Source of the DNA: Ignavibacteriales bacterium | GTDB taxonomy: Bacteria; Bacteroidota; Ignavibacteria; Ignavibacteriales; Melioribacteraceae | Assembly: GCA_020061355.1 (NCBI GenBank) | Contig: JAGUYK010000039.1 | Span: 38,490 to 102,489, forward strand | DNA length: 64,000 bases | Reading direction: 5' to 3' | Shown here: in pieces, positions 1-64,000 of the stretch | How the letters are laid out: each line of letters begins with the position of its first letter | Position numbering within the stretch: the stretch's first letter is position 1 | Notes under the pieces: generated by a model | Told to the model about the DNA's origin: nothing | Databases searched by the model: none | The model's input: only the letters and a program-made list of their open reading frames with translations | Position numbers and translations under genes: made by a program

Positions 1-930
1 GCTCAAACGGGTATGAAGTTTCTTAGTGTATCCACCGATGCAAGGACAACAGGTTTTTCTGAAGCTGTTACTTCGGTTGACCTTTCTACTGCATCTGCAA
101 TGTTTTATAACCCTGCAACAATGGCTTCCATAAAAGAATTTACTTCTTTAACGGTTGGAAATGTAAGCTGGATTGCCGATATCAATTACCTTCATTCCGC
201 CATTGCATTTGCGCCATGGGATGGAGATTACGGTGTGTTCGGTGTTTCTTTTGTATCTGTTGATTATGGTGAATTCATGGGCACTGTGGTTGCAAGCAAT
301 GAACAGGGTTATATTGATGTTGGTACATTTTCACCAACCGCTTATGCTCTCGGCTTCTCATATGCAAGAGAACTGTCACTCAAATTTGCAGTTGGCGGAA
401 GCATTAGATTTGTTAAACAGAATTTAGGCAGCAGTGTTATCGATAAAGATGATAACGGCAATCTTATTCAGGAGGATAACGGACTGGGAGCTGTTGCGTT
501 TGATTTCGGTGTGCTTTACAGAACGGGCTATAAGAGTTTGAATTTTGGAATGAGCATTAAAAACTTCTCTACAGAATTAAAATATAAGGAGGAGACATTC
601 CAGCTTCCATTAACTTTCAGGATCGGACTTTCGATGGATGCAATGGATTTATTTAATATCGATAAGAATACTCACTCTTTGCTTGTATCTATTGATGCCG
701 CTCACCCGAGGGATTTCAGCGAGCAGATTTATCTTGGCGCGGAATATACTTTTATTAACACATTTTCTGTCCGTGCCGGATTTGTATCTCCTGCAGATGA
801 ACGTAACTTTACAGCCGGTTTCGGTATCAAGAGAAATTTGGGCAGTATGAATTTGGGAATCGATTACGCTTATCAGCCGTTCGGCATTTTTAATAACGTT
901 CACAGGTTCTCATTTAATTTTGCTTTTTAG
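1..930 (+). CDS. PorV/PorQ-family outer-membrane barrel protein (5' truncated)
   Basis: The reading frame is open from base 1, so the window edge removes the 5' end. The first visible residues (AQTG) look like a signal-peptidase site, so nearly all the mature protein is present. It contains N-terminal motifs typical of the FadL-like PorV/PorQ family (SASAMFYNPA near residue 35) and then alternating beta-strand sequence ending in an aromatic residue (FNFAF), as expected of an outer-membrane barrel. Known family members act as accessory or shuttle proteins of type IX secretion. Here it is followed by an IPT/TIG lipoprotein and a secreted T9SS protein, which fits a surface-protein cluster. The internal ATG at 13 is not the natural start. 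A specific role in secretion is not shown. Confidence 0.75.
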   Translation, partial: AQTGMKFLSVSTDARTTGFSEAVTSVDLSTASAMFYNPATMASIKEFTSLTVGNVSWIADINYLHSAIAFAPWDGDYGVFGVSFVSVDYGEFMGTVVASNEQGYIDVGTFSPTAYALGFSYARELSLKFAVGGSIRFVKQNLGSSVIDKDDNGNLIQEDNGLGAVAFDFGVLYRTGYKSLNFGMSIKNFSTELKYKEETFQLPLTFRIGLSMDAMDLFNIDKNTHSLLVSIDAAHPRDFSEQIYLGAEYTFINTFSVRAGFVSPADERNFTAGFGIKRNLGSMNLGIDYAYQPFGIFNNVHRFSFNFAF

Positions 931-977
931 TTTAATTGGAAATGATAATTCATTTAAAAAATTTATTGGTATTGAAA

Positions 978-2162
978 ATGAAAAAACATAATCGAGTTAT
1001 TTACCTAACTGCGCTAATTACCCTTGGCTTTATAATTTATGGTTGTAACCAGGAGGCTGCCCCCAGTCTTTATCAGGAAAAAGATGCAGGTGCCACCCCG
1101 GTTGTCAGCAATGTTCTTCCTGCTAATGAAGCATTAGCGGGTGTTGCCGATATAACCATAAACGGTTCTAATTTTTCTCCTGTTAAGGAAGACAATCTTG
1201 TTTATTTCGGTACTGCACAAGCCAACGTTTTAGAAGCTTCGTCAACAAGACTTCTGGTTAAGGCACCTAACCTTATCAAAAATGATCTTGATCTTAAAAT
1301 AGCTGTTAAAGGCGCTGAGAAATTCAGCACTGTTGTAAAATATAACTTGCTGGAAGCCGTTGGTGTTTATTACGCCTTTACAAAAGGCGTGGATGATCCG
1401 ATGACTATTACAGTTGATAAGAATGAAAATGTGCTGGTTTATATTAAAGATCAGGGAGTTAGAAAAATTGATGCAGATGGAAAACTATCTGTATGGGCTC
1501 CAAGAGGTGCAGAATCATTTTTCTTCGATATGAAAATTGGTCCTAATAATATTTTGTATGGGACAAGAAATTTAAGAGCGATTTTTAAAGTTGAGGAAGG
1601 AAAACCTACTGCGACGTATTACGTAATTCCAAGAACAACTGTCGCAATGATTGCACTTGATTTCGATGAGAATTTAAATCTATGGACCGGAGGTAGCGGT
1701 GGATATTTCTATAGCATTACACCAGCTCTGGTTCAAACAGAATTCCAGATCGATTATACCATCTCAGCCATGAGGGTATATAACGGTTATCTTTATGTTG
1801 CCGGGAAAAATAGTACTGAAGAAGCTATCTACAGATACAAAATAAATTCTAACACTTCATTAGGTGATAAAGAAAAATATTTTGATATTGGGTCAGCATA
1901 CGGTTTACAAATGGTACGTGTAGGCTCCATGACATTCTCTTCGGATGGCGATCTTATACTTGGAACTGATCTGGCTGATGCATTTATCCTTTTCCGGAAT
2001 GGTTCTGCTTCGAGTCTTTATCCCGGTCTTATCGGTCCTTATGCAAGATCAATGGGTTGGGGTACAAATAAAAATTTATTTTATGTTAGGGAATCAACAG
2101 AAGCATTCTCATTAATTCGTGTTGATATGCAGAAGTTAGGCGCACCTTATTATGGTAGATAA
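978..2162 (+). CDS. IPT/TIG-domain lipoprotein with propeller-like C-terminus
   Basis: A predicted outer-surface lipoprotein of about 394 residues. The start is taken at the ATG at 978 because it gives a compact signal peptide with a lipobox ending in the Cys of IIYGCN; the longer frame would need a TTG start and a long hydrophilic lead. Residues about 35-115 form an IPT/TIG immunoglobulin-like fold (NVLPANEALAGVADITINGS). The remainder has short repeated blade-like segments (ITVDKNENVLVYIKD, LDFDENLNLWTGG), suggesting an NHL/SMP-30-like beta-propeller. It lies just after the PorV-like gene and before a secreted propeller protein. IPT/TIG lipoproteins in this lineage often accompany outer-membrane glycan systems, but no ligand can be assigned. 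Confidence 0.7.
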   Translation: MKKHNRVIYLTALITLGFIIYGCNQEAAPSLYQEKDAGATPVVSNVLPANEALAGVADITINGSNFSPVKEDNLVYFGTAQANVLEASSTRLLVKAPNLIKNDLDLKIAVKGAEKFSTVVKYNLLEAVGVYYAFTKGVDDPMTITVDKNENVLVYIKDQGVRKIDADGKLSVWAPRGAESFFFDMKIGPNNILYGTRNLRAIFKVEEGKPTATYYVIPRTTVAMIALDFDENLNLWTGGSGGYFYSITPALVQTEFQIDYTISAMRVYNGYLYVAGKNSTEEAIYRYKINSNTSLGDKEKYFDIGSAYGLQMVRVGSMTFSSDGDLILGTDLADAFILFRNGSASSLYPGLIGPYARSMGWGTNKNLFYVRESTEAFSLIRVDMQKLGAPYYGR

Positions 2163-2234
2163 TTTTATTAGGTAATTTATTGATCTCAATAAATGATTCA
2201 ATAAACAAACACTCAATCAACAAACGGAGGCATT

Positions 2235-3536
2235 ATGTTAAAAAAATTAACACTATTATTTGTTGTCGTTTTACTTACGGCAAGTTTAAGTAAAGCTCAA
2301 TGGCGCTATGATGGCCCATGGCCCAATGATACTCACAAAGGGGGAACTCATGGTTTGGAAGTAGACCCGGATGGGAAAATCTGGACAGCAAGCTATTATA
2401 CTATGCCTTACGGAGGGAAATTTGCTTCACCAATTCTGGTATTTTACCCTGATGGATCAAAAGTCGATACTATTTTTACAGTAACAACTGGAAATGTTAC
2501 TGATACTCTTGGACTTGGAGCACTAGCCGGTACAACATCTGGTACAAGAGGACTTGCTAAAGATGAAAAGGGTAATATTATTTTCTGTGCAAGTACTCCA
2601 AACAAAATGATAAAAATTGATTATAAAACCTACCAGGGTTTAGCAAGATATCTTATTAGCACCACTGCTTCTGAAATCGGTTCTTCTCCAGCAGGTCCGG
2701 CAGTATCAGAAAATGGAACGGTTTTCCTTGGTCCGGTTGTTGGTAATGGTGCTGCAACAGCAAAAATTGCAATGTTTGATAAAGACTTTAATTATTTTGG
2801 TAGTGCAGTAACTGCTCCTCCGGATATCGTTAGAACTTTTAAAGTCTCTAAGGATGGAAACACCATTTACTGGACAAAGTTTACCGGTAAAATGGGTATT
2901 CTTGTTTATGAAAGACCAAGTGAGTTTGATTTCTTCACCGAAAAAGATTCCATCGTTTACGGAATGTCGATAGAATCAGCCGCCTTGCATCCCCAAAGCG
3001 GTTTATTATATGTATCTAATGATTCAAGAGGTACTGAGAAAAAGTACACACATCTTACATGGTACGGTGTTAATGTTGCTACCAAGGCGCTTGCCGATAG
3101 CTTTACTTTACCAAGTCCTATAACTCCAGTTGCGCCTGATGAATTACCAAGAGCTATTGCCTTCAGTAATGATGGTAATGTTGCTTATGTTGGTTTATTT
3201 GGGAGAACCTTCGATAGAATTTTCAAATTTACAAAAGTTGGAACCTCTGTCGAAAAGTTAGATGAAATTCCAACCGGTTATCAGTTATCACAAAATTATC
3301 CAAATCCATTTAACCCAACAACTAATATTAAATTCTCACTCCCTGAATCCGGATTTGCAACATTGAAAGTGTATAACACTCTCGGTCAGGAAGTTGCAAC
3401 TCTTGTAAACGAGTTTAAGAACGCAGGTTCTTATCAGGTTGATTTTAATGCTAAAGATCTTTCATCAGGAATGTATCTTTACACACTTACTACAGGTAAA
3501 GCAACAATTTCTAAAAAAATGTTACTGGTTAAGTAA
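2235..3536 (+). CDS. Secreted beta-propeller protein with T9SS type A sorting domain
   Basis: A protein of 433 residues with a clear N-terminal signal peptide (ending near SLSKAQ), a central repetitive beta-propeller-like part (segments such as GLEVDPDGKIWTAS and GLAKDEKGNIIFCAS resemble NHL/SMP-30 blades) and, from about residue 350, a C-terminal sorting domain with the motif QNYPNPFNP followed by KVYNTLGQEVATLVN and ending in a basic KKMLLVK tail. That tail is the hallmark of cargo exported by type IX secretion and anchored or released at the cell surface. A good ribosome-binding site (acggagg) precedes the ATG. The catalytic or binding role is unknown. A perfect terminator follows, so this is the last gene of its transcript. 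Confidence 0.8.
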   Translation: MLKKLTLLFVVVLLTASLSKAQWRYDGPWPNDTHKGGTHGLEVDPDGKIWTASYYTMPYGGKFASPILVFYPDGSKVDTIFTVTTGNVTDTLGLGALAGTTSGTRGLAKDEKGNIIFCASTPNKMIKIDYKTYQGLARYLISTTASEIGSSPAGPAVSENGTVFLGPVVGNGAATAKIAMFDKDFNYFGSAVTAPPDIVRTFKVSKDGNTIYWTKFTGKMGILVYERPSEFDFFTEKDSIVYGMSIESAALHPQSGLLYVSNDSRGTEKKYTHLTWYGVNVATKALADSFTLPSPITPVAPDELPRAIAFSNDGNVAYVGLFGRTFDRIFKFTKVGTSVEKLDEIPTGYQLSQNYPNPFNPTTNIKFSLPESGFATLKVYNTLGQEVATLVNEFKNAGSYQVDFNAKDLSSGMYLYTLTTGKATISKKMLLVK

Positions 3537-3567
3537 TACTTTTTAGGAATTATTAGATTGAAACAGG

Positions 3568-3602
3568 TTCCCCTCTTAAGAATATTAAGAGGGGAATTTT
3601 TT
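3568..3602 (+). terminator. Rho-independent terminator
   Basis: A perfect 12-bp stem, TTCCCCTCTTAA at 3568-3579 pairing with TTAAGAGGGGAA at 3585-3596, around a 5-base loop and followed by six T. It lies 31 bp after the stop of the T9SS propeller gene. Confidence 0.93.
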
Positions 3603-3678
3603 GAAAATGATTTCACAGATTACTCACTCTTTTGCATTTAGTTCTGTTTACAAATTCATTTTTCAGAAAAGTAGTTGG

Positions 3679-3828
3679 TATTAGAGACCTCCGAAAAATT
3701 ATTTCTAGGCAGTCATTGCGAGGAATGAAATGACGAAGCAATCTCGATTTTGACTTAAAAAACATACTTTAGTTTGCTTCGCTTCGCTCGCAAAGACACA
3801 TTTTAGAATTTTTCAGAAGTCTCTATTA
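3679..3828. repeat. Nested inverted-repeat (MITE-like) element
   Basis: This gene-free stretch is built from two nested inverted repeats. The outer pair is 3682-3700 (TAGAGACCTCCGAAAAATT) against 3807-3825, whose complement differs at two positions. The inner pair starts GTCATTGCGAG at 3712 and closes with CTCGCAAAGAC ending at 3797. Both inner arms carry a CGAAGC box. TATTA occurs directly outside GAGAC/GTCTC on both sides (3679-3683 and 3824-3828), as a 5-bp target duplication would. There is no coding frame. It looks like a non-autonomous mobile element or a REP-type palindrome. Copy number in the genome cannot be seen from one window. Confidence 0.65.
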
Positions 3829-3850
3829 ATTAATTGGAGAAAATTATTAA

Positions 3851-5314
3851 ATGATTACTGTATTTCTTCCTTATAGCGGATCGCAGCATAGCATGAGTAC
3901 AGTTAATGAATTACTCAAGTGTAAACTCGTTTCTAAAGTTTATCTGCTCGCCAACGATGAAAACAGTAAAGCGCCAAAGAATTGTGAAATCTTATGCGTG
4001 AGCAGTTTAACCAGCTCAGATACGGTGGATTTGATCAGAGAAAAAACTCAAACGAAATATATTTGTCTATTTACACAGGATAATCATTATCAATTAGGTC
4101 AGTTTGCAATTGAGAGGTTTTATAATGTCGCAAACTCAACCGGCGCAGGTCTGGTCTATTCAAATTATCTTATAATGAAAGAGGATTCGGTAAGCAGACA
4201 CCCAGTTAATGATTATCAGTTAGGAAGTTTACGCGATGATTTCGATTTTGGATACTTATTATTCTTGAATAAAGAAATATGCACAACGCTTAATAATGAA
4301 AACAAATACAAGTATGCCGGAATTTTTAACCTCAGACTTCATATATCAAGGGAAGCAGAGATTATAAGAATTCCGGAATATTTATATACAACTATAGAAA
4401 CCGATACAAGAAAGAGCGGTGCAAAACAATTTGATTATGTTAATCCTAAGAACCGTGAAGTCCAGATCGAAATGGAAATTGCCGCTACGAACCATCTTAA
4501 AAATATAGGCGCCTACTTAAAACCTGATTTCAAAGAGATTGTAATTGAAAAAGGTGATTTTGAATATGAGGCATCGGTCATAATCCCTGTAAAGAACAGG
4601 GCAAATACTATCAGTGATGCAATCAATTCCGTCCTGTCGCAAAAAACGGATTTTAAGTTTAACCTGATTGTTGTTGATAATTATTCAACCGATGGAACAA
4701 CAGAGAAAATAAACGAGATTGCTGAGAAGGATTCCCGTTTGATCCAAATTATTCCCGAAAGGAAAGATCTTGGAATAGGCGGGTGCTGGAATGAAGCACT
4801 TCATCATAAACTATGCGGAAGGTTTGCCATCCAGCTTGATAGCGATGATATCTATGCTGGCGATAATACAGTTCAAACTGTTGTTGATACTTTCAGAAAA
4901 GAAAAGTGTGCGATGGTTATAGGTACATACAGGATGACCAATTTTAAGCTGGAGGAGATACCCCCGGGAATAATTGATCATAAGGAATGGACTCCTGAAA
5001 ACGGCAGGAATAATGCACTCAGGATAAACGGACTTGGTGCACCAAGGGCGTTTTATACACCACTGCTGAGAGAATATAAAATCCCTAATGTAAGCTACGG
5101 CGAAGATTATGCGATCGGATTGATGATCTCAAGAGATTACCAGATCGGAAGAATTTATGATCCGATCTACATGTGCAGAAGGTGGGAGGGTAACTCGGAT
5201 GCTGCCCTCGATATTGAAAAACAAAATACCTACAATGAATATAAAGATAGAATAAGAACGATTGAAGTTCTTGCACGTCAGAGGAAAAATAGAAATGCAA
5301 ACGGAGTTCTCTGA
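3851..5314 (+). CDS. Two-domain family 2 glycosyltransferase
   Basis: A cytoplasmic glycosyltransferase of 487 residues. The C-terminal half, from about residue 240, is a standard GT-A family 2 domain: ASVIIPVKNRANTISDAINS, then VVDNYSTDGT, and the metal/nucleotide-binding DSDD at 330-333 (QLDSDDIYAGD). The N-terminal half (VFLPYSGSQHSMSTVNELLK, LVYSNYLIMKEDS) looks like a second, degenerate GT-A fold. There is no signal peptide or membrane segment. The donor and acceptor sugars are unknown. It is the first gene of a tight + strand unit; its 3' end overlaps the start of the DUF4922 gene by 20 bases. Confidence 0.8.
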   Translation: MITVFLPYSGSQHSMSTVNELLKCKLVSKVYLLANDENSKAPKNCEILCVSSLTSSDTVDLIREKTQTKYICLFTQDNHYQLGQFAIERFYNVANSTGAGLVYSNYLIMKEDSVSRHPVNDYQLGSLRDDFDFGYLLFLNKEICTTLNNENKYKYAGIFNLRLHISREAEIIRIPEYLYTTIETDTRKSGAKQFDYVNPKNREVQIEMEIAATNHLKNIGAYLKPDFKEIVIEKGDFEYEASVIIPVKNRANTISDAINSVLSQKTDFKFNLIVVDNYSTDGTTEKINEIAEKDSRLIQIIPERKDLGIGGCWNEALHHKLCGRFAIQLDSDDIYAGDNTVQTVVDTFRKEKCAMVIGTYRMTNFKLEEIPPGIIDHKEWTPENGRNNALRINGLGAPRAFYTPLLREYKIPNVSYGEDYAIGLMISRDYQIGRIYDPIYMCRRWEGNSDAALDIEKQNTYNEYKDRIRTIEVLARQRKNRNANGVL

Positions 5315-6293
5315 AAGAAATATTTTTTTAGACGGGGATGATGAATCGGTAAATCTTCCAATTAAGGTTGAACGCCTGTTTGAGGATCAACTCCAGAATT
5401 GGAAACTTGCTTTCGATGGATATCAAAGTTTAACAAAGGTTCAAAAGAAACTTTTTGAATTCGACGACTTTTCGATTGAAGCACATTATAATCCGGGTAG
5501 GATAATTTCGTCATCAGCGAAGGTTGATGCAAAATCAATAAATGAACGTCCCTGTTTCCTTTGCGTAAAAAATTTACCTGCCGACCAGAAGGCAATCAAA
5601 GTAATTGGTAATTATATTCTTCTTGTAAACCCTTTTCCTATTTTTCATAAACATTTTACTATCCCAACAACCAAGCATGTGCCTCAATTAATCAAACAAG
5701 AATTTGAGAATTTACTTCTTATCTCTTCAAAGATTGGCAGCGGATTTTCGGTTTTTTATAATGGTCCTAAGTGCGGTGCTTCTGCCCCTGATCATTTGCA
5801 CTTTCAAGCCGGTAATTACGGCTTTATGAATATTGATAATGAATATGAAAATATTCTTAATAAATATGGGGAAATTGTCTATTCTGACGGCGAATTGATA
5901 ACTTCAGTTGTAACGGGCTGCTTGCGTAATTTCATCACCGTGGAATCGAATGATATTTCAAAACTGAAATCTGAGTTTGAGAAAATCTATAACGTATTAG
6001 GCGGGGATAAAACCGCTGAAGAACCGATGCTGAATGTTATATCTACTTATAATAATTCATGGCGTGTTCTGATTTTCCCGCGCACAAAACATAGACCTTC
6101 CTATTTTTTTGGAGAAGGGAAAAATAAAATATTAATAAGTCCTGCCGCAGTCGATCTTGGCGGAGTATTGATCTTTCCCAGGGAAGAAGACTTCGATAAA
6201 ATAACAATACAATTAGTCGTTGATATTTTTAAACAGGTTACATTTACCAATGAAGAGTTTAGAAATATTTCTGACAAATTGAAGATACGTTAA
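5295..6293 (+). CDS. DUF4922 / HIT-like nucleotidyltransferase or phosphorylase
   Basis: A protein of 332 residues. The ATG at 5295 is preferred over the one at 5262 because a gagga ribosome-binding site sits just upstream of it. The key motif is KCGASAPDHLHFQAG, with H167-x-H169-x-Q171. This is the HxHxQ form of the histidine triad seen in GDP-sugar and Ap4A phosphorylases of the GalT branch of the HIT superfamily. Such enzymes transfer a nucleotidyl group through a covalent histidine intermediate. Cysteines in FLCVKNL and PKCGA could bind metal, as in GalT-like proteins. It directly follows and overlaps the glycosyltransferase gene, which suggests nucleotide-sugar chemistry, but the substrate is not known. 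Confidence 0.7.
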   Translation: MQTEFSERNIFLDGDDESVNLPIKVERLFEDQLQNWKLAFDGYQSLTKVQKKLFEFDDFSIEAHYNPGRIISSSAKVDAKSINERPCFLCVKNLPADQKAIKVIGNYILLVNPFPIFHKHFTIPTTKHVPQLIKQEFENLLLISSKIGSGFSVFYNGPKCGASAPDHLHFQAGNYGFMNIDNEYENILNKYGEIVYSDGELITSVVTGCLRNFITVESNDISKLKSEFEKIYNVLGGDKTAEEPMLNVISTYNNSWRVLIFPRTKHRPSYFFGEGKNKILISPAAVDLGGVLIFPREEDFDKITIQLVVDIFKQVTFTNEEFRNISDKLKIR

Positions 6294-6312
6294 CAATTGA
6301 GAATTAATTAAA

Positions 6313-9240
6313 ATGAATTCAGACTCAATTCAACAATTGGAAAGATTAAAAGATAAGTTCGAAGGTGAAATTCTAATAGACGAGTTATCTAAAGTAATTT
6401 ACGCTACAGATGCTTCTGTCTACCGCGAAAAACCTCTTTCGGTTGTTCTTCCAAAGAACAAAGAGGATATTAAACTGATAGTAAATTACGCCAATGAAAA
6501 TAATGTGCCGATTATTCCAAGAGCAGCCGGAACCTCTTTAGCCGGACAGGTAGTTGGAAGCGGAATAGTTGTAGACATTTCAAAATACATGAATAAAATT
6601 CTTGATGTTAATCCGGAAGAAAAATGGGCAAGGGTTGAACCGGGAGTTGTTTTAGATGAATTAAATCTACATTTAAAAAAATACGGTTTGATGTTCGGAC
6701 CCGAAACCGCAACAAGCAGCCGTTGTAACATCGGTGGAATGCTCGGCAACAATTCGTGTGGTGCACATTCAATTCTATATGGATCAACCCGCGATCATAC
6801 CCTGGAAGCGAATGTAATTTTAAGTGACGGGTCTGAAGCATCATTCAAATTGTTAACCACGCAAGAACTTTTCGAAAAATGTAACGGTTCATCACTCGAG
6901 AATAAGATCTACAAGAAATTATATGATATCCTGTCGGACCCAAAGAACAAAGAAGAAATTATTAAAGAATATCCTTCGCAGGAGATAAATAGAAGAAATA
7001 ACGGTTACGCAATTGATCAGCTCTTAAAATGTAATGTGTTTGATATGGGCAATGATAATTTTAACATGTGCAAATTATTAGCCGGCTCGGAAGGCACATT
7101 GGCATTTACCGTTGATGTTAAGTTGAATCTTGTTCCGCTTCCGCCCAAATCTATCGGTGTAGTTGCAATTCATATGAACTCACTCGAAGAAGCATTCAAA
7201 GCAAATTTAGTTGCTCTTAAATATAAACCGGGTGCTGTTGAACTGATTGACGGAAAAATCCTTGAGTATTCCAAAGTAAATATCGAGCAGAAGAAAAATC
7301 GATTCTTTATAGAGGGCGATCCGGCAGCTTTGGTGGTTGTTGAATTTGCAAGAGATTCGGAAGATGAGATTAAAAAGATTGCCAGTGAAATGGAAAAGGA
7401 ATTGATTAATGAGGGTTACGGCTATCATTATCCCTTATTGCTGAATGATGATGTAAACAGAGTCTGGTCACTTAGAAAAGCCGGGCTTGGTCTTCTGGGT
7501 AATATACCGGGTGATAAAAGAACTGAACAGTTCATAGAAGATACATGTGTGCGCCCTATTGATTTGCCGGACTATATGAGCGAGTTCCAGCAAATCCTTA
7601 AAAAGAATAATCTTGATAGTGCATATTATGCACACCTGGGTTCGGGTGAGCTGCATTTAACTCCGATGATGAATTTGAAAGATTCATTCGAGGTGAAATT
7701 ATTTTATTCAATCACAAAAGAAATTGCTCATCTTGTTAAAAAGTATAAAGGTTCATTGAGCGGTGAACATGGCGACGGCAGATTACGGGGAGAATTCATT
7801 CCTATTGTTATCGGAGAGCATAACTACCAATTATGCATGGAAGTAAAAAAAGTATGGGATCCGAAGAATCTTTTTAACCCCGGAAAGATTGTCGATACCG
7901 TTCCAATGAATACAAATTTGAGATACGAAATTGATAAAAATCTCCAGGAGATTCCGACCGTTTATGATTTCTCGCAGACAATGGGAATTTTGAGAGCAGC
8001 AGAAAAATGTAATGGATCGGCTGATTGCAGAAAAAGCGATCTTATCGGCGGGACAATGTGTCCTTCTTATCGTGCTACACGGGATGAAAAAAACACAACA
8101 AGGGCGCGTGCAAATACATTAAGAGAATTTTTAACAAGATCTAACAAATCTAATCCGTTTGACCATCCGGAAATTTACGAAGTTATGGATCTTTGCCTCT
8201 CCTGCAAAGCCTGCAAGTCCGAATGTCCTACAGGCGTTGATGTTGCAAAATTGAAAAGTGAATTCCTTCAACACTATTATGATGCAAATGGAATTCCATT
8301 AAGAACAAGATTGATTGCTTATCTGCCCAAAATAAATTCACTTATTTCGGGATTCTCGGGTATCGTTAATCTATTCCTGAAATCAAAATTGCTTATGAAA
8401 TTTATCGGATTTACAACCAAGCGTAATCTCCCTTCTTTGTCAAAAATTACTTTTCTTAAGTGGTATAGAAAAAACCAAAAGCAGTACAGAAGAATCAGTT
8501 ATCCAAACGGTAAAGTATTGCTGTTTGTAGATGAATTCACAAATTATAATGAATATGAATTAGGAGTTAAAGCATTTCTTCTCCTTACATATCTAGGTTA
8601 CGAAGTTTTTGTACCAAAACACATTGAGAGCGGGAGAACATTTATAACGAAGGGTTTGTTGAGAAGAGCAAAAAAGATTGCTAACGAAAACGTATCAATA
8701 ATGAAAGATTTAGTAAGTCCGGATACACCATTAGTGGGGATTGAGGTCTCAGCAATTTTATCATTCAGAGATGAATATCTCGATCTTGTTGATCTGCAAT
8801 TAAAAAGTCCGGCAGAAAAAATTGCGGCATCTACTTATACTTTTGAAGAGTTTCTTGCTTCAGAGTTTAAGAAAGAAAAAATCTCCTCAGCATCATTCAA
8901 TAAAGATTCAAAGAAAGTATTGCTTCATGGGCATTGTCAGCAAAAAGCAATCGCCACCACCAAATCAACCATCGAAGCGTTATCGATACCGCAGAATTAT
9001 TCTGTTCAGGAAATACCATCGGGTTGCTGCGGAATGGCTGGCGCTTTCGGTTATGAGGAAGAACATTATGATATCTCAATGAAAGTTGGTGAATTGGTTT
9101 TGTTTCCGGCAGTAAGAGAAGCAGGTGATAACACAATAATATGCGCTCCCGGTACAAGCTGCAGACACCAGATTAAAGATGGCACCGATAGAACAGCTCT
9201 ACATCCAATAGAGATTATTTATGATGCACTTAAAAAGTAA
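6313..9240 (+). CDS. FAD-linked oxidase / Fe-S fusion (D-lactate or 2-hydroxyacid dehydrogenase type)
   Basis: A three-part fusion of 975 residues. The N-terminal FAD-binding type 4 domain (residues about 35-280) shows PIIPRAAGTSLAGQVVG and SRCNIGGMLGNNSCGAHS. A FAD-oxidase C-terminal domain follows (HLGSGELHLTPMMNL, SGEHGDGRLRGEF). A ferredoxin-like part carries CNGSADCRK with MCPSY and the cluster motif C628-x2-C631-x2-C634-x3-C638-P. The C-terminus has cysteine-rich CCG-type segments (HGHCQQKA, SGCCGMAGAFGYE near 900, CAPGTSC). This is the YdiJ/Dld-II/GlcD-GlcF-like architecture, oxidising D-2-hydroxyacids and passing electrons to quinone or a cytochrome. The exact acid (lactate, 2-hydroxyglutarate, glycolate) cannot be read from sequence. 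Only 19 bp separate it from the gene before and 8 bp from the gene after. Confidence 0.85.
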   Translation: MNSDSIQQLERLKDKFEGEILIDELSKVIYATDASVYREKPLSVVLPKNKEDIKLIVNYANENNVPIIPRAAGTSLAGQVVGSGIVVDISKYMNKILDVNPEEKWARVEPGVVLDELNLHLKKYGLMFGPETATSSRCNIGGMLGNNSCGAHSILYGSTRDHTLEANVILSDGSEASFKLLTTQELFEKCNGSSLENKIYKKLYDILSDPKNKEEIIKEYPSQEINRRNNGYAIDQLLKCNVFDMGNDNFNMCKLLAGSEGTLAFTVDVKLNLVPLPPKSIGVVAIHMNSLEEAFKANLVALKYKPGAVELIDGKILEYSKVNIEQKKNRFFIEGDPAALVVVEFARDSEDEIKKIASEMEKELINEGYGYHYPLLLNDDVNRVWSLRKAGLGLLGNIPGDKRTEQFIEDTCVRPIDLPDYMSEFQQILKKNNLDSAYYAHLGSGELHLTPMMNLKDSFEVKLFYSITKEIAHLVKKYKGSLSGEHGDGRLRGEFIPIVIGEHNYQLCMEVKKVWDPKNLFNPGKIVDTVPMNTNLRYEIDKNLQEIPTVYDFSQTMGILRAAEKCNGSADCRKSDLIGGTMCPSYRATRDEKNTTRARANTLREFLTRSNKSNPFDHPEIYEVMDLCLSCKACKSECPTGVDVAKLKSEFLQHYYDANGIPLRTRLIAYLPKINSLISGFSGIVNLFLKSKLLMKFIGFTTKRNLPSLSKITFLKWYRKNQKQYRRISYPNGKVLLFVDEFTNYNEYELGVKAFLLLTYLGYEVFVPKHIESGRTFITKGLLRRAKKIANENVSIMKDLVSPDTPLVGIEVSAILSFRDEYLDLVDLQLKSPAEKIAASTYTFEEFLASEFKKEKISSASFNKDSKKVLLHGHCQQKAIATTKSTIEALSIPQNYSVQEIPSGCCGMAGAFGYEEEHYDISMKVGELVLFPAVREAGDNTIICAPGTSCRHQIKDGTDRTALHPIEIIYDALKK

Positions 9241-9248
9241 TCACAAAA

Positions 9249-10376
9249 ATGAACGGTGATAAACTGGAAAATATCGAACAGAAATTATTATTTGATGGTG
9301 CCCCGGGGGCAAAAATTAAAATATCCGGTATTGAATACTCTTACTTCGGAGGGACGGGTTATTACGAACTTAATAACAATAAGGAAGTTATTAGATTTGC
9401 TGTAGAAGAATTAAAAAAGTCCGGCATTACAAACTCATCTTCGCGCAGCAGTTACGGCACCACACAATTGTTACTTGATTTAGAAAAGGAAGCGGCTGAA
9501 TTTTTTGGTTGTGAAGATGCCGTATACTTATCATCCGGATTTTTAACCGATATCGCTGCTGTCATATCGCTTTCAAATACAAATAAGTTTGATTGCATCT
9601 TTATTGATGAAATTTCTCATTACAGCAACCAATATGCAGCACAATTAAGTGGTAAACCGGTATATAAATTTTCACATGTCGATCCTTATGATCTTGATAA
9701 AAAAATATCTCAAAATTTGAAAAACGGAGAAAGACCTTTGGTTCTAACAGACGGTGTATTCCCGATTTTCGGAAGGATCGCACCACTGAAAGATTATTTA
9801 AGAATAATTGAAAAGTATAACGGGATATTATGGATTGACGACGCACATGGATTGGGAGTTCTTGGAAAAAATGGACGTGGAACAACCGAATATCATAGAC
9901 TAAAATCAGAAAAAGTTTATTTCGGTGGAACCCTCTCAAAAGCATTTGGAGGATTTGGAGGGATCATTCCCGGTAGCAAAGATTTTGTTGAGGATATTAA
10001 AAACGGGCAACTGCAAAATGGTTCTACACCGCCACCTTCTTCGGCTGCCGCTGCAAGTCTGATGGGTCTTAAATTACTTAAAGCCCAACCGGAAATGCGG
10101 TTGAAACTTTGGGAAAATGCAAAAAGGTTGAAATCAGGTTTGACACAAATTGGATTTGAGACTAATGAAACTGTTGTTCCTGTTTATGCATTTAAGCTGG
10201 GCGGTAAATCAGAGATGCAGAGAATTAAGAATGAACTAATGAAGAACAACATTATTATTCAATTCATTAATTATATTGGTACAGGAGATGACGGAGTTTT
10301 AAGGATTGTTGTTTTCTCAACCCATACATTCGATCAGATCGATAATTTAATTTATCAACTGAAAAAGATTATTTAG
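9249..10376 (+). CDS. Alpha-oxoamine synthase (KBL/AONS-like, PLP-dependent)
   Basis: A class I/II aminotransferase-fold enzyme of 375 residues. It has TDGVFPIFGRIAPL, the PLP-binding aspartate region LWIDDAHGLGVLG, and the Schiff-base lysine K231 in GGTLSKAFGGFGG. These are hallmarks of the alpha-oxoamine synthases that condense an amino acid with an acyl-CoA (glycine C-acetyltransferase, BioF, serine palmitoyltransferase). No other biotin or threonine-degradation gene is present, so BioF or Kbl cannot be chosen. The length is slightly below the usual 390-400. It sits 8 bp after the FAD/Fe-S gene and 45 bp before the LysA-like gene, in the same transcript. Confidence 0.8.
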   Translation: MNGDKLENIEQKLLFDGAPGAKIKISGIEYSYFGGTGYYELNNNKEVIRFAVEELKKSGITNSSSRSSYGTTQLLLDLEKEAAEFFGCEDAVYLSSGFLTDIAAVISLSNTNKFDCIFIDEISHYSNQYAAQLSGKPVYKFSHVDPYDLDKKISQNLKNGERPLVLTDGVFPIFGRIAPLKDYLRIIEKYNGILWIDDAHGLGVLGKNGRGTTEYHRLKSEKVYFGGTLSKAFGGFGGIIPGSKDFVEDIKNGQLQNGSTPPPSSAAAASLMGLKLLKAQPEMRLKLWENAKRLKSGLTQIGFETNETVVPVYAFKLGGKSEMQRIKNELMKNNIIIQFINYIGTGDDGVLRIVVFSTHTFDQIDNLIYQLKKII

Positions 10377-10421
10377 CCTTAATAAAGGAAATTTCAAAAC
10401 TCTATTACTAAAACGGATTTA

Positions 10422-11657
10422 ATGAAAAAGACAAAAATAATTGATCGGAACTCATTTCTTAAGTATGCTGAAAAGTATGGCACTCCGTTATATGTTTATA
10501 ATGGCGATCTGATCATCAATCGTTATAGTGAGCTTTACAATTATATAACCTGGCCAAAATTGAAAATACTCTATGCAATGAAGGCAAATTATAATGTCGG
10601 AATTCTGAACCTATTGAAGAATAATAGAGCGTTCCTTGATACTGTTAGCCCTGCAGAAGTTCACCTTGGTTTAAAGCTTGGATTTGAGAAAGAGGATATT
10701 TTATTTACATCGAATAATATCACCGATGATGAAATGCACGAAGTTAAAAAAACGGGAGTCCTTTTTAATATCGGTGCATTAAGCAGTTTAGAAAAATTTG
10801 GTTCGGTTTATCCAGAAAGCAAAGTTTGTATCCGTTTTAATCCCGATGTTTATGCAGGCGAACATAAACATGTTCAGACTGCCGGCTCAATTACGAAGTT
10901 TGGTGTTTTGCTTTCTGAAGTTGATCGTGTACTGGAGATAACAAATAAATATAACCTTAAAGTCATTGGATTGCATGAACATACAGGTTCCGGAATAGGT
11001 GAAACAGAAAAAGTATATGAGAGCATGACCAGTCTGCTTGGGATTGCAAAACGAAATCTCTTCCCTGATCTGGAGTTTATTGATTTTGGAGGAGGCTTTA
11101 AAGTTCCTTATAGTCCAACGACAAAACGAATTGACTATGCCAGCTTTGGTAAAAAGATCAGTTCTATATTCTCCAATTTCTGCAAAGAGTATGGAAAAGA
11201 TCTGTTTATGTATTTTGAACCGGGTAAATATATTGTTGCAGAATCGGGTCACTTGATTATTGAAGTGAATACATTAAAAAATAACAGGGGAAGATTGATT
11301 GCAGGAACCAATTCCGGATTTAATCATCTTATTCGTCCGTTACTCTACGGCTCGTACCATCAAATAGAAAACATTAGTAATCCCGCTGGTGAAATTAAAA
11401 TATATGATATATGCGGTAACATTTGTGAAACCGGTGATTGCTTTGCGGAACAAAGAGAATTGTCCGAAATTCGGGAAGGGGATAAACTGATAATTAAAAA
11501 TGCAGGAGCTTACTGCTATTCGATGGGAAGTATTTATAATTTGAGAGCAATGCCCTCGGAATTGCTGATTGTTAATGGAAACGAACTATTGGTTACAAAA
11601 CGACCATCAAACAAGGAACTGGCTGAGTTAGTTCTAAGTGGTTCTAATCTGAACTGA
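10422..11657 (+). CDS. lysA: Diaminopimelate decarboxylase-like PLP enzyme
   Basis: A fold-type III PLP decarboxylase of 411 residues, the usual length of LysA. The N-terminal alpha/beta barrel has the PLP lysine K54 in YAMKANYN. The family's HxHxGS region appears as GLHEHTGSGI, the phosphate-binding glycines as DFGGGFKVPY, and the C-terminal barrel has the inter-subunit motif CGNICETGDCFAEQREL and the late GAYCYSMGS. LysA converts meso-diaminopimelate to lysine with release of CO2. Other lysine-pathway genes are absent here, so a related substrate (carboxynorspermidine, ornithine) is possible, though the CETGD segment favours LysA. It is the last gene of the five-gene unit and ends 22 bp from a convergent gene. 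Confidence 0.75.
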   Translation: MKKTKIIDRNSFLKYAEKYGTPLYVYNGDLIINRYSELYNYITWPKLKILYAMKANYNVGILNLLKNNRAFLDTVSPAEVHLGLKLGFEKEDILFTSNNITDDEMHEVKKTGVLFNIGALSSLEKFGSVYPESKVCIRFNPDVYAGEHKHVQTAGSITKFGVLLSEVDRVLEITNKYNLKVIGLHEHTGSGIGETEKVYESMTSLLGIAKRNLFPDLEFIDFGGGFKVPYSPTTKRIDYASFGKKISSIFSNFCKEYGKDLFMYFEPGKYIVAESGHLIIEVNTLKNNRGRLIAGTNSGFNHLIRPLLYGSYHQIENISNPAGEIKIYDICGNICETGDCFAEQRELSEIREGDKLIIKNAGAYCYSMGSIYNLRAMPSELLIVNGNELLVTKRPSNKELAELVLSGSNLN

Positions 11658-11679
11658 TCTGTTTTATTGAAGTGAGAAT

Positions 11680-14190
11680 TTACTTAATAATAATAAACTT
11701 TTTTGTCTGAGAGTAATTACCCGCAAGTATTTTATAGAAGTAAACACCACTGCTCAAAGATTTACTATCAAAAACTGCTTCGTATCGTCCTGCTCTTTTT
11801 TCCTGATTCACTAAAGTTGCAATCTCATTTCCTAATATATCATAAACCCTTAACGAGATAAAACCGCTTTGCGGTATCTGGTAAATTATTTTCGTTTCCG
11901 AGTTAAAAGGATTCGGAAAATTCTGCATCAGATCATACTGTGTGATATTAGAATTATCATCATTATCGTGAGGCAGATTGAATTCTATTGTGTTCGACCA
12001 TGTTGACCATTTCAAATTATGATCGCGGTACTTTACTCTGTAATAATAGGATTTTTCATTTAAGAAAAGTGAATTACTGAAAGAAAGATTTGTTAAATCC
12101 AATCCTTGGTTAAGATTGACCGGATTAAAATTTGCATCAACTCCGTAAATATTTTTCCAGTGAATCATTGAATCAATAAATATTTTATTAAAATTGATGT
12201 TGTCCGCAATCTGAACTTTTACAGTCATTAATGAATCTGAAGAAATCTCTGATGTACTGAAAGTAATTTTATTGAAATCGAATAGCGGCGGATTAACTAT
12301 CGGACTTGCTGGTGAAGGCTGATTAATCTTAATATACCAGGTGTCCATCAACTGAGAATTTCTACTTTTATTTGAATTACCCAAACTATACATAAATGAT
12401 TCGAAAGTTTTCTCGGCAACATCAATTTCTATAATCTGGTAGAGGTAATGATCAAGTGAAATATGAATAAATGGATAATCTGAGTTCTTAAATGCGCCCC
12501 AATAATCGATTGGTCCGCCTCCGCCTCCGCTGCATACTATTCTAAAATCATTTCGCGGATTATTAACTTCAGATTCAATTGTCCCTCTTTCAAATCCATG
12601 TGTATGACCGTAAGAAAGCTGAACCACTTTAGAATACTTTTTAAGAATCGGTATTACCTGATTTCTAACATAGACAGACCCGAAATCGGACATTCCTTCA
12701 CCCCAGAGTTCTGAAACAGGCAGATGGTGAACAATAATTATTACGAAATCTATTCCCGTATTATTCTCTATTTCTTTTAGCTTTTGATCGAGCCAGCTTA
12801 ATTGATGTGCGCTCCGCGAATTGGTGAGATTGGAATTAAGTCCTATGAATGCAGTGTTGGCAATATTGAATGACCAGAATCTTTCGCTTAAGGGATCTGT
12901 AGCAGGGTATGCCGATACATCATCATATTTCATGTATTTATAATAAGTGATATCCTCACCTTCATGATTTCCCGGAACCGTCATAATTGGAATATAAGGA
13001 GAAATAGCTGATAGCGGTGCAAAGTATTGTTCAGTCCATTGTGTTATATCGCTGCTGGCAACAACCATATCTCCCGAATGGAGAACAAGATTAAAATTAT
13101 TCTGGAAATTATTACCAGATAATTGCTGCATTTTACTTTTAGCTTCATTAATAATTTTAACAGTCATTGTCGTATCATCGGCATGGGTGTCGCTGAGCAT
13201 TAAGATTCGTATTTTACCATTGTACCCGGCTGTTGGTTGAGTTCTAAATGAATATATCTCAGATATTCCGTTTCCGCTTGAAACTCTATAAAAATATTCT
13301 GTATTTGGAAGAAGTCCGGCAAGCTTTACAGTATGCCAGATATAATTTGATGATATAACCTCACTTGTACCTATCATTGATTGACCCAGTAACGGTGATG
13401 TTCCATATTCAACTTTTGTATTGGTCGATGTTGAATCATGCCAGCTGATATAAATTGAATTTGATGTGGGCGTTTGTAAATAGGGGACAAGAATTAATTG
13501 CCTTGGTGCATGTCCGTAATCTCCCAAAGATTTTACTTCGATTATATCAAGAGCATAATCCCAGATTGCAACTTCTGCGCAGTCAATCTCACCGTCCTCG
13601 CCGTCATTATCTGCAAATAGTAATAGAGTATTATCAAGTGCAAATCTTCCGTCTTTAGCCTGATAGAAACCATTTACAATTAAATGTCCGTCCAGATAAT
13701 ATTTTAAATGTGTTCCGTTTTTAACAGAGATAACAAGTCTGTACCATTCATTTGGTTTAACTGCATATGTTGAGTAGCCTGTTGCCTGAACACCGATGTA
13801 TCCGCTTAAGTTTATAAAGCATTCTCCGTCATTTGAATTGGTAGGACTTGTTTGAAAGAAGGATCGCCAGACTTTTAGATCGGGAATACGAAAATCTATT
13901 TGAAGTGTGTATTCATTTACAAGGGCACCGCCACCATTTGGTGAGATTCCATGTTTCATTTTATAATAACTTCCTCTTCCAATCTTAACAGCACTTTTTC
14001 CTTCAACAGGACCTGTAGTTAGCAATACCGTGCCAACGGGTTCCAGCTGATTGCCAATCTCGGCTTTGTTAAGATTCGAAATGTCATTAAACTTCCATAA
14101 CCCTTTAGGTGGGGGAGCTTGTGATAAGACTTTTACCTGAAAAGTGAAAATGAAAAGACTTATGAAAAATATGTATGCATTTTTTTTCAT
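11680..14190 (-). CDS. Secreted LamG/Fn3/purple-acid-phosphatase-like phosphoesterase with T9SS domain
   Basis: A secreted multidomain protein of about 836 residues, starting at the ATG at 14190, which directly precedes a signal peptide (MKKNAYIFFISLF); the longer frame adds an unlikely lead. In order it shows a LamG/concanavalin-like domain (about 25-215), an Fn3 domain typical of purple acid phosphatase N-termini (VPYLQTPTSNSIYISW), then a metallophosphoesterase domain with MLSDTHADD, LVLHSGDMV, VPGNHEGED, VHHLPVSE and YGHTHGFERG, which supply the expected two-metal ligands. A further Fn3-like region and a T9SS sorting domain (MQNFPNPFNSE, ending KKFIIIK) complete it. It probably cleaves phosphate esters or phosphodiesters at the cell surface. 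Confidence 0.87.
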   Translation of the reverse strand: MKKNAYIFFISLFIFTFQVKVLSQAPPPKGLWKFNDISNLNKAEIGNQLEPVGTVLLTTGPVEGKSAVKIGRGSYYKMKHGISPNGGGALVNEYTLQIDFRIPDLKVWRSFFQTSPTNSNDGECFINLSGYIGVQATGYSTYAVKPNEWYRLVISVKNGTHLKYYLDGHLIVNGFYQAKDGRFALDNTLLLFADNDGEDGEIDCAEVAIWDYALDIIEVKSLGDYGHAPRQLILVPYLQTPTSNSIYISWHDSTSTNTKVEYGTSPLLGQSMIGTSEVISSNYIWHTVKLAGLLPNTEYFYRVSSGNGISEIYSFRTQPTAGYNGKIRILMLSDTHADDTTMTVKIINEAKSKMQQLSGNNFQNNFNLVLHSGDMVVASSDITQWTEQYFAPLSAISPYIPIMTVPGNHEGEDITYYKYMKYDDVSAYPATDPLSERFWSFNIANTAFIGLNSNLTNSRSAHQLSWLDQKLKEIENNTGIDFVIIIVHHLPVSELWGEGMSDFGSVYVRNQVIPILKKYSKVVQLSYGHTHGFERGTIESEVNNPRNDFRIVCSGGGGGPIDYWGAFKNSDYPFIHISLDHYLYQIIEIDVAEKTFESFMYSLGNSNKSRNSQLMDTWYIKINQPSPASPIVNPPLFDFNKITFSTSEISSDSLMTVKVQIADNINFNKIFIDSMIHWKNIYGVDANFNPVNLNQGLDLTNLSFSNSLFLNEKSYYYRVKYRDHNLKWSTWSNTIEFNLPHDNDDNSNITQYDLMQNFPNPFNSETKIIYQIPQSGFISLRVYDILGNEIATLVNQEKRAGRYEAVFDSKSLSSGVYFYKILAGNYSQTKKFIIIK

Positions 14191-14484
14191 TAATATGATG
14201 AATGATGATATTACCCAATCAATTCTTGTTAAAAATAACAATTTTTTAGATGAGAAATTTCGACTTATCTCTATTATGCACTAAACTAAATGAAAAACCT
14301 ATATTATTTCGTGCTCTTAGCAACGTATTTCTTTTCTCATTTTGCTATTTTTAGCTGCGAAAAGCATTTATTGATGGTTCCGTCAGTAATCATGCATTAA
14401 TCTTAATAATCAATTGACAGGATTATGTAATTGCTTTCCGTAATGATTAACCTAATAATGTAATGAAATAATCAAAAGGTTTAT
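14191..14484. promoter_or_regulatory. Divergent intergenic region
   Basis: 294 bp of AT-rich sequence between the - strand phosphoesterase and the + strand Fn3 lipoprotein, so it must hold promoters for both. A TTGACA box lies at 14414-14419, but no convincing -10 box stands 16-18 bp from it. No operator-like palindrome was seen. Confidence 0.3.
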
Positions 14485-17025
14485 GTGCACAGACAAATAT
14501 TGTTAAACATTACTGACTATCCGCACAGTTCTATTTTCTCTATCATACTTTTATTTTTCATTCTGATAATTATTTTTTTAACAGGCTGTGAAAAAGAGAA
14601 AGCCCCCATTGTTCCTAGAAATAACCCACCTTTTATAATTAGCGTAATTGCAGAGCCGGATACATTATTAATAAATGAAACTTCTAAACTGACATGTACA
14701 GCAATTGATGATGATAACGATAAACTCTCGATCACCTGGTCTTCCGAACATGGATCATTCCGCAATGGTAATATCGGATCCGGGGTAAAATGGATGGCGC
14801 CTTCAACTCACGGTTCCGTAAAAATTATAGTAAAAGTGAGTGACGGCAAAGTTACCATTGAAAGAGAGATTGAAATTGCGGTAGGGAAAATACCATCAAA
14901 GCCAATTTTGTCTAAACCAATAGATAATACACAAGAAATTAGTTTAACAGCTTTTTTGATTTGGAATTCTGTAAGTGAAGCCCGTAGTTACGATTTACAA
15001 TTATCAACCGATTCTTTGTTCTCAGCTATTTCATTTTACAAATCCGGGATAACGGGTACATTGCAAAAAGTAAGTGAATTAAAGAGCAAGACAATATATT
15101 ATTGGAGAATTAGAAGCAGGAATGAATTCGGCAAATCAATCTGGTCTAAGATTTTCTCATTCAGAACAACTGGGCCGCCGGAGTCACCTTGGTTAGCATC
15201 ACCGGTAAACGAGTCGAAAAACATTTCTTTAAATCCAACTTTAATATGGTCCGAATTAAAAAATGCCGATAGTTATACTATTCATGTTTCTTCAACTGAA
15301 TCATTTTATGATACTTTGTATTATGAATCAGAACTAAAAGATACCTTACGGCAAATTACCGGACTTAGTTATTTTGCAACTTATTACTGGCGTGTTTCCG
15401 CATCCAATTACCTCGGAACATCGGATTGGTCAACAGCAGGAGTATTTTCCACAATAGGCAGAGCACCTTATCCACCAATATTGCTAACTCCAGAAAATAA
15501 ATCCCGTAATATTCCACATAGCACTTCATTAATCTGGAAAATGAGTGAGTACTCAGAAAGCTATTCTCTTCAAGTTGCTGAGGATAGCAGTTTCACTAAC
15601 TTAATTTATGATCAAAAAGGTTTGACTTCATCATCAAGTATCATCAGTAATTTGGACAACACAAAAACCTATTATTGGCGCGTTGATGCTTATAATAGCT
15701 ATGGAAATTCAGGTTGGTCGGATGCACGGTCATTTACAACATTATTATTGCCGCCTGCATTGTACCTGCCGGTAAACGATGCGGTAGATGTTTCTCCTTC
15801 ACCTGTTGTTAGCTGGCAGCAAATTGATGAAGCTAATTCCTATTCACTGCAGATTTCCGACGATAGCTTATTCACAAAAGTCATTTTTGATGAAACCGGA
15901 ATTAGTGGAAATAGCCGGGGTATTTCAGGATTAAAAAGTTACACAAAGTATTTCTGGCGTGTAAGCGCAGAAAATGATATAGGTATTTCTACTTGGTCAG
16001 GAATAAATTCATTTAATGTTTCTGCCTACTTTTATAAAGGTTATCAGTATGGCAATCAAGCTTTATACAATCCGATGTACCTTCTTCTCAACGGCGGATT
16101 CGACATGATACAGGTAGGGAATAAACGGGACATTAAAAATTTCCCATATAAAATTGCCATAAAGAATATCTGGAAGAATTTATCCGATCCTTTTACACCC
16201 ATCAATAATTATGGATGGTGGAATTTCATAAAAGACCAGGTATTGCCCCTTTCATTGGATAAAAAAAATGCACAGTTCTGGCCCAATTATACTCTGCATC
16301 TCATAGGGGGCGGAATGGAATATGCCGCCATGAAGGAGTGGTTTGAATACTACAACTATCCTTATCCGCAATGGTTATCCGCATTTACTGTTATGACTTA
16401 TCATTTGATTAATGAAGTTGCCGAAAATGGAAATTATGTAGGGGACGATGTTGACCCGATAGCTGACATATACATATTTGATATTGGCGGTATTCTGTTA
16501 TTTACATCAGAGAGTGTTAAAAGATTTTTTTCCGAAGATCTTAACTTAGCCGATTGGTCGCAGCAGCCCTCATTTTCAATGCGGAATGGTGAACTTCATA
16601 ACAACGGGCATTTCTTCTCGGTTAAATGGAAATTTCCGTTTTCGGATTCCTGGCATGCATTCTACTATTTTGGAACTAACGGTGTTGGCGGTCTCTCTTA
16701 TAAATTCCAAAACGGTTCTGCACTCTCTGTCGGTTTAGGTCTGGCAGCAAGTGATCTAATTCTGCTTGATGAAAAGACAAACAAGAAAACCCTGGGACTG
16801 GTTGGAAACCTGGGGGTATTCTACGATCGTAATAATTCTCTGCTGGCAAGCTTATCAATAACAATTAAAACCGATTATATGATTAATGTAAACATCTATC
16901 CGGGTTTAATAAAAATTGGCGATATATCTCCGGGAATATGGGGAGCCTACAGCCAGGATGGAAATGTGATTTGTGGCTTGGCTTTTAGCTGGCTCCCATT
17001 CGGAGCTGCTTATAGTCTTAAATAG
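14485..17025 (+). CDS. Fn3-repeat lipoprotein with unknown C-terminal domain
   Basis: A lipoprotein of 846 residues. The start is GTG at 14485, with aaaagg a few bases upstream. The N-terminal hydrophobic stretch ends in a lipobox (FLTGCEKEK). An Ig-like cadherin/PKD-type segment (CTAIDDDNDKLSITW) is followed by four Fn3-like repeats of about 90-95 residues, each with the pattern TYYWRV.A.N..G.S.WS, between residues about 150 and 510. The C-terminal third (from NQALYNPMYLLLNGG) is rich in Trp and Tyr, with glycine-rich strand-like sequence near the end that could span a membrane or form a barrel. I do not recognise that domain. The gene stands alone between two unrelated regions. Confidence 0.65.
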   Translation: MHRQILLNITDYPHSSIFSIILLFFILIIIFLTGCEKEKAPIVPRNNPPFIISVIAEPDTLLINETSKLTCTAIDDDNDKLSITWSSEHGSFRNGNIGSGVKWMAPSTHGSVKIIVKVSDGKVTIEREIEIAVGKIPSKPILSKPIDNTQEISLTAFLIWNSVSEARSYDLQLSTDSLFSAISFYKSGITGTLQKVSELKSKTIYYWRIRSRNEFGKSIWSKIFSFRTTGPPESPWLASPVNESKNISLNPTLIWSELKNADSYTIHVSSTESFYDTLYYESELKDTLRQITGLSYFATYYWRVSASNYLGTSDWSTAGVFSTIGRAPYPPILLTPENKSRNIPHSTSLIWKMSEYSESYSLQVAEDSSFTNLIYDQKGLTSSSSIISNLDNTKTYYWRVDAYNSYGNSGWSDARSFTTLLLPPALYLPVNDAVDVSPSPVVSWQQIDEANSYSLQISDDSLFTKVIFDETGISGNSRGISGLKSYTKYFWRVSAENDIGISTWSGINSFNVSAYFYKGYQYGNQALYNPMYLLLNGGFDMIQVGNKRDIKNFPYKIAIKNIWKNLSDPFTPINNYGWWNFIKDQVLPLSLDKKNAQFWPNYTLHLIGGGMEYAAMKEWFEYYNYPYPQWLSAFTVMTYHLINEVAENGNYVGDDVDPIADIYIFDIGGILLFTSESVKRFFSEDLNLADWSQQPSFSMRNGELHNNGHFFSVKWKFPFSDSWHAFYYFGTNGVGGLSYKFQNGSALSVGLGLAASDLILLDEKTNKKTLGLVGNLGVFYDRNNSLLASLSITIKTDYMINVNIYPGLIKIGDISPGIWGAYSQDGNVICGLAFSWLPFGAAYSLK

Positions 17026-17307
17026 TTCAAACAACTTCCTTAATTACAAATCCGAAAATCAAAACTTTTTTTACCGTTTCAACATGATTATTCAATATTG
17101 ATTTTTACAGTATAAATATTAAAATAATTGTCTCTTTTCTTATTTGCTTTAATCTTTTTATTTATCATTCTAGCTAAGTAATTAGGAGTATTTCGAGTAA
17201 GATTTGTGAATTTTCAATTTACAAAGATACTGGATATGAAGATTCAAAAGCACAAATCTATGTTTTATTAACAGGTGCATAAGTATTACAATAAGATTTA
17301 ATATACT
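17026..17307. other. AT-rich intergenic stretch, nothing recognised
   Basis: 282 bp between the Fn3 lipoprotein and the decayed receiver gene. It has long A and T runs, but no clear hairpin terminator, repeat or coding frame. It may hold the old promoter of the signalling island. Confidence 0.4.
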
Positions 17308-17704
17308 GTGAACAACGAAAAGTAAATATTAATAATTGAAAATGATGCAATGCTTCATGAATTCTATAAAATTTTATTCAAGAGACTTGGATATAGCTGC
17401 ATCATTTCCGAAAATGGAGAAGAAATTATTAATCATATTACCGGTGGAAATATTAACTTGTTAATTGTTGATTTGAATCTTAAAAATACCTTTTTAAACT
17501 CTAAGGCAATTGATGGCGTTGCATTAGCACGGTATGTTAAACAAAATTTTAAATAAATTAAGAATACCAATACTGGTTATAACAGCATACTCTGCGAACT
17601 ATTTTGCCGATGATATGATTAAAGAGGGTTCTGCAGATGATTTTATGTTAAAACCAATAGTTAATTTTGATAAACTAATAGAGAAAGTGGAAAGATTATT
17701 ATGA
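17308..17704 (+). pseudogene. Response-regulator receiver domain, broken by a stop and a frameshift
   Basis: Conceptual translation gives a complete single receiver domain of about 130 residues. A GTG start at 17308 (VNNEK) runs into an in-frame TAA at 17323, then continues in the same frame as ILIIENDAMLHEFYKILFKRLGY. The phosphoacceptor aspartate is in LLIVDLNLKN. An extra base in the A-rich run near 17551 then forces a stop at 17554-17556, while the next frame continues NKLRIPILVITAYSA with the conserved Thr and LKPIVNFD with the conserved Lys. Its final TGA (17702-17704) overlaps the ATG of the next gene. All signature residues survive, so the damage is recent or due to sequencing. The part from 17350 to 17556 alone is still an open frame. 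Confidence 0.8.
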
Positions 17705-18363
17705 CTGAATTAAGAGATCAGATTCTTGTCGTTGAGGACGAAAAGGATACACGTTTTATCCTCGAAAAATTACTCGCCAGGAATAATTACGAAGTGGCTA
17801 TGGCTGTCAATGGCGAGGAAGCTCTCGAAAAACTTAAGACAATAAGGCCCAAAGTAATTTTAGCAGATTGGACAATGCCGGTGCTGGATGGTATTGCATT
17901 ATGTAATATTCTGAAAAGTGATGAACGATATAAAACAATATTTTACATTATACTTACAGCAAGATCTTCGCTTAAAGACAGAGTAATGGGTCTCGATATT
18001 GGTGCAGATGACTTCCTGGTTAAACCGATCGAAAATCAGGAATTACTGGCGCGCATTAGATCTGGTATCAGGATATTCAATCTTCAAAACGAGCTTCGGG
18101 ATATCGAGCACAATAAAGCTGTAATTGAAATGGCGTGCACAATTGGACTCAAAATTAATAATCCTCTTAGCAGTCTTGCTCTATCAATTCAAGCGATAGA
18201 GAGTGAACTCAATCCTGCAGAAGTTGTAAAAATTGCAGAGGATATTAAGATTATGAAAGAATCTACTGACCGGATTAGTAAATTTGTTCAAGAATTAATT
18301 CATCTGCAAAATCCTCAATTGGTTAATTATATCGACAATAACCGCATATTAAAAACCGAATAG
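17701..18363 (+). CDS. Receiver domain fused to a histidine-less DHp-like helix domain
   Basis: An intact protein of 220 residues. Residues 1-125 are a full receiver domain: acidic pair in VVEDEKD, phosphoacceptor Asp in ILADWTMPV, Thr in ILTARS and Lys in LVKPIE. Residues about 140-215 resemble the dimerisation helices of a histidine kinase. The segment reads TIGLKINNPLSS where kinases have TLGHEINNPL, so the phosphoacceptor His is Leu and the next Glu is Lys; each is one base change from a His or Glu codon. No ATPase domain follows. It may act as a receiver-controlled dimer module, or it may be decaying with its neighbours. The ATG overlaps the end of the previous receiver gene. Confidence 0.8.
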   Translation: MTELRDQILVVEDEKDTRFILEKLLARNNYEVAMAVNGEEALEKLKTIRPKVILADWTMPVLDGIALCNILKSDERYKTIFYIILTARSSLKDRVMGLDIGADDFLVKPIENQELLARIRSGIRIFNLQNELRDIEHNKAVIEMACTIGLKINNPLSSLALSIQAIESELNPAEVVKIAEDIKIMKESTDRISKFVQELIHLQNPQLVNYIDNNRILKTE

Positions 18364-18409
18364 GGTTAAGAACTTCCTTTTTCATTCGATAATATTGATA
18401 GGAGAAGGA

Positions 18410-18922
18410 ATGTTAGAAAAAGTGTTAAATATAAATCCCGGTTCGGATTACAAGAAATCTACGGGTAATCCTAAATACTATAAAAAGGTTAGTGGATATC
18501 AGTATTCATTCACTTGAACGAATGATTCACTCTTTATCTCGCCGGCAACATCTCTTCTTGCAAGCTTAGGTTGGAAAATAAAGAAGCTCAACAAGGATTC
18601 CGAAAAAATTCAGATTATGTTTGAACTGGATGAGCTTGATTTTAAAGCCAGCATTTTTATAAACGACCTTAATCAGAATGCTAAGATTGATTACAGGGTT
18701 AAAAAGAATTTAGAAAGATTTGCAACCGAAGTTTTAATAACAGTAATACTTACTGCACCTATTATATCAGTTTCAAGCGAATTGGAATCCAATATCAAAT
18801 TAAACGGATTTTCACGGTTCTTTGACCAGTTTGAATCCACGAGATTTAAAAAGCCAAGTTTGATTACTGAAAAAAATATTATTGAAACACTTTATTACGA
18901 TAATAGAAAGGCGATTACTTAA
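18410..18922 (+). pseudogene. Hypothetical protein interrupted by in-frame TGA
   Basis: A ggagaagg ribosome-binding site precedes an ATG at 18410. The frame gives 35 residues (MLEKVLNINPGSDY...) and stops at TGA 18515-18517. The same frame then continues without another stop to 18922 (TNDSLFISPATSLLASLGWK, then FELDELDFKASIFIND), for a total of about 170 residues. A single base change from CGA (Arg) would explain the stop. I do not recognise the family. It has no signal peptide. Its place between a receiver protein and a chemotaxis receptor suggests a signalling role. TGA is used as a normal stop elsewhere in the window, so readthrough is unlikely. Confidence 0.6.
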
Positions 18923-20322
18923 GAAACTCATTGCAAATTTTTCCGAAGGCGATTTTGCTGAAGTCCTTGCGGTTAATTCCCGGGATGAGTTTGGTGAATT
19001 ATCTAACTTACTTGAACAGATGCGGCAAGGTCAGCAGAACAAGATCGAAGCGGCAAATGAAATCTCTAATGGTAACCTTGATCTTCAGATTAAGGTGCTG
19101 TGGGAGAAAGATATGCTTTCGAAGAGCTTTCAGGTTGTTATGGAAAACCTCAATAACTTGATTTTCGAAATCAAATTAATAACGGACGAAATCATAAATG
19201 GTGAAGTTTCTACAAGAGGTAATCCCGATAAATTTTATGGAGCATTTAAAGAAATCATTATTGGTGCTAATACTACTTTAGATGCTCTCTTTACTCCTAT
19301 TAAATAGGGAGTTGAAGTTCTTGAAGTCATGTCGAAAGGAAACTTTACAGTACGTGTAAATGGAAATTATAAAGGCGATCATAGAATTATTGCTAATAGT
19401 ATCAATTCACTGGGCGATTCACTGATCGGGGTTATGAAGAACATTAGTGAAATGATTAACCTGGCAGCATCAATTAGTGAACAGATATCCTCATCAACCG
19501 AACAAATGGCTGCAGGCGCACAGGAGCAAAGCGTTCAAGCTGTTGAAGTTGCGACAAGTGTCGATGAGATGACCCGGACAATACTTAATAGTTCAAAGAA
19601 TGCATCTAAAGCAGCTGAAGCTTCCAAGAAAGCCGGCGAAGTTGCTAAAGATGGCGGGAATGTAGTTGAAAAAACTATAGATGGAATGAACCGGATTGCA
19701 ACGTTCGTTGAAAAAGAATCGGAAAAAATTCAGGCACTCGGAAAAAGCAGCGAACAGATAGGTGAAATAATTCAGGTTATTGATGACATTGCCAATCAAA
19801 CAAACCTGCTTGCATTGAATGCTGCAATAGAAGTAGCCCGTGCCGGTGAACAGGGAAGAGGATTTGCTGTTGTTGCTGACGAAGTTAGGAAATTAGCCGA
19901 AAGAACTAAAAAGGCAACGAAAGAAATATCCGATACAAGGTGTTACTGATACTGTTGTTGAATCGATGCAGGAGGGAAGTTCTGAAGTTGCAAACGGTAA
20001 GAATCTTGCAAATAAAGCTGGTGATTCGCTAAAGCAGATTATACTTACATCCGGTGAAGTGCAGGATGTTGTTGCACAGGTTGCATCGGCAAGCGAAGAA
20101 CAGAGTGCAACAAGTGAAGTTATCAGCAGAGATGTTGAATCAATTAGTAAAGTTACTAATGAAAATGCAACAGGAATTCAGCAGATTGCCGGTTCCGCCG
20201 ATGAGCTTAATAAAATGACTGCCAATCTAAAAGAATTGTTAGCTCAGTATAAATTTGAAAATGGCGATTCTGTAAATAAGAAAACAAATACACATACATT
20301 CTCATATTCAACTAATAATTAA
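18864..20322 (+). pseudogene. Poly-HAMP methyl-accepting chemotaxis protein, degraded
   Basis: The coding potential is split. A first segment ends at an in-frame TAG (19305-19307), the same frame continues from 19308 to 19949, and the last part lies in another frame from about 19936 to 20322. Joined, it reads as several successive HAMP units ([41 protein letters not shown]) and then a classic MCP signalling hairpin with [43 protein letters not shown] (described here only as the conserved tip, near 19785-19910). The frameshift falls in KEISDT, near 19930-19938. No N-terminal sensor or membrane segment is recognisable. In intact form it would relay signals to CheA. No cheA or cheW is nearby. 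Confidence 0.85.
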
Positions 20323-20328
20323 ACAGCA

Positions 20329-20353
20329 AAGCCCCGGTAAATAATCGGGGCTT
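20329..20353. terminator. GC-rich hairpin between convergent genes
   Basis: AAGCCCCG (20329-20336) pairs with CGGGGCTT (20346-20353) around a 9-base loop, between the end of the chemotaxis pseudogene and the convergent URO-D-like gene. The T-run on either side is poor, so its strength is uncertain. Confidence 0.6.
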
Positions 20354-20408
20354 CCTAAAATCATTCAACACAATTTTTTTAAAGTACAATTCTGGAACCG
20401 GTGAATTT

Positions 20409-21545
20409 TTATTTCACTACGCCATATTTATCCACTATTTTTCTTAATAATAGTATGTTACCTTTCTTTACAGGTGGTGCAATTGAACAGGCTGTGCTTA
20501 AAATAAATCCCTTTTTCTGTTTTCCTATTTCGATACGACGTTTTAAATCATCTGTTATTTCTTCTTCATTTGAGTTGAGAAGAAGGTTTACTGAATCGAT
20601 GTTTCCCTTTATGAATCCTTTATCTCCAATCCTTTCAACTGCTTCGGAAAGTTCAACATTACCAAGTGGCGGAGGATCTAAGCACTCTATTCCGCTTATA
20701 CCTGCTTCGAACATCAATTCCAGGCGATCGTTTATAGCTCCGCATGTATGTGTGTATGCATGAACATTTTTTTTTCTAATCGCACCAGCAATTTCCTTTT
20801 CGAAAGGAAGCACAAAAGTTTGATAATCGTCGGGTGATATAAATCCGGAGCCGGCAAATGGTGAAGAAATTTTAATGGCATCAATACCAGTATCACACAT
20901 TTCAATTGCGAGCTGCTTGATCATTTTTGTGAAGTGAGATAAAATCATCAAACATTTATCGGGATCGTCAATTAGTGCAAGCATAGAGTTATCGAGACCG
21001 ATGAAATCAAGAAGGTAATCGAAAGGAGAAGTAATCTCTCCATGGATAGAATAATTATTACCGGTTTTTTTTATAATGTAATCTATAACATCAAATTTAT
21101 GATACGAGTTAATATGAAAATGCAGATTTTGAGAAACGGGTATGTAATTTAATTCTTTGGGTAAATCGTCTTTAGTTAATTGTGTGAAATCGATTTCCTC
21201 TTTTTGTTTATTGAATTCAAAGTAGGGAAGGTCGTTATAAGGGCAGAAGGTTTTATCTCCGTTTTTCCATTCTGCGATTTCATATTCTTCTGTTGAATAA
21301 ATCCTATCAATATTATCTCTCCAATTTGGGTCATGCCCGTGCAGACTTATTAATATTCCGTCAAAGTCATACATCTCGCGTAACTTTATAAGCCCATTAG
21401 CAAAAGTAAAAGGATCGAACCAAAACTCTACCGGTGAAGTTTTTAGTTGCATCAGCATATGACCAATACTAAGCTGACACATTAAAGGGATTTTATCAAC
21501 CGGCATTAAATTCATAGCTGCGTTTATGCGTTCACGTGGAGTCAT
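20409..21545 (-). CDS. Uroporphyrinogen-decarboxylase-superfamily protein (methyltransferase-like, zinc site present)
   Basis: A URO-D superfamily TIM barrel of 378 residues starting MTPRERINAAMNL, with an AGAGGGG ribosome-binding site before the ATG. It keeps the zinc-binding pattern of corrinoid-dependent methyltransferases such as MtaA: HTCG near residue 240 (HAYTHTCGAIND) and a late Cys in ILSTACSIAP. True HemE proteins lack this zinc site and would sit with haem genes, which are absent. Methyl transfer from an O- or N-methylated compound is therefore more likely than haem synthesis, though no corrinoid protein is encoded nearby. It is the last gene of a three-gene - strand unit. Confidence 0.78.
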   Translation of the reverse strand: MTPRERINAAMNLMPVDKIPLMCQLSIGHMLMQLKTSPVEFWFDPFTFANGLIKLREMYDFDGILISLHGHDPNWRDNIDRIYSTEEYEIAEWKNGDKTFCPYNDLPYFEFNKQKEEIDFTQLTKDDLPKELNYIPVSQNLHFHINSYHKFDVIDYIIKKTGNNYSIHGEITSPFDYLLDFIGLDNSMLALIDDPDKCLMILSHFTKMIKQLAIEMCDTGIDAIKISSPFAGSGFISPDDYQTFVLPFEKEIAGAIRKKNVHAYTHTCGAINDRLELMFEAGISGIECLDPPPLGNVELSEAVERIGDKGFIKGNIDSVNLLLNSNEEEITDDLKRRIEIGKQKKGFILSTACSIAPPVKKGNILLLRKIVDKYGVVK

Positions 21546-21606
21546 GGATCCCCTCTGAACTTTTTTATTGAATATAATTACTCAGTTAATAATAAGAATG
21601 ATGATT

Positions 21607-23454
21607 TTATTCTGCATGAAGTTTATTCCAAATCTTCAGAATAATATAAGAGCAAATTAATGCAACCAGTGTCAGTATTGATGCAAGAATATATTTTGAA
21701 TAGATCCAGTTACCGATTGCAAAGAGTAAACTATAAACACCGATGCAGCCAATAAACATTCCGATTATTCCTTCTGTTATGAACGCTTTACCAAATGATG
21801 AGTTGTAATCAGGATCATCTTTACTCATGATATCTGTAATTTTTCTCCAACCGACTCCGCCCGGGTGTACTAGTTTATAAAAGCTGATTAATTTCTCGGT
21901 TCTTGTAGGTTTTGTTAACAATGTTGCTATCACCCATGCAATTGTAGTTATCCCGACACCGATTATTAATTCTTCATAACTCTTAAGTGGTCCGACCTGC
22001 TGTATAGCAGCAATACGATCCATGCCCGATGCTACTAAAAGATCGATCTGGGATGAATGATATTTGGATAAGATCAGAAAGAACAATGCAACAAAAAATG
22101 AAACAGCCATAGCTGTTATTTCACTGAAAGCATTTATTCTCCACCAGAACCATCTTAGCAAAAAGAGCAATCCTGTGCCGGCACCAATTTGAAGTAATAT
22201 ATTAAAAGCACTCAGCGCACTTTGCATCAGCAGGGCAAAAATACTGGCAAGTACCATCATCAACACAGTTGAAATTCTTCCGATAAGTACTAATTCTTTT
22301 TCCGGAGCTTCCGGTTTAATAAATCTCTTATAAAAATCATTAACTATATAAGATGAACCCCAGTTTAAACTTGTTGACATAGTTGACATATATGCAGCAA
22401 TAAGGGATGCAATCACTAATCCTAATATTCCGCTCGGTAAAAATGTTAGCATCGCAGGGTAAGCCATATCATGCCGGATAATACTTGGTTCAACGTTAGG
22501 GAAGGCATGACGGATCGATTCAAGATCCGGGAAAACTATTATTGAGGCAAGTGCAACAATAATCCATGGCCATGGTCTTAAGGCATAATGAGCAAAATTG
22601 AAGAATAGGGTTGCCCCCATTGCATGTTTTTCATTTTTTGCAGCTAACATTCTTTGTGCAATATATCCGCCTCCTCCCGGTTCGGCTCCCGGGTACCAAA
22701 CACTCCACCATTGTATAGTTAATGGTATTATAAAGACAATGATTGCAATTTCATAATTATTGAAATCGGGCAGAAGTGATAATTTACTTATTACATCTGG
22801 GTGAGTAAGAAGTTTATTAAGTCCTCCTATCTGTGGAAGGTCAATAGCAACATATGCAGCTACTACAGAGCCGGTTATTGCGGCAATGAATAGTAAAAAG
22901 TCTGTTAAAAGAACTCCAAGTAAACCACCCAATGAACTATAAATAACTGTTACTCCGCCGGCTATTAGGATTACTTCCAGAGGGGTCATATTCAACATCA
23001 CTGATCCAACTTTTATAGCAGCCAGAGTTACGGAAGCCATTATTGCAACATTGAAAAAAACTCCAAGATATAATGCCCTGAATCCGCGTAAGAATGCTGC
23101 TGACTTTCCACTGTACCGGATTTCATAAAACTCAACGTCTGTCATTACATTTGACCGCCGCCATAACTTTGCATAGATAAATACGGTCATCATTCCAGTA
23201 AGTAGAAATGCCCACCAGACCCAATTACCGGCAATTCCATTTTGCCTTACAATGTCGGTTACAAGATTAGGTGTATCAACAGAAAATGTAGTTGCAACCA
23301 TTGAAAATCCTAAGATGTACCAGGGCATGTTTCTACCCGATAGAAAAAATTCAGCTGAGTTCTTACTTGCGCGTTTAGTTGCCCAAAGTCCAATTACAAT
23401 TGTCACAATAAAAAAGATTATTATTATAATCCAATCAATAGATTGAAGAAGCAT
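21607..23454 (-). CDS. Sodium:solute symporter (SSS family)
   Basis: An integral inner-membrane protein of 615 residues with some 14-15 hydrophobic segments. It begins MLLQSIDWIIIIIFFIVT and has the SSS-family early motif ATKRASKNSAEFFLSGRNMPW, then ATTFSVDTPNLVTD and YMSTMSTSLNWGSSYIVNDF, the region of the sodium-site serines. SSS proteins import sugars, sugar acids, amino acids or other small solutes with sodium. Its neighbours, a ThuA-like protein 31 bp upstream and a URO-D-like protein 61 bp downstream, suggest a sugar-derived substrate. A second SSS protein lies in the + strand locus at 31949. Confidence 0.9.
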   Translation of the reverse strand: MLLQSIDWIIIIIFFIVTIVIGLWATKRASKNSAEFFLSGRNMPWYILGFSMVATTFSVDTPNLVTDIVRQNGIAGNWVWWAFLLTGMMTVFIYAKLWRRSNVMTDVEFYEIRYSGKSAAFLRGFRALYLGVFFNVAIMASVTLAAIKVGSVMLNMTPLEVILIAGGVTVIYSSLGGLLGVLLTDFLLFIAAITGSVVAAYVAIDLPQIGGLNKLLTHPDVISKLSLLPDFNNYEIAIIVFIIPLTIQWWSVWYPGAEPGGGGYIAQRMLAAKNEKHAMGATLFFNFAHYALRPWPWIIVALASIIVFPDLESIRHAFPNVEPSIIRHDMAYPAMLTFLPSGILGLVIASLIAAYMSTMSTSLNWGSSYIVNDFYKRFIKPEAPEKELVLIGRISTVLMMVLASIFALLMQSALSAFNILLQIGAGTGLLFLLRWFWWRINAFSEITAMAVSFFVALFFLILSKYHSSQIDLLVASGMDRIAAIQQVGPLKSYEELIIGVGITTIAWVIATLLTKPTRTEKLISFYKLVHPGGVGWRKITDIMSKDDPDYNSSFGKAFITEGIIGMFIGCIGVYSLLFAIGNWIYSKYILASILTLVALICSYIILKIWNKLHAE

Positions 23455-23485
23455 AGAGTTTCCGGTTTTAGATTATCTGAATTAT

Positions 23486-24286
23486 TTATTTGATAAACAA
23501 AAACACTTGCTGCCAGAATTTTTTATAGAATTTCCATTTCATAAAATTAATTCCCCAATGCGGACTTGCACCTGTCATCCAGCCGGAGAAAACTCCTTTT
23601 CCGAAATTTCTAAATGTAAATAGTGGATACCATGAATCTCCGTTTTTAATATCAACCAAACTTGTTGCATCACTTTTAAATTTAGTTTCGTTAAAGCCGA
23701 GAAGCGGAGGAATTGATGACCAATCAATTCCTTTAACAATCGGATGTTCGGGATTATTACATCTTACTTCATAACCATCTGTTGATTCAATTAAATCATC
23801 ATACTCTAAACATTCTACCGGAAACGCTTCATGTAATCTGCTTCTTCGCCATCCGCCTTTGCCAAGTTCACCAGTAAAACTATACCAACCGCCATTCATA
23901 TGAAAATGCCCACCATTATTAATCCAGTTTTTTAGTAAATCAAATCGATCGGGAAACGTAACGGGTTTGTCACCCCATTTCGCCCTTGTAAAAAAATCTG
24001 GATGAAGCATTAAACACTTTGTCTCTACATCCGCAAAAATAATTGAAGTTGCCCATTTCAATCTTTCATCAAATAATTCGGGCGACATGTTGTATAATTC
24101 CCATGAAGGTTCACTTATTACCTCAGCATTAGGTATCTCTTTTAATGCATCGATCAACGGTTTGGCATAATTTAATATTTCAACACCTTTAGAAGGGGAT
24201 TGGAAAGGTGATTCTACATACTTCTGCCCTGTATGAACACACCAATTACCAACATGCCAAATTCTTATCTCATTAATTGATTTCAT
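23486..24286 (-). CDS. ThuA/GATase1-like protein
   Basis: A soluble protein of 266 residues resembling the putative glutamine-amidotransferase family related to ThuA (PF07090 type). Features are the early MKSINEIRIWHVGNWCVHTGQ, a central LLKNWINNGGHFHMNGGWYSF at the position of the amidotransferase nucleophile elbow but without the usual catalytic Cys, and a closing WMTGASPHWGINFM. Relatives occur in sugar-catabolic clusters, some with 3-keto-sugar metabolism. It is the first gene of the - strand unit, has an AGAGG ribosome-binding site, and is divergent from the large + strand locus, with which it shares an intergenic promoter region. Confidence 0.65.
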   Translation of the reverse strand: MKSINEIRIWHVGNWCVHTGQKYVESPFQSPSKGVEILNYAKPLIDALKEIPNAEVISEPSWELYNMSPELFDERLKWATSIIFADVETKCLMLHPDFFTRAKWGDKPVTFPDRFDLLKNWINNGGHFHMNGGWYSFTGELGKGGWRRSRLHEAFPVECLEYDDLIESTDGYEVRCNNPEHPIVKGIDWSSIPPLLGFNETKFKSDATSLVDIKNGDSWYPLFTFRNFGKGVFSGWMTGASPHWGINFMKWKFYKKFWQQVFLFIK

Positions 24287-24386
24287 GATTACCTCTAAAT
24301 GTGTTCGCTAAAATGATGAAATAAATGCAAAATTGAAACATCTACTTTTTTGTCTCTGAAAAAATAGAACTGGATTTAGATTTTTC

Positions 24387-24415
24387 TTGACTTAAAAAAC
24401 AAAACTCAGTATTAT
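24387..24415 (+). promoter_or_regulatory. Sigma70-type promoter of the large glycan locus
   Basis: TTGACT (24387-24392) and TATTAT (24410-24415) are separated by exactly 17 bp, 102 bp before the TonB receptor ATG. This is close to the general bacterial consensus. It is a good candidate promoter for the 24-gene + strand run. Confidence 0.7.
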
Positions 24416-24423
24416 GCACCACC

Positions 24424-24433
24424 TGGTATACCA
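24424..24433. promoter_or_regulatory. Putative GntR-type operator TGGTATACCA
   Basis: A perfect 10-bp palindrome just 8 bp after the -10 box, where a bound repressor would block initiation. The GT..AC core agrees with general GntR-family operators, and a GntR-HTH regulator is the third gene of the locus (28974). Binding is inferred. Confidence 0.55.
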
Positions 24434-24516
24434 AGTATGCCAATTTAAGATTAAGCACTAAAATATTTCTTTAATTAAACCGACTCTAACTTAAAGTTTT
24501 CATTTCGGAGGATCGA

Positions 24517-27357
24517 ATGAAACTCTCGATATTAAATTTTTTTCTCTCCCTTTTTCTATTGATTTCAATTTCTTCTAATCTATTAGCGCAGACTGGAAAT
24601 GTTTCGGGAGTTGTTACAGATGCAACTGACAGATCACCACTCCTCGGTGCTAATATAATAGTTAGCGGGACATCTATTGGTACCACAACAGATAGAGATG
24701 GAAAATATCGACTTGTTAGACTTAATGAAGGCAGGACACTAATCTTATTTATGTACCTCGGATATGATACAGATAGTGTCTGGGTAAATGTTGCCAGCGA
24801 TCGAACTGTTTCCGTTGATGTTACACTTAAACCAAAAGTTATACTCGGTCAGGAAGTGGTTGTAACCGGACAGTTACAGGGACAAGCCGCTGCAATAAAT
24901 CAACAATTAGCGTCTAACACTATAATCAATGTCGTATCGAAAGATAGAATCCAGGAGTTGCCGGATCAAAATGCGGCAGAGTCTGTTGGGAGACTTCCCG
25001 GTATTTCAGTTGAAAGGGATGCAGGAGAGGGAACGAAAGTTATTGTAAGAGGATTGGCTGCTAAATTTAATTCTGTTACTATTAACGGACAAAGAATTCC
25101 GTCAACTGATCCGCAAAACCGGTCTGTTGATTTAAGTATGATCTCTTCCGATATGCTCGCCGGTATCGAAGTATTTAAAGCTCTTACACCCGATCAGGAT
25201 GGTGATGCTGTGGGCGGCAAAGTAAATTTCGAAATTAAAAAAGCATCCGAAGGATTTAATTCAAATATTAGAGCACAAGGAACTTATAACAGTCAGGAAA
25301 AAGATTATGGAAATTATCGGGGTAGCTTTACGTTAAGCAATCGATATTTTGATAATAAACTTGGGTTGGTTGCTACAGGAAGTTTACAAAGAGCAAATAG
25401 AGGGTCCGATCTGTTAGATGCAAATTACCTCTTTGCTAGGGAAGCACTTCCCGGTGAGGCACATGCCAGGATTACAGTTGAAAATTTAAACCTGGGAGAC
25501 CGGGTTGAAACAAGGGATCGCTATGGTGCAAGTGTAGTTGTAGATTATAACCTGGGTAATGGAGAATTACTCTTCAGCAGTTTATACGGAAGGACTGACA
25601 GAGATGAAGTTAGAAATAGGAAAAGATACCGTGTTGATAATGCCTATGTAGAATACTGGTTGCGGAGCAGAGAAATTAATATCGATTTATTTACAAATTC
25701 ATTAAGTGGTAAACATAATTTCAGCGCAATGAAGTTGGAGTGGCAAGCGTCTTATTCATATTCAAAATATAATATGCCGTTTATGCACGATTCACAATTC
25801 AGGGAGGTTGGGGCTTACCTTGGTACACTTGTTACGGATAAAGGACCTGAAATTATACCTCTTGGCGCTAAAAATAATCTGGACCAGACAAGATTTTATC
25901 AGGACTTCTTTAATAGAGAGATGACAAAGGATAGAGATTACACAGCACAATTCGATCTAACAATTCCTTATTCTCTAACCAGTGATTTAACCGGAAATTT
26001 AAAAGTTGGTGGAAAGTACAGAGATAAAAATAGAAGTTTAGATAAAGAAGAATGGATGACTCTCGCTTTTAAGATTGATCAGATTGGAAAAAATAATCCT
26101 ACACTTTTTAATACTACAGGCGAAGGCTATATCAAAATAAATAATTTTTATGATGATGATTATGATATTGGTGAGTTTCTAAATGGTAAATATGTGTTTG
26201 GACCAGCTAAAGCATTAAGCCGCCAAAAGATAGATAACTTTATGAATACTTACTGGACAGATTATACTAGAAACTACGGTAAGGACCTTGAAGATTATTC
26301 TGCCGGGGAAGCAATTACTGCTGGTTATGTTATGGCAGAATTAAACATTGGTCCACGCTTAATGATTCTACCGGGATTTAGATACGAAGGAACCACTACC
26401 AACTATAAAAGTGTATTTGGTCAGGCACGTGTTGATGAAAGAGGGATTGTTACATTGGAAGGTGCAACAGATACTGTTGGCACTGTCTCGTATAACGAAT
26501 TACTTCCAATGGTACACATTAGGTATAAATTTACAGATTGGTTTGATACAAGGATAGCAATTACAAAATCCTTAGCAAGACCAGATTATTTCAATTTGGT
26601 TCCCTGGGAAAGAATCAGCTACTTTGATGGAACGGTTGAAAGAGGCGAACCTTTCTTAAAACATACTAAGGTTTGGAATTATGATATCTTTTTTTCTTTC
26701 TACGGTAACTATGGATTATTTACCATTGGAGCTTATTATAAATCTCTTAAAGATATTGAATACATAAGAGTTGGCCGGGTTACTGAAGCGGGTTCTACAC
26801 TTGGATTTACTTTGACCAAACCTGAAAATTCTAAATATGAAACCAAAGTTTATGGTGTTGAATTCGAAGTTCAGACTAACTTAAGATTTCTCCCAAGTCC
26901 TTTTGATGGAATAGTATTATCAGCAAACTATTCTTATATCCATTCTAAAACACATTTCCCGTTCTTGAAAGTTGGTCCGAGAAATCCATTACCTCCGTTT
27001 AATTTTACTTTTATTGATACTGCAAGGGAGGCAAGAATGCCCGGGCAAGCTAATCATCTTGCAAACTTTACATTCGGATATGAGAAGGGGAAATTCTCAG
27101 GTAGAATTTCTATGATTTACCAGGGAGATGCACTTCAAACAATCGGTACACGTGCTGAGTTAGACGGCTATTCAGATGATTTTGTAAGGTGGGATTTAGC
27201 TCTGCAGTATAAAGTATTACCCAAACTTGCCGTAACATTCAACATGAACAATTTATCGAATTTACCAGAAGGAGCATTCTTAGGTATAGAAACATTTGCA
27301 ACAAGAGAGGAGTATTTCGGCTGGACAGCTGATTTAGGTATCCGGTTTGATTTATAA
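24517..27357 (+). CDS. TonB-dependent receptor with carboxypeptidase-regulatory-like domain
   Basis: An outer-membrane active transporter of 946 residues. It has a signal peptide (ending near NLLAQTG), then a carboxypeptidase-D-regulatory-like domain at about 28-105 (SGVVTDATDRSPLLGANIIV), then a plug with IQELPDQNAAESVGRLPGIS, VIVRGLAAKFNSVTING and VFKALTPDQDGDAVGGKVN. That plug pattern is the type typical of Xanthomonas/Caulobacter glycan receptors (TIGR01782) rather than SusC, and no SusD partner is present. The barrel ends in WTADLGIRFDL. It has an optimal cggagga ribosome-binding site. As first gene of the locus it should import oligosaccharides released at the surface. Confidence 0.88.
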   Translation: MKLSILNFFLSLFLLISISSNLLAQTGNVSGVVTDATDRSPLLGANIIVSGTSIGTTTDRDGKYRLVRLNEGRTLILFMYLGYDTDSVWVNVASDRTVSVDVTLKPKVILGQEVVVTGQLQGQAAAINQQLASNTIINVVSKDRIQELPDQNAAESVGRLPGISVERDAGEGTKVIVRGLAAKFNSVTINGQRIPSTDPQNRSVDLSMISSDMLAGIEVFKALTPDQDGDAVGGKVNFEIKKASEGFNSNIRAQGTYNSQEKDYGNYRGSFTLSNRYFDNKLGLVATGSLQRANRGSDLLDANYLFAREALPGEAHARITVENLNLGDRVETRDRYGASVVVDYNLGNGELLFSSLYGRTDRDEVRNRKRYRVDNAYVEYWLRSREINIDLFTNSLSGKHNFSAMKLEWQASYSYSKYNMPFMHDSQFREVGAYLGTLVTDKGPEIIPLGAKNNLDQTRFYQDFFNREMTKDRDYTAQFDLTIPYSLTSDLTGNLKVGGKYRDKNRSLDKEEWMTLAFKIDQIGKNNPTLFNTTGEGYIKINNFYDDDYDIGEFLNGKYVFGPAKALSRQKIDNFMNTYWTDYTRNYGKDLEDYSAGEAITAGYVMAELNIGPRLMILPGFRYEGTTTNYKSVFGQARVDERGIVTLEGATDTVGTVSYNELLPMVHIRYKFTDWFDTRIAITKSLARPDYFNLVPWERISYFDGTVERGEPFLKHTKVWNYDIFFSFYGNYGLFTIGAYYKSLKDIEYIRVGRVTEAGSTLGFTLTKPENSKYETKVYGVEFEVQTNLRFLPSPFDGIVLSANYSYIHSKTHFPFLKVGPRNPLPPFNFTFIDTAREARMPGQANHLANFTFGYEKGKFSGRISMIYQGDALQTIGTRAELDGYSDDFVRWDLALQYKVLPKLAVTFNMNNLSNLPEGAFLGIETFATREEYFGWTADLGIRFDL

Positions 27358-27414
27358 GATTCTTTTAACCAAAATAAATGTTAATTAATCACACAATAAC
27401 AAAGTGAGGCAGTT

Positions 27415-28959
27415 ATGAAGAAAAACTACATTTCAATCATCAGTGCTTTTTTAGTGATCTGTCTATTCGTTTTAACGAATGATCTGTTAGCACAAAGAAT
27501 CGTACAGGTACCGCAAGGAGTTGGTACTCTGGATGCAGTTGTAAGGGGAGATACATTACCAAGTGGTCAGAGAGTTAATCCCAATACAATTTATGAGTTG
27601 GCTCGTGGTGGTTATTACATCACGATGTCTTCACTGGAAAACCGCGATTATCATCTTCATATCAGAGCAGCTGCAGGATCAGGTAAAAAACCGATTATAA
27701 GACCGGGAGTTTCTGGTGGTGGTACATCAAACAGACCATTCCAGGCACGAGCAAATCTTACTCTTGATGGTGTTTACGTAACAAATCTTGACGAGCAGAA
27801 TGCTTTATTGCAGAACATTATCAGGCTTAGTGCAGATAATGTAAAGTTGACAATTCTTAATTCTCACTTAGATAGAGATCTTCAGGCAGCAATAAGGTGT
27901 GATGCAAAGAATCAAAAAGTGATTATTAAAAATTCTATTATCAGTAATATTGGTTCAATGCAAAGTCCGGATAACGGAAGAGGTGTTGACGATAGAGGTA
28001 ACGACATTGATACCTTGATTTATGAAAACAATACGTGGTATAATCTTTCAAGTAGAATTCTTCGTGACGGCGGCGGAATAATTAAATACTGTTGGATAAA
28101 CCATAATACAGTTGTTAATGTTGCACAATGGGGATGTTCAATCGGCCCTGCTATCGAAGCCCATTTCAGGAATAATCTTTTTGTTAATACAGGATTTATT
28201 GGAAGAAGTTCAACACAAACATGGGTAATGCTTGAAACAGCAGCATTATCCCAAGCCTGGCTCGATCAAGGTTTTACTCAAAAGCTTATGATTCATAACA
28301 ACAGTTTTTATGTCGATCCCGATATTACATCTGCAATACCGGCGGATAGAACACCGACGCCAGTTATGAATGATCATGCTCTTGCTGCTGTTACTGCCGG
28401 AGGATGGACTTCAACTATTAAGAATCTAAATGTAAGCTTTACAAAGGGTCCACAAAATCCCAAAAATGTTATGCAGGATTATTTCAATGCTGCAGTTACT
28501 GTTAAAACAGATATGGATAAAGGAGGCGGAACTCCTGAATTCGGTCAGACTCAAATGCCGTTTAACTTTGCTTATCCAACATCATCTGCGCTTTATACTT
28601 CCGGTACAGCAAATCAACCATTAGGTGATTTAAATTATTTTGGTATTCCGGTTGGTGTAACCAATGATGAAATTCTTGCCAGTGAATATCAACTCTACTC
28701 GAATTATCCGAATCCGTTCAATCCTTCAACAAACATCCGTTATTCAATTCCTGCAGCCGGAAATGTTAAGGTTGAGATCTTTAATACTTTGGGTCAACTT
28801 GTTAATACTGTGGTAAATCAGCATCAGGAAGCCGGTACACATAATGTCTTTTGGAACGGAATGGATATAAGCGGTAATCAGGTATCGACAGGAGTCTATA
28901 TTTATAAACTGACAACCGGAAATTTTGTATCAGCTAAGAAAATGGTTCTAGTAAAATAA
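27415..28959 (+). CDS. Secreted right-handed beta-helix protein with T9SS domain
   Basis: A protein of 514 residues with a signal peptide (ending LLAQRIV). A right-handed parallel beta-helix follows from about residue 40 to 300, shown by repeated short strands with N-rich turns (LTLDGVYVTNLDEQN, VKLTILNSHLD, VIIKNSIISNIG, HFRNNLFVNTG). It resembles the DUF4957/PL6-like helices of surface glycan-binding proteins and lyases. A T9SS sorting domain (SNYPNPFNPSTN, ending KKMVLVK) covers the last 85 residues. It lies 57 bp after the TonB receptor and may take the surface-binding role that SusD-type proteins have in other loci, or act as a lyase. Catalytic residues cannot be named. Confidence 0.75.
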   Translation: MKKNYISIISAFLVICLFVLTNDLLAQRIVQVPQGVGTLDAVVRGDTLPSGQRVNPNTIYELARGGYYITMSSLENRDYHLHIRAAAGSGKKPIIRPGVSGGGTSNRPFQARANLTLDGVYVTNLDEQNALLQNIIRLSADNVKLTILNSHLDRDLQAAIRCDAKNQKVIIKNSIISNIGSMQSPDNGRGVDDRGNDIDTLIYENNTWYNLSSRILRDGGGIIKYCWINHNTVVNVAQWGCSIGPAIEAHFRNNLFVNTGFIGRSSTQTWVMLETAALSQAWLDQGFTQKLMIHNNSFYVDPDITSAIPADRTPTPVMNDHALAAVTAGGWTSTIKNLNVSFTKGPQNPKNVMQDYFNAAVTVKTDMDKGGGTPEFGQTQMPFNFAYPTSSALYTSGTANQPLGDLNYFGIPVGVTNDEILASEYQLYSNYPNPFNPSTNIRYSIPAAGNVKVEIFNTLGQLVNTVVNQHQEAGTHNVFWNGMDISGNQVSTGVYIYKLTTGNFVSAKKMVLVK

Positions 28960-28973
28960 TTTTAAGGTAAATT

Positions 28974-30122
28974 ATGGGCAAAGGGATTAATCCAGTTGAT
29001 CCGACTCCCTTGTATGAACAGGTTGAATCAGACATAAAAGATAAAATTCAGAAAGGGGAATTAGTACCCGGTCAACAGATAGCATCGCAGAACGATCTCG
29101 CAAGAGAATACGAAGTAAGTCTTATTACAATTAAAAAAGCTTTGTATAATCTTGTTAATGAAGGTGTCTTGTACACACGGGTTGGTAAAGGGACTTATAT
29201 TGCCGAACCATCTCATAAAAAGATTGATCTCTCTGCCCATAAAACTATTGGACTTGTTTTAAGAGATATTAAACATCCTTACTTTTCCTTTGTTGTTCAT
29301 CATATAGAAGAAAGAGCGAACGAATTAGGATTTAACCTGCTACTCTCGAGTTCATCTAATAATATGGAAAAGGAAGAAGCTCAGATTAATCGCTTTAGAA
29401 ATATTGGAGTAGATGGAATTATCATAGCTTCATTATCTCTTCAATATCGAGCTACAGATTACATCAAAAAATTACACGAAGAAAATTTTCCATACATAAT
29501 GGTTTCGTACATGCACGATCCGGAATACTGGTATGTAGGTTCGGATCATGAATACGGTGGTTTTCTTGCAACCGAGCATTTCATAAAACTTGGTTATAAG
29601 AGAATCGGCTTTCTGCATGTTGGAAGGGGCAATCTTCTTTGTGAAATAAGAAAGAACGGTTATTACCGGGCATTATCGGAATATAATATTCCATACGATT
29701 CAAAACTTATCTATTACACCGGTGAGGAAAATTTTGAATTTATTAATGACCGGTTTCTTCAAGGATATCATTTCGGCAAGAGTTTCAAACAACTCGATCC
29801 TAAGCCCGATGCACTTTTTATCCATAGCGATCTGATGGCCGTAGGTTTTGAGAATGCAATGCTGGAAGAGGGATTTGAAATTCCGGAAGACATTGCAATT
29901 ATAGGATTCGACGGAATAGAGGCCGCTGCCCTCGCCTCAGTACCGTTAACTACAATTGTTCAACCGGTTCAAAAAATTGGAACTCTTGCCGTTGATATCA
30001 TTCACAAGAGAATTGAAGGAAGCGATATTGGTAACCGTACCATCCTTAAGCCTGCATTGATAATAAGAGAATCGTGCGGAGCTAAGAAAAAATATTCCAG
30101 CAGGGAATTACAGGTAGGCTAA
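28974..30122 (+). CDS. GntR-HTH regulator with LacI-type sugar-binding domain
   Basis: A transcription factor of 382 residues with two parts. Residues 1-75 are a GntR winged helix (PTPLYEQVESDIKDKIQKGE, DLAREYEVSLITIKKALYNL, GKGTYIAEPS). The rest is a periplasmic-binding-protein-like LacI domain (KTIGLVLRDIKHPYFSFVVH, VDGIIIASLS, IGFDGIEAA, TTIVQPVQKIG). This is the AraR-type design, in which a sugar ligand releases the repressor. It is encoded third in the locus, 14 bp after the beta-helix gene, so it is probably autoregulated through the palindrome at 24424-24433. The ligand is likely a uronic-acid or hexosamine breakdown product. Confidence 0.88.
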   Translation: MGKGINPVDPTPLYEQVESDIKDKIQKGELVPGQQIASQNDLAREYEVSLITIKKALYNLVNEGVLYTRVGKGTYIAEPSHKKIDLSAHKTIGLVLRDIKHPYFSFVVHHIEERANELGFNLLLSSSSNNMEKEEAQINRFRNIGVDGIIIASLSLQYRATDYIKKLHEENFPYIMVSYMHDPEYWYVGSDHEYGGFLATEHFIKLGYKRIGFLHVGRGNLLCEIRKNGYYRALSEYNIPYDSKLIYYTGEENFEFINDRFLQGYHFGKSFKQLDPKPDALFIHSDLMAVGFENAMLEEGFEIPEDIAIIGFDGIEAAALASVPLTTIVQPVQKIGTLAVDIIHKRIEGSDIGNRTILKPALIIRESCGAKKKYSSRELQVG

Positions 30123-30154
30123 AATTAATTAATTGTAAAACTGAGAGAATTGAA

Positions 30155-31945
30155 ATGCTATATCCTCTTGTAAATAATTTTAGAAACGTTCTTGATTTAT
30201 CGGGAATCTGGGAATTTAAAACCGATCCGAAAAAAATCGGGGAAAGGGAAAAATGGTTTAAAGGATTTAATACAGGAACTACAATTGCGGTTCCGGGAAG
30301 TTGGAACGAGCAGCTCGAAGAACTCGGATTACTCCACTATGTTGGTTCAGCATGGTATTCAAAAAAAGTTTTTATCCCTTCTGAATATGAATCTAAAAGA
30401 ATTATCCTGCGAATAGGTTCAATTGATTACAATTCCAAATTCTGGATTAATGGAAAATTTGCCGGTGAAAACAAAGTCGGTTTTCTCCCTATTGAGTTGG
30501 AGATAAATGATTTTGTTGTCCCCGGTAAGGAAGCTATAATCGTAATAATGGTTAATAACGAATTGAGTGATGAAACATTGCCCCAGGGTATAACTTCAAA
30601 ACGATTTAGAGATGAAAAAAGATTGCGTGATGAGACCAATCCCCCAACAAGATATGATTTCTCTCCCTATGGAGGTATTCACCGGACAATACAATTAGTT
30701 ACCACACCTCACTGTTATATTAAACAGATAAAGATCGATACAAAAATATTGAATAATAGAAATGGGCTCGTTAATGCTGAAATTATAATCAACAGTAAAA
30801 AATCCTTAGTTATTTCAGCACAGATTATTAGCGGTAAAAAAGTTCTTTCGCAAAAGACCTCTCTGAATAGCGGTAAAGCTAAAGTAAAATTTGAAATAAG
30901 TAATTGCAAATTCTGGTCGATCGATAATCCTTTCTTATACGATTTAAAGATCGAGCTGCTTGATGAAAAAAATATTATTGATGAATACAAAACACCTTTT
31001 GGCGTCCGCGAAGTAGTCATTTCAGGTAACAAGCTTTTATTGAATGGTAAAGAAATTTATTTAAAAGGTTTCGGAAAACATGAAGACTTTTCTGTTATCG
31101 GTAAAGGTCTTTTCCTTCCGTTAATGGTAAAAGATTTTGAATTGATGAAGTGGATAAATGCTAATTCATTTAGAACTTCTCATTATCCATACTCGGAAGA
31201 AATGATGTTCTATGCAGATCGTAAAGGTTTCCTTGTTATTGACGAAGTACCTGCGGTTAGTCTCGATTTCCGGTATGTAAACGGTAATACTTTGAAAACT
31301 CATAAAGAACATATAACAAGACTGATTGATAGAGATTATAACCATCCCTCTGTAATTATGTGGGCGGTAGGTAACGAACCGAATTTAGTTGGTGATAAGA
31401 ATTATTATAACGGTTCTGCGAAAAAATATTGGAAGGAAATTTTCGGCTTCACAAAAAAAATAGATAGCAGCCGACCTATTACTGTACCGAATTGTACCCG
31501 TGCCGGTGTAAATGACCCGGTATTTGAATTCTCGGACGTGCTTTCTCTTAACAGGTACTATGGCTGGTACGAATATCCAGGTAACCTTGATGAAGCCACA
31601 AGTATTCTAAGTAAGGAAATGGACACTATATTTAATAAGTATAAAAAACCGATCCTTTTTACCGAGTTCGGAGTTGATACTATGCCGGGATTACATTCAA
31701 TATCAACTCAAATGTTTACAGAGGAATATCAGCAGCAGTTTCTGGAAGCATATATAAATCTTATTCGTTCAAAAAAATATACGATAGGTGAGCACGTTTG
31801 GAATTTTGCGGATTTTAGAACACCGCAACATTTTAGAAGAGTTGTATTAAATCTGAAGGGAGTTTTCAACCGGAACCGTGAACCCAAATCTGCCGCATTT
31901 CTTCTTAAAAGAATCTGGCAGAATCCATCAAAAAATAAATTATAA
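30155..31945 (+). CDS. uidA: Beta-glucuronidase (GH2, UidA-type)
   Basis: A GH2 enzyme of 596 residues, nearly the length of E. coli UidA (603). It has the N-terminal jelly-roll (LDLSGIWEFKTD), Ig-like middle and TIM barrel. The acid/base is E408 in WAVGNEPN and the nucleophile is E504 in FTEFGVDTMPGLHS. The NxK motif that distinguishes beta-glucuronidases from galactosidases by contacting the substrate carboxylate is present as N566-L-K568, preceded by R562 and followed by REPKSAAF. No signal peptide is visible, so it should act in the cytoplasm on imported uronides, releasing glucuronate. It sits between the regulator and a symporter. Confidence 0.92.
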   Translation: MLYPLVNNFRNVLDLSGIWEFKTDPKKIGEREKWFKGFNTGTTIAVPGSWNEQLEELGLLHYVGSAWYSKKVFIPSEYESKRIILRIGSIDYNSKFWINGKFAGENKVGFLPIELEINDFVVPGKEAIIVIMVNNELSDETLPQGITSKRFRDEKRLRDETNPPTRYDFSPYGGIHRTIQLVTTPHCYIKQIKIDTKILNNRNGLVNAEIIINSKKSLVISAQIISGKKVLSQKTSLNSGKAKVKFEISNCKFWSIDNPFLYDLKIELLDEKNIIDEYKTPFGVREVVISGNKLLLNGKEIYLKGFGKHEDFSVIGKGLFLPLMVKDFELMKWINANSFRTSHYPYSEEMMFYADRKGFLVIDEVPAVSLDFRYVNGNTLKTHKEHITRLIDRDYNHPSVIMWAVGNEPNLVGDKNYYNGSAKKYWKEIFGFTKKIDSSRPITVPNCTRAGVNDPVFEFSDVLSLNRYYGWYEYPGNLDEATSILSKEMDTIFNKYKKPILFTEFGVDTMPGLHSISTQMFTEEYQQQFLEAYINLIRSKKYTIGEHVWNFADFRTPQHFRRVVLNLKGVFNRNREPKSAAFLLKRIWQNPSKNKL

Positions 31946-31948
31946 CCA

Positions 31949-33649
31949 ATGTTCGGAATCTCTGTAATAGATCTCCTTGTGATTGCCTTCTATGTCTTCA
32001 TCGTAATCTGGCTTGGATGGAGAGCAAAGAAAAAAGTATCATCTTCGGGCGATTACTTTATGGGCGGCAGGCGCGGAAGTAAAATTATGCAGGTTGCCAA
32101 TGCTCTTGGTGCCGGCACGCATACAGCCCAAGCCATAGCCGTTTCGGGTGCAACTTATCAAATCGGTTTAGCAGGAATCTGGTACCAATGGCTCTACCTC
32201 TTTTCAACTCCTATTTATTGGCTGTTAGCTCCTATATATAGACGTTTGAGATATATAACGATAGGTGATTTTTTTCAGGAAAGATATGGAATAAAATTAG
32301 CTTCTGCTTATTCTGTAATGGGATTATTATATTTTATTGGTGAAGTCGGACTCATTCTTAAAGCCACAAGTGTCTCTCTTGAAGCAATTTCGGGTGGTGC
32401 TCTCTCAGCCGAAGTTATTGTTATTTTATTAACAGTTTTTTTCCTTTCATATAGTGTACTCGGTGGACTTGCCTCTGCTCTAATAATAAATCTTTTACAA
32501 GGCGTATTAATTGTAATGCTCTCTTTCCTAATAATTCCTTTTGCACTTCATGCCGGTGGAGGAATTTCAGCAATGAAAGCAAAGCTACCGGAGTATATGT
32601 TCAGTTTCGTTGCTCCGGAAGAAGTAACCCTCTTTTTTATTATAATGCTTATTGTAAACGGACTGATCGGAGTTTCTGTACTTCCGCATCACATGGCAAT
32701 AAACGGTTCCGGTAAATCGGAAATGAATTGCCGAACCGGATGGACCTATGGAAATTTTACAAAGCGGTTCGCTACACTCGGCTGGGCTTTTGTAGGTGTG
32801 TTTGCAGCAGCTCTCTTTCCGGGTTTATCCGGCGATAAAAGAGAATTTGCTTTTGGAATGGCAATAACTAATTTGCTTCCGGTCGGTCTGGTTGGTGTTA
32901 TGATCTCTGCTATGATAGCAACTGTATTAGCAGCATGTCATAATTATATGGTTGGCGGGTCGGCACTTTTTACAAGAAATTTTTATAAACGATTTACGCA
33001 TCACGATTCAACAGAAAAAGAAAAACTTCGCGTTGCAAGGATTTCTTCCTTAGTTGTTGTTGTTGGAGGAGTTACGGTTGCCTTAATAATTCCCACCGTA
33101 GTTGATGGACTAAAATATATCTGGCAGATAACAGCATTTTTTGGAATTGCATTCTGGGTCGGTGTTATGTGGAAAGGAGCTAACCGTTATGGCGTTTGGG
33201 CAAGCTTAATCACAACAATTGCGGCTTCATTATATGTTGGTAAATATACACCATGGAGTTTAGGATTGCCTTTTGAATATCAAATTGCTGTTTATCTTCC
33301 CGCCGGATTTCTATCATTAATTATTGTTAGTCTCTTTACAAAGCGTGAACCTGAAAGTCAGCTTAATAAATTCTTTACTCTACTTCATACTCCGGTTGGT
33401 GAGGAACATAAGCTGAAAGAAAAAGGGGTTGATATGATGCTGGAAGGAGAAAGTGTAGTTAAGCAATCAACAGCTGATGGGAAATCCCTGGAAGAGAACG
33501 GACATAGTCTATTATTGGTCGACCTTCTTTCTTTAAAATCGAAATTCAGTTTCAAACGATATAAAATAGATATAATCGGATTTGTATTAGCAGTATTGTT
33601 TGTAATAGCAATCCTGTTTTTCGGTATTTTTGTTTCGAATCTCGGTTAA
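31949..33649 (+). CDS. Sodium:solute symporter (SSS family)
   Basis: An inner-membrane transporter of 566 residues with about 13 hydrophobic segments. It has the early family motif YFMGGRRGSKIMQVANALGAGTHTAQ and a later TVLAACHNYMVGGSALFTRNFY in the sodium-site region. It starts 3 bp after the beta-glucuronidase stop, so the two are translated together. A C-terminal cytoplasmic segment (about 470-525) and a last helix complete it. Likely cargo is the disaccharide or uronide cleaved by the neighbouring enzyme; this is inferred from position. Confidence 0.88.
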   Translation: MFGISVIDLLVIAFYVFIVIWLGWRAKKKVSSSGDYFMGGRRGSKIMQVANALGAGTHTAQAIAVSGATYQIGLAGIWYQWLYLFSTPIYWLLAPIYRRLRYITIGDFFQERYGIKLASAYSVMGLLYFIGEVGLILKATSVSLEAISGGALSAEVIVILLTVFFLSYSVLGGLASALIINLLQGVLIVMLSFLIIPFALHAGGGISAMKAKLPEYMFSFVAPEEVTLFFIIMLIVNGLIGVSVLPHHMAINGSGKSEMNCRTGWTYGNFTKRFATLGWAFVGVFAAALFPGLSGDKREFAFGMAITNLLPVGLVGVMISAMIATVLAACHNYMVGGSALFTRNFYKRFTHHDSTEKEKLRVARISSLVVVVGGVTVALIIPTVVDGLKYIWQITAFFGIAFWVGVMWKGANRYGVWASLITTIAASLYVGKYTPWSLGLPFEYQIAVYLPAGFLSLIIVSLFTKREPESQLNKFFTLLHTPVGEEHKLKEKGVDMMLEGESVVKQSTADGKSLEENGHSLLLVDLLSLKSKFSFKRYKIDIIGFVLAVLFVIAILFFGIFVSNLG

Positions 33650-33675
33650 AAAAAATAAATAAAATAATATGAGTC

Positions 33676-33721
33676 ATTCTACAATTCCTAGGTTTGTGAT
33701 AAGACTGATAAATTGTAGAAT
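33676..33721. other. Intercistronic hairpin
   Basis: ATTCTACAATT (33676-33686) is perfectly complementary to AATTGTAGAAT (33711-33721) around a 24-base loop, in the roughly 100-bp gap between the symporter and the toroid gene. It could attenuate or stabilise part of the long transcript. Confidence 0.5.
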
Positions 33722-33750
33722 TAAAATATCTTCGTTTTTAATAAGCGCTA

Positions 33751-35640
33751 ATGAAGAAAATACTTACTATAATATCCGCAATAAGATTTCATGCATTAAT
33801 GATTTTTATAATGCTTGTTACTTATTCATCCGCAAGCGGAAATGTTTCTCTTAAAGAACGCTTCAAAGCTAATCTGTTAATTCTTGCAGATGATCTAATA
33901 AGGATTCAAAACTCGGACACAAAAAGCAATAAATATGGTGCTTTTTATTGTGAATCATGTGAAGACTACCATACAAGAGCCTCCGAAGCAGTTTTACCAT
34001 TGGCTGTCGCCTTCCGTGAGAACGGAGATAAAAAATATCTGAAATCTGCAATCTCAACCGGAGAGTGGTTAATTAACCAGCAGAAAGAGGACGGCTCCTG
34101 GTTTGAAACTCCTTCCGAATGGACTGGTACAACAACAGATCAGTTGTTAATGATGTCTGCAGCTTTACCAATATTAAAGAATAGTTTGACAGCCGATCAG
34201 TTTCAGAAATGGAAATTATCTATTAAAAAAGCTGCAGATTGGCTGGTTATAAATATGAACCACGAATTCGCAAGTATAAATTATTGTGCAACGTCTACGG
34301 CAACTTTAGCGGTTGTCTATCAATTAATACCTGATCCAGTTTATTTAAAAAAAGCTGATGAATTAGCTTTTCTTGTTTTGTCTAAACATGATGGAGAATT
34401 TTTTCTTACCGGTGAGGGGAATAGAATCCGGGGGACTAAGTATGGTATCGATCTTGGGTATAACATGGACATGTCAATGTGGGGCCTTGCTCTTTATGCC
34501 AAATTGACAAATAATAAAATAGCGGAAGATTTTGTAAGGGAATCCTTGAGACGTATGATCTACTTTATTTATCCTGATGGTTCCACAGACGGTTCATGGG
34601 GAGTTAGATCAAGTAAGTGGACGACCTATGGAAGTTTCACCGCTGACGGTTCACAAATTTTGTTTTCACTCTTTGCAGAGGAAGATCCTATTTACCGAAC
34701 TGCAGCTTTAGCAAATATGGATTACTTCATGACGATGCGTGAAGAAGGATTGCTGACATTAGGTCCTCACTATTATAATATGTTTAATGTGCCGCCATGT
34801 ATCTATCCGACTTTCTGCCGTGCAAAAAATCTTGCAATGGCTATTCTATTCGGAGATCAGGGAAGTGGGGTTACTCCGGAAATTCCCACCCAGAAAACCG
34901 GTTGGGCAAAATATTTCAAAACGATTGATGTTTCTCTTGTTCGCACAAAAAATTTTATGACTACTATTACAGCTTATCGTTATAAAGATATCAGGAGAGG
35001 CGCGGATTTTAAATACATGCATCGACCGTCAGGTGGTTCAATTACAAATCTCTGGGTTGAAGGTTACGGCTATTTGCAAGCCTCCAGTCAAACCGAGTAC
35101 TATAAATGGGAAGACCAATACCCTTCAGTTGAAAATACACTAACGCTTACTCCGCGTATCGAATTCACTGACTCCAATGCGTATTACACAAATCTTTACG
35201 AATTTGATTCTCACATGGATTTAAGTGAAGAGAATGGTGAGTACATTGTTTCAACTTTTGGAGATTTGAAAGACAGGAACAGGTGGGAGGGCGGTGTCGC
35301 ATATACATTGACTCATAAGATTTCCAATCAGTACATCGAAAAAAATATCAAGCTTCGTTTTCATGGACAATCACCAGTTGTTAAAGTTGTTGAACCGATT
35401 ATTCAAAATCCGTCAACACTATTTAAGAAAATAGATGAACATACAGTTGAAATTCTTGGGGGTAAAAAAGAATTTGTTTTTGAATTGCAAACCGGAGATT
35501 GTGAAATTGAGTTGGGAACAGATAGTGAAAAATATAGTCAGCCGCTTCCTTCTCTTAAAGGATATCCGATTATTATAAAAGTAAAGCCCGATGGCAAAAA
35601 TTTTATCAAAGAAATTAGTTATCGAATAAGCATAAAATAA
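33751..35640 (+). CDS. Secreted (alpha/alpha)-toroid protein, possible polysaccharide lyase
   Basis: A protein of 629 residues with an N-terminal hydrophobic export signal. The first about 370 residues have the repeated helix pairs of an (alpha/alpha) toroid (EWLINQQKEDGSWFET, ADWLVINMN, ANMDYFMTMREEG), with Tyr and His residues (YCESCEDYHTR, LGPHYYNMFNVPP) of the kind lyases use. The rest is beta-rich (WEGGVAYTLTHKISNQYIEK), as in the toroid-plus-sandwich polysaccharide lyases. I cannot place it in a known PL family. The locus contains an unsaturated uronyl hydrolase, which needs a lyase to make its substrate, and this is one of the best candidates. Confidence 0.55.
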   Translation: MKKILTIISAIRFHALMIFIMLVTYSSASGNVSLKERFKANLLILADDLIRIQNSDTKSNKYGAFYCESCEDYHTRASEAVLPLAVAFRENGDKKYLKSAISTGEWLINQQKEDGSWFETPSEWTGTTTDQLLMMSAALPILKNSLTADQFQKWKLSIKKAADWLVINMNHEFASINYCATSTATLAVVYQLIPDPVYLKKADELAFLVLSKHDGEFFLTGEGNRIRGTKYGIDLGYNMDMSMWGLALYAKLTNNKIAEDFVRESLRRMIYFIYPDGSTDGSWGVRSSKWTTYGSFTADGSQILFSLFAEEDPIYRTAALANMDYFMTMREEGLLTLGPHYYNMFNVPPCIYPTFCRAKNLAMAILFGDQGSGVTPEIPTQKTGWAKYFKTIDVSLVRTKNFMTTITAYRYKDIRRGADFKYMHRPSGGSITNLWVEGYGYLQASSQTEYYKWEDQYPSVENTLTLTPRIEFTDSNAYYTNLYEFDSHMDLSEENGEYIVSTFGDLKDRNRWEGGVAYTLTHKISNQYIEKNIKLRFHGQSPVVKVVEPIIQNPSTLFKKIDEHTVEILGGKKEFVFELQTGDCEIELGTDSEKYSQPLPSLKGYPIIIKVKPDGKNFIKEISYRISIK

Positions 35641-35645
35641 ATTTG

Positions 35646-37538
35646 ATGAGAAATAAAAAAGCTTACATACTACTTTTAATCTTTGTTCTCCCACTAATTG
35701 CGGCAGCACAAAATGATCCTGCACGACCGGCACCGATTGATGAAAGATTAAGATCGGATTCGATTCGATTTGTTTGGGTGGAAAATAAAACGGCTGATAT
35801 TTATCCTACACCTCAAGCCGTTAAGTATTCTAATAATTATTTCGAACTATTTGATTCCGGGGAAAAACCCAAAGCTGCTATCATTTATTCGAACAAATCA
35901 GAAGAGCGAGCCGCAAAAGTTTTTAACCGGCAATTGCAGATTTTTAACCTGGGGTATGTCACGGTACTTAAGAAAGGTTCAAAGTTACCCGAAGGAGTAG
36001 AGATCAAAATAGTGTTGAATTCCAATCTCGCAGAATTGAAAGATAAAGGGGATCAAGCTTATACAATAAGATGGAAAAAAGAAAATGATGTAATAGTCTA
36101 CGTCGCCGGTACAGATTTGAAAGGCCTCATCTATGGCATTACTTCATTGGCACAACTTGTTGTGAGAAGAAATAATAAAGTTGTATTAAGAGAAGCCGAT
36201 GTTACAGACTACCCTAAATTTACTAGGAGAATGTTCAACAGCAAGCCTTTCCCGAATCATATTCAAAATGATCTTGATTGGATGATTCGTTACAAAATTG
36301 AAACAATATCTTTTCATAATAAGGATTATTCATGGGATAATATCGATGATGAACTTTCGGAAAATATGATCGAATATTCGAAGTGGTCTAAGGAATTTGG
36401 AGGAGTTGAAGGACTCCTTTTACTAAATCTTTATAAGGGCAAACCAATTGAAATTTCGAACGTTGGAGACATTAATAAAATAAAGAAAATTATTAGTACC
36501 GCATACCAAAAAGGTATCGGAAGAGTAATGATTTTAGCTGATGATACTCCGCCATTTAAATTTGGTGAAGGATACGTACTTCCCTCTGAAAACGACCGCA
36601 AGAAATTTTCAACAATGGCAGAAGCACACTCTTATTTGATGAATGAAATTGTCAACTGGAGTAAAAAAACTAAGTATAAGATTGAGTTTTATTATTGTCC
36701 ATCTTTTTATACTTATGAAGAGATGCATTATGGAGACATGAAGTTATACCTGAATACTCCATGGGAAAATGATGCCTATATTCCTTTGAAAAGAGATTTG
36801 AGAATTATCGGTAAAAAAATGCACAAGGATGTTTTTATAATGTGGACAGGTCCTTTTGTTTGTACAAGGACAATAACCGATAACGATTTAATTGACTGGA
36901 CGAATAATCTTCAGAGTAGAGTTCCATTTCTGTTCGATAATTCAATTTTTTCTCAGCTTGAATTTACCGCAAGAACGATGTTCACTCCGTATCAAAATGA
37001 TTTTCCTGAAAATTTTGAACTAAAAACCGGCGGCAACGGAATTTTTATAAATGGAGACGGAACAGGAGAGACAAGTAGAGTTTCGACAATGACCGCCAAT
37101 GCTTACATGTGGGAAGGTGATAGTTACAAACCAAATATTTCCTTAATTGAAGCGATGAAAAAACTCTATGGTGAAAATGCAATTAGTACTCTTATGAAAT
37201 ATAAAGAAACCGAACTTGAACTCAACAAAAAGATTAAAGAGCGTGAAATCTGGTTTGCGGCTGATGAATTATGGAAATCAATCCGAAATACAAGGTTTAT
37301 TACAGAGAAAAATCCATTCCATTACCATTTAAATTACGGAAGGTTCAAAGCTCTTAGGTTGCAATTAAAGTATTCTGTACCTGAACCGGAGCCAATCGAG
37401 TCATTTATTAGTAATTGTATTAATCTTGATAAGCGAAGATGGGATTTATTAAAAGAGATTGAAAAGTTATCATTCATACGGTTAAGCTATGCATTGCAAA
37501 TGGAAATGGTTCAACTTCCCGATTTTAATAAAAAATAG
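35646..37538 (+). CDS. GH84-like beta-N-acetylglucosaminidase, copy A
   Basis: A secreted enzyme of 630 residues starting at the ATG at 35646, with a signal peptide ending near IAAAQND. A GH84/GH20-type N-terminal alpha/beta domain (DIYPTPQAVKYSNN, GLIYGITSLAQLV) precedes the TIM barrel. The barrel carries the adjacent catalytic aspartates D299-D300 in ILADDTPPFKFGEGY, then FYYCPSFYTYEEMHYGD and IMWTGPFVCTRTIT, which match the GH84 core used for substrate-assisted cleavage of GlcNAc. GH84 enzymes include bacterial hyaluronidases and O-GlcNAcases. It is followed 7 bp later by a paralogue. Confidence 0.8.
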   Translation: MRNKKAYILLLIFVLPLIAAAQNDPARPAPIDERLRSDSIRFVWVENKTADIYPTPQAVKYSNNYFELFDSGEKPKAAIIYSNKSEERAAKVFNRQLQIFNLGYVTVLKKGSKLPEGVEIKIVLNSNLAELKDKGDQAYTIRWKKENDVIVYVAGTDLKGLIYGITSLAQLVVRRNNKVVLREADVTDYPKFTRRMFNSKPFPNHIQNDLDWMIRYKIETISFHNKDYSWDNIDDELSENMIEYSKWSKEFGGVEGLLLLNLYKGKPIEISNVGDINKIKKIISTAYQKGIGRVMILADDTPPFKFGEGYVLPSENDRKKFSTMAEAHSYLMNEIVNWSKKTKYKIEFYYCPSFYTYEEMHYGDMKLYLNTPWENDAYIPLKRDLRIIGKKMHKDVFIMWTGPFVCTRTITDNDLIDWTNNLQSRVPFLFDNSIFSQLEFTARTMFTPYQNDFPENFELKTGGNGIFINGDGTGETSRVSTMTANAYMWEGDSYKPNISLIEAMKKLYGENAISTLMKYKETELELNKKIKEREIWFAADELWKSIRNTRFITEKNPFHYHLNYGRFKALRLQLKYSVPEPEPIESFISNCINLDKRRWDLLKEIEKLSFIRLSYALQMEMVQLPDFNKK

Positions 37539-37545
37539 GTATGCT

Positions 37546-39351
37546 ATGAAAATTAGATTTCTAATAATAATTTCTTTTTTCACAGTAAATCTTTTGGGAC
37601 AACAGGTTATAGATAGTAACGGAAATTCTTTGCTTGTTCAGCCAAAACCTAAATTAGTAACATCGTTAAACAAATCCATTGTGATAGATGATTTAGAATC
37701 TTTTTTATCAATAAATGTGGAAAAAGAGGAAGAGATAAAAGCTGCTAACTACCTCAACTATTTGTTGAAGAATCAATTCGGAAATATTTTCAACTATGAG
37801 ATTAATTCAACCATTAAATGGCAAATTCGAATTGAGATTAAGGAACAGGACAAGTCGTTTATTAATGATCAACACTATTATATCAAATGCGATCTGGATA
37901 AGAATGAAATAATAATATCATCTTCGGGACAATTAGGTTTACTTTATGGTGTTGTTACATTTTTAAATTTCATTCAACATGAAAATGGGACTCAAAGAAT
38001 AAATTTATTTGATGTTGATGACTGGCCATCATTCAGCAGAAGAGGAGTCTCAGCAGTTTTCAAAGTCGACCAGGTTGAAGAACTTCTTAATTATGCTCTC
38101 ATCAACAGAATTGAAACGGTTGCTATTGCAAGTAGAATTTATTCCTGGTATAAAATAGATGATGAATACAAAGCTCTTCTTGAAAAAATAAAAGGATGGA
38201 AAGATCGGTATGGTGGTCCCCGGATTATGCAGTCCCATAATATTTATGAAAAGAAAAAGATCGAAATATCAAATCCTGCCGATATAGAAAACCTATTAAA
38301 TGTAATTGAACTAGGAATAAAGCATGGTGTCGAAAAGATTCAAATTCTCTCCGATGATACCCCGCCATTCAAATTTGGCGAAGGGTACATTTTAACTTCT
38401 GAAAATGATAAGAAAAAATATCAACACTTTGCAGAAGCCAATACTTATTTGATGACTGAATTAAATAACTGGTTGAGCAAATACTCATACCAGTCAGAAC
38501 TCTATTATTGTCCAGGATTTTATACTTATGAAGATATGCATTATGGAGATATGAATTTATTTAAAAACACTCCGTGGGAAGATGATGCATTTAAACCTTT
38601 AGTTAGAGATCTTAATTTTATTGGGCTAAATATGCCTGAAGAAGTTTTTATTATCTGGACAGGTCCATTTGTGCGAAGCAGAAGAATTACCGTAGATGAT
38701 CTGAATGATTGGACGAATAACTTAAAGGGAAGAAAGCCGTTTCTTTGGGATAATACTATTTATAGCCACTTCCCATTTACAACAACGCCTCTTTTTACTG
38801 CTTATAATAATGAATTTCCCGAAGATTTCTATTTACACACGGCCGGCAATGGAATTTATATAAACGGTGACGCAAATTCAGAAGACACAAAAGCAGCTAT
38901 TATAACAACAATGGATTACCTATGGAACCCTGAGAATTATAATGCTGGCCGATCTCTGCAAATGGCGATGGAAAGTTTGTATGGTAAAAAGTCAGCCCCG
39001 CTTCTATTGGAATTTAAAGAGGTCGAACTGGAAATCAGAAAAAAAATTGGTGAAAGAAAACTCTGGTTCGAAGCTGACACACTCTGGTCGATTATTCGAA
39101 AGATCAGATTTATTCATGACAAAAATCCTTTCTACAATCATCTGAATTATACAAGATTAAAAGCTCTCCGTCTTCAGTTAAAGAATTCTGTTCCCGAACC
39201 ATTATCGAAAGAAAATTTTATTAATGAGTGTTTGTCGATTGATATAAAAAGAAAAGATATTCTCGCAAAAGTAAAATTAATAGATGAAAAAGTGTTTGAA
39301 AGGGTTAAAAGCATTATGATTCCACTTCCCGACTTTAATACTATTCAATAG
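37546..39351 (+). CDS. GH84-like beta-N-acetylglucosaminidase, copy B
   Basis: A paralogue of copy A, 601 residues from the ATG at 37546, with its own signal peptide (MKIRFLIIISFFTVNLLGQQ). It keeps ILSDDTPPFKFGEGY with D270-D271, LYYCPGFYTYEDMHYGDM and IIWTGPFVRSRRIT. The N-terminal parts of the two copies differ strongly while the catalytic barrel and C-terminal helical part stay close (for example KNPFxxHLNYxRxKALRLQLK in both). This points to an old tandem duplication with split specificity rather than a recent copy. The two genes are 7 bp apart. Confidence 0.8.
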   Translation: MKIRFLIIISFFTVNLLGQQVIDSNGNSLLVQPKPKLVTSLNKSIVIDDLESFLSINVEKEEEIKAANYLNYLLKNQFGNIFNYEINSTIKWQIRIEIKEQDKSFINDQHYYIKCDLDKNEIIISSSGQLGLLYGVVTFLNFIQHENGTQRINLFDVDDWPSFSRRGVSAVFKVDQVEELLNYALINRIETVAIASRIYSWYKIDDEYKALLEKIKGWKDRYGGPRIMQSHNIYEKKKIEISNPADIENLLNVIELGIKHGVEKIQILSDDTPPFKFGEGYILTSENDKKKYQHFAEANTYLMTELNNWLSKYSYQSELYYCPGFYTYEDMHYGDMNLFKNTPWEDDAFKPLVRDLNFIGLNMPEEVFIIWTGPFVRSRRITVDDLNDWTNNLKGRKPFLWDNTIYSHFPFTTTPLFTAYNNEFPEDFYLHTAGNGIYINGDANSEDTKAAIITTMDYLWNPENYNAGRSLQMAMESLYGKKSAPLLLEFKEVELEIRKKIGERKLWFEADTLWSIIRKIRFIHDKNPFYNHLNYTRLKALRLQLKNSVPEPLSKENFINECLSIDIKRKDILAKVKLIDEKVFERVKSIMIPLPDFNTIQ

Positions 39352-39371
39352 ACGATATAAACGGAGAAACA

Positions 39372-40616
39372 ATGAAATATGTAAAAAATACGTTTGTAAT
39401 AATATTCACGCTTTCATTATCCTGTTCTTGTATATCCAATGCACAGAATAAGGCAGAGCAAAAAGCGAAAGTATTAAAAGCGATTGAAGAAACATCTAAC
39501 TTTGCTGCTTTCACGTTGCTCGATGAACAGGGCAAATCCCGATGTGACTATAACATTACAGAAGGGAAATGGTACGAGTATGAACCACCATGGCATACCG
39601 GTCAGGTCATTAATGCCTTGGTTGAATCATATAAGGTTACTAAGAATAAAGCTTATTTGAATGAAGCTGTTCGTGCCGGAAATTGGTGGATTAGTTTGCA
39701 GATTACAGATCATCCTAAACTAAAAGGCATGCTCAATGCAATACATGGCGACGGAAATGATAATATAGTTTTTGCAACTGTGTCTGATGGTACACCGGGC
39801 TTATTCAATCTATACAAAACAACCGGTGATAAAAAATATGCAGAGGTTGCTACAAGTGCCGGAAAGTGGATGTTCGAAAATATGTATGTCCCCGAGCATG
39901 GTGTCTTTTATGATGTTGTTGATCCTAAAACGGGTGAAGTAATGAAAGAAAACAGTCCCTTCTGGCCGGATAAAAAAGATCAAAAGCTTTATGATGTTTC
40001 AAGACCGAATAACGAAGGATCATTATTTAAAGACATGTATGAATTCACTGGAAATGAGGAATACAAAAAAGTTTTTATCGATCTATGCGAAAGCCTGGTT
40101 GAGAAGCAGGATGAATATGGTCTATGGATGGATTTCACACCGAATCATAAAGATGTAGGAACATTTCATCCGCGTTTTAATCTTTGGTATGCAGAATCTT
40201 TGATAGAAGGGTTCGACTTAACAGGTAATAGAAAATATCTTGATGCAGCGGCTAAAACTTTGCGAACTTACTTAAAAGCTATGCGCAAAGACGGCACATT
40301 CTTCTATGTGAATTACCTCGACGGAAGATATAATGAGAATTCTATCACCGGTTCTGCAACTGCTTTTTGCGGAATACTTGCAATAAAGCTGGTTAAAAAC
40401 GGTTATGATGAATTTAAGGATAGCATTGAGCGATCAATAAAATGGATATTAGTGAACAGGTTCTCAGCAGATCATCCCGATAAAAATTTAAGAGGATCCG
40501 TTATTGACACAAGGACTAGAAGCAGACAGGGTAAGATATGGCTTACTCAAAGAGATGTCGGAACTTCATTCGGATTAAGATTTTTATGCGATTATTATAA
40601 CTATAAATTCAACTAA
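39372..40616 (+). CDS. Secreted (alpha/alpha)-toroid protein, uronyl-hydrolase-like or unassigned
   Basis: A protein of 414 residues with a signal peptide; LSCSCISNA could also be read as a lipobox. The whole mature part has helical-hairpin repeats of a six-hairpin glycosidase fold (WHTGQVINALVESYKVTKNKAY, GTPGLFNLYKTTGDKKYAE, LWYAESLIEGFDLTGNRKYL, ITGSATAFCGILAIKLVK). GH88-like unsaturated glucuronyl hydrolases and N-acylglucosamine epimerases share this fold, but their diagnostic motifs are not clear here, so neither is claimed. It has an acggag ribosome-binding site 20 bp after GH84 copy B. Confidence 0.5.
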   Translation: MKYVKNTFVIIFTLSLSCSCISNAQNKAEQKAKVLKAIEETSNFAAFTLLDEQGKSRCDYNITEGKWYEYEPPWHTGQVINALVESYKVTKNKAYLNEAVRAGNWWISLQITDHPKLKGMLNAIHGDGNDNIVFATVSDGTPGLFNLYKTTGDKKYAEVATSAGKWMFENMYVPEHGVFYDVVDPKTGEVMKENSPFWPDKKDQKLYDVSRPNNEGSLFKDMYEFTGNEEYKKVFIDLCESLVEKQDEYGLWMDFTPNHKDVGTFHPRFNLWYAESLIEGFDLTGNRKYLDAAAKTLRTYLKAMRKDGTFFYVNYLDGRYNENSITGSATAFCGILAIKLVKNGYDEFKDSIERSIKWILVNRFSADHPDKNLRGSVIDTRTRSRQGKIWLTQRDVGTSFGLRFLCDYYNYKFN

Positions 40617-40638
40617 TACTTATTAATGGACAGGAGAT

Positions 40639-41856
40639 ATGCGAAAAAAATATTTTATAATACTTCTGTATTTTATTTCATGTTTTGTTTATGCTCAAAG
40701 AGTTTCGGAAGATCTTGTACCGCAGAGAATTATTCTTAACCTTACACCGGAACCGGCGACAAGTATTGCAGTTACTTGGCGAACAAATATTGAAGTAAAT
40801 GAACCGAAAGTTCAAGTCGCTATATCAACTCAATGGATTGAATTCAAAAATGATATTATCAATTCTTCTGCAATGAAAGAAAGATTTATTACAGAACATA
40901 AGGAAGAGATATTTCATTATTCTGCGGTTATAAAGAATCTGCTTCCCAATACAAAATATGTTTATAGAGTAGGATCTGATTCGGTATGGAGCGAATGGAA
41001 TCAATTTACAACGGCGGATGACAAAAATTCTGAATTTAAATTTGTTTATCTGGGAGATCCTCAAAACAATATTATGGAATATTGCTCGAGAGTTTTTCGC
41101 GAAGCATTTAAAACCGCATCCGATGCTGATTTCTGGCTCTTCGGTGGTGATCTTGTAACAGATCCATTGGATGATTTGTGGAGTGAGTTTTTCTATGCTG
41201 CCGGATTTGTATTCAGAGTTACTCCAATTATTGCTGCACCAGGTAACCACGACCACAAGTTAATCACCGTAGATGGGAAATTAAGACGCTCCAGGGAAAT
41301 TGGAAACACCTGGAAAGTCCATTTTACTTTGCCGGAAAATGGTCCCGACGGTCTTAAGGAAACAAGTTACTACCTCGATTATCAGGGAACACGTTTTGTA
41401 ATAATTAATTCACAAGCTAATGTCGAAGAACAGACACTATGGCTGGAGAATATTTTGGCGGAGAATTCCAATAAATGGACTGTTGTATGTTTTCACCATC
41501 CGATCTATTCATCGGGTCGTGAAAGGGATGATCAGAAAACGAGAAATGCATTTCAGCCATTATTCGATAAATACAGTGTTGACCTTGTGCTTACGGGACA
41601 TGATCATTCATACGCACGTTCAAAAAAAATTTTCAATGGAAAAGCAGTTGATAACAATGTCAATGGTACAGTTTATGTTGTTTCAGTTAGCGGACCAAAG
41701 GCTTATCCGCTCGGGAATAAATACAACAACTTAATGGTAAAAACCGGAGAAAATGTTCAACTGTTTCAGGTAATAGTTGTAAAGGAAAACAAAATCTCAT
41801 TCAATGCTTATACTGTTAATGGACTATTATACGACTCATTTGAAATTATTAAATAG
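40639..41856 (+). CDS. Secreted purple-acid-phosphatase-like metallophosphoesterase
   Basis: A protein of 405 residues with a signal peptide (ending FVYAQRV). An Fn3-like purple-acid-phosphatase N-domain (QRIILNLTPEPATSIAVTW) precedes the catalytic domain with all five metal-ligand blocks: YLGDPQNN, GGDLVTDP, APGNHDHK, CFHHPIYSSG and LTGHDHSYAR. It has a caggag ribosome-binding site. The reaction is hydrolysis of phosphate monoesters or diesters at the cell surface or periplasm. Its presence among glycan enzymes suggests a phosphorylated polymer or release of phosphate from substrate linkages. Confidence 0.85.
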   Translation: MRKKYFIILLYFISCFVYAQRVSEDLVPQRIILNLTPEPATSIAVTWRTNIEVNEPKVQVAISTQWIEFKNDIINSSAMKERFITEHKEEIFHYSAVIKNLLPNTKYVYRVGSDSVWSEWNQFTTADDKNSEFKFVYLGDPQNNIMEYCSRVFREAFKTASDADFWLFGGDLVTDPLDDLWSEFFYAAGFVFRVTPIIAAPGNHDHKLITVDGKLRRSREIGNTWKVHFTLPENGPDGLKETSYYLDYQGTRFVIINSQANVEEQTLWLENILAENSNKWTVVCFHHPIYSSGRERDDQKTRNAFQPLFDKYSVDLVLTGHDHSYARSKKIFNGKAVDNNVNGTVYVVSVSGPKAYPLGNKYNNLMVKTGENVQLFQVIVVKENKISFNAYTVNGLLYDSFEIIK

Positions 41857-41863
41857 AAGAAAT

Positions 41864-43096
41864 ATGAAAAAGAAACTTTTTATTTTTTTATCGTCAATCG
41901 GTCCAGGGCTATTTTTAGTCGGATATAACATTGGTACAGGAAGTGTAACAACAATGGCATCAGCCGGAGCCTCGCATGGAATGATGCTCACATGGGCTGT
42001 TCTGATTTCATGTATTTTCACTTATTTCCTGATTGTTGCATTTGGAAGATTTACAATTGTCACCGGTAAAACCGCCCTTGAAAGTTATAAAGAACATTTT
42101 GGGAAAGGGATTTCAATTTTTGTTCTAGTGACAATTGTTTTTACCGAGATGGTTTCCAGCATTGGAGTAATGTCAATTGTAACGGATGTTATCAAAGAAT
42201 GGTCCCGTCCTCTTACTTCATCAGGTGATGGATTCAATACAATAATACTTGCTCTTTTACTCGGATCAGTAATGGTATATACACTATTGAACGGGCAGTA
42301 TAGCTTCATTGAAAAAATCTTAACTCTTTTCGTTACACTCATGGGATTGAGTTTTATTCTTACTTCATTCATGGTAATTCCTGATGCCTCAGCTATTATT
42401 AGCGGGCTGATCCCCAATATTCCTCACGAGGCAAATGCTGCCTTAATTGTAACAGGTATGATTGGTACTACTATGGGCGGAGTATTATATGTTGTTCGTT
42501 CAGTTACGGTTAAACAAAAGAATTGGACCTTAGCAGATTTGAAATACGAAAAAAGAGATGCATTTATTTCTTCGGGATTAATGTTTGTATTAAGCATCGC
42601 GGTAATGGCAAGCGCAGCAGGAACTTTGTTTCCTAAAGGTCTTCATATTGAAAATGCAATTGATATGATTCGTTTATTAGAACCATTAGCCGGAAGATTT
42701 GCAATTTCCATTTTTGTTGCCGGTATTGTTTGTGCAGGTTTATCGTCGTTGTATCCGCATTATATACTTGTCCCGCTTTTATTGGCGGACTACAATCATG
42801 AGAAGCTTGATTTCAAAAAATGGCGTAATAGATTAATTGTAATTTTTTATGCATCCCTTGGTTTGGTGGTCCCGATTTTCGGTGGAAGACCTGTTCTTAT
42901 TATGATTGCATCGCAAGCATTTACTCTTGTCGTTACACCGATTGTGATTATTTTGATGCTGATACTAATTAATAAAGCTTCACTAATGGGTGAATACAAA
43001 GCTTCAAAAGGATTGAACATAATACTCGGAATTATTTTTGTCTTCTCGCTTATAATGTCTGGTATTGGAGCTGTTGCCCTTGTTGGATTATTTTAA
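41864..43096 (+). CDS. Nramp-related transporter lacking the canonical metal motifs
   Basis: An inner-membrane protein of 410 residues with about 11 hydrophobic segments, starting at the ATG at 41864 (the longer frame overlaps the previous gene without a good ribosome-binding site). The start SSIGPGLFLVGYNIGTGSV aligns with the Nramp opening GPG...DPGN, but the DPGN metal motif is replaced by NIGT. In the sixth-helix region, where Nramps have a Met-Pro-His, it reads GTTMGGVLYVVRS. Metal-coordinating residues therefore seem absent. A non-metal or altered substrate is likely, perhaps a sugar-derived solute given the context, but this is open. Confidence 0.72.
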   Translation: MKKKLFIFLSSIGPGLFLVGYNIGTGSVTTMASAGASHGMMLTWAVLISCIFTYFLIVAFGRFTIVTGKTALESYKEHFGKGISIFVLVTIVFTEMVSSIGVMSIVTDVIKEWSRPLTSSGDGFNTIILALLLGSVMVYTLLNGQYSFIEKILTLFVTLMGLSFILTSFMVIPDASAIISGLIPNIPHEANAALIVTGMIGTTMGGVLYVVRSVTVKQKNWTLADLKYEKRDAFISSGLMFVLSIAVMASAAGTLFPKGLHIENAIDMIRLLEPLAGRFAISIFVAGIVCAGLSSLYPHYILVPLLLADYNHEKLDFKKWRNRLIVIFYASLGLVVPIFGGRPVLIMIASQAFTLVVTPIVIILMLILINKASLMGEYKASKGLNIILGIIFVFSLIMSGIGAVALVGLF

Positions 43097-43104
43097 GAGG
43101 AAAT

Positions 43105-44025
43105 ATGAAAATGATTGATACGAAAATTGTCTGTTGCTATTTATTCCCGATTACAAAATACGGGTATCCTCCGGCTGCGGAAAACACACTTACATATTTG
43201 GAAGAAATGCATTCGCTTGGTTTTTCATCTGTTGAACTCGAGGGAATTCGCGATGAACATTTGAATAAAGTATATGAGATGAGGTTCGACATTAAAAAGA
43301 AATTTGAAGAGTTGAAACTGACTATGCCTTATTACTGTGCGGTGCTTCCCGGATTATCATCAATGGATCAAAAAGAACGGAACAAAAACTTAGAGCTGTT
43401 TGAAAAGGGTTGTGAGATTGCATCATTCCTCGGTTCTAAAGGGATTCTTGATAACGGCCCATTGCCGCCCTTCCAATTTCCCAAAGAAATTCCAATAGTT
43501 AGGCACTACGATGAGGATTCTCTCCGTTACGCGTTTTTACCAGAAAACTTTTCATGGAAAAGCTTTTGGGATCAACTGGTAGATACCTATAAAACATTAT
43601 GTGAAGTAGCGGCAAAGTATAATCTGGAGTATCAGGTTCATCCGGCAGTTGGTGTACTTGCTTCATCGACCGATGGATTTTTATGTTTGGCAAATGCAGT
43701 AAAAAAAGAGAACCTTAAATTCAACTTCGATACGGCGAATCTTTTTGCAATAAAAGAAAATCTTCAACTTTCATTTTTACGCGTGAAAGATTTTGTCAGT
43801 TATATTCATATCTCGGATAACAGAGGATGTAAAGTTGAGCATCTGGAAGTTGGAAGCGGCTTAATAAATTGGGATAATTTTTTTGAATCGATTAACAAAA
43901 GCGGCTATGATGGTCATTTCGGTATTGATATTGGCGGGGCTGAGTCAGGTGTAAGAAAACTAAACGTTGCTTATCTATCAGCGGCAAATTATTTAGAGGA
44001 AAAATGGTTAAAGAAAAATTCATAA
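43105..44025 (+). CDS. Sugar phosphate isomerase/epimerase-like TIM barrel
   Basis: A cytoplasmic protein of 306 residues of the AP-endonuclease-2/xylose-isomerase-like TIM-barrel family. Characteristic parts are LGFSSVELEGIRDE, the metal-binding region EYQVHPAVG, KFNFDTANLF with the ligand Asp, YIHISDNRG and the closing GHFGIDIGG. Members isomerise or epimerise sugars and some act on 3-keto sugars. It has an agaggaa ribosome-binding site and overlaps the next gene by 22 bases, so expression is coupled to the GH20-like enzyme. Confidence 0.78.
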   Translation: MKMIDTKIVCCYLFPITKYGYPPAAENTLTYLEEMHSLGFSSVELEGIRDEHLNKVYEMRFDIKKKFEELKLTMPYYCAVLPGLSSMDQKERNKNLELFEKGCEIASFLGSKGILDNGPLPPFQFPKEIPIVRHYDEDSLRYAFLPENFSWKSFWDQLVDTYKTLCEVAAKYNLEYQVHPAVGVLASSTDGFLCLANAVKKENLKFNFDTANLFAIKENLQLSFLRVKDFVSYIHISDNRGCKVEHLEVGSGLINWDNFFESINKSGYDGHFGIDIGGAESGVRKLNVAYLSAANYLEEKWLKKNS

Positions 44026-46598
44026 CGAACACTATAATATTTTTAGCAATCACATTTTTGTACGTTAACAATTTAGCTCAACAAGAGTTGTTAACAGTTG
44101 TTCCGCAGCCAAAGGAATATCAATTATTGAGTGGAAATATTCAGTTAAGTGAAAATCAATTCACGCTCAAAAAGTACTTTGATGATAATGAACCTGTTGT
44201 AGTTGCATTAAACGATGCGGCGTCAATTTTTTCAGTGATATATGATAAGGAGTTATTTGTACCTGCCGGAAAATCGGAACTTCTTATTGGTATCCCTTCA
44301 AAAAATAAAAATTTTAGAAAAATCTGTGAACCAATAAAACTTGTTCCTACTAAAGATATTGGGGAAGAAGGTTATTTAATGCTGGTTGAAAATAATAAAA
44401 TAGTTATCTCGGCAAATTCAAATAAAGGATTGTTTTATGGATTACAGACACTTAAGCAGTTTATCAAAGGATCCATTGAAACAAAGTCGATTCCAAATGT
44501 AATAATAAAGGATTATCCTTCATTTAAATTTCGCGGTGTAATGGATGATATAAGCCGCGGACCAATTCCAACTCTGGATTTTATGAAATCCCAAATAAGG
44601 CGTTTAGCCGAATTGAAAGTCAATGCGTTAACACATTATGTTGAACACGTAGTTAAAACAAAAAAGCATCCGGGTATTGCCCCCGATGATGGTTCACTGA
44701 CGATTGAAGAATGGAAAGAGATATCGGAATACGCAAAAAAATATTTTGTAACTGTAGTTGGTAGTTTTCAATCATTCGGACATTTTCAAAACATTTTAAG
44801 CAATCCAGATTATGCGCACCTTGGTGAAAGCGGTTCTCTTATTTCACCGGTCAAACCTGAGAGTTATCTATTTCTGAAAGATATTTATGATGAAATGATA
44901 CCGGCATTCGATGCACCATTCTTTAATGTGAATTGCGATGAAACTTTCGATCTGGGCAAAGCTGAATCAAAGCACCTGGTTGATAGTATTGGATACGACG
45001 GGGCTTATTTACAGCATATTATGAAGCTATATAAAATTGTGAAGTCGCATGGTATCAGAATGTCGATCTGGGGTGATATTCTATTAGAGTATCCCAATCT
45101 AATTTCCAAAATTCCCAAAGATGTGATAATTGGTACATGGACTTATGATGATCATGAATCATTTCAAAGATATATCAAACCATTTAAGGAAGCCGGACTT
45201 GAATTTTTTGTTGCACCGGGTGTTCTCAATTCAAATAAAATATTTCCGAACTACAATACTACCTTTGGTAATATAAAAAGATTTGCTAAGGAAGGAAAAG
45301 ATGGCGGTGCTTTTGGTGTTTTGAATTGTATTTGGGATGATGGCGGTACTGCTTTATTTACCAATGATTGGTTTGGTGTTGCGTATGGTGCTGACAAAAG
45401 CTGGAATCATAGTTCCGATGATTCAAATTTTGATACCAGGTTTAACCAATCCGTCTATGCAGCAATTAACAATTCTTATACAAAAACAATCTGGAAATTG
45501 AACCAGTTAGCTCCGCTTGAATCTACCGATGGTATGACGGATAAAATTCTATTCAGCAAATTAATTCCTGAGGCTGGAAGGAAGACAAAGATTTCACTTG
45601 TTGATTGGGATAATGTGTTAACAATTATAAATGAAGCTGAAAAAGAACTTATCAATGCACAATTTAATTTTTACAAAAGTGATAGGGACTATCTACAATT
45701 TGTGATCGATCTCTACCGGGTACTTGCTAATGAACGCTTCTTACTATTACAGACTGCCGACATTTATTCAGACGTAGTAGAATTTAATTTATCAGATCCT
45801 GTTAAATCGAGAGAGTTAATTCTTACCGCAATAAATAATAGCGAAAAACTGATCCGTCATATTAGTATGATAAAATCGGAATTCGAAAAGCTGTGGTTAA
45901 TGGAAAACCATACTTATGCATTAAATATTGTTTCAGATGAATATCAAATGAAAATTGATGATTATAAAGATATGAAAGGAAAATTATTCCTTTCATTAAA
46001 AAATTTAGATAGCAGTAAACCCGTTCCTACTTCTGAAGAAGTCCGTCTTGCAATTACAAAACTTCCCGGGAAATATTTTCGTGAATGGATGATGGTTAAC
46101 CCGATGCCTAATAAGGATGGTCAAAAAACCTCGGGTGTTGATTACCTTTATGAAATGGGTGGTGAGTTGATTGCTCAACCTAAAGTTGCAGAGGAATTTT
46201 TCTTTGAATCAGCTAAATATCGTTGGCGACGTGTGGTTTCTGAAAATCCTGATATTGTCAACCTTGTAGAAATTTTTCCCGATAATAATCAAAACGTTGT
46301 AGTGTATGCATTTGCAAATATTTCTGTTGATGAAGAATCGATTGTTGATGCACTTGTAGGTTGTGATGATGGAATCGAAATAATAATTAACGGAAAATCA
46401 GTTTATAAAAATATTGGCCAAATTTATCAACCTGAGAATGAATATTTATTTCAGCTTCCGTTGAAAAAGGGAAGAAATGATTTGATGCTAAAAATCTCGC
46501 AAACAGACAGCGGATGGTATTTTACCTTCCGGCTTCCAAACTCAGAAGTTAGAAATAGTAAAAATAGATATAGGATTATTTCAGGAATGCAAAGATGA
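44004..46598 (+). CDS. GH20-like beta-N-acetylhexosaminidase, extended
   Basis: A secreted enzyme of 864 residues with a signal peptide (ending NNLAQQEL). A GH20b-type alpha/beta domain (VVPQPKEYQLLSG, LFYGLQTLKQFIKG) is followed by the catalytic barrel (FKFRGVMDDISRGPIPTLDF) with the catalytic pair D312-E313 in FNVNCDETFDLG and the Trp-containing strands MSIWGDIL and IGTWTYDD. The C-terminal part of about 250 residues beyond the barrel is helical and then beta-rich (NISVDEESIVDALVGCDDGIE), resembling a carbohydrate-binding jelly roll. It should remove terminal GlcNAc or GalNAc. Its ATG overlaps the upstream gene. Confidence 0.83.
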   Translation: MVKEKFITNTIIFLAITFLYVNNLAQQELLTVVPQPKEYQLLSGNIQLSENQFTLKKYFDDNEPVVVALNDAASIFSVIYDKELFVPAGKSELLIGIPSKNKNFRKICEPIKLVPTKDIGEEGYLMLVENNKIVISANSNKGLFYGLQTLKQFIKGSIETKSIPNVIIKDYPSFKFRGVMDDISRGPIPTLDFMKSQIRRLAELKVNALTHYVEHVVKTKKHPGIAPDDGSLTIEEWKEISEYAKKYFVTVVGSFQSFGHFQNILSNPDYAHLGESGSLISPVKPESYLFLKDIYDEMIPAFDAPFFNVNCDETFDLGKAESKHLVDSIGYDGAYLQHIMKLYKIVKSHGIRMSIWGDILLEYPNLISKIPKDVIIGTWTYDDHESFQRYIKPFKEAGLEFFVAPGVLNSNKIFPNYNTTFGNIKRFAKEGKDGGAFGVLNCIWDDGGTALFTNDWFGVAYGADKSWNHSSDDSNFDTRFNQSVYAAINNSYTKTIWKLNQLAPLESTDGMTDKILFSKLIPEAGRKTKISLVDWDNVLTIINEAEKELINAQFNFYKSDRDYLQFVIDLYRVLANERFLLLQTADIYSDVVEFNLSDPVKSRELILTAINNSEKLIRHISMIKSEFEKLWLMENHTYALNIVSDEYQMKIDDYKDMKGKLFLSLKNLDSSKPVPTSEEVRLAITKLPGKYFREWMMVNPMPNKDGQKTSGVDYLYEMGGELIAQPKVAEEFFFESAKYRWRRVVSENPDIVNLVEIFPDNNQNVVVYAFANISVDEESIVDALVGCDDGIEIIINGKSVYKNIGQIYQPENEYLFQLPLKKGRNDLMLKISQTDSGWYFTFRLPNSEVRNSKNRYRIISGMQR

Positions 46599-48337
46599 AT
46601 ATAAAGACTTTAAGCCCGTTAATATGGTTAATGTTATTCATAAACATTTTGCCGCAAAATAATGAAGGTCCCTTCGAAATTGCCAAATCTATTGCAGAAA
46701 GAATTATTAATGATACATCAATCGAACTGAAACAAGTCATTCAAAAACCACAGCTCGATATTCAGGTGATTGATTTCAAAAAGGTTTTTGGCGAAAATTC
46801 CCGCGGAATTTCTTACGCCTTATCTGCATTAAGTTGCGAGGAGGATAAAATATTAAAATTTGGCTTGAGCTATAACTCACCTGTGAAAATATGGGTAAAT
46901 GATAACCTTGTTTTTGAGAACAAAAACAGTAGTAAATTCTATTTTAAGGAAATTGCTTACACAATATTTGAATTCCAAGACACATTAGAAATCCGATTGA
47001 ACAAAGGGAAGAATAAAATACTTGTTAAGACTTTTTCTGATGGCATTAGTAACAAAATATATTTGAGAGAAATATCTAAAGCCGAATTGCCGGTTCGAAC
47101 AAAATTTGTTGATCCGCTCGAAGTAATAAACAACAACTGGGTTTATACCGGTAATTATTATCCGGAAAACGGACGAGGAATGGATGAGGTATTCCCTCCG
47201 GAAGTTTCAATCGATAAGTTTTACAATTACGGAAATAAAATTTATACATGGCAGATACCACCACCTAACATTTTATGCGAGATAGAGATTAAGGAGGATG
47301 CTGTGTATAAGCGCGAATCTTATGCTGAATGGATGTATCCTAATGGAACCGTTCTCTTCAGCATCAATTATCTTGCTCAAGCTGTGAATGACAAGACTTA
47401 TTCCGATTTTACAAAAAAAATATGTGATTTTACTTTAGAGAATTATGGACTATTCCAAAAGCAATACTTTGAATTAGACGGCTTCCGTTCTTCAAATCAC
47501 CGGTTATTCAGAATGAGTATGTTGGATGATGCATCCGGACCGGCTCTTCCTTTCATTCAGCTTATGCTCAAAAAAAATGGAGATGAGTATGAAGACATTT
47601 TGAGTTCTGTTCTGGAATATCTTTCAAATGGGCAATCAAGATTGAAAGATGGAACCTTATGCAGACCTGAACCGGATAAAATGACTGTATGGGCAGACGA
47701 TCTATTTATGTCGGTACCATTTCTAGTTAGAGCAGCTAAAATTTACAATGAAAAAAAATATTATGACGACGCTGCACGGCAGATAATTAACTTTAATAAA
47801 TATTTATTTGATACAACCATGAACTTGTATAAACATGCCTGGTTCGATTATTCAAAAGAAAAATCGGTCGCCTTTTGGGGCAGAGCAAATGGATGGGTAA
47901 TATGGGCAACTACTGAAGCATTATTGAACATACCGAAGACACATAAAGATTATAAAACAATTAAAAAAATATTTAGCCGGCATATCGACGGTTTAATCAA
48001 AGTTCAGAATGAAGATGGTATGTGGCACCAGGTTTTGGACAGAAAGGATTCATTTAAAGAAACTTCATGCACAGCAATGTTTATAATTGGATTAACAAGA
48101 GGAATTAAAAACGGCTGGATAAGTAAATCCTATGAAAAAAATCTATTAAGTGCATGGAATGCTTTGAAGCAAAGAATAACAAGTGAGGGTATTGTTAAAG
48201 ATATAACACGGGGAACAGGGGTAGGATTTGATCTTGAATTTTATTTCAGCCGTCAGCGTTTTGATAACGATCCGCGAGGACTTGGTGCGGTTATTACTGC
48301 GGCAACAGAAATAGGAAAATATCTTGGGAATAAATAA
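46595..48337 (+). CDS. GH105-type unsaturated uronyl hydrolase with N-terminal beta domain
   Basis: A protein of 580 residues with a signal peptide (ending NILPQNN). Residues about 60-160 form a beta domain (LSYNSPVKIWVNDNLVFENK) like the one at the end of the preceding GH20. The catalytic (alpha/alpha)6 barrel follows, with the GH105 signatures GTLCRPEPDKMTVWADDLFM, SVAFWGRANGWVIWA, ETSCTAMFIIG and NDPRGLGAVITAATE. GH105 enzymes hydrate the 4,5-unsaturated uronic acid left by polysaccharide lyases and so release the sugar. Its ATG overlaps the GH20 stop (ATGA). Confidence 0.85.
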   Translation: MNIKTLSPLIWLMLFINILPQNNEGPFEIAKSIAERIINDTSIELKQVIQKPQLDIQVIDFKKVFGENSRGISYALSALSCEEDKILKFGLSYNSPVKIWVNDNLVFENKNSSKFYFKEIAYTIFEFQDTLEIRLNKGKNKILVKTFSDGISNKIYLREISKAELPVRTKFVDPLEVINNNWVYTGNYYPENGRGMDEVFPPEVSIDKFYNYGNKIYTWQIPPPNILCEIEIKEDAVYKRESYAEWMYPNGTVLFSINYLAQAVNDKTYSDFTKKICDFTLENYGLFQKQYFELDGFRSSNHRLFRMSMLDDASGPALPFIQLMLKKNGDEYEDILSSVLEYLSNGQSRLKDGTLCRPEPDKMTVWADDLFMSVPFLVRAAKIYNEKKYYDDAARQIINFNKYLFDTTMNLYKHAWFDYSKEKSVAFWGRANGWVIWATTEALLNIPKTHKDYKTIKKIFSRHIDGLIKVQNEDGMWHQVLDRKDSFKETSCTAMFIIGLTRGIKNGWISKSYEKNLLSAWNALKQRITSEGIVKDITRGTGVGFDLEFYFSRQRFDNDPRGLGAVITAATEIGKYLGNK

Positions 48338-48378
48338 AATCAAGATCAAGATCAGGGAATTAAAGAAGGAATTGATTA

Positions 48379-49137
48379 ATGAAGAATTTTAACGTTGACC
48401 GGCTTAGTGTTGTAATTGCCGAGGAAAGAAAAGAACTTGGGGCTTTGGCAGCAGATAATATTAGCGGATTAATAAATAGTCTGTTACAGATTAAAGATAA
48501 TATAAGGATTATTTTTGCGGCAGCACCATCGCAAAACGAGTTTTTATATGAGCTTATCAAGTCCAAAAATATTGATTGGTCAAAAATAACCGCATTTCAT
48601 ATGGATGAGTATATCGGACTTCCATCAGGCTCGAATCAATTATTCAGCAAATATCTGTCAGACAATATTTTTTCAAAATTTAATTTTAAAAAAGTAAACC
48701 TGATTGACTCCAGGGCAATAAGCATTGAGAAAGAATGTGAGCGATATGAAAAATTGTTAAAAGAAAATGTTATTGATATTGTCTGTATGGGTATAGGTGA
48801 AAACGGACATATAGCTTTTAATGATCCTCCAGTTGCCGATTTTAAGGATAAGAAATTTGTTAAGACCGTTGAACTTGATTTTGAATCCAGACAGCAGCAG
48901 GTAAACGATGGCTGTTTCAGTAACATTGATGAAGTTCCAAAGTCAGCAATTACCCTAACAGTCCCGGCACTTATGTCCGGTAATCATTTATCTATTTCTG
49001 TTCCCGGCAATAGAAAAGCAGAAGCTGTTAAGAATGCCCTTTATGGCGAGATATCTACAAACTGTCCAGCATCGATTTTAAGAACTCATCCTAATACTAT
49101 TCTCTATCTTGATAATGAATCATCGAGTTTGTTATGA
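48379..49137 (+). CDS. nagB: Glucosamine-6-phosphate deaminase
   Basis: A NagB-family enzyme of 252 residues (E. coli NagB 266). It contains the motifs FHMDEYIGLP and MGIGENGHIAFNDPP with the catalytic Asp and His, and a late LTVPALMSGNHLSISVPG. It converts glucosamine-6-phosphate to fructose-6-phosphate and ammonia in the cytoplasm. Its presence inside the glycan locus is the best evidence that hexosamine is a main product. The deacetylase NagA and a GlcNAc kinase are not in the window and must be encoded elsewhere. Its stop overlaps the next ATG. Confidence 0.92.
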   Translation: MKNFNVDRLSVVIAEERKELGALAADNISGLINSLLQIKDNIRIIFAAAPSQNEFLYELIKSKNIDWSKITAFHMDEYIGLPSGSNQLFSKYLSDNIFSKFNFKKVNLIDSRAISIEKECERYEKLLKENVIDIVCMGIGENGHIAFNDPPVADFKDKKFVKTVELDFESRQQQVNDGCFSNIDEVPKSAITLTVPALMSGNHLSISVPGNRKAEAVKNALYGEISTNCPASILRTHPNTILYLDNESSSLL

Positions 49138-51689
49138 AAAATTTGACCCATCATATAGCTGGAATATTGCTTCTAATACTTTTTGTTTCTTCAGTAATTC
49201 TCTCTCAAGAAAAAATTCTTGAAAGAAAACCATTGACATTTGATTTCGGATCAAATAACTCATCAAAGTATTTAAATTCTGTTATTGTAGATGAAAACAC
49301 AAAATATGATTTGATATACGGTTATGGTTGGGTTATTCCCCCCAATTATTCATTTGAACGAATTGGTTTTAGAGGTACAACACTCCGCAATGATCTTACA
49401 AAAGACGGTGTAACCGGAAAAGAAATTGAATTCAAAGTAAATATTCCATCAGGTAAATGGTGGTTTACTTTCTGGATGGAGGCTGGAAATGATTATACAA
49501 ATTCGGCAATTTTGAAAATCAATGGTGAAGCAAAGAAAATAGATTGGTTCCGAATTAAAGCCGGTGAAGAAGGTGAATCACAGCAGATGAAACTTTATCG
49601 TGTTTATCATTCCTTATCAGAAATCGGTGAAGGAGGATTTACATTAAATCTAAACGGAGGCAATGACTCAATCCGCATTCATGGAGTTACACTAATTCCA
49701 TTTGAAGAACCGGTTTCAGAGTTACATCTAAAATATGATAGGATAGTAAAGGAAGCCGGGAAATATAAATCGAAAATTTCTTTGTTCGATCTCGCCAAAT
49801 ATTTAATGGAACAGGCAGTAATCAATCCAAACGATTCATATACATACTATTTATTTCAGCAGACATCTTTATTTGCAGAAGCTGATCGTCTTCTTAGTAT
49901 GATGGGCTGGGAGTGGGCTTCGCAGATAACAGGTCTTGGAATTTTCGACCGGCTTCATCAAGTAATTTGTTTGCTTGACGCACAATTAGAACACAACTAT
50001 AATCATCTTAATCCCTTTAGAGAACGGGCTCTCTGGATGAGAGGCAAACTTGGCTACGATCTTAATCTTCAAAGAGGCGGAGAGCATGAAAAGGAAATTG
50101 CTGAAAAGGATTTAGCGGAACTTTATAAAATTTATGATGATGATGAAAATCTTTCTATGTTTAATGGAGATGTAATTGATCAACCGGATTATTGCGATTG
50201 CTCGATGGTGAATGAAGAAGCGCCTGAATGGTCAATATTACAACGGGAATTGATCTGCAGATTAAGCAGTGAAATTAAATGGTGGGTCACAGAACGGCAA
50301 GCTCCCAATGGTGAATTTGGCGGCAAAATTGGTGATGACGTGGAATTGTTAAGATGGTGGACACCGTTTCTACTAACAGGAAATAAAAATGCCGTAAAAG
50401 GTTGGAAAAAACTTGCTGACGAAGTTTGGAAAAGCCCGAAAGTTTATATGGGGTATTCCAGATTTCCGATTGATGTTGAACATGCGGCAGAATTTATTTC
50501 CGATTCAACGCCCGAACTTTTATTTGTGGACGAAGATTCTACTTATTTCAAAAGACTACTTTATACTGCAAATTATTTTGAAAATCTCTGGTCGGTGAAA
50601 AATAAATTCGGCAGAAGATTTTTTAAGTCCGCTTGGTTCGGTTCTACTGATGTTGATGAAAGACCACCCCGTAACCGTGATGTTGATTATAATACGCGTG
50701 CATTGAAACCGCTCCGGTACATTGCGTGGTCATCGAGGAATCCGCACTTCATAAATCTTCTTAATGAATGGTCGGAAGCATGGTTATATGTAGCATTCAA
50801 AACCGATAAAGGTAAACCAAGAGGAATAATCCCATCATCTGTAAGAGGTTACGATGAAGCTATCAATGGCGATGGAGAGAGCTGGTACCGCTCGGACATG
50901 CTGTGGGATTATTTTGACTGGGCACATTCCGTAGGATCAATGATTCTCGATCAGCTTTTCTTTACATATTCATTAAATGGAAATAAAAAATTATTGGAAC
51001 CGATAACTCTTTCACTTGAACTGATTAATAAGAATTACGAAAAAGTGGCACAGATTAATAACTTCTCCGAAGGAAGCGAAGAATGGACTGTTAACAAATT
51101 AATTTCGAAAAGTAATTTTTGGGATGTAATTGGTAAATGGAGACTAAATACTAATAATCGAAAGTACGATTCATTATTAATGCAATTCGGTAACGAGTAC
51201 ACTAAATATCGATTAAGTAAAAATGGGAATTATTTGATTGCTGGACTAAATAAGGCGCTTGAAGAAGTCCGTTACAACACTCCATTGCGCACAACATTAG
51301 TATTACACACCGATAGAGTCAGAACTAAAGGAGCCGATTTACTTAAAGCTATGTTGACCGGCGATGGAACTCCGGAAGGAAGTTCGCCCTATTATGCGGT
51401 AACGTGGGAAAATACAAATAATAATTTTACAGCATTGGTTACTGATTCGGACAAAAATAAATTGTTTTTAGACCTTTTTTCATTTGATAAAAAAGAACAG
51501 AATATAATTGCAAGAGTCTGGCAATTAGGTAATGGTGAATACAGTTTAACTTATAAGAATAAAGATGGAAAAGTGGTGAATAAAGAATTGCTGACAATTA
51601 ACAAAGTTGGACAGAGAATAAATTTATTGATTCCGTCAAATCAATTGGTTACTGTTGAAATAAAGAAAACGACTACTGATAAGAAATAA
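49134..51689 (+). CDS. Secreted malectin-like plus (alpha/alpha)-toroid protein of unknown family
   Basis: A protein of 851 residues with a signal peptide (ending SVILSQEK). Residues about 30-200 form a beta-sandwich resembling a malectin/galactose-binding domain (PLTFDFGSNNSSKYLN, ALKINGE-like strands, GGFTLNLNGGNDSIRIHGV). The middle (about 210-640) is a Trp-rich helical region with toroid-like segments and acidic clusters (FGGKIGDDVELLRWWTPFLL, DVDERPPRNRDVDYNTRALKP). The last 200 residues are beta-rich. I do not recognise the family. Candidates are a polysaccharide lyase or a glycoside hydrolase of clan GH-L/M shape. It overlaps nagB by four bases. Confidence 0.5.
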   Translation: MKNLTHHIAGILLLILFVSSVILSQEKILERKPLTFDFGSNNSSKYLNSVIVDENTKYDLIYGYGWVIPPNYSFERIGFRGTTLRNDLTKDGVTGKEIEFKVNIPSGKWWFTFWMEAGNDYTNSAILKINGEAKKIDWFRIKAGEEGESQQMKLYRVYHSLSEIGEGGFTLNLNGGNDSIRIHGVTLIPFEEPVSELHLKYDRIVKEAGKYKSKISLFDLAKYLMEQAVINPNDSYTYYLFQQTSLFAEADRLLSMMGWEWASQITGLGIFDRLHQVICLLDAQLEHNYNHLNPFRERALWMRGKLGYDLNLQRGGEHEKEIAEKDLAELYKIYDDDENLSMFNGDVIDQPDYCDCSMVNEEAPEWSILQRELICRLSSEIKWWVTERQAPNGEFGGKIGDDVELLRWWTPFLLTGNKNAVKGWKKLADEVWKSPKVYMGYSRFPIDVEHAAEFISDSTPELLFVDEDSTYFKRLLYTANYFENLWSVKNKFGRRFFKSAWFGSTDVDERPPRNRDVDYNTRALKPLRYIAWSSRNPHFINLLNEWSEAWLYVAFKTDKGKPRGIIPSSVRGYDEAINGDGESWYRSDMLWDYFDWAHSVGSMILDQLFFTYSLNGNKKLLEPITLSLELINKNYEKVAQINNFSEGSEEWTVNKLISKSNFWDVIGKWRLNTNNRKYDSLLMQFGNEYTKYRLSKNGNYLIAGLNKALEEVRYNTPLRTTLVLHTDRVRTKGADLLKAMLTGDGTPEGSSPYYAVTWENTNNNFTALVTDSDKNKLFLDLFSFDKKEQNIIARVWQLGNGEYSLTYKNKDGKVVNKELLTINKVGQRINLLIPSNQLVTVEIKKTTTDKK

Positions 51690-51716
51690 TTTGAAAATAT
51701 TAAGAGGGGAATCGAG

Positions 51717-53174
51717 ATGATGAAGAGACTTCTTCTGCTTATTGTTGTTGTTATCGGATTATTCGCTTGCACTAATGGTTCAAGAATTATTCCTCGGTTG
51801 GAGCGAGAACCAAAACTTATATACCCTGTTGAAGCAATAGAAAAACAAATTGAAGGAAATGTTGAATTATTATTGCTGGTCAATTGCGAGGGTAATGTAA
51901 AAGATGTTAGGATAAAAAATAGTTCAGGATACAGATCTCTTGATGAAGCTGCTCTTAAGTATGGTCGTAGACTGAAATATTTTCCAATAACAGAAATAAC
52001 CACGGGCGGGGAAGTATGGATTGATACTAAAGTGATCTTTGTTCTTAACCGGAATGAGAAAGTTGAACCATCTTATGTCGGTAAAGTTTGGGAAAGTGAA
52101 AAGGAAACCTGGACTGATCCCGAGTTCGGGCATGAAATTACTAAATGGACCTCAGAAGAATTTGAAAGCTGGCATCTTTATTTCAATGTAGAATCATTTA
52201 TTGATGAAAATAATCTAATCATTTATTCAACACGTGCCGGCGGTATTAATTTGTTTAGGCTAAACTTACTCGATGGAACAATCAAACAGTTTACATATCA
52301 CAAAGGTCGGGTTGGATCAGTCTGGCATATTCCAGAATTGAAAAAAGTCTGGTACGAAATTGAAAATTCAATTCGTGAGTTGAATTATGAAACAATGGAA
52401 GACAAACTTGTTTTTTCTGATGATAAAGTTGATATAAGAGCATTTACAGTTACATGCGACTCTAAATATCTTATCAACTCAATAAATAAGAACCCCGGGT
52501 GGAGTAAAGATAACAGCACCGGTCCATATGCCATTATGCGTTATGATTTTGAGAAGAAGGAAGTAAAACAAATTTCTCCGGATTATGGATTCACAATAAA
52601 TCATTTACAAGCTTCGCCAACAGATCCCAACCTTGTTATTTATGCATGGCAGCATCAGTACAGAGAAGACGGTGCGGGGATTGTAGGAAATACACCAATT
52701 AGAATTTGGTGGTTAAATGTTAATGGGAATGATGGTGGTCCGGTAATTCCGCAGGAATTCGGATTACACCGCACACATGAGTTCTGGTTATATGATGGCT
52801 CACGTATCGGGTATTCTGCGCGTTATATGTTTGGACCGAATCAGGGTAAACAATTTTTAGGTTCATGTAAATATGACGGTTCCGATAATTTTATGTTTGA
52901 TGCACCCGTTGGGCCAGCTCACTCTCAAATTTATAAAGATAACAAGCATTGGGTAGCTGATCAGAATGATGGTATGATATTAACATTATGGACTTTTGAA
53001 AGAGATAAAGTTCTGAAAGAAGAAAAATTATTCAGACACAATTCTTCGTGGGATGGGCAGCCGGGTCATCCGCATCCCCATTTTAGTCCGGACGGAAAAT
53101 ATATTGTATTTGGCACGGATATGTCAGGCTCACCGCAAGTATATACAGTGAAAATTAATTTGGACAAAAAATAA
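51717..53174 (+). CDS. Lipoprotein fusing TonB C-terminal domain to oligogalacturonate-lyase-like propeller
   Basis: A protein of 485 residues with a lipobox (GLFACTNG). Residues about 30-112 match a TonB C-terminal domain (LIYPVEAIEKQIEGNVELLL, ending VWIDTKVIFVLN). From about 115 a seven-bladed propeller resembling PL22 oligogalacturonate lyase follows, with THEFWLYDGSRIGYS, PAHSQIYKDNKHWV and the closing HPHPHFSPDGKYIVFGTDMSG, whose histidines fit the metal site of that family. PL22 enzymes cleave uronate disaccharides by beta-elimination. Linking this to a TonB domain is unusual. It has a strong AGAGGGGA ribosome-binding site. Confidence 0.75.
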   Translation: MMKRLLLLIVVVIGLFACTNGSRIIPRLEREPKLIYPVEAIEKQIEGNVELLLLVNCEGNVKDVRIKNSSGYRSLDEAALKYGRRLKYFPITEITTGGEVWIDTKVIFVLNRNEKVEPSYVGKVWESEKETWTDPEFGHEITKWTSEEFESWHLYFNVESFIDENNLIIYSTRAGGINLFRLNLLDGTIKQFTYHKGRVGSVWHIPELKKVWYEIENSIRELNYETMEDKLVFSDDKVDIRAFTVTCDSKYLINSINKNPGWSKDNSTGPYAIMRYDFEKKEVKQISPDYGFTINHLQASPTDPNLVIYAWQHQYREDGAGIVGNTPIRIWWLNVNGNDGGPVIPQEFGLHRTHEFWLYDGSRIGYSARYMFGPNQGKQFLGSCKYDGSDNFMFDAPVGPAHSQIYKDNKHWVADQNDGMILTLWTFERDKVLKEEKLFRHNSSWDGQPGHPHPHFSPDGKYIVFGTDMSGSPQVYTVKINLDKK

Positions 53175-53189
53175 AGAGGTAACAAAGAA

Positions 53190-54548
53190 ATGAAAGCAAA
53201 AGGAATTTTAATCTCGTTCTTAATGATAATCAGTTTGTTAGAATTACCTGCCCAGGAAAACTGGAGAGCATTATTCAATGGAAAAGATCTATCCGGCTGG
53301 GAACCGATTAATGGTTATGCAAAATTTTATGTACAGGATGGAATCCTTGTCGGTGAAGCAGTGGTTGGATCGCCAAATTCTTTCCTTTGTACGAAAGAAA
53401 AATTTTCAGACTTCATACTTGAGTTCGAAGTTAAAACAGATCCGAAGTTGAATACGGGAGTCCAATTCAGAAGCGAAAGTAATAAGGATTACATGAATGG
53501 GAGAGTATACGGTTATCAGGTGGAAATCGACCCATCGGATAGAGCTTGGAGCGGCGGTATTTATGACGAGGCACGTCGAGGATGGATTTATACACTCGAT
53601 GAAAATCCAAATGGAAGAAAAACCTTTAAGAACGGTCAATGGAATAAAGTACGGGTTGAGGCAATTGGTAATTCTATACGAACATGGATTAACGGTATTG
53701 CATGTGCGGATATAATTGATAATACGACGAGTGTAGGATTAATCGGCTTACAGGTTCACGATATCAAAAATGATCCGGCTAAAAACGGAATTAAAGCAAT
53801 GTGGCGGAATATCAACATAATGACCAATAATTCTGAAAAGTACAAATCGCCTGCTGAAAATATTCCTCAATACAATTATATATCTAATACAATTTCTGAT
53901 TACGAAAAAGAACAGGGCTGGAAATTATTATGGGATGGTAAAACAACTGAAGGATGGCGGGGAGCTAAACTTGAAACTTTTCCGGAATATGGCTGGGAAA
54001 TAAAAGATGGTGTCTTAAAAGTATTACCTTCAGGTGGCGCTGAATCGAGAAACGGTGGTGATATTATTACAACCCAAAAATACAAGAATTTCGAATTGAT
54101 AGTCGATTTCAAAATCACAGAAGGCGCTAACAGTGGAATAAAATATTTTGTTGATGCAGAATTAAATAAGGGAGAAGGTTCCGCAATTGGATGCGAATAC
54201 CAAATTCTTGATGATGCAAAACATCCCGATGCAAAACTTGGTGTTGCGGGGAACAGAACATTAGGCGGGCTATACGATTTAATTTCTCCTATTAATAAAA
54301 GGTTTAATGGAATCGGTCAATGGAACCGTGCAAGAATTATTGTAAATGATAATCATGTTGAACATTGGCTTAATGGATTCAAGGTCGTTGAGTATGTTCG
54401 AAGCACGCAGATGTGGCGCGCATTGGTTGCTTACAGCAAATATAATGTATGGAAAAGTTTCGGAGAGTTTAAAGAAGGACATATTCTACTTCAGGACCAC
54501 GGGGATGAGGTTTCGTTTATGAATATTAAAATCAGAGAATTAAATTAA
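53190..54548 (+). CDS. Secreted protein with two DUF1080 (3-keto-glycoside hydrolase-type) domains
   Basis: A protein of 452 residues with a signal peptide (ending LLELPAQEN) and two copies of the DUF1080 concanavalin-like fold. The first runs about 25-210 ([49 protein letters not shown]). The second runs about 240-450 ([57 protein letters not shown]). Some DUF1080 proteins cleave 3-keto-disaccharides formed by an oxidoreductase, and such an oxidoreductase is the next gene, 13 bp away. Which copy is catalytic cannot be decided here. Confidence 0.82.
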
Positions 54549-54561
54549 CCGGAGAGTTAAA

Positions 54562-55920
54562 ATGAAAAATACAAGAAGGGAATTCATAAAAAAGTCGGCA
54601 TTAGCTGCTGCAGGTGCTGCTTTGGCTTCAACCGGATTGAACGCTAAAAGTTATGCAAGAATTATTGGTGCAAATGATAGAGTTGCTGTTGGACTTGTCG
54701 GTTTTTCTGATAGATCGAAACAATCCTTAATCCCTGCATTCATGAGCTATGCTGATAAAATGAACTTTGAGATAAAAGGTGTATCCGATATATGGAATAG
54801 AAGAAGAAATGAGAGCATTGAATTTTTCAAAAAAGAATATGGAAAAAATATAATTACATATTTGAATAATGATGAACTCTATAATGATAAAGATATTGAT
54901 GCCGTTATTATATCGACTGCGGATTTTCAACATGCACTTCATACGGTTGAAGCTGCAAATAATAAGAAAGATGCGTATGTGGAAAAACCGTTTGCAGAAA
55001 CGATGGAAGATAACCGCCTTGCACTTAAAGCAGTAAAAGAATCTGGAATAATTTGCCAGATCGGATCCCAAAGAAGAAGTGGACCCAATTACCATAAAGC
55101 ATTCGAGTTTATTAAATCCGGAAAGTTTGGTGATATTAAAATGGTTGAGATGACCTGGAATGTGAATCAGCCGGGCAGATGGCGCAGACCCGATTTAGTT
55201 TCTACCATAAAAGAGAGTGATACAGATTGGAAAAGATATATTATGAACCGTCCATATGAAAGTTGGGATGCAAGAAAATATGTTGAGTATAGATTATTCT
55301 GGCCATATTCATCGGGAATACCAGGACAATGGATGTCTCATCAAATAGATACTGTGCATTGGTTTAGCGGATTGAGATTTCCGAGAAGCGTTACCGCTAA
55401 TGGCGGAATCTATATGTGGAACGATGGTCGAAAGAATTATGATGCTATGACTGCTGTTTTCGATTACGGTTCTGGAGACGATTTAACAAAAGGTTTTCAA
55501 GTATTATATTCTTCACGAATGTTTAATTCTGCAGGCGGAGTAAAAGAAATTTATTACTCCAATGGAGGAGAATTAAATTTAGATACGAACAAAGTTACAG
55601 CAACCGGCGGATTAACTGAGCAATTTGCAAAATCCATGAAAATGCAGCCAAACTTGCTTCCTGAAATTGATTTGGCTGTTGCTGATATAAAAGTTGAAAC
55701 TTCAGCAAATACAGGCGCCGATGTTATGACTTCACTTCATATGCTTAATTGGATGGAATGTATCCGTTCCCGCAAAGAACCAAACGGTCCGGTTGAAGCG
55801 GGCTATGACCACTCGGTTGCTAATATTATGGTTACTGCAGCACTGAGGACAAAAAAGTACGTGACGTTTGATAAAGTAAACCAGGAAGTTTTGGCGGATG
55901 GAAAAGTATTTCAATACTGA
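54562..55920 (+). CDS. Tat-exported Gfo/Idh/MocA-family oxidoreductase
   Basis: A protein of 452 residues with a twin-arginine signal (NTRREFIKKSALAAAGAALA), so it is folded and loaded with NAD(P) before export. The Rossmann part shows VAVGLVGFSDRS and DAVIISTADFQHALHTVEA, then the family signature DAYVEKPFAETMEDNRLALKA. The C-terminal alpha/beta domain has MSHQIDTVHWFSG, with His residues placed as in the active site. Exported members oxidise the 3-hydroxyl of glycosides. It lies between two-domain DUF1080 and GH28 genes. Confidence 0.85.
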   Translation: MKNTRREFIKKSALAAAGAALASTGLNAKSYARIIGANDRVAVGLVGFSDRSKQSLIPAFMSYADKMNFEIKGVSDIWNRRRNESIEFFKKEYGKNIITYLNNDELYNDKDIDAVIISTADFQHALHTVEAANNKKDAYVEKPFAETMEDNRLALKAVKESGIICQIGSQRRSGPNYHKAFEFIKSGKFGDIKMVEMTWNVNQPGRWRRPDLVSTIKESDTDWKRYIMNRPYESWDARKYVEYRLFWPYSSGIPGQWMSHQIDTVHWFSGLRFPRSVTANGGIYMWNDGRKNYDAMTAVFDYGSGDDLTKGFQVLYSSRMFNSAGGVKEIYYSNGGELNLDTNKVTATGGLTEQFAKSMKMQPNLLPEIDLAVADIKVETSANTGADVMTSLHMLNWMECIRSRKEPNGPVEAGYDHSVANIMVTAALRTKKYVTFDKVNQEVLADGKVFQY

Positions 55921-56005
55921 TCAATTTTCAGATTTATTATTTAATCATTGTAGAGGTTCTTTCATTCGATAAAAAAATAGAATGTTCACATAACAAAAAG
56001 CTAAT

Positions 56006-57607
56006 ATGAAAACTCTCAAATTATTTATAATGCTTTTATTACTTGCAACAACTCTTTTTGCACAATTAAATTCATTAAGCATTTATAATGTTAAGGATTT
56101 CGGTGCAATAGGGGACGGGAACACACTTGAAACAAATGCACTGCAGAAGGCAATTGAGGAATGTTCCGTTTCTGGCGGAACAGTTTATTTTCCTCCGGGA
56201 AAATATTTAACAGGTTCGCTTGAACTCAAGAGTAATGTCGATATTCATATCTCTGTAGGAGCAATTATTCTTGGCAGCACAAATATCTCCGATTACAAAG
56301 AATTTATTCCACAAATGAAATCTTACAACGATGCTTTTCTGAAACATTCTATTTTTTATGCAGAGAAAGCAGAAAATATTTCGATTAGAGGTGAAGGTAC
56401 AATTGATGGGCAGGGTAGTGCATTCAAAGTGACAACAAGGGAAAAACCCGAAAGATATAAAAACCGTCCGTATGTAATCAGGTTTGTTGAGTGTAAAAAT
56501 GTTCGTATTGAAAATGTGACGATGCAGAATTCTGCAATGTGGATGCAGCAATATCTCGCATGTGAAGATCTTTTTATTAGAGGTATTCGTGTTTATAATC
56601 ATGCAAATCAAAACAATGATATGATGGATATCGACGGCTGTAAGAATGTTATAATCTCCGACTGCATTGGTGATACTGATGATGATGGAATTACACTTAA
56701 AAGCACTTCATTTGCAATTACCGAGAATGTTGTAATAACTAATTGTGTAATTAGCAGTCATTGCAATGCTATCAAACTTGGAACAGAATCGCATGGCGGA
56801 TTCAGAAATATAACAATATCGAATATTGTGGTTAAACCTTCGAAGGATAAAGAACCAATTTATGGGCATCAGCAAGGCATTAGCGGAATTACATTAGGAA
56901 TGGTTGATGGTGGAATTCTTGAAGGAGTAACAATTTCAAATATTATAATCGAGGGAACACATGTTCCGATCTACATGCGTCTTGGAAATCGAGCCCGTAA
57001 GTTCTATGATGAGCAGCCTAAACCTGGAGTTGGCACCTTTAATAATGTGATGATAAGTAATGTTATTGCAACAGATGTTCAATCGTCAATCGGTTGTTCA
57101 ATTACTGGAATACCAAACCATAATGTTCAAAATGTTAGTTTGAACAACATATCAATTGAATTCCCAGGTGGAGGATCAATTGAAGATGCTAAGAAAATTT
57201 TGCCGGAACTTGAAGATCATTATCCTGAAAGCACAAAGTGGGGCAACTTGCCTGCGTTTGGATTTTTTATAAGACACGCTGACAATGTCAGTCTGAACAA
57301 TATTGAAATTCGGCTTAAGAATTCCGATGCCCGTCCGGCTTTAGTTTGTGACGATGTTAAATTTTTAACAATAGCAGGGCTGAAAACTGATGCTGCATCT
57401 CAGTCAAAAAATGTAATTTTCTTCAGAAATGTTATAGAGGGAACAATAGAATCCTCAACACTCCGTTCAAATTCAAATACCTTTTTAGAGATCACCGGTG
57501 ATCAAAATAAAAACATATCTGTTATCAATAATGTTTTACTGAATGTAAAAAAAGTAATTGATAATAAAAGCAAAACTAAAGTAAGGGAATCCGGTAATAT
57601 TAGATAA
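56006..57607 (+). CDS. GH28 family polygalacturonase-like hydrolase
   Basis: A secreted right-handed beta-helix enzyme of 533 residues with a signal peptide (ending TTLFAQLN). The N-terminal pectin-lyase-fold start YNVKDFGAIGDGNTLETNALQKAIEE is given here only by its core DFGAIGDG. GH28 active-site blocks follow as NNDMMDIDGCKNV, DTDDDGITLKS (the catalytic Asp pair) and SHCNAIKLGTESHGG. It should hydrolyse uronic-acid or rhamnose-uronate linkages. A gap of 85 bp precedes it, the largest in this part of the locus, and may hold an internal promoter. Confidence 0.83.
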   Translation: MKTLKLFIMLLLLATTLFAQLNSLSIYNVKDFGAIGDGNTLETNALQKAIEECSVSGGTVYFPPGKYLTGSLELKSNVDIHISVGAIILGSTNISDYKEFIPQMKSYNDAFLKHSIFYAEKAENISIRGEGTIDGQGSAFKVTTREKPERYKNRPYVIRFVECKNVRIENVTMQNSAMWMQQYLACEDLFIRGIRVYNHANQNNDMMDIDGCKNVIISDCIGDTDDDGITLKSTSFAITENVVITNCVISSHCNAIKLGTESHGGFRNITISNIVVKPSKDKEPIYGHQQGISGITLGMVDGGILEGVTISNIIIEGTHVPIYMRLGNRARKFYDEQPKPGVGTFNNVMISNVIATDVQSSIGCSITGIPNHNVQNVSLNNISIEFPGGGSIEDAKKILPELEDHYPESTKWGNLPAFGFFIRHADNVSLNNIEIRLKNSDARPALVCDDVKFLTIAGLKTDAASQSKNVIFFRNVIEGTIESSTLRSNSNTFLEITGDQNKNISVINNVLLNVKKVIDNKSKTKVRESGNIR

Positions 57608-57615
57608 GGATTATT

Positions 57616-58863
57616 ATGAACAGAAGGAATTTTATTCGAAACTCCGCACTTATAGGTGCGGTTGCATCAGTTCAGAATATTGCATCCGTAAAAGGAAATA
57701 TTGCAAAAAAAAAGATACATATTGAGGAAAATGTATACAAAAATGTTTTTGATAAAACTTTGTTAATAAAACCTGTGATCATTGATTCGATTAAGCTTAT
57801 CAAAAACGGAAAAGTTTATATTGTGATTGTAAGATCCAAAGATGGTGCCGAGGGCTATGCAGTTTCTCACCCCAAATTTATGGAAACACTCTGGCCTGTT
57901 TTTCTCACCTATGTTGTTCCCCCTTTCATCGGTAAAGACGCCCGTGAAATCGAAAATTTATTAACAGATGTTTATCTGTTCGATAGTAATTATAAGAAAC
58001 AGGGGTTACTCTTCTGGGTACCGGTCGCATCACTTGAATTTGCAATCCTTGATCTGCTGGGTAAAGTTGTAAATAAATCCATCGGAGATTTTTTTGGAAG
58101 TGTTCTTCAGAAAGAGATCAATGTATACCGTGCCAGTGAAAAAAGAGGAAATATACCCGAAGAGGAAATTGCATATTTAAAGAGAATTACAGAACCGATC
58201 GGTGCAAAGGCATTGAAATTCCGGCTTGGTGCAAGAATGCGTTATAATGATCAATCTACAAATAGAGATCTTGCGTTAATACCTCTGGTTCGTAAAACAT
58301 TTGGCGATGACTTTACAATTTATGCAGATGCGAATGGTTCTTACGATGTTCCAATGTCCTTAAAAATAGGGAAGGTGATGGAAGAGTATAAATACAGTTT
58401 CTTTGAAGAACCATGTCCTTTCGATTATTATGAAGAAACAAAAGAGATTGCAGATAAACTCGAAATAAAAATAGCGGGTGGAGAAGAAGAAAGTAGTTTA
58501 AGAATGTTTAAGTGGATGATCGAACATGACGTAGTTCAAACTGTTCAGCCGGATCTGCTCTACTTTGGCGGTTTAATCCGATCCGTTAAAGTTGCACGGA
58601 TGGCACAAGCTGCCGGAATTAATTGCACTCCTCATATGTCAGGTAATGGATTGGGATATTTGTATGTTCTTCATTTTGCATCATTTATTCCGAATTGCGG
58701 ACCACACCAGGAATTTAAGGGTGATAATGATAAAGTTCCGTTTGTTTGTTCAACCTCATCATTGAAGGCTATAAATGGTAAGATAACAGTACCAACTGGA
58801 CCGGGATTAGGAATTGAAATTGACCCGGATTTTATTTCTTCTGCAAAAGAAGTTAAACTTTGA
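57616..58863 (+). CDS. Exported enolase-superfamily protein (MR/MLE type), copy 1
   Basis: A protein of 415 residues with a Tat-like leader (MNRRNFIRNSALIGAVASV). The enolase-superfamily barrel shows the lysine strand GAKALKFRLGARM (K-x-R), the metal ligands in IYADANGSYD, FFEEPCPFD and IAGGEEES, and a His in NCTPHMSGNG. Members abstract the proton next to a carboxylate, as in sugar-acid dehydratases and racemases. Export of such an enzyme is unusual. Its product and substrate are unknown; uronates or aldonates are natural guesses. It starts 8 bp after the GH28 stop. Confidence 0.78.
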   Translation: MNRRNFIRNSALIGAVASVQNIASVKGNIAKKKIHIEENVYKNVFDKTLLIKPVIIDSIKLIKNGKVYIVIVRSKDGAEGYAVSHPKFMETLWPVFLTYVVPPFIGKDAREIENLLTDVYLFDSNYKKQGLLFWVPVASLEFAILDLLGKVVNKSIGDFFGSVLQKEINVYRASEKRGNIPEEEIAYLKRITEPIGAKALKFRLGARMRYNDQSTNRDLALIPLVRKTFGDDFTIYADANGSYDVPMSLKIGKVMEEYKYSFFEEPCPFDYYEETKEIADKLEIKIAGGEEESSLRMFKWMIEHDVVQTVQPDLLYFGGLIRSVKVARMAQAAGINCTPHMSGNGLGYLYVLHFASFIPNCGPHQEFKGDNDKVPFVCSTSSLKAINGKITVPTGPGLGIEIDPDFISSAKEVKL

Positions 58864-58887
58864 TTAAAAACTAAAGTCGATTTTGAA

Positions 58888-60105
58888 ATGAAGAGAAAAG
58901 ATTTTTTCAAAAGCTTATCACTAAGTGCTGCTGCCGGTTTTATTCCATTTTCAAATTTATTTTCGAAAGAAATGGGTGTGCAGAATTTCAATAAGGATAA
59001 CTCCGGCGTTAATATATCCAAACTAGAAACTTTTGTTTTTAAGAATGCTACTTTTGTTCGAATCGAATCTAGTGAGGGAATTTCCGGATGGGGAGAAGCT
59101 GATCATGATTATCCGAAATTGACGGCTTCTTTAATAGATGAGATTTGCAAACCAATCATTTTAGGCAAGGATCCTTTTGATACCGAATATTTATGGCATC
59201 AAATGATATTTAAAGGTGAAGATGCAGGAAGCACGGGATTATTGCCTGGCGCAATTGCTGGTGTTGATAATGCCCTGTGGGATTTAAAGGGTAAATTGCT
59301 GAAACTGCCGGTCCACAAAATTTCAGGCGGATTTAATGTAGATAAGGTCAGAGTTTACGGAAGTTTTGGAAGAGGAGATAATCCTAAAACTCGAAAAGGT
59401 CCTGAAGCGATGGCAAAAACTGCACTCGATTTTGTGTCACAGGGCTATAAGACAATTAAAGCAAGAATGCAGATACGACAATTGAATGTTGACCCCGACC
59501 CCGATGATACTTTTGAAGTTATTAAGGCAATTCGCAAAGCTGTTGGAGATAATATTGAAATTTTTGTCGATTATAATAATGGATATACTCCTGCTAAAGC
59601 AATTGCACTGACGAGAAAACTCGTAGAAAATTTAAATATTGCGGCAATTGAAGAACCGGTTTCATATCATAATTACGAAGGACTAAGACAAGTGGTTGAG
59701 GCAATTGATATTCCTGTAATGGCCGGAGAGCATGAATTTAACAGATGGCAGATGAGAGACCTTATTACTATTGGAAAAGCGGACATGATAAATGCCGATC
59801 TGATCAAATGTGGAGGATTTTCAGAGTGCCGGAAGGTTGCTTTCATGGCACATGCTTTCGATAGATATATTATGACGCATAATACACGTCCAACTTTAGC
59901 AACTGCTGCAAGTCTTCAACTTGTTTCATCAATCCCGAATGCAGCACGCATTCAGGAATATGCCGGTTCACGTCCCGAAATGGGATTAGATAAACTTTTT
60001 GATAATTACTTTAAATTCGAGGGTGGATATTTATTTTTGCCGGATCTTCCCGGATTGGGTTTAATTGTAAATGAAGAAGCTATGCGAAAAAATAAATTGA
60101 ATTGA
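58888..60105 (+). CDS. Exported enolase-superfamily protein (MR/MLE type), copy 2
   Basis: A protein of 405 residues with an N-terminal leader (MKRKDFFKSLSLSAAAGFIP), weaker than a true twin-arginine motif because it reads KRKDFF. The barrel has the strand GYKTIKARMQIRQ (K-x-R), the ligands IFVDYNNGY, AAIEEPVSYHNYEG and MAGEHEFNRW, and IMTHNTRP with a His. It differs clearly from copy 1 (24 bp upstream), so the pair is not a recent duplication. A sugar-acid dehydratase or epimerase role is likely but the substrate is not known. Confidence 0.78.
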   Translation: MKRKDFFKSLSLSAAAGFIPFSNLFSKEMGVQNFNKDNSGVNISKLETFVFKNATFVRIESSEGISGWGEADHDYPKLTASLIDEICKPIILGKDPFDTEYLWHQMIFKGEDAGSTGLLPGAIAGVDNALWDLKGKLLKLPVHKISGGFNVDKVRVYGSFGRGDNPKTRKGPEAMAKTALDFVSQGYKTIKARMQIRQLNVDPDPDDTFEVIKAIRKAVGDNIEIFVDYNNGYTPAKAIALTRKLVENLNIAAIEEPVSYHNYEGLRQVVEAIDIPVMAGEHEFNRWQMRDLITIGKADMINADLIKCGGFSECRKVAFMAHAFDRYIMTHNTRPTLATAASLQLVSSIPNAARIQEYAGSRPEMGLDKLFDNYFKFEGGYLFLPDLPGLGLIVNEEAMRKNKLN

Positions 60106-60134
60106 TACTTTTAATAAAATTAACCAATAATAAC

Positions 60135-60959
60135 ATGAACAATCATAGCAGAATAATTTTTATCATTATTTCATTTCTTTTCACGGTAAATATCGTATTT
60201 CCACAAAAGCCGGATACCGAAAAATGGGTAGGACTTTTTAACGGAAAGGATTTATCAGGATGGAGTTCATTCTTAAGTACGGTTGATAAAGAAGAACCAT
60301 TCCTTATAAATGAAGATCCTCAGAAAATATTCCAGGTGATCGGAAACGAACTCCACTTTTATAAAGATCAAAATGAATCGGATAAAGTTCCGGAAGGATA
60401 TCTTTATACTACAAAGGAGTATTCAGATTTCAGACTTCGGTTGGAATATAAATGGGGGACTAAAAAATTTGCACAAAGAAAAAATAAATTAAAAAATTCT
60501 GGATTGATGTTTAATGCGCAGCAACCGTATGGTTTCTGGCCCACCAGCATTGAATATCAAATATCTGAAGGAATCACTGGTGATGCATATACTCAGAATT
60601 GTGCTTGGTTTACAACGACTATTGATTCTATTGTCCTCGATAAGTCCTCAAAGAGATCGTTTCCGCGTTATTCGCCGAATGGGAAATTATATGACTATGG
60701 TGGTAATCAATCGAGCATGAGGTTGATTGGCCCAGGTAATCTTGATCACCCGGAAGGATGGAATAAAGTTGAAATGATAGTCCGGGGAGATAGTGCAGTA
60801 TTTTATGTAAATGGTACCGAAACAGTAAAGGTCTGGAATATAAGATATGATAAGCCCGGTATTGAAAATGATGTTAGGTCTATGAAGAAGGGTAGAATAG
60901 TACTTCAGGCTGAAGCTACGGAAATAATTTTCCGAAGTATTGAAATTTTAGAAGAATAA
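60135..60959 (+). CDS. Secreted single DUF1080-domain protein
   Basis: A protein of 274 residues from the ATG at 60135; the upstream TTG at 60102 is unlikely. A signal peptide (ending NIVFPQKP) precedes one DUF1080 domain ([76 protein letters not shown], closing RIVLQAEATEIIFRSIEILE). It is the third DUF1080 domain in the locus and probably hydrolyses or binds 3-keto-glycosides. Confidence 0.82.
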   Translation: MNNHSRIIFIIISFLFTVNIVFPQKPDTEKWVGLFNGKDLSGWSSFLSTVDKEEPFLINEDPQKIFQVIGNELHFYKDQNESDKVPEGYLYTTKEYSDFRLRLEYKWGTKKFAQRKNKLKNSGLMFNAQQPYGFWPTSIEYQISEGITGDAYTQNCAWFTTTIDSIVLDKSSKRSFPRYSPNGKLYDYGGNQSSMRLIGPGNLDHPEGWNKVEMIVRGDSAVFYVNGTETVKVWNIRYDKPGIENDVRSMKKGRIVLQAEATEIIFRSIEILEE

Positions 60960-60990
60960 GAGAGACCTCTGTTCATAATTGATGAAATTC

Positions 60991-61025
60991 ATTCCGGCTG
61001 ATTGAAAAATAGTGGATGCCGGAAT
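60991..61025. other. Short inverted repeat before the URO-D-like gene
   Basis: ATTCCGGC (60991-60998) is complementary to GCCGGAAT (61018-61025) across a 19-base loop, within the 96-bp gap. No T-run follows, so it is not a clear terminator. Confidence 0.35.
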
Positions 61026-61055
61026 AAAGATAAATTGTAATTGAAGGAGTGTTAG

Positions 61056-62141
61056 ATGTTCGAGAAACAGGCTGAGTATATAAATCGACATATGAGTTTC
61101 TGGAATTTAGAAAAAGTCGGTCGTCCTCTTATCGGTTTTACAATTGGTGCCGGTTTGGATTCATGGAGCTACTGGCAATATAATAACGCGGCACAAGCGT
61201 TATTAAATAGAGAAATAGTGTCACCAGAGGATATTAATCCTGATGACTTCATTGATGATCAATTAAAATATCTTGAACTTTCCAATCAGGTTGATGATGA
61301 TATAATTCGTTCGGCACTTCCGCTTGCATCTGTTCCCTGGATGGAAGCAATACTTGGCTGCCCGGTATACTCAACCGAAGCCCACATGACCTGTCGCAAA
61401 ATTTTAGATAATATTGATCTTTCCAAAATTAATGAATGTAAGGTGGAAAACGAATGGGTGAAAAAGTATTTCGAATTTATTAAGGTTTACGAATTGGCAT
61501 TTGATAGAAAATATCCGGTTGCTCAATCAATAATACGCGGGCCGTCAGATCTGGCCTGTGCTCTTTTAGGTGCTGAAGATGCTGCGATAGCATTGTTAAC
61601 AGAGCCGGAAAATATGCATCAGCTATTTAATTTTATTACCGAACAGGTCTCAAATTTTCTTAAAATGAACATTGAACGCTTACCGGAATTTTATGGGGGA
61701 TATGTAATAGGTCAATATGAAATTTGGGCACCTGAACCAGCAATCAGAATTCAGGAAGATTTTTCGAATTTGTTTTCACCTGAACTTTACGACGAGTTTT
61801 TAAAGCATTGTGATCAAAAACTGGCATCTATTACAAATTATACATTGATTCATCTTCACTCCTCATCATTATTCCTAATCGAAAAATTTCTTGATATAAA
61901 TTCCATTAGGGCTTTCCAAATAACGAAGGATCCGGGTATCGCACAATTGAGCGAAATGATGCCGTCATTAAAAAAAATTCAGGATACAGGCAAACCGTTG
62001 ATTGTAAAAGGTCGGTTTGATAAAAACGACATCGAATTGATAAAGTCGAATTTATCACTTTATGGTTTGTGCATTCAGCCGGTTGTTAAAAATTTTAACG
62101 AAGCTAATCAATTAATTACGGAATTGAAATCCTGGCGATAG
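61056..62141 (+). CDS. URO-D-superfamily protein without the zinc site
   Basis: A TIM-barrel protein of 361 residues resembling the URO-D/methyltransferase superfamily (FEKQAEYINRHMSFWNLEKV, IIRGPSDLACALLGAEDAA, LLTEPENMHQLFNFITEQV). At the place where MtaA-type enzymes and the relative at 20409 have HTCG it reads LIHLHSSS, and no late cysteine motif is evident, so the zinc-dependent methyl-transfer site seems lost. Its role may be decarboxylation, isomerisation or an unknown reaction. It has an aaggag ribosome-binding site and is the last gene of the large locus, followed by a terminator. Confidence 0.65.
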   Translation: MFEKQAEYINRHMSFWNLEKVGRPLIGFTIGAGLDSWSYWQYNNAAQALLNREIVSPEDINPDDFIDDQLKYLELSNQVDDDIIRSALPLASVPWMEAILGCPVYSTEAHMTCRKILDNIDLSKINECKVENEWVKKYFEFIKVYELAFDRKYPVAQSIIRGPSDLACALLGAEDAAIALLTEPENMHQLFNFITEQVSNFLKMNIERLPEFYGGYVIGQYEIWAPEPAIRIQEDFSNLFSPELYDEFLKHCDQKLASITNYTLIHLHSSSLFLIEKFLDINSIRAFQITKDPGIAQLSEMMPSLKKIQDTGKPLIVKGRFDKNDIELIKSNLSLYGLCIQPVVKNFNEANQLITELKSWR

Positions 62142-62174
62142 CTTAATTAACGATTATCACAAATGGACTTTCTC

Positions 62175-62200
62175 AAAAATCTGCGGGCAGATTTTTTATT
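62175..62200 (+). terminator. Rho-independent terminator of the large glycan locus
   Basis: AAAAATCTG (62175-62183) pairs with CAGATTTTT (62188-62196) around CGGG, and the T-run continues past the stem. It stands 34 bp after the last stop of the 24-gene run. Confidence 0.85.
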
Positions 62201-62249
62201 TACAGGTTTTATATTTCAAGCAATTCGAAGACCTTTCATAAAATATTTC

Positions 62250-62310
62250 TTGACAAAATCATTATTATTCTTGAAGTTGCGTTATCAATAAAGTAAACCA
62301 TAAAGTAAAA
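62250..62310 (+). promoter_or_regulatory. LacI-gene promoter with tandem 12-bp repeats
   Basis: TTGACA at 62250-62255 is followed 30 bp later by CAATAAAG, which opens two tandem 12-bp units, AATAAAGTAAAC (62287-62298) and CATAAAGTAAAA (62299-62310). The same arrangement and spacing recur at 63655-63715. The repeats would overlap the start of transcription, as an operator should. Confidence 0.65.
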
Positions 62311-62354
62311 TGATAAAGTTGAATAAATTCTCCAAAAAACAATAAAAATATAAA

Positions 62355-63389
62355 ATGAAAGACAAGGCCATTACTCTAAATGATATTGCTACAAGATTGA
62401 ATGTTTCAACTGTAACTGTATCAAAAGCTTTAAGAAACCATCCGGATATTTCAGCAGCAACCACAAAACTGATTAAGAAAGTTGCAGAGGAACTTGGGTA
62501 CACTCCAAATATCATGGCACGAAATCTATCAGCCAGAAAATCTAATACTATTGTTGTCGTAATTCCCAAAATTGCCCATTTCTTTTTTGGGTCAATCATC
62601 GAACATATTTATGATGTAGCTTTTGAAAATAATTACGAGATAATTTTAACCGTCTCCCAGGAAAATGTTGAGAGAGAAAAGCGGCATATTCAAACCCTGA
62701 TGGCAATGAAGGTTGATGGAATTATTATTTCAATTACGCAGGAAACACGCAACTATGAAATTTTTGAACTTGTACGCCGTAGAGGAATTCAAATTGTATT
62801 TATGGATCGTATACCTCAAATTGAAAATATAAATTCAGTTGCTGTTAATGATAGACAGGGAGCGTTTAAAGCAATTGAACATGCAATCAAGTTGGGATAT
62901 CGTAAGATCGGTCACCTCGCCGGTTATACTAATATCAATATAGGAAGAGACAGAATGCTGGGATTTCATGAAGCAATGAATAAGCATGGTGTTGAAACAA
63001 ATCCTGATTGGATTATTGAAGGCGGCTTTGGTGAAAAATATGGTTACGATGCTTTTATGAAATTGTATCATGAAAAGAATTTACCGGATTTATTATTCAC
63101 TGTTACATATCCGGTAGCCTTAGGTGTTTATATTGCTGCTGCTGAAGTTGGATTAAGAATTCCCAATGATATTGATGTTATCTGTTTTGGTAATGCCGAG
63201 GTTCAAAACTTTTTATCCCCACCATTAAGTTGTGTTGATCAATCCACAAAGCTTTTGAGTGAAAGCGCTATGGATATTATTATGAAGAGTTTAAAAGATC
63301 CGGATTCTTTAGAAACCAGAAACGTTGTAATAGATACCGAGTTGATTTTGAGAGGCACTTGCATTTCATTCAACAATAAAAGTGTTTAG
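62355..63389 (+). CDS. LacI-family transcriptional regulator
   Basis: A regulator of 344 residues. Residues 1-60 are a LacI helix-turn-helix with hinge (TLNDIATRLNVSTVTVSKAL, NIMARNLSARKSNTI). The rest is the periplasmic-binding-like sugar domain (IPKIAHFFFGSIIEHIYDVA, VDGIIISIT, MDRIPQIENINSVAVNDRQG, IDVICFGNAE, SCVDQSTKLLSESA). It probably controls itself and the TonB receptor gene downstream, since both promoters carry the same repeats. The effector sugar is not known. Confidence 0.9.
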   Translation: MKDKAITLNDIATRLNVSTVTVSKALRNHPDISAATTKLIKKVAEELGYTPNIMARNLSARKSNTIVVVIPKIAHFFFGSIIEHIYDVAFENNYEIILTVSQENVEREKRHIQTLMAMKVDGIIISITQETRNYEIFELVRRRGIQIVFMDRIPQIENINSVAVNDRQGAFKAIEHAIKLGYRKIGHLAGYTNINIGRDRMLGFHEAMNKHGVETNPDWIIEGGFGEKYGYDAFMKLYHEKNLPDLLFTVTYPVALGVYIAAAEVGLRIPNDIDVICFGNAEVQNFLSPPLSCVDQSTKLLSESAMDIIMKSLKDPDSLETRNVVIDTELILRGTCISFNNKSV

Positions 63390-63654
63390 TTTTTTTAAAA
63401 GAATATTTTTACAATTTCAATTGCTGCAGATCTGTTTAATATTCTGAATTGATTTTATTTTACATATTATTTTATTGAAGTAGATTTTCAAAATAGTATC
63501 AATAACTATCCTCAGGACGCTAACTGTCCTTAGACCCAATTAATTGGTTACATTACCGTTTTAGTGGATTCTCCGTTTTGACGACGTGCTGTCCGATATA
63601 ATTTAGATAGAAATATAAAGTTTGACTAAAATTTTTGAGTGACTTCTTTTTTGC
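63390..63654. other. Intergenic region after the regulator
   Basis: 265 bp without a coding frame. AGGAC (63514-63518) and GTCCT (63526-63530) form only a small hairpin. Nothing else is recognised before the promoter at 63655. Confidence 0.3.
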
Positions 63655-63715
63655 TTGACAATTTAAAAATATTTGAGCAGATTTAGTTAGCAATAAAGTA
63701 AACAATAAAGTAAAC
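63655..63715 (+). promoter_or_regulatory. TonB-receptor promoter with tandem 12-bp repeats
   Basis: TTGACA at 63655-63660, then exactly 30 bp, then CAATAAAG opening two identical units AATAAAGTAAAC at 63692-63703 and 63704-63715. This mirrors the LacI-gene promoter and leaves a leader of roughly 140 bp before the ATG at 63852. Confidence 0.68.
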
Positions 63716-63851
63716 TATTTCTTTCCGGACTCGAATATGTTTATTTCATTAAAAAAATCTTCATCCATCCTTGAACTGTATTTTCCATTCTTGATTCTCG
63801 CTTATAATTTTATATTCCAAAATATAATCAACCTTGACTAGGGAGTTATTT

Positions 63852-64000
63852 ATGAAGAAGTATACTTCAGTTCTAATTCTTCTCTTATTATTAATAATTA
63901 GTAAGTCAATTAATGCACAAGGATCTCTTCGTGGTGAGATTACTGATTCAACAACAAGTAAAGGTTTGATTGGTGCAAATGTTTTTCTGCTTGGGACCTC
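63852..64000 (+). CDS. TonB-dependent receptor, N-terminal part only
   Basis: The frame opens at an ATG with gggag upstream and runs off the window. About 50 residues are visible: a signal peptide (KKYTSVLILLLLLIIS..., ending NAQG) and the start of a carboxypeptidase-regulatory-like domain (SLRGEITDSTTSKGLIGANV). That combination marks the N-terminus of a TonB-dependent outer-membrane receptor in this lineage. Other surface proteins can carry the same domain, so the call depends on context. Confidence 0.65.
   Translation, partial: MKKYTSVLILLLLLIISKSINAQGSLRGEITDSTTSKGLIGANVFLLGT

What the first reader, a model, noticed from the sequence alone, without database searches (positions are those of the whole stretch)
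24387..62141. 24-gene glycan locus for a uronate/N-acetylhexosamine polymer, with no sulfatase and no SusD
Seen: TonB receptor, beta-helix T9SS protein, regulator, GH2 glucuronidase, two GH84, GH20, GH105, GH28, PL22-like, NagB, phosphatase, two transporters and three unassigned toroid proteins, co-directional with gaps of at most about 100 bp and a terminator at the end. Known: GH84 and GH20 act on N-acetylhexosamines, GH2 with NxK on glucuronides, GH105 on lyase products, NagB on glucosamine-6-phosphate. Inference: the polymer is unsulfated, such as hyaluronan or heparosan or a bacterial capsule, because sulfatases that usually accompany chondroitin or heparin loci are absent. This gene set does not match a standard SusC/D glycan locus.
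Basis: partly seen in the sequence, partly recalled or inferred. Interest (0 to 1): 0.8.

Follow-up and report, generated by a model that had tools for sequence, protein, structure and literature searches.

The report
SusD-free locus for uronate–aminosugar glycan
A bacterium probably related to Melioribacter carries a long row of genes that look built to take apart and eat an acidic, amino-sugar-containing polysaccharide, and three of the proteins fall into no enzyme family we could identify, one of them folding like the enzymes that cut hyaluronan and chondroitin.

Summary
24 co-directional ORFs lie at 24517-62141, gaps at most 101 bp, with a hairpin and T-run at 62175-62197. The genome has no SusD-family match; no sulfatase was found in the window. 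The other seven are two 3-keto-disaccharide hydrolases, an exported-looking GFO/IDH oxidoreductase, two exported-looking enolase-superfamily proteins, a sugar isomerase and a URO-D protein. A divergent trio at 20409-24286 probably belongs too.

Parts recur in distant bacteria: TonB receptor, NagB, GH20, GH88/105, GH28 and unassigned proteins g6, g9, g16, in different mixes. The g6 model matches two-domain glycosaminoglycan lyases and dermatan-sulfate epimerase but no solved lyase by sequence: a candidate new lyase or dehydratase.

Uronate plus hexosamine is well supported; unsulfated is plausible. Hyaluronan or heparosan is not specifically supported: GH28 accompanies g9 almost always and no GH89 was found, although Balneolaceae-type cassettes (no g6 or g9) mostly lack GH28 and would suit a hyaluronan-like polymer. 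I favour an exopolysaccharide. No activity is shown.

The parts
20409..21545 (-). URO-D family protein, upstream divergent trio
   Evidence: PF01208; 70% identical to a URO-D beside the G393 version of the locus
21607..23454 (-). second SSF symporter, divergent trio
   Evidence: PF00474
23486..24286 (-). GATase1-like (PF07090) protein, divergent trio
   Evidence: PF07090; 67-68% identical to proteins inside 5 of 6 Balneolaceae-type cassettes
24517..27357 (+). g1 TonB receptor, no SusD partner
   Evidence: TIGR01782 399.3 bits, cut-off 310; SusC model TIGR04056 67.8, cut-off 368
   Evidence: only the C-terminal T9SS sorting domain is assigned; family conserved at 30-47%
28974..30122 (+). g3 GntR-LacI-type regulator
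   Evidence: PF00392 + PF13377
30155..31945 (+). g4 GH2 beta-glucuronidase, no signal peptide by eye
   Evidence: NF007538 606.7 bits, cut-off 544; NEP at 407, TEFG at 503, NLK at 566
31949..33649 (+). g5 SSF symporter
   Evidence: PF00474
33751..35640 (+). g6 candidate new uronate lyase, dehydratase or epimerase
   Evidence: window protein has no Pfam hit; model matches PL35/PL33 lyases and DSE over both domains
35643..37538 (+). g7 GH84 family protein
   Evidence: PF07555 76.4 bits; ADD at 299-301
37489..39351 (+). g8 GH84 family protein (true start probably downstream)
   Evidence: PF07555 83.1 bits; PDB 5diy 1.2e-12
39372..40616 (+). g9 conserved toroid-type lipoprotein, unassigned
   Evidence: 54-62% identical in A4; short hits to several toroid families
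40639..41856 (+). g10 purple-acid-type phosphoesterase
   Evidence: PF16656 + PF00149; 49% identical in G393
41804..43096 (+). g11 Nramp-fold transporter without the DPGN motif (true start probably downstream)
   Evidence: PF01566 191.5 bits; GTGS in place of DPGN in 10 of 10 members
43105..44025 (+). g12 cytoplasmic-looking xylose-isomerase-like sugar isomerase
   Evidence: PF01261
44004..46598 (+). g13 GH20-type hexosaminidase
   Evidence: PF02838 + PF00728; CDET at 311-314 aligned to GH20 DE
46595..48337 (+). g14 GH88/GH105 unsaturated uronyl hydrolase
   Evidence: PF07470 257 bits; PDB 3k11, YteR
48379..49137 (+). g15 NagB-like deaminase/isomerase
   Evidence: PF01182; TIGR00502 148.8 bits, below cut-off 236.9
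49134..51689 (+). g16 unassigned 851-aa exported-looking toroid protein
   Evidence: model pLDDT 89; 25 related loci; galactose-binding-like N domain
51717..53174 (+). g17 TonB_C + PL22-like propeller lipoprotein
   Evidence: PF03544, PF14583
53190..54548 (+). g18 3-keto-disaccharide hydrolase family, two domains
   Evidence: PF06439, 2 stretches
54562..55920 (+). g19 GFO/IDH/MocA oxidoreductase with Tat-like start
   Evidence: PF01408; NF058561 92.1 bits, below cut-off 750; TIGR01409 Tat signal 21.3 bits, cut-off 16.7
56006..57607 (+). g20 GH28
   Evidence: PF00295; NF049898 320 bits, below cut-off 500
57616..58863 (+). g21 MR_MLE dehydratase-like, exported by eye
   Evidence: PF13378
58888..60105 (+). 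g22 MR_MLE dehydratase-like, exported by eye
   Evidence: PF13378, PF02746; 76% identical in L029
60102..60959 (+). g23 3-keto-disaccharide hydrolase family
   Evidence: PF06439
61056..62141 (+). g24 URO-D/methyltransferase-like
   Evidence: PF01208 22.3 bits, just below cut-off 23.9
62175..62197 (+). terminator-like hairpin
   Evidence: not listed by the scan
62355..63389 (+). g25 LacI regulator, probably part of the locus
   Evidence: PF00356; 70% identical protein follows the g22 homologue in L029

Best explanation
This is a dedicated catabolic locus, with parts shared by distant phyla, for a polysaccharide that contains hexuronic acid and N-acetylhexosamine, more likely a bacterial or algal exopolysaccharide or capsule than animal hyaluronan or heparosan. 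Proposed flow (inferred): T9SS protein g2 and TonB receptor g1, without SusD, capture and import fragments. In the periplasm, candidate lyase g6 (and possibly g16) makes unsaturated uronate ends; GH88/105 g14 removes them; GH20 g13 and GH84 g7/g8 remove hexosamine; GH28 g20 removes alpha-uronide; g9 does an unknown uronate or hexosamine step. SSF g5 and Nramp-fold g11 bring small products inside, where GH2 glucuronidase g4, isomerase g12 and NagB-like g15 work, feeding the KduI/KduD/UxaC/KdgA-type genes on contig C39. The 3-keto hydrolases, GFO/IDH and g21 are an add-on of this lineage. Shown: gene content, family membership, conservation, predicted fold of g6. Not shown: any activity, substrate, export or co-transcription.
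Confidence: 0.5

Rival explanations
1. The locus targets unsulfated glycosaminoglycan proper (hyaluronan, chondroitin or heparosan): g6 cuts it, g14 removes unsaturated GlcA, GH20/GH84 remove GlcNAc or GalNAc, and g4 handles saturated GlcA.
For: g6 fold closest to PL35/PL33 GAG lyases over both domains; GH2 with UidA-type score and NLK; six Balneolaceae-type cassettes with GH2, GH20, NagB and GH88 in 6 of 6 and GH28 in 2 of 6; a published Bacteroides caccae chondroitin pathway uses a toroid lyase, GH88, a HexNAcase and a toroid dehydratase (PMC12269599, sections read).
Against: In loci with g9, as here, GH28 is nearly constant (7 of 8; 9 of 10), and GH28 has no known role in hyaluronan or chondroitin (recalled); G243 and G377 have g9, NagB and GH28 without GH20; no NAGLU/GH89 for heparosan.
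Confidence: 0.28
2. Two adjacent loci were read as one: a uronate-aminosugar locus (about g1-g17 plus g20, g22) and a separate 3-keto/aldonate degradation set (g18, g19, g21, g23, g24).
For: g18, g19, g21, g23, g24 are the best hit of no ORF at 75 bits in any of 25 relatives' loci, while many first-half genes are widespread.
Against: Gaps stay at or under 101 bp throughout; g20 and g22 of the conserved set lie among them, and g22 plus g25 are conserved in L029.
Confidence: 0.25
3. The target is pectin-like (rhamnogalacturonan or galacturonan decorated with other sugars); hexosamine enzymes serve side chains or are misassigned.
For: GH28, GH88/105 and PL22-like are classic pectin families (recalled); PL10 Pfam weakly matches 4 of 11 g6 members.
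Against: NagB is among the most conserved genes (8 of 8 g9 genomes); GH20 in 16 of 25 loci; the genome has a separate pectin-like TonB/GH28/GH88/TRAP locus on C39.
Confidence: 0.13

Closest known systems
Bacteroides caccae PUL25 chondroitin pathway (PL35, GH88, GH109, GH154-type glucuronate dehydratase; PMC12269599)
   Same: Toroid/beta-sandwich lyase fold, GH88-type uronyl hydrolase, exo-hexosaminidase and a further toroid protein, in a set with no dedicated sulfatase.
   Different: Here a TonB receptor without SusD, GH20/GH84 instead of GH109, GH28, NagB, a cytoplasmic-looking GH2; profiles of g6, g9 and g16 list no PL35 or GH154 chain of the PDB at E <= 1.
SusD-less TonB glycan loci of the Xanthomonas/Caulobacter receptor type (CUT systems, recalled)
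   Same: TIGR01782 receptor above cut-off, LacI/GntR regulator, glycosidases, inner-membrane sugar transporter.
   Different: Phylum, T9SS surface protein, exported-looking 3-keto and dehydratase-like enzymes, different glycan.
Bacterial 3-keto-glycoside pathway (BT2157-type DUF1080 hydrolase; PMC9007349 passages)
   Same: PF06439 hydrolases with a GFO/IDH/MocA oxidoreductase, exported-looking.
   Different: GFO far below the BT_2158/BT_2159 equivalog cut-offs; embedded in a uronate-hexosamine locus.
NrmT/YcsG-type Nramp outgroup transporters (PMC4072509, PMC10448178 passages)
   Same: Nramp fold, no DPGN; nearest solved relative 7qia (its name EleNRMT and Mg specificity are recalled).
   Different: Invariant GYNIGTGS and GTTMG motifs and linkage to the glycan cassette in Ignavibacteria, Neomarinimicrobiota, Balneolaceae-type and Agaribacillus loci.

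Membership tests
SusC/D polysaccharide utilization locus | SusD-family lipoprotein | tested here: not met
   PF07980: 0 matches in the whole genome; control Bacteroides rang. Not searched in the relatives.
SusC/D polysaccharide utilization locus | SusC-type receptor (TIGR04056 over cut-off) | tested here: not met
   67.8 bits against cut-off 368.25; TIGR01782 399.3 against 310
PL35/PL33/PL12 GAG lyase (for g6) | two-domain toroid plus beta-sandwich fold | tested here: met
PL35/PL33/PL12 GAG lyase (for g6) | sequence-profile similarity to a solved member | tested here: not met
   Profile A3 against PDB sequences: no lyase at E <= 1; DSE at 0.18
PL35/PL33/PL12 GAG lyase (for g6) | catalytic Tyr and base His | tested here: inconclusive
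   Y237 invariant and aligned to a Tyr of a PF05426/PF07940 protein; no invariant His shown at the PL35 H401 position
GH154-type uronate dehydratase (for g9 or g16) | sequence or fold match to GH154 | tested here: inconclusive
   No such PDB chain listed in profile searches A4, A2 or among VIA rows for g16; g9 not modelled
Heparosan/heparan locus | alpha-N-acetylglucosaminidase (GH89/NAGLU) | tested here: not met
   PF05089: 0 in genome, 2 controls rang
Sulfated GAG locus | co-located sulfatase | tested here: not met
   Genome search finds two sulfatases, both on C9; none in window or among 982 ORFs of related loci by BLAST with those two
GH2 beta-glucuronidase | equivalog score and catalytic residues, NxK | tested here: met
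   606.7 bits, cut-off 544; NEP, TEFG, NLK at 566
Nramp divalent-metal importer (for g11) | DPGN metal-site motif in helix 1 | tested here: not met
   Aligned residues are GTGS in 10 of 10 members (register to MntH read by eye)
3-keto-glycoside pathway | DUF1080 hydrolase plus glycoside 3-dehydrogenase | tested here: inconclusive
   PF06439 302.7 and 101.3 bits; dehydrogenase g19 92.1 bits against cut-off 750

The most novel reading that the evidence does not exclude
The locus defines a previously undescribed catabolic system for one specific uronate-aminosugar polysaccharide, shared in parts by distant phyla, with three new enzyme families: g6, a polysaccharide lyase or oligosaccharide dehydratase; g9, a toroid enzyme tied to NagB and GH28; and g16, a CBM-plus-toroid enzyme. 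It also carries a DPGN-less Nramp-fold protein that moves a sugar acid or hexosamine instead of a metal.
Probability: 0.25. Interest if true: 0.75.

Novelty: new variant of a known kind. Interest (0 to 1): 0.55.

Why it matters
It gives a testable route to three uncharacterised protein families that travel with uronyl hydrolases, hexosaminidases and NagB, at least one of which is likely a new carbohydrate-cleaving or dehydrating family. It points to an unidentified acidic aminosugar polymer that bacteria of several phyla use. The Nramp-fold partner would show, if it carries sugars, how the metal importers relate to LeuT-fold organic transporters.

Full report
What is there. The window is G000:C43:38490-102489 of a 3.69-Mb, 47-contig genome. 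The nearest g16 relative found is Ignavibacteriales bacterium DeMMO6_29 (71%), and genome G031 of the same family shares a contig length (279,292) with a record titled Melioribacter roseus, so the host is probably a Melioribacteraceae (inference). The ORF list gives 24 co-directional genes, 24517-62141, with gaps of -53 to +101 bp, then a hairpin with T-run at 62175-62197 and a LacI gene at 62355. The terminator scan did not list the hairpin. They add seven genes: g12 (xylose-isomerase-like), g18 and g23 (PF06439), g19 (GFO/IDH/MocA with a Tat-type start), g21 and g22 (MR_MLE) and g24 (URO-D, just under cut-off). Other export signals were read by eye from N termini, not predicted.

Boundary. 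A divergent trio upstream (URO-D 20409, SSF 21607, GATase1-like 23486) probably belongs to the system. The GATase1-like protein is 67-68% identical to proteins that sit inside 5 of 6 cassettes of genome family f32, and the URO-D is 70% identical to one just upstream of the G393 version of the locus. The trio's SSF has only distant SSF matches there (21-25%).

Conservation. The g16 protein occurs in 9 of 395 genomes drawn from the phylum, the own genome included, and in 25 loci of the GTDB species collection: Ignavibacteria/Melioribacteraceae, Neomarinimicrobiota, Balneolaceae and other Rhodothermia-type MAGs, Bythopirellula, Microbulbifer, Pseudokordiimonas, Saprospiraceae, Agaribacillus, Chitinophaga, Pedobacter and related MAGs. 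Some pairs are near relatives (Chitinophaga, Pedobacter), some loci are truncated, and several records are the same genomes as G handles (equal contig lengths), so counts are not independent. Within 10 kb, counting an ORF only for its best query at 75 bits or more: NagB 19 of 25, TonB 18, GH20 16, GH88/105 13, g6 10, g9 10, GH28 10, Nramp 9, isomerase 9, GH2 7, g2-type 7; SSF g5, g17, g22 and g25 2 each; g3 and GH84 1 each; g10, g18, g19, g21, g23 and g24 0. Bythopirellula (L031) and Saprospiraceae (L039) show g16 with none of the other queries nearby.

Larger stretches of eight genomes refine this. The six f32 genomes (Balneolaceae-type) share TonB, g2-type protein, g16, Nramp, GH2, isomerase, GH20, NagB, GH88, SSF and GntR-LacI in 6 of 6, with a GATase1-like gene in 5 of 6 and a PhyH gene (assigned in G139). 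They lack g6 and g9, and a distant GH28 (25-26%) is present in only 2 of 6. G031 and G224, of the window's own family, carry g6, g9, GH84 and GH28 as the window does.

Searches with g9 (8 of 395 genomes, E <= 1e-50) and g6 (7 of 395, E <= 1e-20) overlap with g16 (9 of 395, E <= 1e-10) in three genomes, G000, G031 and G224, all of one family. Fetching the other five g9 loci shows that NagB accompanies g9 in 8 of 8 genomes and g20-type GH28 in 7 of 8; the eighth, G158, has a different GH28 type beside it on the other strand. GH20 is present in 6 of these 8 (not G243, G377). In the named collection NagB and GH28 each accompany g9 in 9 of 10 loci; L030 (Neomarinimicrobiota) has neither, and no GH20. 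G243 is minimal: TonB, g2-type protein, regulator, g9, NagB and two GH28. G393 keeps nearly the whole first half, including the phosphatase g10 (49%), but neither g16 nor GH84 in its 40 kb.

No SusD, no sulfatase. PF07980 has no match in the genome. All 7 receptors tested from related loci (Microbulbifer, Balneolaceae, Agaribacillus, Pedobacter, two Chitinophaga and a Sphingobacteriales MAG) pass TIGR01782, and none passes the SusC cut-off; SusD itself was not searched in the relatives. The two sulfatases of the genome are on C9 and carry CTPSR and CSPTR motifs. BLAST with them finds no sulfatase-like ORF in the window, among 982 ORFs of related loci or in the five further loci. This supports, but cannot prove, an unsulfated target.

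Transport and fate. g4 lacks a signal by eye and scores as beta-glucuronidase; g15, g12 and g24 also look cytoplasmic. KduI (C39:77686) and UxaC (C39:88446) lie in a second, pectin-like locus with KduD-, KdgA-, TRAP-, GH28- and GH88-like genes. A NagA-like amidohydrolase with a signal-like start is at C23:97577 (NagA is named by eye) and a BcrAD/BadFG-family kinase at about C43:21.1 kb. g11 aligns best to 7qia (recalled as the Mg transporter EleNRMT) and has GTGS where MntH has DPGN, in 10 of 10 members. Since YcsG-type proteins also lack the Asp and YcsG is reported to import Mn (PMC10448178, passages), a metal role is not excluded. The Nramp outgroup has been described as a link to transporters of non-metal substrates (PMC4072509, passages).

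Comparison. The closest published logic is B. caccae PUL25: PL35, GH88, GH109 and a GH154-type dehydratase that turns saturated GlcA ends into GH88 substrates, acting on unsulfated chondroitin (PMC12269599, outline and sections 5, 8, 9, 10 read). A sequence-unrelated dehydratase does this for ulvan (PMC8511951, passages). The present locus may work in a similar way but fails membership in SusC/D loci and, by sequence, in solved GAG-lyase families.

Verdict. It is a conserved uronate-aminosugar locus with candidate new enzyme families, target polymer unknown. An exopolysaccharide is favoured over hyaluronan/heparosan because g9, which the window has, goes with GH28 and NagB. The Balneolaceae-type cassettes argue the other way, and the odds were lowered for that. 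That GH28 acts on alpha-galacturonides is recalled family knowledge.

Noticed in passing
window 20409-24286 (-): Divergent URO-D / SSF / GATase1-like trio; the GATase1-like gene sits inside Balneolaceae-type cassettes at 67-68% identity, the URO-D beside the G393 locus at 70%.
   Followed up: yes
L054:1294-2541 (G000:C23:97577): NagA-like amidohydrolase with an apparent N-terminal signal sequence, which would place a deacetylase outside the cytoplasm.
   Followed up: partly
L058-L060 (G000:C39): A second TonB/T9SS/GH28/GH88/TRAP locus with uronate catabolism genes (UxaC, KdgA-, KduI-, KduD-like).
   Followed up: partly
L061 (G000:C9): Two sulfatases follow three tandem ORFs of about 810 aa with similar starts and a GH28-like ORF at the contig start; looks like a separate sulfated-glycan locus.
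   Followed up: no
L063, L064 (G000:C28): Two heparinase-II/III-like proteins about 5 kb apart, one with an alginate-lyase N-terminus.
   Followed up: partly
L017:11953-13943: YcsG-like Nramp next to a LamB/YcsF gene a few kb upstream of the cassette in G089 (similar Nramp in G187).
   Followed up: partly
L016:12767-13591; L042:1783-2541: PhyH-family (Fe/2OG) dioxygenases in related cassettes; role unknown.
   Followed up: no
window 37489 and 41804: ORF starts of g8 and g11 overlap the previous gene by 50-53 bp; an internal Met at about residue 20-21 looks like the true start.
   Followed up: no
window 11680-14241 (-): Purple-acid-type phosphoesterase with a T9SS tail, related in kind to g10.
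   Followed up: no
L066 (G393, joined 24044-25795): A 583-aa ORF without match to any query lies between g9 and Nramp in G393.
   Followed up: no
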